In this document: in pieces, positions 1 through 38,490 of the stretch | How the letters are laid out: each line of letters starts with the position of its first letter | Position numbering within the stretch: the first letter of the stretch is position 1 | Assembly: GCA_017553785.1 (NCBI GenBank) | Contig: JAFZKD010000047.1 | Span: forward strand, 1 to 38,490 | Length of the DNA: 38,490 nt | Direction of reading: 5' to 3' | Source: Muribaculaceae bacterium | GTDB taxonomy: Bacteria; Bacteroidota; Bacteroidia; Bacteroidales; Muribaculaceae | The notes under the pieces: generated by a model | Told to the model about the DNA's origin: nothing | What the model saw: the letters and a program-made list of their open reading frames with translations, nothing else | Databases searched by the model: none | Program-made: the position numbers and the translations under genes

Positions 1-7
1 ATTAAAT

Positions 8-14
8 AAGGAGG
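8..14 (+). promoter_or_regulatory. Strong Shine-Dalgarno for etfB
   Basis: AAGGAGG lies 8 bases before the ATG at 23. It is a full anti-16S match, whereas most other genes in this window have no recognisable Shine-Dalgarno. It fixes the etfB start and fits a highly expressed energy-metabolism gene. The promoter lies outside the window. Confidence 0.75.
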
Positions 15-22
15 ACTGCAAT

Positions 23-805
23 ATGAATATTATAGTTTGTGTAAAACAAGTTCCCGATACCACGGTTGTCAAGATCGATCCCGTTAAGGGTACCTTGATC
101 CGTGAAGGCGTGCCCAGCATCATGAACCCCGACGACAAGGGTGGCCTGGAACTCGCGTTGAGACTGAAAGACCAGTTTGGCGCCAACGTCACCGTGATTT
201 CGATGGGTCCGCCCCAAGCCGATGTCATGCTGCGTGAGGCCCTCGCTATGGGTGCCGATCGTGCCATCCTGTTGAGTGACCGCAAGTTTGCTGGTGCCGA
301 CACGCTGGCTACTTCCTATGCCCTCTCGGGCCTTTGCCGCGTGTTGGACTATGACCTCATCATCGCTGGTCGCCAGGCCATCGACGGTGACACCGCTCAG
401 GTGGGTCCCGAGTTGGCCGAGCACCTGGGCCTGCCGCAGATTACTTACGTTGCCGATGCCAAGGTTTTGGAAAACGGAAACCTGCAGGTGGATAAGGAGA
501 ACGAGGATGGTATCCAGGTTCTCGAGGTCGAGGGCAAATGCCTGCTGACTGTACTCGCTTCGGCATTTGATGCCCGCTACATGAGCGTGAGCGGCATCAT
601 GGAGGCCTATGACAAGGAGGTCGAGGTTTGGAGTGCCGACAAGATTGACGTCGAGGAGGGCAAGTTGGGTCTCGCTGGCTCACCCACCAAGGTGTTCAAG
701 TCGTTCCCCAAGGCCATGAAGGCTCCCGGCGAAGTACATGAGGTAACTCCCGAAGAGGCTGTTGAACTCATTGTGAATCAACTGAAAGCTAAACACATCA
801 TCTAA
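23..805 (+). CDS. etfB: Electron transfer flavoprotein beta subunit
   Basis: The small subunit of the soluble ETF heterodimer binds AMP structurally and helps hold the FAD that carries electrons between flavin dehydrogenases and a quinone or ferredoxin/NADH partner. The 260-aa length is normal. The N-terminus MNIIVCVKQVPDT is typical, and the hallmark segment AGRQAIDGDTAQVGPELAE at about residues 115-133 is the ETF-beta nucleotide-binding loop. The later segment ending CLLTVLAS corresponds to the family signature. A strong Shine-Dalgarno supports the start. etfA follows 11 bases after the stop, so the two are co-transcribed. No acyl-CoA dehydrogenase is linked downstream; the upstream side is not visible. 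The assignment is secure; the physiological electron donor is not known from the sequence. Confidence 0.96.
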   Translation: MNIIVCVKQVPDTTVVKIDPVKGTLIREGVPSIMNPDDKGGLELALRLKDQFGANVTVISMGPPQADVMLREALAMGADRAILLSDRKFAGADTLATSYALSGLCRVLDYDLIIAGRQAIDGDTAQVGPELAEHLGLPQITYVADAKVLENGNLQVDKENEDGIQVLEVEGKCLLTVLASAFDARYMSVSGIMEAYDKEVEVWSADKIDVEEGKLGLAGSPTKVFKSFPKAMKAPGEVHEVTPEEAVELIVNQLKAKHII

Positions 806-816
806 AAGTAAGAGCT

Positions 817-1833
817 ATGGACAAGAAAGATTATAAGAACGTATTCGTTTTTGCTGAGCAACGCGAAGGGGTTATCCAGTCCGTTGCACTTGAACTTTTA
901 GGTAAGGCACGTGACCTGGCCGACGCTCTGGGCGAGAAGGTCGTTGCCATGCTCCTTGGCCAAGGCATCAAGGATCAGGCACAGATGCTTATCGAGTATG
1001 GTGCCGATGAGGTCATCGTTGTTGACGCTCCCGAGTTGAAGGACTTCCTCAGCGAGCAGTACTCACAGGCCGTTGGCCAGATCATCACCGAGCGCAAGCC
1101 CAACATCGTGCTCTATGGCGCGACCACAATCGGACGCGACTTGGCTCCACGTATCGCTTCGCGACTCAAGACCGGTCTGACTGCCGACTGCACCAAGCTA
1201 GATATCGAGCCCGACAAGGACGAGCAGCTAGAATTCCGCATGACGCGTCCCGCATTTGGCGGCAACCTCATGGCAACCATCATCTGCCCGAATAACCGTC
1301 CGCAGATGTCAACTGTCCGTCCTGGTGTGATGCAGAAGATGCAGCGCCAGCCGGGACGTGAAGGCGTGGTTACCGAGTTTGCTCCCAAGTTCGATGCCAG
1401 CAAGTTCAAGGTAAAACTCGTCAAGACCATCAAAGCTGACAAGCAGATGGCCGACATCGCCGAGGCCAAGATTCTCGTCAGCGGTGGACGCGGTGTGCAT
1501 GACAAGGAAGGCTTCGATAAGCTTCAGGCGCTTGCCGATGTAATAGGCGGACAGGTGGCTTCGTCACGTGCTATGGTCGATAATGGCGTGATGCCTCATG
1601 AGTGTCAGGTAGGCCAGACGGGTAAGACCGTCCGTCCTAACCTCTACATGGCCTGTGGTATCAGCGGTGCCATCCAGCACCTTGCCGGTATGGAGGAGAG
1701 CGATTTCATTATCGCAATCAATAAGGATAAGTTCGCCCCAATCTTCAGTGTTGCTGACTTGGGCATCGTGGGAGACCTACACAAGATCGTTCCCATGCTC
1801 ACCGAGCGCATCAAGAAAGAACTCGAAGGGTAA
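817..1833 (+). CDS. etfA: Electron transfer flavoprotein alpha subunit
   Basis: The large ETF subunit carries most of the FAD site and partners EtfB. The 338-aa protein has the N-terminal alpha/beta domain (about residues 8-190) followed by the C-terminal FAD domain. The FAD domain contains QVGQTGKTVRPNLYMACGIS from residue 264, then SGAIQHLAGM, and NKDKFAPIFSVADLGIVGDL near the end. These are classic ETF-alpha FAD-binding motifs. It starts 11 bases after etfB and ends just before a long hairpin, so the visible unit is etfB-etfA only. In many Bacteroidetes an acyl-CoA dehydrogenase gene follows; here it does not. Nothing looks truncated. Confidence 0.96.
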   Translation: MDKKDYKNVFVFAEQREGVIQSVALELLGKARDLADALGEKVVAMLLGQGIKDQAQMLIEYGADEVIVVDAPELKDFLSEQYSQAVGQIITERKPNIVLYGATTIGRDLAPRIASRLKTGLTADCTKLDIEPDKDEQLEFRMTRPAFGGNLMATIICPNNRPQMSTVRPGVMQKMQRQPGREGVVTEFAPKFDASKFKVKLVKTIKADKQMADIAEAKILVSGGRGVHDKEGFDKLQALADVIGGQVASSRAMVDNGVMPHECQVGQTGKTVRPNLYMACGISGAIQHLAGMEESDFIIAINKDKFAPIFSVADLGIVGDLHKIVPMLTERIKKELEG

Positions 1834-1853
1834 ACTTTCTATCATAGGGAAAA

Positions 1854-1910
1854 CCTCACGCTAAGTTACAACGGCGCTAAGTTTCAGCGACTTAGCGACT
1901 TAGCGTGAGG
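1854..1910 (+). terminator. Nested hairpin after etfA
   Basis: CCTCACGCTAAGT (1854-1866) pairs perfectly with ACTTAGCGTGAGG (1898-1910). Inside it, CGCTAAGT (1875-1882) pairs with ACTTAGCG (1890-1897). The octamer ACTTAGCG is thus present twice in tandem with two complementary copies, allowing alternative folds. A weak pyrimidine-rich tail (CTTCTTGTTTCC) follows. It lies 20 bases after the etfA stop and probably ends that operon. The repeated octamer also makes it look like a small extragenic palindrome. Confidence 0.65.
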
Positions 1911-1990
1911 CTTCTTGTTTCCATCATCAGGACTAGCCTTTTTCAAATCACATCATGGAGATGACGTGTTATCAATTTTCATGAAAAAAG

Positions 1991-2021
1991 TTGCATACTC
2001 GATTAATTGTGATTATATTTG
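1991..2021 (+). promoter_or_regulatory. Bacteroidetes promoter for the dockerin protein gene
   Basis: TATATTTG (2014-2021) matches the Bacteroidetes -7 consensus TAnnTTTG. TTGC at 1991-1994 is a -33 candidate with 19 bases between. The gene start at 2116 leaves a leader of about 90 bases. Confidence 0.6.
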
Positions 2022-2115
2022 CAGCAGATAACTAAACCTACTTTAATAACGTGTCCAAAATGAGAATTCGTGTTTATTAGCATATGTAACAATTCAATGT
2101 AATTACTTATTGATT

Positions 2116-3462
2116 ATGAAGAAATTATTTACTTTAATCGTTGTGGCCGCTATGGCATTTGCCGCACAGGCCGCTGAATGTATTGCTGCCGATGGCACCA
2201 ATACCGGTGAGTACGCTCCTGTCTATGGTTACAACAATGACTATGATCAGCACAACCAGATGCAGTATCCCGCTGCTGAGCTTCCTGGTATGGCTGCTGG
2301 CTCCGAAATCACTGCTGTGAAATTCTATACCAGCACCCCAGACTTGGTGAACGCTCTGGGTAGCACTGTAACGGTTTCGCTGGCTAACATCGACGATGTG
2401 ACTCCTTGGACTCCTGACGCATGGGGTGGCATTTCTGGCAACTTGCTGGATGCTGCTGTAACCGCTGTTGCTACAGTAACTCCTGCTGCCGATGAAGATG
2501 GCGTTTGGACAATTACCTTCGATGCTCCCTTTACCTACACTGGTAATGCTCTGTTGATTGACGTTCAGACTGTTGCTGGTGAGTATAAGAGCACCTACTT
2601 CTATGGTAAGGAAATGGGTTCATACTTAGTCATGAGCACTTATGGCTACGCTGGTAGCAAGAAGGGTCAGACCGTTCTGCCCAAGGCAACCTTCATCTAT
2701 GAGGGCGGTGAGGTGCCCGAGCCGGGTATTGCTACCTTGGCCGAGGCTAACGCACTCGAGGACGCTGCTGAGTTCACCTTCGACGGCGACGCTGTTGTTA
2801 CCGTCTTCAAGAATGGTTACCTGTTCTTGCGCGACGAGAGCGGCTACGGCATGATTGCCGGCGCTACAGGTGAGTTTGCAAATGGTCAGGTGCTGAACCA
2901 GGGCTGGAATGCCACCAAGACCAGCGATGATGGTTGGGTTTGGTACACTGGTGCTACTGAGCTCAGTGCTAGCGGTGAGACCAATGCCGAGCTGGCTGCT
3001 GCCCAAAAGCTCACCGAATTCCCCGATGAGAGCATGCTCAACGCCTATGTTTACGTTGAGAATGTGACTATAAGTGGCGGCATGATGCCAGGCTTGCCTA
3101 TGCGTGCATTACCGCTGCCTGACAACTCGAGCATTAGTGTAACCAGCACCTTGTGGAGTATGGGTTGGCCCGCTAGTGGCAGTAAAAACATCTATGGTGT
3201 TATTTGCAAGGTTGACGGCGTCTTGAAGATCAATGTTGTTGATTTCCAGAATTATGTTGAGCCCGAGCCCGAGGGTATGCGTGGTGACGTGAACAAGAGT
3301 GGCGATGTTACCATCGCTGACGTAACCGCCCTGATCGACTACCTGTTGAGCGGTGACGCTACCAACATCAGCTTGGATAACGCTAATTGCAACCTGGATG
3401 ATGACGTGACCATCGCCGATGTGACCGTCCTCATTGACTATCTGCTGACAGGCAACTGGTAA
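2116..3462 (+). CDS. Secreted protein with OB-like domain and C-terminal dockerin-like repeats
   Basis: This is an exported protein of unknown substrate, 448 aa. I chose the ATG at 2116; a TTG two codons upstream is less likely. A Sec signal peptide (MKKLFTLIVVAAMAFAAQA) should be cut near residue 19. Residues about 25-190 form a beta-rich domain with PVYGYNNDYDQHNQMQYPA, like surface beta-sandwich modules. Residues about 200-370 (GYLFLRDESGYGMIAG; FANGQVL) resemble the OB-fold-like domain common in secreted Bacteroidales proteins. The C-terminus has two dockerin-like calcium loops, GDVNKSGDVTIADVTALIDY (near 391) and NLDDDVTIADVTVLIDYLL (near 426). The second loop is less canonical, with Asp where Gly is usual. 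No cohesin is seen nearby. It is a single-gene unit with its own promoter and terminator. Confidence 0.8.
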   Translation: MKKLFTLIVVAAMAFAAQAAECIAADGTNTGEYAPVYGYNNDYDQHNQMQYPAAELPGMAAGSEITAVKFYTSTPDLVNALGSTVTVSLANIDDVTPWTPDAWGGISGNLLDAAVTAVATVTPAADEDGVWTITFDAPFTYTGNALLIDVQTVAGEYKSTYFYGKEMGSYLVMSTYGYAGSKKGQTVLPKATFIYEGGEVPEPGIATLAEANALEDAAEFTFDGDAVVTVFKNGYLFLRDESGYGMIAGATGEFANGQVLNQGWNATKTSDDGWVWYTGATELSASGETNAELAAAQKLTEFPDESMLNAYVYVENVTISGGMMPGLPMRALPLPDNSSISVTSTLWSMGWPASGSKNIYGVICKVDGVLKINVVDFQNYVEPEPEGMRGDVNKSGDVTIADVTALIDYLLSGDATNISLDNANCNLDDDVTIADVTVLIDYLLTGNW

Positions 3463-3486
3463 AAAACGTAATAAGTATAAGACTTT

Positions 3487-3527
3487 AGGCATTAGGCTTT
3501 AAGGGCATCTGCTCTGGCCTAATGCCT
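3487..3527 (+). terminator. Hairpin terminator after the dockerin protein gene
   Basis: AGGCATTAGGC (3487-3497) pairs perfectly with GCCTAATGCCT (3517-3527) across a 19-base loop. The following TTGTTATGTTCT is only moderately T-rich. It is 24 bases after the stop codon. Confidence 0.65.
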
Positions 3528-4031
3528 TTGTTATGTTCTCACCTCTCACAACGGTTTTAATGTGTGTTCGCCGAAAACATTTTCAGATAATTGGAAAGAA
3601 TTACAGTAGACATTGATGTTTCAACTGTTTGATTAAATCACTATACAAGGCGAAGATGAGTGCGATAATGTCGGGCTTGGCTATGGCTGTGGAGAAGCCG
3701 TAGACCGCCATGACTGCGCTATGGTTATCCCATTGTCATTGACATTGCGATAGCGATGGTGACCATAATAGGGATGTGAATGTCATGTGTGGGTTGATTA
3801 TCTTAGACGTGCAGTTGTATTGCAGGCTCTATCTTTTTATACTTGTCGCGCTAGGCATGTCGGTTATACCTTTGCGTGAGGTGATGGTTTGCGTTTAACA
3901 ATTCGTTAACATTTCCGCCCCTCCCTTTTGAATGTGTGGGTTTTGTGGTTAGCATTATCAATCAGCAAGTTGCAGTAATATGCTTCAACTGTGCGAAAAT
4001 GCATTTTGACGGAAAGCAGGCCTACTTCACG
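3528..4031. other. Intergenic region with a possible gene relic
   Basis: No intact gene is seen. On the minus strand a short open frame ending at 3601-3603 reads AVMAVYGFSTAIAKPDII followed by a hydrophobic tail, back to about 3727 where a stop interrupts it; this looks like a protein fragment but I cannot assign a family. A good -7 box, TACCTTTG (3867-3874), with TTG at 3843-3845, points to the + strand, yet no credible gene follows before the promoter at 4032. The stretch is probably decayed sequence; an untranslated RNA is possible. Confidence 0.3.
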
Positions 4032-4061
4032 TTGATATTTCAATTGTTTTGTTTATCTTTG
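4032..4061 (+). promoter_or_regulatory. Promoter for the dipeptidase gene
   Basis: TATCTTTG (4054-4061) matches TAnnTTTG, with TTG at 4032-4034 and a 19-base spacer. The leader to the ATG at 4093 is about 25-30 bases. Confidence 0.65.
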
Positions 4062-4092
4062 TGGGAGATTATGAACCCTAAAATAGAGAATA

Positions 4093-4869
4093 ATGATGAA
4101 AAGGAATAGACAGTGGATATTGGCAGCAGCCATGATGTTAATTTGCGGCTATTTGAACTCGTGCAAGAGCGCACAAGATATGGCACGAGCCAAGGACAAG
4201 ACGATGGACTCGAGCGGCTTTGTCACGGTGACCGATGTGGTACCCGACGCGATCCTGGAGATACGCTACTTCAGTTCCTACAACTTTGTGGGGACGCGCA
4301 TTGATGGCTATGAGGAACCTGTGGCGCTGATGACACGGCAGGCGGCCGATAGTCTGCGCGCCGTGAGCGACGATCTCAGACGCCATGGCTACTGCCTGAA
4401 AATCTATGACGCCTATCGTCCCCAACGCGCCGTGGACCACTTCTTGCGTTGGGCGCTGGACGAGTCGGACACGATTACCAAGGCCTATTTCTATCCCCGC
4501 CTGACCAAGCAACAAGTGTTTGATGGTGAATATGTTGCCGAGAAGAGCGGTCACTCACGCGGCTCAACGGTAGATTTGACGCTGGTGGACATGAAGACCG
4601 GCAAGGAACTGGACATGGGCGGCACATTCGACTGGTTCGGCATCGAGAGCCATCCCGACTATGGCGGCGGCAATCCCGAGACCCTCGATTTCCAGCCTAC
4701 CGACAGCAATTTCACCTCCGAGCAGTTCTACAACCGCATGGTGCTGCGCACTGCGATGGAGCGTCACGGCTTCTTGCCGCTCGAGAATGAATGGTGGCAT
4801 TTCCGCCTCGCTGGCGAACCTTTCCCCGACACCTATTTCAACTTCCCGGTCAGGACGTTAGGACATTGA
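4093..4869 (+). CDS. D-Ala-D-Ala dipeptidase, VanX/DdpX family lipoprotein
   Basis: This is a zinc dipeptidase predicted to hydrolyse D-Ala-D-Ala. The family serves vancomycin resistance (VanX) or peptidoglycan recycling (DdpX). The 258-aa protein begins with a lipoprotein signal whose lipobox is LNSC, with Cys24, so it should be membrane-anchored outside the cytoplasm. The catalytic core is visible: YDAYRPQ (substrate and transition-state Arg), SGHSRGSTVD with zinc ligands His154 and Asp161, and ENEWWHF with catalytic Glu233 and ligand His236. All key residues are present. No vanH, vanA or vanRS homologue is nearby, and exported VanX-like lipoproteins are common in Bacteroidetes, so a cell-wall turnover role is more likely than glycopeptide resistance. 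It is monocistronic with its own promoter. Confidence 0.9.
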   Translation: MMKRNRQWILAAAMMLICGYLNSCKSAQDMARAKDKTMDSSGFVTVTDVVPDAILEIRYFSSYNFVGTRIDGYEEPVALMTRQAADSLRAVSDDLRRHGYCLKIYDAYRPQRAVDHFLRWALDESDTITKAYFYPRLTKQQVFDGEYVAEKSGHSRGSTVDLTLVDMKTGKELDMGGTFDWFGIESHPDYGGGNPETLDFQPTDSNFTSEQFYNRMVLRTAMERHGFLPLENEWWHFRLAGEPFPDTYFNFPVRTLGH

Positions 4870-4944
4870 CCCGTGGGTTTAAGCCTTCCTGCAGCAACTT
4901 TTGTTTTTTTAGATGAAAACACATTAAGATATATAAAAAAAATA

Positions 4945-4952
4945 TATCTTTG
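4945..4952 (+). promoter_or_regulatory. -7 box for the phosphatase gene
   Basis: TATCTTTG fits the Bacteroidetes -7 consensus. The expected -33 region is only AT-rich, with no clear TTTG. The box covers the TTG at 4950 that could otherwise be taken as the gene start, which supports the ATG at 5004, about 50 bases downstream. Confidence 0.55.
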
Positions 4953-5003
4953 CATTGGCATTGTAATCCTCGTGATTATTGTGCATCTTTATGTGTTAAA
5001 AGC

Positions 5004-7229
5004 ATGACATTTAACAAGTTATTGAACCGACTCAAGAAAAACAAGTCTTGGCGGGTGATATCGGCATTAAGTCTTATCTTACTTGCCGGTGCGCTCATTG
5101 AGGCCATGTCACTGCTGCAGTACAATTATACCCATCGGCTGATGGAGGAAGAGTTGGATTACCGAACCGAGAGTGAATTGACCCTGAAGTCAGTGCGGGT
5201 CAAGAGCATGCTCAAGTCCAACGAAAACATGGTTCGCAACTATTTGTGGCCCATTCAACGGCAAATCGATCAGCCCGACCACATCTACGACATCCAGCAC
5301 CGCCTGGTATCCTCCAATGATGATGTGATGAGCAGTTTTGTGGCCTTTGTCCCCGGATATTATCCAGACCGTGAGCGGCTGTTTGAGCCATGCGCCATTC
5401 GCCGCGGCGACAGTATTGCTCTTGTGCAGTTAGCAGGCGAAAGTCACGACTATACCCAACGAGAGTTTTATGAGCAGGCCGTTTTGAATAACAAATCGTC
5501 CTGGAGCGACCCCTATCTGGATGCTGACGCCAGCGGGAAGGTTGTCACCACCTATTCCATGCCTTTCAAAGATGACAGCGGAAAGATTGTGGGAGTATTC
5601 GGCATAGACTTGTCCACTCAGGGTATTATCGATACGTTGAACACCAAGCATAATTACCCTTCGACCTTTTTCCTGTTGCTCACCGAGGACGGCAAACTCA
5701 TTTCCCAACCCGACTCGAGTCATACCCAACAGAGCGATGTGACTGCAGTCGTGGAAATGATCAATGACAGCACCTACGAGCGCAAACTCAGCAGTACCGG
5801 CCGCAGCAAGATCATTACATTCACCGACAAAGAAAACGGCAAGGGCTATGCCTATTATGCGTTCATGCGAGGTGAACCCCATTGGCAGGTGGTAATGGTT
5901 TGTTATGACAATGAGGTCTTCGGCAAATTGAAAAAAATGCGCCACAACCTGCTATGGATGTTGTTGGCAGGCTTCTCGTTGTTGGGATTCATCCTGTACC
6001 AATCTAACAAATACGTGAGACGGCTGCACATATCAAGAGTCAACCAGGAACGCACCGACAGTGAGTTGCGCATCGCCCAAAACATTCAGTCCGAGATGCT
6101 GCCCAGTCAGGATATCAGCAGACCCGATATAGAAGTGAGCGGCAAGCAGATTACCGCCCTGGAAGTGGGAGGTGACCTGTATGACTATTTCATCCGTGAC
6201 GAGAAGTTGTACTTCTGCCTCGGTGACGTGAGCGGCAAGGGTGTGCCGTCGTCGCTGGTGATGGCGGTGGTGCACTCTTTCTTCCGCAGCCAGGCGCAAC
6301 GCGAGAGCAACCCGGCCAACATCATGCAAGTCATCAACGAAATCGCTGCTGAGGGTAATGAGACCAATATGTTTGTCACCCTGTTCATCGGAGTGCTCGA
6401 CCTTCCCACGGGCCGACTGCGTTACTGCAATGCCGGCCACGATGCTCCGCTGATTATTGCCGACGGAGTGAAGCCATTGGCAGTGAATGCCAATCTCCCC
6501 CTTGGCGTGTTTGATGATTTCAAGTATAGCCTGCAGGAGACACAATTGCCTCAAGAAGTGACCCTCCTTTTCTATACCGACGGCTTGACCGAGACTGCCG
6601 ATGTGAAGCATAGCCTGTTCGGCATGCAGCGCATCATCGACACGTGTCAAGAATGTATTGAACAGGGCAAGATACAGCCCATAGCGCTGATGGATTCGCT
6701 GAATGAAGCGGCCAAACGATTTGCCAATGGTGCCCAGCAGAGCGATGATCTGACCATGCTTGCAATCCATTACCACCGTCGCGATGAGATTCCCGTGTTG
6801 GAAGAACAAATCACCTTGGGTAATGACGTGCATCAAGTCCCCGAACTCAATAATTTTGTAAAAACGGTGGCCGAGAGATTAAACCTTGAGTCGTCTTTGA
6901 CATCTCAACTGATGTTGGCTGTCGAGGAGGCAGTTGTCAACGTCATGAACTATGCCTATTCCATCGGCTCCAAGGGCAACGTCAACATAACTGCCCAAGG
7001 GACGGAGGAGAGCATCAAATTCATCATCACCGACGAGGGCAAAGCCTTTGACCCGACTCAGGCCCGTGAGACCGACACCACGCTCAGCGCCGAGGACCGT
7101 CCTATCGGCGGGCTTGGCATCCTGCTGGTGCAGGCACTGATGGACAGCATCAATTATGAGCGCATCAACGGCAAGAACGTGCTCACCCTTAAAAAGAACT
7201 ACAAACAAAACAATGATAAAAACGAATAA
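5004..7229 (+). CDS. Cache-PP2C (SpoIIE/RsbU)-HATPase partner-switch regulator
   Basis: This is a membrane sensor phosphatase fused to an anti-sigma-type kinase domain, 741 aa. The order is: TM1 (about 18-38); extracytoplasmic Cache-like sensor (about 40-310, with SWSDPYLDA and MPFKDDSGKIVGVFGIDLS); TM2 (about 315-335); PP2C/SpoIIE domain (about 350-575); and a C-terminal RsbW-like HATPase domain (about 612-735). PP2C metal-binding aspartates are seen in GGDLYDYF (Asp391), GDVSGKG (Asp408) and YTDGLTE (Asp526). The kinase N-box is EEAVVNVMNYAY, with DEGKAFDP and GGLGILL for nucleotide binding. By family knowledge the phosphatase would dephosphorylate a STAS antagonist and the kinase would phosphorylate it. 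The STAS gene begins 6 bases downstream, so the pair is self-contained. The signal sensed and the final target are not visible. Confidence 0.9.
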   Translation: MTFNKLLNRLKKNKSWRVISALSLILLAGALIEAMSLLQYNYTHRLMEEELDYRTESELTLKSVRVKSMLKSNENMVRNYLWPIQRQIDQPDHIYDIQHRLVSSNDDVMSSFVAFVPGYYPDRERLFEPCAIRRGDSIALVQLAGESHDYTQREFYEQAVLNNKSSWSDPYLDADASGKVVTTYSMPFKDDSGKIVGVFGIDLSTQGIIDTLNTKHNYPSTFFLLLTEDGKLISQPDSSHTQQSDVTAVVEMINDSTYERKLSSTGRSKIITFTDKENGKGYAYYAFMRGEPHWQVVMVCYDNEVFGKLKKMRHNLLWMLLAGFSLLGFILYQSNKYVRRLHISRVNQERTDSELRIAQNIQSEMLPSQDISRPDIEVSGKQITALEVGGDLYDYFIRDEKLYFCLGDVSGKGVPSSLVMAVVHSFFRSQAQRESNPANIMQVINEIAAEGNETNMFVTLFIGVLDLPTGRLRYCNAGHDAPLIIADGVKPLAVNANLPLGVFDDFKYSLQETQLPQEVTLLFYTDGLTETADVKHSLFGMQRIIDTCQECIEQGKIQPIALMDSLNEAAKRFANGAQQSDDLTMLAIHYHRRDEIPVLEEQITLGNDVHQVPELNNFVKTVAERLNLESSLTSQLMLAVEEAVVNVMNYAYSIGSKGNVNITAQGTEESIKFIITDEGKAFDPTQARETDTTLSAEDRPIGGLGILLVQALMDSINYERINGKNVLTLKKNYKQNNDKNE

Positions 7230-7235
7230 GACATT

Positions 7236-7541
7236 ATGAAAACGACAATTGAAGAGCTTGACGAACTCATCGTCATCACAATGACAGGATCGCTCGATAC
7301 AGCAGCCGCCATCGAGACCGAACAAACCCTCAAGCCTATTACGGCCAGTGAGGAGGCCAAAGACATCGTGTTTGAGTGCAAGGAACTGGATTATATCGCA
7401 TCTAGTGGACTGCGCATCCTGCTCGACGTGCTCAAGAAGACCAAGGCCAAAGGTAAGACGGTCACTTTGCGCAACGTGAATGACGACATCAAGAACGTGT
7501 TCAAAATCACAGGATTCATCAACCTCTTCGAATTTGAGTAA
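7236..7541 (+). CDS. STAS-domain anti-sigma factor antagonist
   Basis: This 101-aa single-domain STAS protein is of the SpoIIAA/RsbV type. It starts 6 bases after the phosphatase/kinase gene and is its expected substrate. The conserved phospho-acceptor loop reads YIASSGLRILL, with Ser57 equivalent to the phosphorylated serine of SpoIIAA. The residue two before it, an Asp in SpoIIAA, is Ala here. The early segment VITMTGSLDT matches the usual STAS strand pattern. No dedicated sigma factor or separate anti-sigma gene lies nearby, so the switch may act in trans or through the fused HATPase domain. Confidence 0.92.
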   Translation: MKTTIEELDELIVITMTGSLDTAAAIETEQTLKPITASEEAKDIVFECKELDYIASSGLRILLDVLKKTKAKGKTVTLRNVNDDIKNVFKITGFINLFEFE

Positions 7542-7556
7542 TCCCAACAGCCTATC

Positions 7557-8909
7557 ATGCACAAGCATATTTTCAAGATTTGCCTGATAGCAACTCTTGT
7601 CTTTACAGCTATGCCTGCCATTGGTCAAACCGACAATGACAGCAGCGTTGTCAAGCATAACGAACTGAACATAGACCTGCAATTCCTGGCTCGTGGCGAG
7701 TCCCGCTACGGCGGATTGCCGGATGAGAGTGCCGAGGTCGGCGAGTCCGGCGGGTCCCTTCCGGTTGCCAAATCTAACTTTGTTCAAGGCCGTGCCCGCT
7801 TGGCGATTAATTACAAGCGTGATTGGCTTGAAGCCTGTGTCGTTCCCCAGCACACCGGTGTGTGGGGACAGGCGGGCAAAGGCGCATTCAACCTCTATGA
7901 GACCTGGGCGAAACTGACTGCCCGTAACGGACTGTTTGCACAGGTGGGTCGGGTGGCGTTGTCCTATGACGACGAGCGTATCATTGGCTCGGATAACTGG
8001 GCGATGGCTTCCCTGTCCCACGATGTGCTACGGCTGGGCTATGAGGGTCATGGCCACAAGGCTCACGCCATCCTGGCCTACAACCAGAATGCCGATGTCG
8101 CAATCAGCGGAGGTTCATATTATGCGAACGGAGCCCAACCATACAAGACCATGCAGACGTTGTGGTATCACTATGACTTCCAGCGGATTCCATTGGGGAC
8201 TTCGTTGCTGTTCATGAACGTGGGTATGCAAAGCGAGAATTATGATAATCTGAACACCACCTGGTTTCAACATCTATTGGGCACTTATGTTCAGTACCGC
8301 CCAAAACATTGGAACTTTGAGGCTTCTTACTATCACCAGTTCGGAAAGAATGAGATGGCCATGAAGATTGACGCGTGGATGATGAGCACTAAGGCTACTT
8401 TCATGCCCACCCGCAGTTGCGGCTTTATGGCGGGCTATGACTACTTGAGTGGTGACGAGTATTTTGCCGTGCCACCCTCTGGACAGTTAGGCATGGTTCA
8501 GCACAAGGTCCTCAAAGGATTTAGCACAGTTTATGGCTCGCACCACAAGTTTTATGGAGCTATGGACTTTTTCTATGTCAGCACCTATTATGACGGCTTT
8601 ACCCCTGGTTTGCAGAACGCCTATGTGGGCGGTTTTTACCAACCCATGAAAGGTCTGCTCCTCAATGCGTCCTATCACTATCTGGCCATTGCCACCACAC
8701 TTGAAGGGTTGGACCGCACGCTGGGCCATGAGTGGGAGTTTCAAGCCAGCTATGCCCTCGCGCGTGATGTGAGGCTTGCGGCCGGAGCGTCACTCATGTG
8801 GGGAAGCGAAACGATGGATCGGCTCAAGCGCTCAGGTAACGAGAACACCTTGCAATGGGCATGGCTATCGTTGAGCGTCAATCCGCGCATATTTTCGACA
8901 AAATGGTAA
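7557..8909 (+). CDS. Outer-membrane beta-barrel protein (alginate-export/porin-like)
   Basis: This is a predicted 450-aa outer-membrane barrel. The N-terminus MHKHIFKICLIATLVFTAMP, ending AIGQ, is a signal peptide cut near residue 23. The rest alternates aromatic and polar residues with many short amphipathic strands, as in 14-18-strand barrels. The segment YETWAKLTARNGLFAQVGR followed by LSYDDERIIGSDNWA resembles the alginate-export/porin family often found in Bacteroidetes. The last residues (PRIFSTKW) end close to an aromatic, as outer-membrane proteins often do. It lies 15 bases after the STAS gene, so it probably belongs to the same transcript and could be controlled with the partner switch. 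The transported substrate is unknown; export or uptake linked to the next operon is only a guess. Confidence 0.75.
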   Translation: MHKHIFKICLIATLVFTAMPAIGQTDNDSSVVKHNELNIDLQFLARGESRYGGLPDESAEVGESGGSLPVAKSNFVQGRARLAINYKRDWLEACVVPQHTGVWGQAGKGAFNLYETWAKLTARNGLFAQVGRVALSYDDERIIGSDNWAMASLSHDVLRLGYEGHGHKAHAILAYNQNADVAISGGSYYANGAQPYKTMQTLWYHYDFQRIPLGTSLLFMNVGMQSENYDNLNTTWFQHLLGTYVQYRPKHWNFEASYYHQFGKNEMAMKIDAWMMSTKATFMPTRSCGFMAGYDYLSGDEYFAVPPSGQLGMVQHKVLKGFSTVYGSHHKFYGAMDFFYVSTYYDGFTPGLQNAYVGGFYQPMKGLLLNASYHYLAIATTLEGLDRTLGHEWEFQASYALARDVRLAAGASLMWGSETMDRLKRSGNENTLQWAWLSLSVNPRIFSTKW

Positions 8910-8931
8910 TGAGTTTATAGTCCTTAGTTTT

Positions 8932-8939
8932 TATATTTT
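8932..8939 (+). promoter_or_regulatory. Weak -7-like box ahead of the NRPS gene
   Basis: TATATTTT differs from TAnnTTTG only at the final base and lies 33 bases before the NRPS ATG. No clear -33 box is seen. The 63-base gap has no terminator hairpin, so read-through from the barrel-protein gene is equally possible. Confidence 0.3.
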
Positions 8940-8972
8940 TAACGCCTAAAAACCAAAACAATAACAAGTAAT

Positions 8973-11900
8973 ATGAAACTTTCTGCGCCCTTATCAACCT
9001 CCCAAAATGGAATCTATGTGGAATGTGTAAGCCATCGGGGAGAACCATACTATAATCTGCCTTACATTTATGTTCTTGATGGCTCACTGGATAGTCAACG
9101 GCTACTTGATGCTGTAGAAACAGCCTTTAAGGCTCACCCCACACTGTTCACTCGCATCGCACTGAACGATGATGGTGAGCCCCTCCAGACGCTTGACATG
9201 GACAACGAACCCTGGTCACTCGCCATTGAGGAAATCCAGGACATCGAGCAAGAAAAAACTCGCCTAGTGGAGCCCTTTGACATTGACGGTGGACGCCTGT
9301 TCCATCTACATGTGATGCATGATAAAGAACACTTTTACCTCTTCCTTGACTACCATCACATCATCGTGGACGGTACATCGATGCAAATCATGCTGCAAGA
9401 CATCGATAAAGCCTACAATGGCGAGACTATTGCTCCCGAGGAATTGACCCTCATGGAGATGGCCACCGATGAAGCCGCACGGCGGGAGACTTCGGCATTT
9501 GACGAGGGCAAACAGTGGTATGCCCAGAACTTTGACTGCAATGACACATTTACCCAGTTCATGCCCGATATGGAGGAACCGGAGCATAGCGAGGACAGCA
9601 TGCTCAGGACCCTCTCCCTGGACATGAACTGTGTAGAGGATTATTGCAAGCAGAATGGCGTGTTCAAGAGCACGCTGTTCACTACCGCCTATGCTTTCTT
9701 GCTTGCCAAATTCAACAACGAGCAGGAATCGTTGTTCACCACCGTGTATAACGGCAGGTCGGATAAGCGGTTTGCCCGTTCGGTGGGCATGACGGTAAAG
9801 ACCTTGCCCGTCTTTGCCAAGTTCACAGCCGATACCAGTGTGCTGGAACTGCTGCAAAAAGGGCAAGACCAGATGAGCGGCAGCCGCCAGCATGAGGTAT
9901 ATACCTACAGCGATGTGATGACCGACTTGAATCTGCAAAGCAACTCGATGTTCGCATGGCACGGCCAACTGTTTGACAACGAGACAATGGGCGGCAAACC
10001 CATGAAGACCGTGCGCATAGGTAACAGCACGCTAGACGCATCGTTCTACATGAAAGTGTTCATTAAGGACGGAAAATACCAAGCCAAGGCCGAGTACAAC
10101 TCCAACGAGTATTCCCGTGAGTTGATCGGCCAGATTCTTGAAAGTTACGAGGCTATTCTCGAGGGATTTATCAGTCAAGAGTACTTGCGCGACATCGACA
10201 TGGCAACGGCCAATCAAGTGGCAACACTCGACAGTTTCAATCATAACGATGTGGACTATGATGACACCCAGACCATCGTGTCACTGTTCCGCCGTCAAGT
10301 CAAAGCCACGCCCGATGCCGTTGCTGCTGTGTATTTGGAGAAACAATTCACCTATGCCCAGGTGGATGAAATCAGCGACCGTATAGCCGCTTATATCGCT
10401 GGCAAAGGTCTGGGTGCCGAGGATGTTGTATCAGTGCTGATTCCTCGTAGCGAGTGGATGCCCATCGCCTCGCTGGGTGTGTTGAAGGCCGGATGTGCTT
10501 ACCAACCACTCGACCCGAGTTACCCCAAGGAGCGCCTCAACTTCATGATGCAGGATGCCAGAGCCAAGCTACTCATCGCTGACGAGGAATTGCGTCCTAT
10601 CGTTGATGAATACCAGGGTGAGGTACTCTTGACCAAGGACATCATGGGCTTACCTGCCCAACCGGCGCCCCAAGTGGACATCAAGCCCGAGCAGTTGTTC
10701 ATCCTGCTTTACACATCAGGCTCAACAGGCATACCAAAAGGGTGCCAGCTAACTCATGGTAACCTCGTGGCTTTCTGCCACTGGTACCAGCGCTTCTACA
10801 ATCTCAAGCCTGAGCACAATGTGGCTGCTTATGCAAGCTACGGCTTTGATGCCTGCATGATGGACATGTATCCCGCACTGACCTGCGGTGCGACTGTCTT
10901 TATTGTACCCGAGGAACTCCGTTTGGACCTTATCGCTCTGAATGAGTACTTCGAGCAAAACCACATCACGCATTCGTTCATGACTACCCAGGTGGGTTAC
11001 CAGTTCGCCACCAGTATCGAGAACCACTCGCTGCTGTACCTCTCGACAGGCGGCGAAAAATTGGCATCACTCACCCCACCGCAGGGTTACAAGTTCTATA
11101 ACGTATATGGTCCTACCGAGTGCACCATCTTCACCACAACCTATCAGGTGGACAAGAATATGAAGGAAATCCCTATCGGCAAGCCGTTGGACAATATTCG
11201 CCTGTATATCGTTGACCAGCAGGGCCATCGGTTACCTATAGGTGCGGCAGGTGAGTTGTGGGTATCAGGCCCCCAAGTGAGCCGCGGCTATCTGAACCGT
11301 CCCGAGAAGACCACTGAAGTATACATCTCAAATCCGTTCACTACCGATGAGAAATATACCCGCGTCTATCGCACAGGCGACATCGTTCGTTACCTGCCCT
11401 CGGGCGATATTCAGTTTGTGGGACGCCGTGACGGACAAGTGAAGATTCGTGGTTTCCGCATCGAGCTGAAGGAGGTAGAAGGTGTCATCCGCGAGTTCCC
11501 GGGCATCAAGGATGCCACAGTTCAGGCCTTTGACGAGGAGGGCGGCGGCAAGTTCATCGCTGCCTACATCGTGAGCGACAGTCAGATAGACATCGAGGCC
11601 CTGAACAACTTCATTTTGGACCAGAAGCCGCCTTATATGGTGCCTGCTGTGACCATGCAGATTGACGCCATCCCGCTGAACCAGAACCAGAAGGTGAACA
11701 AGCGCGCCTTGCCCAAGCCTGAGAAGAAGGTTACCGCTGTTGAGGAAGCCCACGTGCCCATGAACGTGCTTGAGCAAGAGTTGCACCAGTTAGTTGCTGA
11801 TATCGTCAACAACAAGGACTTCGGTGTCACCACAGTACTGGGATATGCCGGCTTGACCTCTATTTCGGCCATCAAGCTGGCTGTACAGGTCAACAAGCGC

Positions 11901-14900
11901 TATGGCGTGACCCTCGATTCTCGCAGTCTGGTGAAGACTGGTACTATTCAGACCATCGAGAACGAGATCCTCAAGATGATGCTTGCAGGCGGAAACGTGG
12001 AGAAGCAGAATCTCGCGTCTGTTTCCCAAAATGAACGGACCAGCGCACCGTTGTCCTATGCCCAGACGGGTGTCTATTTTGAATGCCTGAAGAATCCCGC
12101 TTCCACAATTTACAACATTCCTTATCTGCTCTCTTATCCTGAGGGTACAGATGCCCAAGACCTTGCCAATGCCGTTAAGCGCGTCGTCGAGTCTCATCCC
12201 GAGTTGAATGTTCACTTCACGACCGAGGGGGACACTATTATGCAAACAACTGAAGAAAGCGTTCCCGTTGAGGTGAACATCACCGAGATGAGCGATGAAC
12301 GTCTCGCCAAATACAAGAACGAGTTTGTGCGTCCCTTCAACCTGCAGAAAGCACCGCTTTACCGCTTTGAGGTAGTGAAAACCCCAGGCGGTGTGAACCT
12401 GCTGATGGATGTTCACCATCTGTTGTTCGACGGAGGCTCGGCCGACTTGCTCATTCGTCAACTCAGTGCTGTCCTCGAGGGCAAGGAGATAGAGAAGGAA
12501 TCTTACAATTATTTGGACTTCGTTGCCGATCAGCAGGCTGCCGAGGAGACAGACACCTTCAAGCAGGCCCAGCAGTTCTTTGCCGAGAAACTGCAGACAT
12601 GCGAGGGTGCCAGCGAAATACCCGCCGATCTGCCCAAGAGTGACGAGCAGGGCTATATTGGTGAGGCCGTATATCCTGCCGACTTTGAAAAGGCGACGGC
12701 TTTCTGCCGCAAGCAGGAGATAACGCCCGCCCACCTGTTCCTTGCCGCTACGGCCTATGTTGTTTCACGCTATACCAACAACCGCGAAGTCTATCTGTGC
12801 ACCGTGAGCAGTGGCCGCAGTAATCTCAAAATTGCAGATACGGTGGGTATGTTTGTCAATACCCTTGCGTTGGGTATGAGCATCGACGATGTGACGGTGG
12901 GAGATTTCCTGAAACAGACCAGCGACACGTTTGACCAGACTTTGCGCCATGAGGACTATCCCTTTGCCCGCATTGCCACTGATTATGGCTTCCGCCCTGC
13001 GATTGCCTATGCCTATCAGGTTGGCGTACTCTCGCAATACACGGTCAACGGAAAGACCATTGGCCAGGAACTCCTGGAACTGAATGTGCCTAAGTTCAAA
13101 ATCAACATCAAGATTGAATCCCGAGGCGTGGTCGTCCAGTATGATGACGCGGTTTATAGTGAGCGTGTGGGACGTGGCCTCGCCGAGAGCATTGTCGCCG
13201 TCGCCAATAGGATGATGGATACGCCACGAGCCAAATTACGCCAGTTGTCTATCGTGAGCGCCAAGCAGGAGGAGGAACTGAGCCACCTGCGCCAGACAGC
13301 GACAGGCGAAGCGCCGTTCACATTCTTCCACGATTGCATCGGCCACTTTGCCCAGACGCAGCCCGACCACGAGGCGCTGGTTGCCATTGACGGTAGATTT
13401 ACCTATAAGGAGATGGACGAGGTGACCACCCGCATCGCTGCTGCCCTGCAGAGCCGTGGCGTGATGGCCCGTGACCGTGTCGCCCTGCTCTTGCCGCGTA
13501 CCAGTCGCCTTGTACTCGCCTTGTTCGGTGTTTTGAAATGTGGCGCTGCTTATATTCCCTGCGATCCCGAGTATCCCTCCGACCGAGTGAAACTTATCCT
13601 TGAGGATAGCGAGGCACGCTATATTATCACCACAGCAGACCGCATGGACAGCGTTCCCGCTGACAAGGCCATCAACGTTGAGGACCTGATTGCCGCTAAT
13701 GAGGAATACCATATTCCCGACATCACTGCCGAGGACCTTGCCTATCTGATTTATACTAGTGGCTCTACGGGCCGTCCTAAGGGCGTGATGCTGCACCACC
13801 TCGGCATCTGCAATTACCTGTACGGCCATCCCGCTAATGTGTTTGCCAACGGAGTGATGACCGATGCCAAGCGCATCATGAGTGTGACCACCATCTCGTT
13901 TGATGCTGCCCTGCAAGACATCGGCACCGCCTTCTTCAACGGCAAGACGCTTGTTGTCGCTACCGAAGAGCAGGCCAATAATCCGCTTGATTTGGCTCGT
14001 CTTATCAATGAGGAACATGTCAACATGGTATCGGGAACGCCGTCACGCTGGATGACGTGGCTCACGAGCGAGGACTTCTGCGACGCCATCAACCGAATCA
14101 ACATCGTGCGTGCCGGTGGTGAGAAATTCTCCGATCAGTTGCTTGAACAGCTTCGCAAGGTCACTAAAGCCCGCATCTTTAACTGTTATGGTCCCACCGA
14201 GATTACAGTGGCGTCGAACAATAAGGAACTGACCGATGCGGCGGTGGTGACTGTGGGCAAGCCCCAGTTGAACGTCGTGGAGTATATCGTGGACCAGGAC
14301 GGCAACGAGTTGCCCGTTGGCGTTGTGGGTGAACTCTACATTGGTGGACGAGGCGTGGCTCATGGCTACAATAACTTGGACGAGATGACGCGCGAGCGTT
14401 TCGTGGACTACCACGGCACACGCATCTACAAGTCAGGTGACTACGCAAAATGGCTGCCTGACGGCGACGTGGTCATTTTGGGCCGCACCGACCACCAGAT
14501 TAAGTTGCGCGGACTGCGCATTGAGTTGGGTGAGATTGAGAACGTGATGCTCAAGGTTGAGGGTCTGAAGAAAGTGGTCATTCTCATCCGCAAGATCAAC
14601 GATAAGGAACACCTCTGCGCTTACTACACGGCTGACCGCGAAATCAAGCCTGAGGATTTGAAGGCAGAGATATCCAAGAGCCTGTCACAGTACATGGTGC
14701 CCACGGCCTACCTGCAACTGAAGGAGATGCCGATGACGCCTAACGGTAAGACCGATGTCAAGGCACTGCCCGAACCCGAGTTGGCAATCAGTTCGGCTTA
14801 TGTAGAGCCTGCCAACGACACCGAGCGAACCTTCTGCGACATCTTTGCTGGCATTCTACAGATGGACAAGGTGGGTGCAACGGACAACTTCTTTGAGTTG

Positions 14901-16223
14901 GGGGGCACCTCGCTCGTCGTAACCCGTGTCATCATCGAGGCCGACAAGGCTGGAATGCATGTTGCCTATGGTGACGTATTTGCTAATCCCACCCCCCGCA
15001 AACTGGCCCGCTTGATTACGGGCGAGAGCGCTAATGCTGCCGATGATGAAATTACCAGATTTGATTACACCGCCATTAATAACCTGCTCGAGCAAAATAC
15101 CCTTGACAACTTCCGTAAAGGTGAACGGCAGCGTTTGGGCAATGTCCTGCTTACGGGTGCAACCGGTTTCTTGGGCATTCACATCCTGCGCGAACTCATC
15201 GACTCTGATGCCGGCAACATCTATTGCCTCGTCCGTGGCAAGAACCCGGAGGCCGCCGAAAGTCGCTTGCGTACCTTGCTGTTCTACTATTTCTCGGATG
15301 CTTTCAAAGACTTGTTCGGCAAGCGTTTGCACATCGTTTTGGGCGACGTGACGAGTGATTTCGGTGAAGGGCTCAAGGTGGACACCGTGTTTAACTGCGC
15401 GGCCATTGTCAAGCACTTCAGTGAGGGTACCGAGATTGAGGATGTGAACATCGGTGGAGCACAGCGATGCGTGGACTACTGTCTCAAGACGGGCGCTAAA
15501 CTTATTCATGTTTCCACTGCAAGTACGCGAGGCCTGTGGGCGGGCGAGATCAAGAACGATATCTTCACCGAGCAACGGCTATACATGGGCCAGTTCCTGG
15601 GTAATAAGTACATCTACTCCAAATTCATGGCCGAGCGACTCATTCTCGATGCTGTGGCAAATAAGGGGCTTAATGCCAAAATTATGCGTGTCGGCAATCT
15701 GGCTGCACGCTCGACCGATGGTGAATTTCAAGCCAATTTCGCTACCAACTCATTCATGGGTCGCATTAAGGTCTATAACATGCTGGGCTGTTGCCCCTAT
15801 AGCGTGCGCAACAAGCAGGTGGAATTCTCGCCCATCAACGAGGTGGCTCACGCCATCGTGCTGCTGAGCTCCACACCCAAGGAGTGCACCGTCTTCCATC
15901 CCTACAACATCCACGGCCAGTTCCTGGGCGACGTGCTGATGGGATTGCTAAGTGTGGGCAATGGTGTGCGCTTTGTGGAGCAGGAAGAGTTCACCGAGGC
16001 CATGGAGAAGGCCAAGGAGGATCCGCAGATGGCCAAACAGATGTCCTCACTGCTGGCCTATCAGGACATGGCTCACGGACAGAAGACGACCGATGTGAAG
16101 CGCGAAAACGACCACACGACACAGGTGCTTTATCGATTAGGATTTGTATGGTCACCCACCTCGTGGGATTATGTGGAGCGAATGCTCACCGCTATCGGTT
16201 CACTCGGTTTCTTTGACATGTAA
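8973..16223 (+). CDS. Two-module NRPS with terminal reductase (C-A-T-C-A-T-R)
   Basis: This is a 2416-aa peptide synthetase that should join two amino acids and release them reductively as an aldehyde. Order: C1 with HHIIVDG (128-134); A1 with YTSGSTGIPKG (from 580), NVYGPTE, YRTGD and NQNQKVNKR; T1 with GLTS and carrier Ser963; C2 with HHLLFDG (1148-1154); A2 with YTSGSTGRPKG (from 1594), NCYGPTE, YKSGD and PNGKTDVKALP; T2 with FFELGGTSL and Ser1980; and a thioester reductase with TGATGFLG (2061-2068) and YIYSK (Tyr2213, Lys2217). All catalytic motifs are intact. There is no epimerase or thioesterase. A C domain before the first A domain suggests N-acylation or acceptance of an external acyl starter. 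Exporter and PPTase genes follow directly. Gut Bacteroides and Clostridia clusters of this kind make dipeptide aldehydes and pyrazinones; the exact product here is not known. Confidence 0.93.
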   Translation: MKLSAPLSTSQNGIYVECVSHRGEPYYNLPYIYVLDGSLDSQRLLDAVETAFKAHPTLFTRIALNDDGEPLQTLDMDNEPWSLAIEEIQDIEQEKTRLVEPFDIDGGRLFHLHVMHDKEHFYLFLDYHHIIVDGTSMQIMLQDIDKAYNGETIAPEELTLMEMATDEAARRETSAFDEGKQWYAQNFDCNDTFTQFMPDMEEPEHSEDSMLRTLSLDMNCVEDYCKQNGVFKSTLFTTAYAFLLAKFNNEQESLFTTVYNGRSDKRFARSVGMTVKTLPVFAKFTADTSVLELLQKGQDQMSGSRQHEVYTYSDVMTDLNLQSNSMFAWHGQLFDNETMGGKPMKTVRIGNSTLDASFYMKVFIKDGKYQAKAEYNSNEYSRELIGQILESYEAILEGFISQEYLRDIDMATANQVATLDSFNHNDVDYDDTQTIVSLFRRQVKATPDAVAAVYLEKQFTYAQVDEISDRIAAYIAGKGLGAEDVVSVLIPRSEWMPIASLGVLKAGCAYQPLDPSYPKERLNFMMQDARAKLLIADEELRPIVDEYQGEVLLTKDIMGLPAQPAPQVDIKPEQLFILLYTSGSTGIPKGCQLTHGNLVAFCHWYQRFYNLKPEHNVAAYASYGFDACMMDMYPALTCGATVFIVPEELRLDLIALNEYFEQNHITHSFMTTQVGYQFATSIENHSLLYLSTGGEKLASLTPPQGYKFYNVYGPTECTIFTTTYQVDKNMKEIPIGKPLDNIRLYIVDQQGHRLPIGAAGELWVSGPQVSRGYLNRPEKTTEVYISNPFTTDEKYTRVYRTGDIVRYLPSGDIQFVGRRDGQVKIRGFRIELKEVEGVIREFPGIKDATVQAFDEEGGGKFIAAYIVSDSQIDIEALNNFILDQKPPYMVPAVTMQIDAIPLNQNQKVNKRALPKPEKKVTAVEEAHVPMNVLEQELHQLVADIVNNKDFGVTTVLGYAGLTSISAIKLAVQVNKRYGVTLDSRSLVKTGTIQTIENEILKMMLAGGNVEKQNLASVSQNERTSAPLSYAQTGVYFECLKNPASTIYNIPYLLSYPEGTDAQDLANAVKRVVESHPELNVHFTTEGDTIMQTTEESVPVEVNITEMSDERLAKYKNEFVRPFNLQKAPLYRFEVVKTPGGVNLLMDVHHLLFDGGSADLLIRQLSAVLEGKEIEKESYNYLDFVADQQAAEETDTFKQAQQFFAEKLQTCEGASEIPADLPKSDEQGYIGEAVYPADFEKATAFCRKQEITPAHLFLAATAYVVSRYTNNREVYLCTVSSGRSNLKIADTVGMFVNTLALGMSIDDVTVGDFLKQTSDTFDQTLRHEDYPFARIATDYGFRPAIAYAYQVGVLSQYTVNGKTIGQELLELNVPKFKINIKIESRGVVVQYDDAVYSERVGRGLAESIVAVANRMMDTPRAKLRQLSIVSAKQEEELSHLRQTATGEAPFTFFHDCIGHFAQTQPDHEALVAIDGRFTYKEMDEVTTRIAAALQSRGVMARDRVALLLPRTSRLVLALFGVLKCGAAYIPCDPEYPSDRVKLILEDSEARYIITTADRMDSVPADKAINVEDLIAANEEYHIPDITAEDLAYLIYTSGSTGRPKGVMLHHLGICNYLYGHPANVFANGVMTDAKRIMSVTTISFDAALQDIGTAFFNGKTLVVATEEQANNPLDLARLINEEHVNMVSGTPSRWMTWLTSEDFCDAINRINIVRAGGEKFSDQLLEQLRKVTKARIFNCYGPTEITVASNNKELTDAAVVTVGKPQLNVVEYIVDQDGNELPVGVVGELYIGGRGVAHGYNNLDEMTRERFVDYHGTRIYKSGDYAKWLPDGDVVILGRTDHQIKLRGLRIELGEIENVMLKVEGLKKVVILIRKINDKEHLCAYYTADREIKPEDLKAEISKSLSQYMVPTAYLQLKEMPMTPNGKTDVKALPEPELAISSAYVEPANDTERTFCDIFAGILQMDKVGATDNFFELGGTSLVVTRVIIEADKAGMHVAYGDVFANPTPRKLARLITGESANAADDEITRFDYTAINNLLEQNTLDNFRKGERQRLGNVLLTGATGFLGIHILRELIDSDAGNIYCLVRGKNPEAAESRLRTLLFYYFSDAFKDLFGKRLHIVLGDVTSDFGEGLKVDTVFNCAAIVKHFSEGTEIEDVNIGGAQRCVDYCLKTGAKLIHVSTASTRGLWAGEIKNDIFTEQRLYMGQFLGNKYIYSKFMAERLILDAVANKGLNAKIMRVGNLAARSTDGEFQANFATNSFMGRIKVYNMLGCCPYSVRNKQVEFSPINEVAHAIVLLSSTPKECTVFHPYNIHGQFLGDVLMGLLSVGNGVRFVEQEEFTEAMEKAKEDPQMAKQMSSLLAYQDMAHGQKTTDVKRENDHTTQVLYRLGFVWSPTSWDYVERMLTAIGSLGFFDM

Positions 16224-16229
16224 TCGACA

Positions 16230-17564
16230 ATGAAACTGCAAGAGCAAGAAAACAATATCACGGCCCAGTTCTACCGTTACCTGTGGGCCTATATTCTGGT
16301 TGCCCTATCAGGCTGCCTGGGCAACGTGGTCGACGGCATCATCGTGGGCAATCTCATCAGCGAGGACGGCGTGAGCGCCATCAACTTGTCCAAACCGATC
16401 AACCAGTTCATCTTCACCCTGCATCTGCTCATCAATGCGGGTGCGGGCATGCTGGTGGCTTATGCGTTGGGGCAGAAAAAAATTGATGATGCGAGGCGTT
16501 TTTTTACACGTGCCTTATCGCTAAGCCTTGGACTGGGACTACTGCTGGCGATTGTCGGCGGACTGATGTTCCCCCACCAGACGGCACGCCTGCTGTGCAG
16601 CAACGAGCAGATCCTGCCCTTGGCACAGGATTACATGCAGGTGCTACTCATCGGCAACCCGGCCTTTATCCTCATGTGGGGTCTTTCGACCATGGTGGGT
16701 GTCGACGGCAGTCCGCGGCTGGTGTCGTTGGCGGTGATCATCGACAATGCGGTGAACCTGTTGCTGGATATCGTGTTCATCCAACTCTTTGGCTGGGGCA
16801 TAACGGGTTCTTCGGCTGCAACGGTGGTGGGGCATCTGGTGGGTATCGCCATCCTGCTTACCCATTGGCGCAAGCCCGAAAACAGGCGTTTGGTGCCTGT
16901 CTTCTCGACCGACGGGCTTGCCGACTCATGGAAACGCATTGTTTCGCAGGGTGCGCCGCTTGCCGTGGCCTCGATCTGCCTGACCATGCTTTTGTTCAGC
17001 GCCAACAGTATCGTGTTGTCCACGACGGGTCGCACGGGTATCTTCGTGTTTGCCCTGTGCATGAACCTCTTGCAGGTCTATAACCTGTTCCTGTCGGGTA
17101 CGTGCCAGACCTTGCAGTCGCTTGGTGCCATCCAGGTGGGCAAGGGCGACAACGAGGGTGTGCGCACGGTCATCAGGCGGGCATTCCGTTTCATTACCAC
17201 GGCCATGATTATCACCTGCCTGCTTGTGTGGATCTTCCCGCAGGGCATCGCACGGCTGTTTGGTTGTGACGAGCCCGACATGCTGACACAGAGCAACCAG
17301 GCCCTGCGCGTGTTTGCGTTGAGTTTCATCCCCTTCTGCTACATCTACGTGCTGATGATTGTCTACAAGCTCTATAGCCATCACCGCATGGCGCTGTTCA
17401 TCTCGTTTGCCCTGTCGCTGACGGTGATTCCCGTGCTGTGGCTCATGGCTCGCGTGCTGCCGCAATTCATCTGGCACAGCTACCTCATCGCCTACCTGAT
17501 CGAGGCAGCCATCATCTTTGCCTTGCACAAGGGGCAGCACATCAGCTTTGAGTTAAAACGGTGA
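16230..17564 (+). CDS. MATE family efflux transporter
   Basis: This 444-aa multidrug and toxin extrusion-type protein has about twelve hydrophobic segments in two halves. The first helices (YLWAYILVALSGCLGNVVDG followed by IIVGNLI) and the loop SAINLSKPINQF are typical of the bacterial MATE fold, and the length is normal. It starts 6 bases after the NRPS stop and overlaps the PPTase start by 4 bases, so it is translationally tied to the biosynthetic operon. It most likely exports the NRPS product or protects the producer from the reactive aldehyde, using an ion gradient. That substrate is inferred from context only. Confidence 0.88.
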   Translation: MKLQEQENNITAQFYRYLWAYILVALSGCLGNVVDGIIVGNLISEDGVSAINLSKPINQFIFTLHLLINAGAGMLVAYALGQKKIDDARRFFTRALSLSLGLGLLLAIVGGLMFPHQTARLLCSNEQILPLAQDYMQVLLIGNPAFILMWGLSTMVGVDGSPRLVSLAVIIDNAVNLLLDIVFIQLFGWGITGSSAATVVGHLVGIAILLTHWRKPENRRLVPVFSTDGLADSWKRIVSQGAPLAVASICLTMLLFSANSIVLSTTGRTGIFVFALCMNLLQVYNLFLSGTCQTLQSLGAIQVGKGDNEGVRTVIRRAFRFITTAMIITCLLVWIFPQGIARLFGCDEPDMLTQSNQALRVFALSFIPFCYIYVLMIVYKLYSHHRMALFISFALSLTVIPVLWLMARVLPQFIWHSYLIAYLIEAAIIFALHKGQHISFELKR

Positions 17565-18151
17565 TTTATATCGACGAGAATATCGATGGATTTGACCTTC
17601 ACGAGGAGCTGGCGGCGGTCAGCCCGCAGCGGCGTGAATATGCCCTGCGCTATCGCCATGTGCGCGACCAACGCCTGTGCATTGCCGCCTACCGCCTGTT
17701 GCAGCGTACCCTGCTGCTGGAATACGGTATCGATGAATTGCCTGTGTTTATCCACGATGTCAATGGCAAGCCTATGCTCCAAGGTTACCCCGACATCCAT
17801 TTCAGCTTGAGCCACTGCCATGAGGCGGTGGCGGTGGCCGTGAGTGACCGCCCCATCGGCATCGACATCGAGATCACAGGTCATTACAGCCCCGAGGTTG
17901 CCCGCCAAGTGATGAGCGACGACGAAATGCGGCAAATCGAAACTTCGGTACGTCCCGAAGTTGCCTTTACCCGCCTGTGGACCATGAAGGAGAGCCTTTT
18001 CAAGCTCACAGGCGACGATAACGGCGGCGACACGGCAGGAATGCTCGCCAACGCCAACCAATACCGCTTCACCACCAACATTCATCCCCGTTACATCTAC
18101 ACCACCTGCGCACGCCTCTTAGACACAAAACCACAAAGAAAAAAAACATAA
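17561..18151 (+). CDS. 4'-phosphopantetheinyl transferase, Sfp type
   Basis: This enzyme transfers phosphopantetheine from CoA to the carrier-protein serines, here presumably Ser963 and Ser1980 of the adjacent NRPS. The start is GTG at 17561, overlapping the MATE stop (GTGA); no ATG fits better. The 196-aa length is a little short of Sfp. The diagnostic motifs are present: FSLSHCHEAVAVAVSD, then IGIDIE with Mg ligands Asp102 and Glu104, and WTMKESLFKLTG with Glu144 and Lys148. It is the last gene of the operon; a hairpin lies about 30 bases beyond. Confidence 0.93.
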   Translation: MIYIDENIDGFDLHEELAAVSPQRREYALRYRHVRDQRLCIAAYRLLQRTLLLEYGIDELPVFIHDVNGKPMLQGYPDIHFSLSHCHEAVAVAVSDRPIGIDIEITGHYSPEVARQVMSDDEMRQIETSVRPEVAFTRLWTMKESLFKLTGDDNGGDTAGMLANANQYRFTTNIHPRYIYTTCARLLDTKPQRKKT

Positions 18152-18180
18152 TGCCTCCATAGGGATGGATGTCTAATGAA

Positions 18181-18380
18181 ATAAAATTAAGTCACTGAAA
18201 ATCAGCGACTTAATTTTGTTGAGATGGAGGAATTTGAGAATGATATGACTTTTTAATACTTGATGTTATATTTTAATGATTATCAGAAGGTTATGAGATT
18301 TTGATTAAAATGTCATATCAGCAACTATGCTTATTATATCACAAAACGGGGGAATACAAATGAGGGTCTATTCCCGTTTT
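18181..18380 (+). repeat. Diverged direct repeat, copy A
   Basis: About 200 bases share ordered landmarks with a second copy at 19741-19940: the GTCRCTGAAAATCAG palindrome, TTTGTTGAGNTGGA, a central AT-rich part containing TAATACTT and TGTCATA, then ATTATAT, ACAAAA, a G run and TATTCCC. The palindrome-to-ACAAAA spacing is 158 bases here and 162 in copy B. The far end forms its own inverted repeat: AAAACGGG near 18344 faces CCCGTTTT near 18373. The pair brackets the DUF3990 cassette. I read it as a MITE-like or recombinase-related end, not a gene. Confidence 0.6.
18183..18217 (+). terminator. Palindromic hairpin after the NRPS operon
   Basis: AAAATTAAGTCACTGA (18183-18198) faces TCAGCGACTTAATTTT (18202-18217) across AAA, with one mismatch in 16 pairs. 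The flanking A and T runs make it suitable as a bidirectional terminator. The same palindrome, diverged, recurs at 19747-19773, as part of a longer repeat. Confidence 0.65.
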
Positions 18381-18457
18381 GAACTTGTCATCAAAATCCT
18401 TTATTCAAGGTGATATCAAACAAAATGATGTTCGAATCTTATTAAATTAGTCCCTTA

Positions 18458-18490
18458 TTGCACGTTATTTGCAAATAAACAGTATCTTTG
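18458..18490 (+). promoter_or_regulatory. Promoter for the DUF3791-DUF3990 cassette
   Basis: TATCTTTG (18483-18490) is a perfect -7 box. TTG at 18458-18460 is a -33 candidate at a slightly long 22-base spacing. The first gene starts 63 bases downstream. Confidence 0.6.
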
Positions 18491-18553
18491 CACATTAAAG
18501 TGCGATGAAGTTGGATATCATCTTCAGAGTATTCCATTAAACAGAATTTAGGT

Positions 18554-18769
18554 ATGAGCAAGTATGAAATCCCTTTCCTGACAGCCTGTATACGGGCTTT
18601 TGGACGTCGGTTTGACATGACACGTCAAGCTGCTTTCCATTATCTGCAAAAGCATAAAGGATTGGCTTTCCTGATAGAGTTCTATGACGTTGAACATCTG
18701 CAGTCGATGGACGAAACGATAGATGACCTGCTCATCATTTGTCAAAAGAATGGAGGGACACTGGCATGA
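18554..18769 (+). CDS. DUF3791 family small protein
   Basis: This 71-aa soluble helical protein matches the DUF3791 pattern: a helix, then FDMTRQAAFHYLQKHKG, and FLIEFYDVEHLQSMDETIDD. Its stop overlaps the ATG of the DUF3990 gene (ATGA), so the two are translationally coupled. DUF3791 genes commonly lie beside DUF3990 genes in Bacteroidetes and Firmicutes, which suggests an antitoxin or partner role. That role is inferred from the pairing. The ATG at 18554 is the only suitable start. Confidence 0.8.
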   Translation: MSKYEIPFLTACIRAFGRRFDMTRQAAFHYLQKHKGLAFLIEFYDVEHLQSMDETIDDLLIICQKNGGTLA

Positions 18770-19254
18770 TACTCTACCACGGCACAAACGCAGACATTGA
18801 GTCAATTGACCTCTCAAAAGGCTTGCGGTTCAAGGATTTCGGCAAGGGGTTCTATTTGACTTCCAATAGAGAAACGGCATGTCGCATGGCCCTAAAGAGA
18901 TCGAGACTTTTTGGTGGTACAGCAACGTTGATCACCTATGAATTAGACGACTCTGCCATGCACTCTGGCTTGAAAGTGAGGGTCTTTCCCGAAAAGGCCA
19001 GTGTGGAATGGTTGTTGTTTGTGGATGCCAACCGTGACCGGGATTATCATCATCCGGTACATGACTATGATATCGTGATAGGTCCGATAGCTGATGACGG
19101 TGTTGTCTTGCAACTGACCAACTACCGTGAGGGAATCTTCTCACCAGAAGAAGTTGCCAAGTTGCTTCAGGACAGATTTCTTGACCAACAATACTACTTC
19201 GGAACTGAGATTGCGCTTAGTTACCTTCGTAAAACAAAAGTGGAAACGTTATGA
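18766..19254 (+). CDS. DUF3990 protein, ADP-ribosyltransferase-like putative toxin
   Basis: This 162-aa protein starts at the ATG overlapping the upstream stop; an upstream in-frame non-ATG start would overlap DUF3791 by 30 bases and is less likely. The N-terminal motifs are MILYHGTN (His5) and DFGKGFYLTS (Tyr30), followed by MALKRSR. This is the DUF3990 pattern, placed in the ADP-ribosyltransferase fold group, where the His and Tyr would contact NAD. The middle segment YDIVIGPIADDGVV is also family-typical. By analogy it could ADP-ribosylate a cellular target, held in check by the small neighbours. Target and activity are unknown. It is flanked by overlapping small genes on both sides and by the long direct repeats. 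Confidence 0.82.
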   Translation: MILYHGTNADIESIDLSKGLRFKDFGKGFYLTSNRETACRMALKRSRLFGGTATLITYELDDSAMHSGLKVRVFPEKASVEWLLFVDANRDRDYHHPVHDYDIVIGPIADDGVVLQLTNYREGIFSPEEVAKLLQDRFLDQQYYFGTEIALSYLRKTKVETL

Positions 19255-19478
19255 GCCAGCCCACACATCATCAAATAGCGACTTACCTGACTGATTACGC
19301 CCTGAGCGAATTGGTGAAATATGTGATGGAGGACACTGGCTGCACTATAGAGCAGGCAATGGAACGAGTGTATAACTCGCCACTGCTCGTAGCCTTGCAG
19401 GATGAAGATGCAGAACTGTACGTACAAAGTCCAGCCTATCTCTATGAACTGATGAATGGCTACTTTGCATCCAACTGA
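19251..19478 (+). CDS. Small conserved protein of the DUF3990 cassette
   Basis: This 75-aa protein overlaps the end of the DUF3990 gene (ATGA), so it is translated with it. It reads as mostly helical: LTDYALSELVKYVMEDTGC, TIEQAMERVYNSP, then YVQSPAYLYELMNGY. The layout loosely recalls DUF3791 (TG-helix, then a tyrosine-rich helix) but I cannot assign it firmly. It may be a second antitoxin-like partner, since the toxin-like gene is enclosed by two small genes. Confidence 0.7.
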   Translation: MSQPTHHQIATYLTDYALSELVKYVMEDTGCTIEQAMERVYNSPLLVALQDEDAELYVQSPAYLYELMNGYFASN

Positions 19479-19500
19479 TATAAACCGCTTCCTTATATCA
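19476..19500 (+). terminator. AT-rich hairpin at the end of the cassette
   Basis: TGATATAA (19476-19483, including the stop codon) pairs with TTATATCA (19493-19500) across a 9-base loop. There is no T run after it, so it is weak as an intrinsic terminator. Confidence 0.35.
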
Positions 19501-19740
19501 GACCTAGTATGTAAATGGGCAACATGATTTCCTCGCTACCATATTTTTAAAGCCTAGAAAAGATTATTGTATTCAATATAAAATCTATCAATCCCGCATT
19601 TTTATTTCTTGAAAATACTATCGTTCCCCGAAATCTCTTAATCTAGACATCTATTAATCCCCACTTTTGACTTATGTTACTGCCGTTGAGTCATCAATCG
19701 TTCGAAGGCGGGGGCACAAAAGAGGGAACAACTTTTTGTA
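19501..19740. other. Intergenic AT-rich spacer
   Basis: I see no gene. The segment AATCGTTCGAAGGCGGGGGC near 19696 resembles a tRNA T-arm but the remaining tRNA structure is absent. It lies just before repeat copy B and could be part of a former insertion junction. Confidence 0.3.
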
Positions 19741-19940
19741 ATAAAAATAAGTCGCTGAAAATCAGTGACTTATAAATGAATTTGTTGAGTTGGATGGACT
19801 AACGAACGGTATTTCAAGAGTTGTTATAATACTTTAAGAGCCTGTGGTTTAGATGTTTGTGAACGGTTGTCATACTGTAATAATTGCTGAAAATTGCTAT
19901 TATATACCACAAAAGGGGGTACATTGTATTCCCCCCAAAA
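19741..19940 (+). repeat. Diverged direct repeat, copy B
   Basis: This is the second copy of the repeat at 18181-18380. It begins with the palindrome ATAAGTCGCTGA (19747-19758) / TCAGTGACTTAT (19762-19773), which pairs fully with one G-T wobble. It continues through TTTGTTGAGTTGGA, ATAATACTTT, TGTCATA and GCTATTATATACCACAAAA, and ends in the inverted repeat GGGGGTACA...TATTCCCCC. Internal bases differ widely from copy A while landmark order and spacing are kept, so the copies are old or are different members of one family. Confidence 0.6.
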
Positions 19941-20183
19941 AAAACCGATGTCTATCGAGCTGAACCAACGGCTCTCCCAAAATTCATCAGCAAGTTTGAC
20001 CTCCTAACAACTACGCTATAATTTATGTAAATAATTGTCGAATAATAATACTGGCCTATATGGATAGATACATCTCTTGTCTTATTAGGTGTCATTAAGT
20101 GGTATATTTCTGATTATGCTAATAAATTTTTTACATAAAACGTAATAATAATCAGTAAAAAGAAAATTATAACAAATTTTTTG
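19941..20183. other. Upstream region of the giant-gene operon
   Basis: No gene is seen. The sequence is strongly AT-rich towards 20180 and leads into the -7 box at 20184. No clear operator-like inverted repeat was found. Confidence 0.4.
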
Positions 20184-20191
20184 TATCTTTG
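20184..20191 (+). promoter_or_regulatory. -7 box for the giant-gene operon
   Basis: TATCTTTG is a perfect Bacteroidetes -7 box; the upstream -33 area is A-rich without a clear TTTG. The leader to the ATG at 20320 is about 120 bases, longer than for other genes here. I see no comparable box in the three later gaps, so this may be the only promoter for all four genes. Confidence 0.6.
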
Positions 20192-20319
20192 CAGTGTGTG
20201 CTCACGTAGTATACATTTTGTTTTTTAGAAGTACTCCAAAGATACGTATAACTGTAATAGCCCTTTTCGGCCTCATTTTCATTTTCTTTGAATAATAAAC
20301 TATAGAATACCTGTGTTGT

Positions 20320-23300
20320 ATGGCGGAAAACTATAATATAATGTCTAAAGTAGCTCTTTTGCTCGAAAAGACAAGGGATGCGCTTATTGCCGACCTGCGT
20401 CAGGAATTTATCGGTGTGAGATGTGCTGCTCTAAAATTTGAGAAAGAACAGAGTGTCGAGAATTTTATTCCTGTGATTGATGCGGTCTTTGCTAGAGTCG
20501 GTTATGACATAAGCCACTATGAAGAACTGAGCGAGGTGCGCTCCTTTGTGGAAAAACTGCTGGGTGTGACCGACAAGATTGCCGGAGTAGTAAAAACTGG
20601 CAGCAAGATGTCCGATGACGGTGAGTTTACATCCGATGAGATCGCTAAGCTCTGTACTGACTTGTTACCATTGATCAAGGAGGTGATCGAGTTGGTAAGG
20701 CTCGTCAGCGACGTGGAGTGGGAGGCTGTGGCTGCCGATTTGGACAAGTCGAACCAAGACATTGCGCTATTTGTCAAAAACGAGCTGCTTACCAAGGAAT
20801 TTGCCCGCAAAGTACTCGATCACATCCTCGTGACCTTGCTCAAGAATGCCAAGGTGGTCTTCAAGGACGAAATAGAGTTTGCCAAGTTCACTATTGAATC
20901 TGGTGTTCAACAGCTCATTGATAACGCCAATGAATTGGGCAATGCTCTTGAAAAGAATGTCTTTGATGTGGTGGATGCAAAGGTCGAGCTGATCCAAAAC
21001 ACAATGCAGGAAACTTTGACTGACGCTACCGATCTTTACAACAGAGTGCGCAAGCAACTGGAGTCCCAAGCCACGAAAGATGTCCAGGCAATTGCCAAGG
21101 AGTATAAAGCCTCCTATGCCAAAATTGCTGACGGGCTGAGCATTACCTATAGCATTCTTGAATTCCTAGGAATTATCGAGCAGAAGGATGTGACGCTGCA
21201 GTTGCCTTACGGACTAAAGGAAGCCGTGGACAAGGTCCAGAGTGCTGTTGATGACGTATCAGGAAAGATCAATGCCGCTATAGATAAAGCCTCGCCTTTG
21301 GTTGCCGAAACAACATTTACTGTGGTAAGCACCATGGACGATGTCTTAAAGACCACCCGCGATGTCACTGGAATGGGAGTTGCGGCAGCAGGAACTATCG
21401 ACCTGCAACTTGCCATGGTGAATGACTTCATGATGGATGCCACGACCGACATCGCTACAGGACTCGCCTCGATTGAGGCCGGAGTAAAATCCACAATCAA
21501 GGATGTTAACAATTTTAAAAACCATGCTAACACTGTCGTAAACAAGTTCAGTGACGAGGTAAAGAGAATTAAGGACTGGCGTTATCCCATCAGCATCACT
21601 GTTATCAGTTGGGAGAAAGTGGAAGACTTATTCACTAATCCAGTCGACCACTTCAAGGCATTGTACCCCATCGAGAGCATGTCCGATGTAGAGAGCCTAA
21701 TGACCAGAATCATGGGCATCCTTCACAATATCAATTCTGATATCCCTGACTTCAGCTCGCTCAGGAAACTCCTTGAGGACCTCCTTCGCAAGTTGCAGAA
21801 ACACGTGATTAAGAAGATCAACGAACTTAAGGCTCAGATGAAGGATGTGGCAAGCGAGGTGAAAAAGAAAATCCAGAAGGTCATCAACGACATTTGGGAC
21901 TGGTTCCAGCCTGTTGTCACCACCATACGCAATGTCATCACCATGTTGAAGGAACTGGCTATCGCACTCAAGGATGAGATGGAAGCTGTCCTGGATGAGG
22001 TGAAAGAGGGTGCAAGACTCATTGCCGACGACCTGCAGAATGAATTCGAAACCATCAAGGGGAAACTTGAGAATGTGGGCGAAGCGGTAGAAGACTCAGT
22101 GAATAATGCCAGCGCTACCGTCAAGGCTGAGGTGGACAGTATGGTTACTGCAGCCAAAAAGAATATTGAAACGATTAACAAGAAGGCCGAAGAGTTCAAG
22201 AAAGGTGTCGAAGAACAGGTGAGGAATACCGTCAAAGACGCTGAGGACGCGATGAATGGTATCTCCCAGGATGCTGAGAAAAACGCTAGGGAACGGGTCG
22301 AAGCAGCTCAGGCATTGTGGAAGGATATCAAGAAGGACATGCCGAAGATGCCTAAACTCAACCTTCCCAAAGTGGTCAAAACCACGCTAGCCGAGCCAAT
22401 GGCCGATTGCGTGAAAAAGACCCTCAACGAGGCATTGGACTTTGACTTGTCCAGTGTCATCGATTTCGGCCAACAACGCGATGAACTGGTTGCTTGCATC
22501 GATGCACTGAAGGCCGATTATGACAGGTTCAAGGCAGGAAATTTCAACTCCGTCTCCTTGAATATCAGTGAGAAAGACTTCACTGCGGTGTACAATATCA
22601 ATTTCAACACCAGCTGGAAAACTGCAATGCAGCTGCCCGATATTCCCAAACTTGTCCAACAAGTTGTTGTGCCTGATCTGCAGGCATGGGCTTACGGCAT
22701 GGTGAACAGCGTTCAGACATTGGTCAGCCCCACGGTGTGGCAGTATCGACTCAACACGATGCTGACGCAGTTGAAGGCTGAATTCCAAAATGACCTGAGC
22801 AACATCACGGGGCTGATTTCCAAGAATGGTGCCCTCTGCCTTATCAGCGACCCCACGTCGGTCGGCGATCGGTTGGCTGCCAACCTGAACATCACTGACT
22901 ACATATCTATCGTCGAGACGGCTGTGCACGATGTGGTACTACCTGACCCGGAGTATTATTATACCAGTTTCAAACAGTGCGTTTTCGGTATCATCACCAA
23001 GTTCACAGCCCGCATCCTGGAGGAGGTTCAGCGCATGAAATCGAGCATCAAAAGCGCTGTAAACGAATTGAAGCAGTTACCGTCAACCGTCAAGACTAAT
23101 GTTGAGGCCCTCTTGGGCAAATTGGAGGAAGCGGAGAAAAAACTCGCCGATGAACTAAGCGCTAAGCAAGACAAAGCAAAGAATGAAGCGCTTCAGCTGG
23201 TGGGCGACATCAGGTCAACCGTAACGACGATCAAGCATATCGTAGAAAAAATACCCGAGACGATTGACAACTTGGTAGACTTTTTTGAGAATAAAGCCGA

Positions 23301-26300
23301 AGCTACGCTCAATCGTCTAAAGAACAATACAAATGAAGCCCTTGAGCAGATAGCCAAGAATTTTCTCAACAGGCTTGAGGATTTGGCAACCGAGATCTGG
23401 CGCAGATTCAAGAATGAGTATATCATTCCCATGCTCAAGGCCATCAAGAACAAGATCATCCACTTCATCAAGCATGTAATCAAGAAAAAGCTCCAAGAGC
23501 TGATAGATGCTTTCACCGACTTGAAGAGTGAGTCCCAGAATGGTATTAAGTCGTTGCTTAAAGACAAATCTTTCTTCAAGAAACTGCATGAAGAACAGGT
23601 GACCTTTGCCAATCAGGTGAACTCAGCACTCAAGTCATCAGGTAACGGCAGTGGCAACAACAGCAAGATTAAGAAGGCTCTGCCAGAAGGTGAACTCACC
23701 AATCTGAATCAATTGCCTGCTCTTATCGATGCAGTGAAGGACGACGAGAAACTGTCAAAGAGCATCTTTGAGAAAGCGAAATTCAATATACAGACTGAAG
23801 ATGGTGCGCCTGATATCAATGTACCTTATTATTATATAACGTGGGTGCAGAATGTTCTGGGCTCGACCGTCAACTTTGTCCAAAGCGATATGGGATTGAA
23901 AGAGATCCTGAAGCTTGTCCAGGCCTTGTATAATGGCATCCCTGCTGAGGTGAAACAGCATGTCTCAGAAGTGATGCCTTCATTGCCCTCATTGCCGAGC
24001 AACAGTTTCACCGATCTTCTTAATGATGTGACTTGCAGTTATGATCTCGACAACATGATGTGTAACGTCACACTTCTGGACCTCAAGCCAATGGAGGACT
24101 CGAAGCATAGTGATACACTGGACTGGGACGCTTCGCTCAAGTTGCAGCTCTTCATCATGGCTGGCCTGTATAGCAAGGACGGCTTCGTCGAGAAGAAAGA
24201 CGAGGAGGAATGCGATTCCAAAGATGATAAAGAGGACAATAAGATAGGAGACGACAAAAAAGACAATTCTAAAAATACGCCCTCGGACGAGACCGACGTC
24301 GAGGACAATGCCGTGCCTGCCATCTTCTTCACGATGATGCTGCAAGGCAAAGTGATTCTCACCTTCAGAATAGGTGATAACCATCACATTACCTTGAAAG
24401 GCGACGGCCAGATAGGTGCTGAAAAACTTACCGAGCAGACCAAGGACCTGAGTGTTGGATTCTGCCTGTCCAAAAAAGACTACGAAAAGGGCGTGACGAG
24501 CAGGGTGCATGGCTTCGGGTCGACCAAAAGCATGGGCGTTTTGCTCATGGGAGAGTTTAGCCGCAACGAGGGTACAGCACCGCTTGCGATGATTGAGTCC
24601 AAGTACATGGATGTGAAAATGGGCAATTATCCCATTGGTGCTTACGTGCTTTACAACCATGATTATCCCAAATTCCAGTTTAATGAAAAAGAGGAAAGCG
24701 GGATTGATATGGCCACATTCCTTGGAGCCGAACAAGGTAATACTGTGGATGGCTTCACCGCTGGTGTATTTGTCGCAGTCAAAGATTTTGAAATGGTGCT
24801 CAAACTGCGCCAGAATGACTTCTTTGCCACTTTCCTGAAGGATGACATTTCGGCCAAGTTTGATTTGCCCGTGGCTTACGACTACCTTAATGGCTTCAAG
24901 ATGGATGGCGGTTATTCGTTCCATCTCGACATCGATTGCGACAATAAGGAAATCGGTTCATTGAAGCTCAACAGCCTGGGAATTGACCTGGGTTCTGTCA
25001 AGGGTGACCTTGGCACATTGCAGTTGCAGGCCGTTCCTTCATTCAGCATCCAGCTGGGTGACTGTGTGACCATGTCATTCGACAAACTTGGCGTGGGAAT
25101 GGATCTCAACGTGGCCAAGATAAACTCATTAGGTAACTATAGCATCGGAGACTTTGATCCGGACTTCAGATTCAAGTTCCCCGAGGGCATTGGTATCGCT
25201 ATCGACTGCTCTGTTGTCAAGGGCGCTGCCCTGATTGGATATGACGACGAGAAAAAGGAACTCTTCGGAGCAATGGAGCTGAGTGTCCTAGAGAGGTTTG
25301 GCGTTTCGGCCATGCTCATGATGACATTTGGCGATAAATTCAGCATGCTTGCCATGCTGTCGACGCGCTTCACTCCTGGCGTACCTCTTGGACTGGGCTT
25401 CACGCTCACCGCCGTTGGCGGTATGTTGGGCCTTCACAGGATGCTCGACTACGATGCTATCCGTGACTCGGTCCACAATGGTTCGCTTGAGAGTGTCTTC
25501 TTTGTTCAAGATGTGATGAAGCACATTGGCGACATGCGCAAGGCTGCCGACAATATCTTCCCTGCCAAGCGCGACCAGTTCTTTGTGGGTCTGCTTGGCC
25601 AAATCAGTTATGAGCCTGTGGTGCGTTGCAGTTTCGGACTTATGTTCCAGGTGCCTGAGCCGTTCTCCATCATCATCGTTGGCGCATTGGCGGTAGCCAT
25701 TCAGGGGACCGATATCATTCGCATCAACGTGGCGTTCTCGGGCGAAATTGACTTCAAGAAGGGTCTGCAGTTCGATGCTTCGCTCTATGACTCGCAGATT
25801 GTTGGTCTACGTCTGGAGGGTGATATGGCATTCCGTCTATTCTGGGGCGGTCCCGCCAAGGGTTTCCTGATGAGTATCGGCGGTTTCCACCCGGCCTATA
25901 GACCAGAGGAGGCAATGCATGTGTCCGACATGCGTCGCTTGTCCATGAAGCTTGACTACAGTTTGCTCAAGGTGGGCCTTGAGACATACTTGGCCATTAC
26001 TTCCAACACGTTCCAGATTGGTGCTCATCTCGATATCAAGGTGGGATGGAGCAAATTTGGAATTGTCGGTTACGCAGGCTTTGATGCGCTCTTCCAGTTC
26101 GACCCGTTTATGTTCATGTTTGACATCGAGGCCGGCATGGCAGTGATGATTGGCAAAGCTCGGGTTTTATCAGTCGATTTGGCGCTGTCACTTTCGGGCC
26201 CGCGTCCGTGGCATGCCAAGGGCAAAGCAGAGTTCTCATTCCTCTTCATCCCCATTAAAGTCGACTTTGACATCAGTTGGGGTGACAAACAGCAGCAGTT

Positions 26301-26976
26301 GCCCAACAAGCAGATCAATGTCATCGAGTTGCTGCAGGAGCAGATTGATGACGGCAACAACTGGGTTATCAGTGATAATAGCCGCCGAGACCACGAAGTG
26401 CTACTTGTGAGCAGAAAAGAAGACAATGACAAAAATGATAACGGAGCCAAGGTACTCGTCCTTTCTCCTTCGGGTGAACTCTCATTCAGCCAAAGTGCCA
26501 TTCCTATGGAAATGGAAATGGAACTTTGCAACAATGCCATACCTACCGATATCAATGAGATTGTACTTGATAAAGTGGAGATGAATGGTCATACCTATGA
26601 AATCATCAATCATTCAGCCAAATTTGACGAGACCAAAGATGAGGAATTGGTGAAAAGAGCCATCGGTCAGACTGTCGATGCCGACTTTGCTCCAGCACTT
26701 TACCGCCTGATGGACAACGATCAGAAACTTAGGTCGCCTTCCTATGTCAAGTATCCCAGTGGCTTCTCTATGAGGAACAGCAACGAAAGGAAGTTCGGCA
26801 CTACTAATGAATGTGACTTGGGTGGTTATGAGACTTTCATCCGCAGTGACAACGGCAGCCAGAAGTCATCGGCTGGTGTTGCAGGTACTATCTCGACAGG
26901 CAAGCGGGTGGCTTACCAGAAGAATGACATGGCAGCATTTGAGCGCTATGTGAGCATTTTGGACAATATACAATAA
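20320..26976 (+). CDS. Giant helical-DUF6603 fusion protein
   Basis: The function of this 2218-aa protein is unknown. Either ATG at 20320 or 20341 could be the start; neither has a Shine-Dalgarno. There is no signal peptide or membrane helix. Residues 1 to about 1330 are almost all charged amphipathic helix and coiled-coil-like (for example ADDLQNEFETIKGKLENV and EEFKKGVEEQVRNTV), recalling apolipoproteins or tape-measure proteins. An acidic-lysine linker (KDDKEDNKIGDDKKDNSKN) lies near 1305-1330. The C-terminal half is beta-rich. Its part at about 1620-1990 has GFTLTAVGGMLGLHR (near 1693) and GGFHPAYRP (from 1854), then AITSNTFQIGAH, which I recognise as DUF6603. The tail has FAPALYRLMDN followed by QKLRSPSY, also family-like. 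It is the first and largest gene of a four-gene run. A scaffold or lipid-binding groove role is speculative. Confidence 0.85.
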   Translation: MAENYNIMSKVALLLEKTRDALIADLRQEFIGVRCAALKFEKEQSVENFIPVIDAVFARVGYDISHYEELSEVRSFVEKLLGVTDKIAGVVKTGSKMSDDGEFTSDEIAKLCTDLLPLIKEVIELVRLVSDVEWEAVAADLDKSNQDIALFVKNELLTKEFARKVLDHILVTLLKNAKVVFKDEIEFAKFTIESGVQQLIDNANELGNALEKNVFDVVDAKVELIQNTMQETLTDATDLYNRVRKQLESQATKDVQAIAKEYKASYAKIADGLSITYSILEFLGIIEQKDVTLQLPYGLKEAVDKVQSAVDDVSGKINAAIDKASPLVAETTFTVVSTMDDVLKTTRDVTGMGVAAAGTIDLQLAMVNDFMMDATTDIATGLASIEAGVKSTIKDVNNFKNHANTVVNKFSDEVKRIKDWRYPISITVISWEKVEDLFTNPVDHFKALYPIESMSDVESLMTRIMGILHNINSDIPDFSSLRKLLEDLLRKLQKHVIKKINELKAQMKDVASEVKKKIQKVINDIWDWFQPVVTTIRNVITMLKELAIALKDEMEAVLDEVKEGARLIADDLQNEFETIKGKLENVGEAVEDSVNNASATVKAEVDSMVTAAKKNIETINKKAEEFKKGVEEQVRNTVKDAEDAMNGISQDAEKNARERVEAAQALWKDIKKDMPKMPKLNLPKVVKTTLAEPMADCVKKTLNEALDFDLSSVIDFGQQRDELVACIDALKADYDRFKAGNFNSVSLNISEKDFTAVYNINFNTSWKTAMQLPDIPKLVQQVVVPDLQAWAYGMVNSVQTLVSPTVWQYRLNTMLTQLKAEFQNDLSNITGLISKNGALCLISDPTSVGDRLAANLNITDYISIVETAVHDVVLPDPEYYYTSFKQCVFGIITKFTARILEEVQRMKSSIKSAVNELKQLPSTVKTNVEALLGKLEEAEKKLADELSAKQDKAKNEALQLVGDIRSTVTTIKHIVEKIPETIDNLVDFFENKAEATLNRLKNNTNEALEQIAKNFLNRLEDLATEIWRRFKNEYIIPMLKAIKNKIIHFIKHVIKKKLQELIDAFTDLKSESQNGIKSLLKDKSFFKKLHEEQVTFANQVNSALKSSGNGSGNNSKIKKALPEGELTNLNQLPALIDAVKDDEKLSKSIFEKAKFNIQTEDGAPDINVPYYYITWVQNVLGSTVNFVQSDMGLKEILKLVQALYNGIPAEVKQHVSEVMPSLPSLPSNSFTDLLNDVTCSYDLDNMMCNVTLLDLKPMEDSKHSDTLDWDASLKLQLFIMAGLYSKDGFVEKKDEEECDSKDDKEDNKIGDDKKDNSKNTPSDETDVEDNAVPAIFFTMMLQGKVILTFRIGDNHHITLKGDGQIGAEKLTEQTKDLSVGFCLSKKDYEKGVTSRVHGFGSTKSMGVLLMGEFSRNEGTAPLAMIESKYMDVKMGNYPIGAYVLYNHDYPKFQFNEKEESGIDMATFLGAEQGNTVDGFTAGVFVAVKDFEMVLKLRQNDFFATFLKDDISAKFDLPVAYDYLNGFKMDGGYSFHLDIDCDNKEIGSLKLNSLGIDLGSVKGDLGTLQLQAVPSFSIQLGDCVTMSFDKLGVGMDLNVAKINSLGNYSIGDFDPDFRFKFPEGIGIAIDCSVVKGAALIGYDDEKKELFGAMELSVLERFGVSAMLMMTFGDKFSMLAMLSTRFTPGVPLGLGFTLTAVGGMLGLHRMLDYDAIRDSVHNGSLESVFFVQDVMKHIGDMRKAADNIFPAKRDQFFVGLLGQISYEPVVRCSFGLMFQVPEPFSIIIVGALAVAIQGTDIIRINVAFSGEIDFKKGLQFDASLYDSQIVGLRLEGDMAFRLFWGGPAKGFLMSIGGFHPAYRPEEAMHVSDMRRLSMKLDYSLLKVGLETYLAITSNTFQIGAHLDIKVGWSKFGIVGYAGFDALFQFDPFMFMFDIEAGMAVMIGKARVLSVDLALSLSGPRPWHAKGKAEFSFLFIPIKVDFDISWGDKQQQLPNKQINVIELLQEQIDDGNNWVISDNSRRDHEVLLVSRKEDNDKNDNGAKVLVLSPSGELSFSQSAIPMEMEMELCNNAIPTDINEIVLDKVEMNGHTYEIINHSAKFDETKDEELVKRAIGQTVDADFAPALYRLMDNDQKLRSPSYVKYPSGFSMRNSNERKFGTTNECDLGGYETFIRSDNGSQKSSAGVAGTISTGKRVAYQKNDMAAFERYVSILDNIQ

Positions 26977-26997
26977 TGGAATTAATACTTGTACAAC

Positions 26998-29900
26998 ATG
27001 GGTAATAAAGTATATATATTGAGGTATTTGCGCAAGGGTCTTGTTAACAATCTGCAAAAGATTAGTAAAGACCTCAAGACTTCCAAACGTGCGCAGATTG
27101 ACGTCAATCTCAAGTTCTGGATGAAGCATGTCGATTCCAAATTAATGGAAGAGAAGGTCCTGTCCGGACAAACGATAGAACTTCTCGGCCCTGCCGATGT
27201 CAAAAGCATCAACTCAAAAGCCATCAGCCGTGTCTCTCCTGCCGAGTCGGGTGATGTGCGTCTCAATGCCAGCTATCGGCCCTATGTGGAGTTCTATGAG
27301 GAAGACCTCCCGTGGCGATACACGCCATTCGCTCCAGATAGTCCTAGCGGTTTCTATCCGTGGATGAGGCTCATCGCTGTGAAGACCGAGGAATGTGCTA
27401 TTGTCTTCAAGAATGGAGCAAAGATTGCTCGCATCAATCTCACTGCCGAAAGGATCAAAGAGGTTTTCGCCACTCCCGAAGAACTTGCCAATAGTGCCCA
27501 TGCACAGATTGACGTTGAGGACGACTTCCAGGGAACACTTGACGAGGCTACCGTCAACCAGATGCTCGATGAGAACCCCGATTGCGGCATCTCGCGCGTG
27601 CTATGTACCAGCAAATTGGAGCCTGGCACCGAGTATGTCATACTCCTCATACCCACCTATGAGCATGGTCGCTTGTCGGCATTGGGTAAGAGCCTTGACG
27701 GAGCGAAAATGAACGACCTGGTCACACCTCAGCCAGACACCGATTTTGAATTACCCATTTACTACAAGTGGAAATGCACCACAGCCTCACGGCAAGGCAC
27801 CTTCAAGGATCTGGCCGATAAGTTGAATTTCACATCAGCTGCAGACTATGACAAGATGGATGCCAACCTCACGGTTGACATCAGCCACTCGGGGTTGAAG
27901 ACGGTCAGCTTTGATGGCGAGAAAAAGATTGATGTCCCGGCTGCCCTCGTGATGAGCAGTGACCCCTACAGCAACCTTGAGGACGAAGGCAAGCAGTACC
28001 GCACTGAGCTGCAAAAGCACCTCTCGCTCAATCCGGTCTTTGACGAGAATGAGTTAGAGGAAGTCAACCAGGACGAAGACCCTTGGGTCGTGCCCCCCGT
28101 CTATGGAGCTCGCCATCTGTTGACAACGCGCAAGAATTTTGAGAAAGGTCCCGATGCTGGTGTGGTCAATGAGGTGAATCTCAAGTTGCATAACCGCATT
28201 GCTGCAGGCTTGGGTGGCTCGGTGGTCATGAAAAACCAGGAGAGCTTTGTCAATCGTGCTTGGCAGAGTGTCGAGGTTGTCAACGCACTGAACCAGATGC
28301 TGCGCGAGTATTACCAGATGAAAGAAGTCAACGAGTGTGCCAAGGACAAGAACAACAGGTCATCGATTAACAAAGACTCCCTCAACAAGCAGAACGAAGG
28401 CCTGATTAGTGACGCTGCCATTAGAATGCTCCAGACATCAGGCATCTATTATAATAATAAGGCAAAAGTGGACCCCGACACTCTGCTTGATGATTACAAG
28501 AAGATGACTGCAGCCGACAGTGGACTTGTCAGTTCGGGATTAACTAAGGATTATCTTGCCAGCCTCTATGCTCCTGATTTGTGGCAAAAACTCATCGATC
28601 AAGACAAAAAGATTGACGCTGTTAATGAGCAAATTAAATATTATACCAAACAGTTTAGTGACAATAACGCATGGGATCTATCAGGTATGTCTGATATAGA
28701 TTTCCTAAAAGATCTCTTCGAGACAAGGATATACAATGGCAAGGCGAGATTTGTTATCAAACCTGGTAGTTTCGAGAAAATGGGTATAACCCCAGAGTCA
28801 ATCTTAATGTCAACAGAATTTGATAAAATTGATGACCTTCTCCATAATAAAAAGAATAAAGAGGTTAACATGTCGGATCTATGTGGATGGCTCAATGGTC
28901 TTAAGGACCGCTATGAAACATTCAATGAAAATCACAGGCCAAGTTTCCCGGTATTTGGTGATGATTGTAATAGTTTGTCGGATCCAATCTATCCTTATCC
29001 CATCAATGTCTTGAATATTTATGGTGTTACTGTTATTGTCCCGGACAGTAGCTACAATAAAATCACTATTAACGATAAACCGTTAGGAGGTAAACCATTA
29101 GCTATTGAATACTATTATTTTGACAATCAAATCTCAAATTCTCCTAACTATTTTTTCATCGTTCCCAAGTCATACTTGGATTCATTAGAAAACCCCGAAC
29201 GTACGTATTATATGCGCTTTTTTGGAACGTTGACAGAATTGAATTATTTGCAAGGTCAATTTTATATTAGTCCAGGCCAACAGTATTCTTCTTTACAAGA
29301 AGCCTTTAATGAAACAACAAGTTGTTTTCTATATAAACAGTTGAATGCTCATTATAATTGGATGCAAACTCGTAATACCACCTTTTTGGTCAATTCAGAA
29401 AAAGCTGATAAACATACTTTCCATTCGAAAGATAAACCTGATTTTGAATTCAAAATGACGAGCCAGGGACTTAAGACACATATTAATAGTAAAATTTCGA
29501 TAGAGGGTAAGAAGTATGACTATGTTTGGTTGAAATGGGACAAGGGAGTATACTCAGATAAATTTTCAGATTTGGGCAGTGGTCCCGTATGGGAATTGGA
29601 TTTACCGTTATACCGTCAAGTAATTTTGGATTTGTTGGACAAACTGGAAAACTTTTATTCATTGATTCGTCAGCCATCCGATGTTAAGTTTTATTTGGAT
29701 GTTTATGATAATAATTGCATTATTATTTCACCCAATGAACTGTTTAATGCCTTAATTGAGAAAGCAAGACAAGACAAAAATGTCATTGGTGAAATGAACA
29801 ATGATTTGCAGAGAATAAAGGATGAGGTCGTAATTCAGAAAGGCAAGATTGAAGAGGAGTTTAAATTAGTTCCACAGGCAACATTCCCGACTCAAAGCGT

Positions 29901-30681
29901 TGAAGCCGCTGTCATTGATGTCATTGATCCCAATCAGTTGGCAAAGGACAGAATCAAAGAACTGGAGACGAAATATGGAGTAACCGAATTCAATCAGTTG
30001 GAAGATAGACTCTGCGACAAGTATCCCGTCATGGTTCACCCCGATTTCCTCGATCCCACCTACTTCTATTTGCGGGAACTCTCGGTTGACTATGTGCTGC
30101 CGGCTTCGGGTAGCCTTGCCAAGAACAGTATCTCTTGCTTCTATAGCAATCAGGCTTTTGAAGAGGCGTTCCTGTTGGGCATGAACACCGAGATGGGACG
30201 CGAGCTCATGTGGCGAGAGTATCCTACCGACCAGCGTGGCTCTTACTTCCGCAAATTCTGGGATCAGACCGAGTTGCCCAAGAAAGAAGAATTGAAGAAG
30301 AAATATTATGATATCGAGGACATTGACAAGTGGAAAAATAAACTCGGCAAGAACCATCGAACTGGAAAGTCTCCAATGCTGGTGTTCGCCATTAAGGGTG
30401 AACTCATGCAGACTTACCCGGATACCGATGTCTATCTCCAGAAGATAGGTGTAGGAGGAAAACCTGCCGACGAGATAATAAAGCAGGAGATGGCTTCATG
30501 GCTCTCGCCGGACACTTATCTTGTTGGCTTCAGCCGAATCAGCAAGGAAGACCTCAAGAGCTACTATCTCGTCTTCAGGCAAAGGCCTCTGTCGCTGCAG
30601 TTCTCTAAAGAGTCAGAGAATCAGAGCAATCCATATGGTATTGTCAATCCGCAATGTTACCTCATGGTTGCCGCCCAATGA
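26998..30681 (+). CDS. Giant-operon protein 2 (DLPWRYTP / WREYPTDQRG family)
   Basis: The function is unknown. I use the ATG at 26998; a TTG three codons upstream is less likely. The product is 1227 aa with no signal peptide or membrane helix. Near the N-terminus is VEFYEEDLPWRYTPF (97-111), followed by FYPWMRLIAV. Near the C-terminus is ELMWREYPTDQRGSYFRKFW (1069-1088), then MLVFAIKGELMQTYPDTDVY and a final YYLVFRQRPLSLQF. I associate these three blocks, from memory, with large uncharacterised proteins found with DUF6603 in other phyla. The middle (about residues 547-965) is encoded by clearly AT-richer DNA and has no motif I recognise; it may be a swapped variable domain. A short coiled coil is likely near 945-1010. 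It starts 21 bases after the DUF6603 gene. Confidence 0.82.
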   Translation: MGNKVYILRYLRKGLVNNLQKISKDLKTSKRAQIDVNLKFWMKHVDSKLMEEKVLSGQTIELLGPADVKSINSKAISRVSPAESGDVRLNASYRPYVEFYEEDLPWRYTPFAPDSPSGFYPWMRLIAVKTEECAIVFKNGAKIARINLTAERIKEVFATPEELANSAHAQIDVEDDFQGTLDEATVNQMLDENPDCGISRVLCTSKLEPGTEYVILLIPTYEHGRLSALGKSLDGAKMNDLVTPQPDTDFELPIYYKWKCTTASRQGTFKDLADKLNFTSAADYDKMDANLTVDISHSGLKTVSFDGEKKIDVPAALVMSSDPYSNLEDEGKQYRTELQKHLSLNPVFDENELEEVNQDEDPWVVPPVYGARHLLTTRKNFEKGPDAGVVNEVNLKLHNRIAAGLGGSVVMKNQESFVNRAWQSVEVVNALNQMLREYYQMKEVNECAKDKNNRSSINKDSLNKQNEGLISDAAIRMLQTSGIYYNNKAKVDPDTLLDDYKKMTAADSGLVSSGLTKDYLASLYAPDLWQKLIDQDKKIDAVNEQIKYYTKQFSDNNAWDLSGMSDIDFLKDLFETRIYNGKARFVIKPGSFEKMGITPESILMSTEFDKIDDLLHNKKNKEVNMSDLCGWLNGLKDRYETFNENHRPSFPVFGDDCNSLSDPIYPYPINVLNIYGVTVIVPDSSYNKITINDKPLGGKPLAIEYYYFDNQISNSPNYFFIVPKSYLDSLENPERTYYMRFFGTLTELNYLQGQFYISPGQQYSSLQEAFNETTSCFLYKQLNAHYNWMQTRNTTFLVNSEKADKHTFHSKDKPDFEFKMTSQGLKTHINSKISIEGKKYDYVWLKWDKGVYSDKFSDLGSGPVWELDLPLYRQVILDLLDKLENFYSLIRQPSDVKFYLDVYDNNCIIISPNELFNALIEKARQDKNVIGEMNNDLQRIKDEVVIQKGKIEEEFKLVPQATFPTQSVEAAVIDVIDPNQLAKDRIKELETKYGVTEFNQLEDRLCDKYPVMVHPDFLDPTYFYLRELSVDYVLPASGSLAKNSISCFYSNQAFEEAFLLGMNTEMGRELMWREYPTDQRGSYFRKFWDQTELPKKEELKKKYYDIEDIDKWKNKLGKNHRTGKSPMLVFAIKGELMQTYPDTDVYLQKIGVGGKPADEIIKQEMASWLSPDTYLVGFSRISKEDLKSYYLVFRQRPLSLQFSKESENQSNPYGIVNPQCYLMVAAQ

Positions 30682-30717
30682 ATACTATAACATGTAGTCT
30701 CAATTTACTCTAAGCAA

Positions 30718-33700
30718 ATGAAAAAATATCAAGATATTTTAAGGGATGTGACCAGTAGGAACCTTGCTGCAAAAAAGGTGAACACCTCACTGCTGATGTT
30801 GCCGCTCCGACTGGAAACCAAGATCATGTACAGGCGTGTGGATAAGACTGATGAACCCGAGAAAGTGTTATATGCTTTCAAGTCCCTCCACAGCCTGCTG
30901 CAGAGCTATCACAGGTTAGCGGGAGCGGTAGATAAAGGCGAAATTGAGGTCGCCACTAGAAACCTGAAGCAACAGATGCGTGAAACCATCCACTGTTTTG
31001 AAACCATCGACTTGCTTTATGCCGAGGATAAGTCCTATCTGAACGATCTGGTAACCAACATCCATAATTCACTCCACACAGTGGAACTGCAGGATGCTTT
31101 TGCGCCCTTGATCGACACTCTTGATGACATTCCTCGTCTCACGTCCCACAGTGATAAGGGTGCCACCAATTACCTGAACGAGTTGGACCGCATTACCCGT
31201 ATGCTGGAAAACATGGTCAATTGTCCGCTCTTTACCGGAAGAAGACGTGATGGCCAATTTGCCACCTATTCTCAGACAGCCCGTTTCCGATATGCATACA
31301 AGCGTTATAAGGAAATCAACAGCTGGTTCCAGCCGACAGGCAAGGGACGAAAGATCACGGCATTGGCTAACAGCATCCATTCAGGGATGATAACTAAGAG
31401 CCAATGCATCAGGTTTGATAACCTGATTAAGCGCATCAAGAAGGCTATCACATTTGCTCCACTAAGTGATGATAATCATGGGGGTCTTAGACAGGCTCAT
31501 TCAAATTTGACAAAAGGATATCCTTATGAGCATAATATTAATCCTGAAGATAATCTATATGCATATGGGGTTCGTTTTGTAATGGATGAAGGGTATGAAA
31601 AAGCATTGGAGGAATTCCACGTAAGTCTTTACCCGAATAATCCCGTGGCTGGCCGTAATAAGTATTTCCATTATAATCGTATGGTAAAAATGGCGGGTCT
31701 TTTATATGATAACCTCACTTCATTCATCAATAATGACTTTGAAGGGGTAAAGACTAGTCTTAATGCGAAAACCTGTAAACCAAAGGGACGGAAAAAGCCA
31801 TGTTCCATAAGATATACATTGATTGTATCTAAGTTATTGAGGGTCGAACTCTTGTTAGCCAAGGCCGCACATGCTAAGAATCGCCGGATGCGCCGTCCCT
31901 ACCTGAAAGCTGCTTATAAATGCCAGTCTTCGCTGCTTTCCTCTTTAAATGAAAAGATCTACTTCACCTATGGGGCACAGCGTTCGTTTGTAAAAGATCT
32001 GTTAAATGATATCATCAGTATAGATAATAATGCACGTAGGCATTATACCCAAACGGCTCTTCCTGATCTTGGAATGTGTTTTAATATTAGGCGTAAAGTG
32101 CCGTTGAAAAAGGCTAAGAAGCGTAAGTGCTTGTGCCTGAGAATCTACCCCGATGTGGTAGCGCTCACTCAGGCCGTAAGACAGATAAGTCGTGAGGAGT
32201 ATCTTGCCGGCAAGGACTTCTGGCTCAAGTATATCTTTAATGATGACGAGAAGTATCGACAGTCGCTGTGGTTGGCCATCTGCGACCTGTTCCCCGCTCA
32301 TCGTTCAGCTTTTATCTTGAAAAGCACGTTCCCGAAGGGGAACTATGCTGTCATGTGCCGCAAGGCAAGGGAGTTCCATGACAACAACATGACTATTGAC
32401 GACTTCATCAAGGAAATCGATGAAAATTTTGTCAACTCATTCCCTACGACCTATGTTGACAACGGAGAACAGTTGTTCACTGTACCGGTCACCAACCTCT
32501 TGCCAGACCGCTTTGTAGTTCATGCTGCAGTAAAGACCAAAGTCAATGCCAGCCGTACCATTATTCAATATGGCCATCGTCTACCCAAGCAGCTGCAAGT
32601 AGGCCTAGACCTTAACAATCTCGATACTGCCACTAAAGAGTTAGTCATTGACAGTCATGGCAGAAAGCAGTTGTATCTCAATGGAGGATTGAGCTGGATG
32701 ACCGACTACGATGAGGCAGAACGCCTGGGTATGGCCATCACCATCCCGCTGGATGCCATGAAGACAGGTCTGAAAAAAACTAAAGTCCGCAATTTTGAGT
32801 TTAATCAGATCATTGTGTACGGCGTCAACGACTCCAGCACTTATGAGTCTAACAAGATGATCAAGGACTTGATGACGGGTAGCCTGTACTCTGATAAGGC
32901 CATGGACATCATCTCGTTTGAAACAGCAACTAACATCATTACCAACGAGGATGCTAAATATGCCTTTGACAGTTCTGAGGAGAAGCAGCGGGAACGCTTC
33001 CAGTATCAGGCCTACAACTGTGTGAACCCGCACGTGCCCGAGAGGGGTAATGACCTTGACATCCTTGACCGCCTCCTGTGCCTCAACGAGAGTGTTTTGG
33101 GCAACATCGATGTGCCAGGTGAACCCGGGCAGGCCGAGGTTGAGCTCCAGAGGCGTGTTAACAGCTTAATGATTGAGTATATCACGGATAGTAGATTGTG
33201 CCCTGTTATTAATCCGTTAATCAATGCCATCAAGAATAGCCCCACGCTGCATGATTACTTGTGCAACGATGTCTTGTCTCGCGGACCGTTCCCCATGATG
33301 CGAATAGGCGACCAGCCTTACGGCATCCTCCCTGCTTGTGACTTTAGGAACTTGGCTGTGAGGGCAAGCAATCCGTTGGCCATTGTCAAGAAAATCCTGC
33401 TTTTGCTCACTATCCATTGGAATAACATCCTAAGCACGAATATCGTGACTTGCTATGGCAAGGACTCTGACAATAGTAATACGACAGTCACAACTAATGA
33501 TTACCTCGACATCCTTGGCAACACGCCTCGCAGCACATCGTTTTACAGGAGAAAGATGGTCCAGAGCGGCATTATCGATGCTGAGTACTTCCGTGGTGAG
33601 ACCTATCATCACCAGATCGAGGAACTCATGAAGATTGCCAAAAGCCTCAATCTTATCAAGGAAGAGGATCGCGATCAGATCAAGAAAATCATCCCCAACT

Positions 33701-36252
33701 ATGACTTTGTCCCCATGAAGATCAAGGATCCCAACGCACAGGATGAGGCCTATTTCTATATCAAAGATGCGCTAGGGATAGATAAGATTGTAAATACTCT
33801 TTGCGAGACAATAGAATACGATAATAAAAAATATCCTAACGGTATTCAGTTGAGTGCTTCACCTGACATCATCCGTAATTACGTTATCGAGTTCTTTGAC
33901 CTCTTCAATTATCGCCTCGATGCATGGATAATGGGTATTCTGAACAACAAAATACGCACGAGAATGAACTGCGGAAGACATCGTCTGGCTCTGGGCTGCT
34001 TCGGATGGCTGTTCAACCTTAGGGAAGTGGATGACTATAAGCTGGGCAGCACCAATGAGTATATCGTAGCGCCCTCGATTAATCAAGCTATCACTGGAGC
34101 CATACTGCGCAGTTCTTACAACAATAGCCTCAAAAACGGCAAAGCCCACAACTATGACATGAGTGTTAACCTGTCGTCAGAGCGTGTGAGATCAGCCATC
34201 CGCATCATTGAGGGCATTCAGAACGGACTCTCGCTGGGCTGCATCCTGGGTGCCGATATGGAACGGCTCATTCACGAGGCGTGGAAGACCAAGCCCGAGT
34301 TGGAACTTGACAGTTGCATCTATCCGCTCCGCATTGCTTATCCGTTGATGAAAAAAGACCAGGATGATGCCGTCGATGCGGCTGATGGCTCACCGGCCAA
34401 TATCACCGTGCTCAACGGTGCCCGTCTCCTGGAAGATTATACTGCTCGAAAAAATGCCGGGAAAGATGCTGTCATAGCATGGCTGAAGTTGTTTGTCGGC
34501 ATCACGAAACAGAATGAAAAAATTGAAAAGTTGATTAACATAATCGACATTATTGATGATGAGAAGGATGCGCTCACCGATGTCGTCCTCTCTGAGAGCG
34601 TTTATAAGCTCACGCAGGGCAATACCGAGGCCTCAGCAGCGATTAGCCGTGCCTTGAAGGAACTGAAGAATATCCCGATGCCCGAGGTAACTGAAATCCC
34701 CATATCCAGCGCTCAGATTGACAACTACATGCTGGCAATGCTGCCTGCCTCGGTCAAAAGCATTGAGCAGAGCAACCTGCTTGCCAACATTGAACCTAAA
34801 GTCGATGCCTGGTTGTGCAAGATGATGCATCGTCCCGATAATATCTACATGCGACCTCGCATCATTAAGGAGAGCGCGTTTTCTTTGGGTTCTCTGGGCA
34901 TCAGTGCATCTGAGATGGTATATCTCTCGGCCGACAAGACATCGTTTACACATTTTGTCGAGGTGCTCGCTTGGATGAAGACTGGAACATTCAGGAAAAT
35001 GGCTGATTGTGAAAGCGGCTTTGCACTCAAGGGTGACGACAAGCATGCCTTCGGAGAGTGTGCGATGGCTATCGACGAGTTGCGCAAGGTGCTGGCTTCA
35101 GCCCGCCCGCTCACCAACGATGACCTAGTGAAGCAAACGGGCCTTTCCTCGTCGGCAGTCTATAGCGAGATGAGTGATGAGTACCATCACGTGGAAGGGT
35201 ATATCACTCGTCTGCTTGTTGATATTAAGCAACTCAGCGAGCGTCAACAGGAGATTCAGAATCCTGAGAATGCCGATTACGAAATGGTCGCTTTGCCTGA
35301 TGACATGGTGGCAGAGGCTGTCAGAATTTTGCTTGACTGCTATCGCATCGGCTATACCATGGCTCTTGATGCAGTTGACCAAAATGTCTTCATTGGTCAA
35401 AGAAATCTCATCGATGGGGTAGTGGAGTGGAAGGAAACAGTACAGGCCCAGCATGCATTGTTCAAGTCCATGCTGATGCTTTATGACAATATGCAGGCCA
35501 AACTAGCCGAGGCTGCCCAAATGATTGCGGCTGATGCTGAGCGCAAGTATACCACCTATGTTGAAGCGCTCAAGACCGTGCTCGTATCAGGCTACCTTGT
35601 CGTGCCATCTTTCCGTCCCGACGAGAATGTGCCTATCGCTGACCTCGCTGATCAGGCCGCAGAAGATAGGTTTGACAACATCAATAGGATGGAGCTTGAG
35701 GCAATGATGGGTGACCTGGCACTGGTAGAGCAGCCGATGATGAATCTGCATCAGCTAAGGTTATTCCAGAAGTGTGATGACATCGATGCTCCCGGCATCG
35801 TTCCCATGCAGCTTGCTTCGGTGGAGAACAATATTGGGGTCAATCAGTGGCTTGGCACCACCGTCGCTAGCGAGGATGAAGTGAGGGATGCCTTCACCTA
35901 TATCGTGATGAGCCCAGAGTACTTCGTTGTAGCTTCATCTGAGCAGGAGCCCCTGCTTGCAGGAATCGTGATTGACCATTGGATTGAACGCATCCCATAT
36001 AGGGACCAGACTGCTGCCGTGGCATTCGGTTATGACCAGCCTGATGCCGAGGCACCCCAGACGCTCTTGCTTGCCGTTGCCACCAAGGACAACAACAAGG
36101 GCTGGAATGAGAAGATGCTTGTCAACTCCATCAAGAGCGCCATCCACATGGTGAAGTGCCGCACCGTGAGTCCCGACTTGCTGAGCAAGGACGGGTGGGC
36201 GAGCGGCCTGTTCCCCCTGCTCGAGTATAAGGATCCTCGCAACTCGAATTAG
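30718..36252 (+). CDS. Giant-operon protein 3 (RIGDQPYGILPA family)
   Basis: The function of this 1844-aa protein is unknown; it has no signal peptide or membrane helix. Conserved-looking blocks in order: LLMLPLRLETKI (near 26); LCLRIYPDVVALT (near 473); VPVTNLLPDRFVVHA (near 590); LSWMTDYDEAERLGMAI; RIGDQPYGILPA (862-873); YRLDAWIMGIL; ALGCFGWLFNL; APSINQAITGAILRSSY; NLSSERVRSAIRIIEGIQNG (near 1150); and AFGYDQPDAEAPQTLLLAV (near 1768). I recognise this order as a recurrent large-protein family without known function. The N-terminal 460 residues are helical and locally very basic (AKNRRMRRPYLKAAYK), and include an AT-rich segment. A coiled-coil-like part lies near 1480-1620. It begins 36 bases after gene 2 and is followed by gene 4 after 60 bases. 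Confidence 0.82.
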   Translation: MKKYQDILRDVTSRNLAAKKVNTSLLMLPLRLETKIMYRRVDKTDEPEKVLYAFKSLHSLLQSYHRLAGAVDKGEIEVATRNLKQQMRETIHCFETIDLLYAEDKSYLNDLVTNIHNSLHTVELQDAFAPLIDTLDDIPRLTSHSDKGATNYLNELDRITRMLENMVNCPLFTGRRRDGQFATYSQTARFRYAYKRYKEINSWFQPTGKGRKITALANSIHSGMITKSQCIRFDNLIKRIKKAITFAPLSDDNHGGLRQAHSNLTKGYPYEHNINPEDNLYAYGVRFVMDEGYEKALEEFHVSLYPNNPVAGRNKYFHYNRMVKMAGLLYDNLTSFINNDFEGVKTSLNAKTCKPKGRKKPCSIRYTLIVSKLLRVELLLAKAAHAKNRRMRRPYLKAAYKCQSSLLSSLNEKIYFTYGAQRSFVKDLLNDIISIDNNARRHYTQTALPDLGMCFNIRRKVPLKKAKKRKCLCLRIYPDVVALTQAVRQISREEYLAGKDFWLKYIFNDDEKYRQSLWLAICDLFPAHRSAFILKSTFPKGNYAVMCRKAREFHDNNMTIDDFIKEIDENFVNSFPTTYVDNGEQLFTVPVTNLLPDRFVVHAAVKTKVNASRTIIQYGHRLPKQLQVGLDLNNLDTATKELVIDSHGRKQLYLNGGLSWMTDYDEAERLGMAITIPLDAMKTGLKKTKVRNFEFNQIIVYGVNDSSTYESNKMIKDLMTGSLYSDKAMDIISFETATNIITNEDAKYAFDSSEEKQRERFQYQAYNCVNPHVPERGNDLDILDRLLCLNESVLGNIDVPGEPGQAEVELQRRVNSLMIEYITDSRLCPVINPLINAIKNSPTLHDYLCNDVLSRGPFPMMRIGDQPYGILPACDFRNLAVRASNPLAIVKKILLLLTIHWNNILSTNIVTCYGKDSDNSNTTVTTNDYLDILGNTPRSTSFYRRKMVQSGIIDAEYFRGETYHHQIEELMKIAKSLNLIKEEDRDQIKKIIPNYDFVPMKIKDPNAQDEAYFYIKDALGIDKIVNTLCETIEYDNKKYPNGIQLSASPDIIRNYVIEFFDLFNYRLDAWIMGILNNKIRTRMNCGRHRLALGCFGWLFNLREVDDYKLGSTNEYIVAPSINQAITGAILRSSYNNSLKNGKAHNYDMSVNLSSERVRSAIRIIEGIQNGLSLGCILGADMERLIHEAWKTKPELELDSCIYPLRIAYPLMKKDQDDAVDAADGSPANITVLNGARLLEDYTARKNAGKDAVIAWLKLFVGITKQNEKIEKLINIIDIIDDEKDALTDVVLSESVYKLTQGNTEASAAISRALKELKNIPMPEVTEIPISSAQIDNYMLAMLPASVKSIEQSNLLANIEPKVDAWLCKMMHRPDNIYMRPRIIKESAFSLGSLGISASEMVYLSADKTSFTHFVEVLAWMKTGTFRKMADCESGFALKGDDKHAFGECAMAIDELRKVLASARPLTNDDLVKQTGLSSSAVYSEMSDEYHHVEGYITRLLVDIKQLSERQQEIQNPENADYEMVALPDDMVAEAVRILLDCYRIGYTMALDAVDQNVFIGQRNLIDGVVEWKETVQAQHALFKSMLMLYDNMQAKLAEAAQMIAADAERKYTTYVEALKTVLVSGYLVVPSFRPDENVPIADLADQAAEDRFDNINRMELEAMMGDLALVEQPMMNLHQLRLFQKCDDIDAPGIVPMQLASVENNIGVNQWLGTTVASEDEVRDAFTYIVMSPEYFVVASSEQEPLLAGIVIDHWIERIPYRDQTAAVAFGYDQPDAEAPQTLLLAVATKDNNKGWNEKMLVNSIKSAIHMVKCRTVSPDLLSKDGWASGLFPLLEYKDPRNSN

Positions 36253-36312
36253 TTGCTCTAAGGGATGTGTGATGCTCATGACTTTTTGTTGAAATAAATA
36301 ATCCAATATAGC

Positions 36313-38295
36313 ATGAATGAACAATATATAAAAACTGCTGAGAATTACCTGCAGGGCGTGGCAAATTCCTATGGTGAGGGTAATTTGGAGGGCGTTATCA
36401 CTAATGGTAATCAACTTCAGGTGTCGTTCAAAAGCCGCATTGAGGGACGCACTCGCGACATTGACCCGACCGAGGCCATGCGATTGCGTGTGCACGACCC
36501 CTTGTGGATGCTGGCACGACAGTGGCAGATGGGTGAATTCCGTGGCAACAACACGGGCACAGCCATGTCTGTGAGATGTGCAGTGAGATATGATGACTGT
36601 TCCAGCGATCCCATCGAACCGGTTACCGAGCAGATTAACCCTTGCATTGATTTCCTTGCTAGAATCGAGTCGGCGGTCTATTTCCTCGACTTGCTGAAGA
36701 GCACACAAGAGGGCAGGGATTTGGCTAAAACGCTCCGTCTTTGGCTCATCAAGCAATTCCCCATTAATTGGGAAGCGGTTGGTGCGTTGGTGCTGCCCAA
36801 TGCTGTCACTAAGGCCGAAGAGATGAAGCTCAACAGGCATCTCCAAAACTATGCAAAGGCCTACAAGGGAAAAATATTTGATGGAGCGGCGCTTTATCAA
36901 TATTTGTCTCAAGACCAGGGAAAGGCTGAGGCTTCTCCAAAGGCAGCATCGCCTCTTGAAAGGTCTTTGATGCTCGTTAAAAGTAAGTTCATAGCATGGT
37001 TTGAAAAGAAATACAAGCCCGCATCTTCTACCAATCAACACTGGCAGGCTGCTGACTTGTGCTACACAGTTGAGACTGAAGTGGCTGGGAAAACCTACAA
37101 GAGTGACAACTATCAAGGTGGACGCCTCTCGTGGTATACTTTTGATTATGAATTGAAACTTAAAGGCTTGAATGAACTCAAGCCGGGCGTTAGGCCTGTG
37201 TTAGAGCCCATCCCTGATCAAGTGCTCAGCCTCCCGACACCTGCAACCTTTGCTGCTGCACCCAACAAGCGACTTTGGCAGATGGAAGACCGTAAGGTGT
37301 TTATGGGCAACAGCGTCGAGGAACCTTCAGAGGCCAACTCGGTAGTGATGAGATATGCCACCATGTATTCCAACGACTGGATGCTCTTCCCGTTGAGTAC
37401 CGAAATTGGCAAGTACATCACGGTGAAGAAAATTGAGGTGGTAGACACCTTTGGCGAGTGCTTTAGCATTGATGAAAAAGACCGTGCAGGAAACAAGGGA
37501 CAATTGGGTGAGTATGAGGAGCAGTGGCAGGCGTTCACCAACTCTACCGTGGGTAACCGCAAGCGCACACTGGTCCATGGTCTCTACTTTGCTCCACAGT
37601 TGGCAGCCACGGTCGAGGGTAAGCCTATTGAGGAGGTGAAAATCCTGCGCGACGAGATAGCCAACATGGTTTGGGGCGTGGAGAACGTTGTTCCTGACGG
37701 TTGCGGAGGCACACTTGATGCCAACCTTTACGCTACGAGATTGGGAACCATCGTCAATGAACATAACAAGGCGGGTGAACCCGTGCGAGAGCCAGATACC
37801 ATCACTTTTGGTCAAAATACCGGACCCGTGGTGGAGAAAGTTGAAGCCGGTGATACTCCCAAAGCTAAGTTCACCTATCAGCTGCAATCTTCGGTGCCGT
37901 TCAACTGGATACCATTCATCCCACAGCGGCTTCAAACCGAGGAATCAAAGAACTTGCCCTTCTTCTTGGGTGGCAGGGAAATCATCTTGCGCCGTGGCAA
38001 GATGCCTTGCTATATCTTCAATAAAGATCACTTCGACCTGTTGGCTGTCCGCCCGCAAGGATCCATCATGCGTCCTGTTTTGAAATTAACCAAGAATGGG
38101 GATCACAAAGTCAAGGAAGAGCCCATGGTAATCCATGAAGAGGCCGTCCAGGCTACAGGTATCAGGCTGACCAAGAACTATCAGCGTGCCCGTTGGATAG
38201 GGGGTAAGACTTATCAGTGGTTAGGCATCTACAAGCGTCAGGCCCAGACCGAGGCTTCGAGCGGTCTCGTCTTTGATCAGTTAAAGGAAAAATAG
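36313..38295 (+). CDS. Giant-operon protein 4 (DPLWMLARQWQMGEF family)
   Basis: The function of this 660-aa soluble-looking protein is unknown. The hallmark is RVHDPLWMLARQWQMGEFRG at residues 59-78, preceded by SRIEGRTRDIDP. Further blocks are NDWMLFPLSTEIGKYITV with VVDTFGECF, VKILRDEIANMVWGVENVV (about 442-460), SVPFNWIPFIPQRL, and YQRARWIGGKTYQWLG near the end, then SSGLVFDQL. All recall one conserved family that I have seen beside the RIGDQPYG and DUF6603 proteins. Its stronger conservation and smaller size suggest a core subunit. No enzyme motif, signal peptide or membrane segment is seen. It closes the four-gene run; inverted repeats and a possible IS end follow within 60 bases. Confidence 0.82.
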   Translation: MNEQYIKTAENYLQGVANSYGEGNLEGVITNGNQLQVSFKSRIEGRTRDIDPTEAMRLRVHDPLWMLARQWQMGEFRGNNTGTAMSVRCAVRYDDCSSDPIEPVTEQINPCIDFLARIESAVYFLDLLKSTQEGRDLAKTLRLWLIKQFPINWEAVGALVLPNAVTKAEEMKLNRHLQNYAKAYKGKIFDGAALYQYLSQDQGKAEASPKAASPLERSLMLVKSKFIAWFEKKYKPASSTNQHWQAADLCYTVETEVAGKTYKSDNYQGGRLSWYTFDYELKLKGLNELKPGVRPVLEPIPDQVLSLPTPATFAAAPNKRLWQMEDRKVFMGNSVEEPSEANSVVMRYATMYSNDWMLFPLSTEIGKYITVKKIEVVDTFGECFSIDEKDRAGNKGQLGEYEEQWQAFTNSTVGNRKRTLVHGLYFAPQLAATVEGKPIEEVKILRDEIANMVWGVENVVPDGCGGTLDANLYATRLGTIVNEHNKAGEPVREPDTITFGQNTGPVVEKVEAGDTPKAKFTYQLQSSVPFNWIPFIPQRLQTEESKNLPFFLGGREIILRRGKMPCYIFNKDHFDLLAVRPQGSIMRPVLKLTKNGDHKVKEEPMVIHEEAVQATGIRLTKNYQRARWIGGKTYQWLGIYKRQAQTEASSGLVFDQLKEK

Positions 38296-38350
38296 TTTCA
38301 TTGGAATCCAAGCAATTTTCCAATTAGATTGGCTTCCTGAATGTTAATGT

Positions 38351-38391
38351 AAAGAGGGTGTGTCAAAATGAAGTTATGGCTCACCCTCTTT
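38351..38391. repeat. Inverted repeat, possible insertion-sequence end
   Basis: AAAGAGGGTG (38351-38360) pairs perfectly with CACCCTCTTT (38382-38391). GAGGGTGTGTCAAAATG at the left resembles terminal repeats of Bacteroidetes insertion sequences. It could also act as a terminator for the giant operon, 56 bases upstream. The other end would lie outside the window. Confidence 0.45.
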
Positions 38392-38400
38392 GGAAATCAA

Positions 38401-38437
38401 CCGCCTGAGATTGCGATATATCTCAGGCGGCGATTTT
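38401..38437. terminator. Strong GC-rich hairpin followed by T run
   Basis: CCGCCTGAGAT (38401-38411) pairs perfectly with ATCTCAGGCGG (38420-38430), and CGATTTTTT follows. It looks like an intrinsic terminator on the + strand, possibly guarding an IS from read-through or ending the giant-gene transcript. Confidence 0.6.
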
Positions 38438-38490
38438 TTGTCGGTTTGCCCGATAGGTGGCACTCTCGTGGAGTTGAGTGTGAACTGTAA
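38423..38490 (-). CDS. Possible 3' end of a transposase gene (partial)
   Basis: On the minus strand a frame open to the window edge encodes about 21 residues ending HESATYRANRQKIAA, with its stop inside the hairpin at 38423-38425. The basic tail just inside a candidate terminal repeat would fit a transposase C-terminus. The piece is too short to identify, and two other minus-strand frames are also open at the edge. Confidence 0.22.
   Translation of the reverse strand, partial: TVHTQLHESATYRANRQKIAA

Follow-up and report, generated by a model that had tools for sequence, protein, structure and literature searches.

Tc toxin complexes are described, in the excerpt of PMC6868009 used here, as several giant proteins combined with a variable enzyme. 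eCIS, in the excerpt of PMC8213781 used here, are found patchily in bacteria and archaea (1.9% of bacteria) and carry variable toxins; their operons comprise 15-28 genes, including those for sheath, tube, baseplate and ATP supply, and their effectors are usually encoded at the 3' end.

The operon described here lies in a 38,490-nt stretch of Muribaculaceae DNA (the window) and encodes four proteins, A to D. As far as those excerpts describe the known systems, A-D resemble Tc/ABC toxins in joining several giant proteins with a variable enzyme, and eCIS in being patchy, in occurring in both bacteria and archaea, and in having a variable enzyme gene. They differ from Tc/ABC toxins in that the TcA, TcB and TcC families are absent from A-D in Pfam and NCBIfam searches, the enzyme is encoded by a separate upstream gene, and A-D also occur in haloarchaea. 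They differ from eCIS in that no sheath, tube, baseplate or AAA family scored above its cut-off in A-D (Pfam, NCBIfam), and in that the module has 4-5 genes with the enzyme gene on the 5' side, against the operon size and 3' effector position given in that excerpt. We found no paper naming the DUF6603 domain (PF20248) of A in the literature searched, and a wider literature search found nothing on the operon.

Organization of the operon and its proteins

A first-pass annotation of the window had described four same-strand genes at 20320..38295 with about 5,950 residues and gaps of 21, 36 and 60 nt, and the ORFs confirm this (Table 1; 5,949 residues in total, with the B start taken as the ATG at 26998). 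The single visible -7 box that it reported was likewise recovered upstream of A; TATCTTTGC resembles a -7 element of the Bacteroidota type. The pattern TAnnTTTGY has three matches on the plus strand after position 16000, none of them inside the operon. The conserved-looking blocks that it listed (including GGFHPAYRP, WREYPTDQRG and DPLWMLARQWQ) are present, one per protein. A search of the source genome for A, B and D found one place for each.

Table 1. Features of the operon copy in the window
Feature	Position	Strand	Description
-7-like promoter box TATCTTTGC	20184..20192	+	pattern scan
Gene A	20320..26976	+	2218 aa, DUF6603 protein; ORF and family A profile
Extra A stretch	20320..23679	+	approx. 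residues 1-1120; mostly helical, coiled-coil-like
DUF6603 domain (PF20248)	24946..26580	+	residues 1543-2087 of A
Gene B	26998..30681	+	1227 aa from ATG; alternative TTG start at 26989
Gene C	30718..36252	+	1844 aa; ORF
Gene D	36313..38295	+	660 aa; ORF
Intrinsic terminator-like hairpin, then T6	38401..38430	+	downstream of D

A matches DUF6603, a domain of unknown function, with E 7.6e-93 and 312 bits against a curated cut-off of 27, which places it in this family. DUF6603 is the only named domain and the sole family above its cut-off among A-D; B, C and D, in contrast, fall in no Pfam family. Searches of these three against Pfam and NCBIfam gave nothing above cut-off (best E 0.059 and 0.076), and none matched PHROG. 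Profile comparison of all four proteins with the PDB gave nothing significant (best E 0.058, for C), and a comparison of D with C reached a probability of 6.5. The earlier statement that the proteins have no signal peptide agrees with a crude Kyte-Doolittle analysis, which found no signal-peptide-like start in A-D of the window; its companion, that there is no membrane helix, stands save for one borderline stretch in A (19-aa mean 2.01 near residue 1782, within DUF6603), the 19-aa means of B-D being at most 1.44.

The A protein is 2216-2236 aa long in three genomes of this genus, while most other A frames from operons that carry D (type I) are about 1,100-1,230 aa. The window A has about 1,100 extra residues.

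Conservation, distribution and inheritance

Among the loci of around 80 D homologues, C adjoins D in 76 of 77 that could be evaluated, B is present alongside in 66 of 67, and A in 43 of 49, with median intergene gaps of -1, 12 and 4.5 nt (ORF starts uncurated). DUF6603 was found in all 40 of the D-carrying genomes searched (40 of the 80). In a sample of 395 Bacteroidota genomes D occurs in 8, the source genome included, and each of the 8 has a DUF6603 match 7.8-10.2 kb upstream on the same contig and strand. The A-D set occurs in 11 bacterial phyla and in haloarchaea, and the phyla are intermixed on the D tree rather than grouped. A mirror-tree analysis of B, C and D over 68 loci gave r 0.907-0.933, against a maximum of 0.293 in 1000 shuffles, and r 0.892-0.926 for the 1478 between-phylum pairs alone. 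The only A seen without an adjoining B is a second copy in a Leptolyngbya (L134).

From this order, the near-zero gaps, the linkage in unbiased genome samples and the co-divergence of B, C and D, we conclude that A-D are one unit, inherited and transferred together. The first-pass annotation had claimed that four families recur together across phyla around DUF6603 with no described function found, and the counts uphold it. The outcome it named as contrary, homologues mostly single and unlinked, is not what the genomes show: the 16 Bacteroidota genomes, of 395, in which DUF6603 exceeds its cut-off divide evenly between type I and type II operons, 8 each. Its obligate multi-subunit machine is a reasonable reading, in which A-D would assemble physically. 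Its view of the operon as a mobile accessory system agrees with the patchy distribution (found in 3 of the genus's 101 genomes, source genome counted) and with the phylum mixing on the D tree; the neighbouring cassette, which it also invoked, does not hold up as evidence.

The D alignment held 58 of 61 non-redundant rows plus the window (L034, L036 and L092, with long or over-extended frames, were dropped), the B alignment 35 of 52 rows plus the window, and the C alignment 33 of 56 rows plus the window. The A alignment used 25 loci chosen by how much of A their flank holds. Of 14 plasmid records, 10 were retrieved.

An exchangeable gene upstream of A

Directly upstream of A there is usually an exchangeable gene, the slot gene, which often encodes an enzyme without a signal peptide. 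Across 52 type I A loci, the slot gene is on the same strand in 36 and on the opposite strand in 3, is lacking within 300 nt in 12 (the window among them), and in the remaining 1 the upstream ORF is an A fragment, A itself being split by a stop (L126). Two loci whose annotated or longest ORF runs opposite (L014, L118) were counted as opposite, and one was counted as lacking a slot gene despite a 532-aa same-strand ORF overlapping its over-extended A start (L102). Both the A-D module and its upstream slot are established observations. Complete operons with a slot gene occur, for example, in Chitinophaga filiformis DSM 527 (PhoD-like slot) and Nannocystis (trypsin-like slot).

Slot families include trypsin/Nal1-like, PhoD, galactose-oxidase-like, M64, S8 (subtilase), PLD (phospholipase D) and M23 proteins, and lipase 3 occupies the slot of a type II locus. 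Catalytic motifs are present in all 7 trypsin-cluster proteins (GDSG), both M64 proteins (HExxH), the 5 PhoD proteins checked (GDQIYAD), and the PLD and lipase proteins; one subtilase matched only the Asp motif of the patterns used (L114), and L100 matched no His pattern. With L135 set aside, no enzyme domain could be recognised in about 12 of 34 slot proteins. Over the 28 type I loci having both a slot family and a D row (L135 left out; 14 families), slot family changes 17 times on the D tree, the least possible number being 13, and different families were seen at 68% D identity. No docking domain common to the slot families emerged from 153 pairwise comparisons of 18 of them (best probability 46), and five slot proteins compared with the PDB gave one weak match only (L107 to protein-asparaginase, E 0.0022 over 36 residues).

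A second operon type

DUF6603 scores above cut-off in 16 of the 395 Bacteroidota genomes, and a 17th match (G444) lies below it. The type II operons have A and B in common with type I; comparisons of C' with C, C' with D, and D' with D found no homology. In the only type II D' scanned (L140), an S74 tail-spike chaperone domain was identified (E 1.1e-8), together with a weak match of Dit type (E 0.0085). The type II operon and the variable gene upstream of A were both absent from the first-pass annotation.

Possible functions

We tentatively favour, as a reasonable possibility, a reading in which A-D make up a particle, or a scaffold, on which the slot enzyme is carried or displayed. A, B, C and D would be subunits of one protein assembly and the slot enzyme its cargo or display item; the assembly would be made in the cytoplasm and released by lysis, vesicles or some exporter, and the enzyme would then work extracellularly or on other cells. 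By analogy the mode of action may be like that of enzyme-carrying toxin complexes or extracellular injection particles, to which A-D have no detectable relationship. In the window copy, the long helical A N-terminus may stand in for the enzyme, or the enzyme may be encoded elsewhere. In favour of this reading are the conserved order, linkage and co-divergence, the A and B core common to both operon types, the exchange and catalytic motifs of the slot proteins, and the S74 domain of the type II D'. Against it count the failure to find a common docking domain, the lack of any release or injection gene at a fixed place, the 12 type I loci with no slot gene within 300 nt, the slot proteins in which no enzyme domain was recognised, and the incomplete motif matches of L114 and L100; trypsin-like, S8 and PLD proteins, moreover, are found as intracellular effectors too. 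It is somewhat doubtful that A-D are a new class of enzyme-carrying particle with no kinship to phage tails or Tc toxins, occurring among bacteria and archaea as two types that have an A and B core in common, and with a modular enzyme slot exchanged by lineages. If that enzyme is indeed carried or displayed, A-D would be a delivery or display machine of a new kind, whose loading site is naturally modular; otherwise they are probably still a large conserved complex with no assigned function, about 5,950 residues in four families kept as a unit across phyla and domains, and, counting type II, present in 16 rather than 8 of the sampled Bacteroidota genomes (source genome included). The slot enzyme offers a direct handle, being of known activity, assayable and traceable through purification.

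An unlikely alternative is intracellular conflict or defence, in which A-D would serve as a large sensor or scaffold and the slot enzyme would be an effector that is activated within the cell. The interchangeable slot proteins without signal peptides, the patchy accessory distribution over phyla, and the location of a putative defence gene (PDC-M13B) 1.1 kb upstream in the window are consistent with it. Against this, intracellular effectors are rarely galactose-oxidase-like, PhoD, lipase or M64 enzymes; A-D match neither an NTPase nor a nucleotide-sensor family above cut-off; in PADLOC, B and C match no family, D reaches E 0.043, and A has ZorA/Leo-type matches (best 1.6e-7) in coiled stretches only; and two genus relatives with the operon show, by eye, other genes and no PDC-M13B upstream of A. 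We consider it equally improbable that A-D are a cell-surface or extracellular enzyme-display scaffold for adhesion or polymer degradation, not delivering into other cells. The lamin-tail domain of the single haloarchaeal D that was scanned (annotated likewise in three records), FG-GAP in one Streptomyces B, PG_binding in one slot protein, S74 in the type II D', and slot hydrolases of extracellular type would suit such a scaffold; however, the window proteins and 33 of 35 slot proteins have no signal-peptide-like start (by a crude measure, N-terminal hydrophobicity exceeds 2.0 in 2 of 35), no exporter-like family has a fixed place among the neighbour clusters, of which part are annotated, and Pfam has no match for any of 36 B proteins, among them that of the window.

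A lipid- or hydrophobe-binding scaffold, in which A would supply extended beta-sheet repeats and amphipathic helices and lipase, PLD and PhoD would act on lipids or phosphoesters, seems decidedly improbable. The A extension has apolipoprotein-type matches below cut-off (54 against 90 bits), the A N-terminus of one locus (L154) is by eye repetitive and beta-type, there may, again by eye, be some resemblance to the extended beta-groove fold of bridge-like or AsmA-type lipid transfer proteins, and lipase (type II) and PLD are among the slot enzymes; but the recognised slot enzymes are mostly proteases, PhoD-like or oxidases, and any coiled coil tends to give amphipathic matches of this sort. Highly improbable is a diverged contractile-tail or phage-derived particle. 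It would accommodate the S74 and Dit-like matches in D', the tape-measure (best E 8.7e-19) and baseplate-hub (E 0.00045) matches to PHROG in the coiled part of A, and MT835531, an unannotated record filed under phages that carries B-C-D and a trace of A and is the only phage record found with relatives. Yet the tape-measure matches are confined to an extension that typical A proteins are without, the A C-terminus has no phage match, neither do B, C and D in PHROG, viral contigs hold no relatives by D or B profile, and the source genome (80% complete) has no Phage_sheath_1.

Neighbouring genes

The toxin-like cassette that had been noted beside the operon is real (DUF3990, E 3.7e-41), although upstream of A the two genus relatives with the operon show, by eye, other genes. 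Slot apart, no gene family stands at a fixed place in most loci among the neighbour clusters, and for this reason no release or injection gene was identified. Downstream, 11 loci (10 Bacteroidota, 1 Acidobacteriota) share one blastp cluster, which lies on either strand, another recurs in 10 loci at scattered distances, and the remaining clusters each occur in at most 5.

The window operon

Genes A to D of the window had been described in the first-pass annotation as a four-gene operon with a single -7 box, and that description holds: the four genes are co-oriented, with one -7-like box ahead of them and a hairpin after D (see table). The window's genome comprises 122 contigs (2.54 Mb, 80% complete), and the window is on the one labelled C52. 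DUF6603 is the only named domain in the four proteins; for B, C and D, neither Pfam nor NCBIfam gave a match above cut-off, and PHROGs gave none. A is 2216-2236 aa long in the three operon-bearing genomes of the window genus because of about 1,100 added N-terminal residues, mostly helical; other type I A frames, those of operons with the A-B-C-D arrangement, are mostly about 1,100-1,230 aa. In genome G447, A has a separate extension of ~1,000 residues of a different, beta-rich kind. By eye, the N-terminus of this protein (locus L154, 1-6237, minus strand) is strikingly repetitive and rich in beta strands, the extension of the window A being coiled instead.

Features of the window
Feature	Position	Location or strand	Basis or details
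NRPS, 2416 aa	8973-16223		two condensation, two adenylation and two carrier domains, terminal reductase-type domain
Presumed Sfp-type phosphopantetheinyl transferase (putative)	17561-18151		resemblance by motif
AT-rich stretches, similar	18180-18212; 19740-19772	around DUF3990 cassette	by eye
DUF3990 protein	18739-19254		E 3.7e-41
-7-like box, single	20184-20192	upstream of A	pattern
Genes A-D	20320-38295	one strand, same for all four	ORFs
DUF6603	A residues 1543-2087	within A	E 7.6e-93
Terminator-like hairpin	38401-38430	downstream of D	

Co-occurrence and gene order

A scan for D across 84,980 species genomes gave at least 589 pattern stretches, with 553 confirmed. The proposal that the four families recur together was borne out by a neighborhood count on the best 80 of the 553 D loci: C adjoins D in 76/77 evaluable loci, B is in place at 66/67 and A at 43/49. 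The sole C exception (L043) comes from a genome whose DUF6603 match lies in two distant pieces, and the sole B exception (L024) has just ~400 nt of sequence before C. In the six loci missing A, B begins 374-1409 nt from the locus edge; in two of these (L092, L094) the contig does carry a DUF6603 match, 2.7-2.8 kb upstream of B. DUF6603 was found in all 40 D genomes searched, drawn from the best 80. Starting instead from A, a B match follows in 27 of 30 type I regions (L098-L127), and in the other three the sequence ends within or soon after A. A counter-example is L134, a second Leptolyngbya copy, where A is followed by unrelated ORFs and B is absent. Median intergenic gaps of -1, 12 and 4.5 nt, with ORF starts uncurated, suggest that A-D are translationally coupled.

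By tblastn, D matched 14 plasmid records (haloarchaea, Streptomyces, Nocardia, Gemmatirosa, Rhizobium, Paraburkholderia), and B is present in all but that of S. anthocyanicus (13/14). The A-B-C-D order occurs in 9/10 fetched records, using profiles grown from these same loci. Rhizobium has B and C each split into two genes, and Halobellus has B in two and C in three. Operons can be arranged in tandem: in L133 and L134, a slot gene and the A of another copy come immediately after the C-D of a first. L008 (MT835531), an unverified, unannotated record filed as a faecal 'Bacteriophage sp.', holds B-C-D and a trace of A, and is probably bacterial DNA.

A second operon type

We drew an even sample of 395 Bacteroidota genomes, the window's own included. 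DUF6603 was above cut-off in 16, with a 17th match below it, and D was found in 8; in each of these 8, a DUF6603 match shares the contig and strand of D and lies 7.8-10.2 kb upstream. The remaining 8 carry a second operon of A', B' and C' (1200-1400 aa), and a C' search of the 395 genomes recovered exactly those 8. Homologues occurring mostly singly and unlinked, the outcome named beforehand as counting against an operon-based system, were thus not what we found; the 16 genomes are instead split evenly, with 8 of type I and 8 of type II. B' is distantly related to B (hhalign probability 94.5, E 8e-8), giving the two types an A+B core; comparison of C' and D' with C and D found no relation. Type II gene order is variable: most loci seen have C' after A'-B', but L130, L145 and the two G401 copies have it before A'. 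The G643 C' match is partial (E 5.7e-28). In the phylum of Nannocystis, 5 of 112 genomes have DUF6603 and 2 have D, each of these two also carrying A. D is present at three places in one of them (G813); at two of these places A lies 6.6-7.5 kb upstream on the same contig, and the third has none.

Type II A' frames reach 3,894 aa, with long additional N-termini (L128, L129, L130, L137, L141). In L129 the frame seems spurious over its first ~800 residues; its N-terminal half has, by eye, an apparent alpha/beta-hydrolase segment, so in this locus A' may have an enzyme fused to it.

The enzyme slot upstream of A

Most type I loci have an extra co-oriented gene directly upstream of A, in what we call the enzyme slot. 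Across 52 type I loci the raw count was 39 same strand, 1 opposite and 12 with none within 300 nt; corrected, it is 36, 3 and 12, plus 1 A fragment. In 14 type II loci the upstream gene is on the same strand in 11, opposite in 2 and lacking in 1, and some (e.g. a RecG helicase) look like bystanders.

The first 35 slot proteins, including L135 and three type II loci, fall into 18 families. Recognized among these are trypsin/Nal1-like proteins (7 by cluster; GDSG in 7/7, His motif in 6/7), PhoD-like (6 by cluster, 5 by Pfam), galactose-oxidase-like (3), M64 (2, both with HExxH), and one each of subtilase, phospholipase D, lipase class 3 (L128, type II) and M23 (probably L133; HxxxD and HxH motifs). 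The M1 protein of L135, 365 nt from A and with a signal-like start, is probably unrelated. With L135 set aside, about 12/34 lack a recognized enzyme. Three further loci carry subtilases, and metallo-beta-lactamase-fold and DUF4135 proteins are among those in type II slots. Tandem related copies often precede A (L103, L109, L105, L106, L112, L116, L017), as two or three M64-cluster proteins or trypsin-cluster pairs.

Mapping the 14 slot families of 28 loci onto the D tree requires 17 changes (the minimum is 13; 200 shuffles gave a mean of 20.0 and a lowest value of 18), and a pair of loci with 68% D identity carry different families. The slot is therefore exchanged between lineages, with some inheritance. 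A common docking domain, sought across slot proteins of the 18 families, was not found.

Inheritance and spread

A D tree of 91 rows and 12 group labels, built by a quick method without a mixture model, needs 27 phylum changes (least possible 11; shuffled mean 42.2), so the labels are clustered, yet far from one origin per phylum. Some starred pairs mix groups, e.g. Kribbella with Chelatococcus; the window D is a long branch of unsure placement. Correlations of the B, C and D distances range from 0.907 to 0.933 across 68 loci, against a maximum of 0.293 in 1000 shuffles, and from 0.892 to 0.926 between phyla. The operon seems to transfer between phyla as one set. D occurs in 3/101 genomes of the window genus, its own counted, and one of the three has a stop within D. 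Decaying copies exist: this D, from a genus relative (G035:C3:66352-68205), has one in-frame TAA, and the A of L126 has a TAG.

Proposed function

The module is thus four proteins in fixed order, with B, C and D co-diverging, and an exchangeable neighbor that is often an enzyme. We propose that A-D would form one assembly, with the slot enzyme as its cargo or a displayed part. An N-terminal hydrophobic stretch above 2.0 occurs in just 2/35 slot proteins (L135, L137), L134 and L125 being slightly below; the lack of signal peptides, together with the extracellular type of the enzymes, argues that assembly or enzyme may be released through lysis, in vesicles or via an unknown exporter. Relatives carry single lamin-tail, FG-GAP, PG-binding and S74 domains, which point to a possible extracellular or fibre-like role, although a Pfam scan of 36 B proteins gave zero matches. 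An intracellular system with the slot enzyme as effector is, in our judgment, a less likely alternative.

By the features tested, the module belongs neither to the extracellular contractile injection systems, as defined in PMC8213781, nor to the Tc toxin complexes, as described in PMC6868009. Our search of a library of open-access papers found none naming DUF6603/PF20248.

Other features of the window

The DUF3990 protein matches the PADLOC candidate PDC-M13B (E 1e-38) and, weakly and below cut-off, ART-PolyVal (E 0.00046). Small ORFs seen by eye on both sides of its gene suggest a toxin-antitoxin-like cassette. The hairpin AAGTC(A/G)CTGAAAATCAG(C/T)GACTT occurs in both surrounding AT-rich stretches, which could be terminators or the ends of a small mobile unit.
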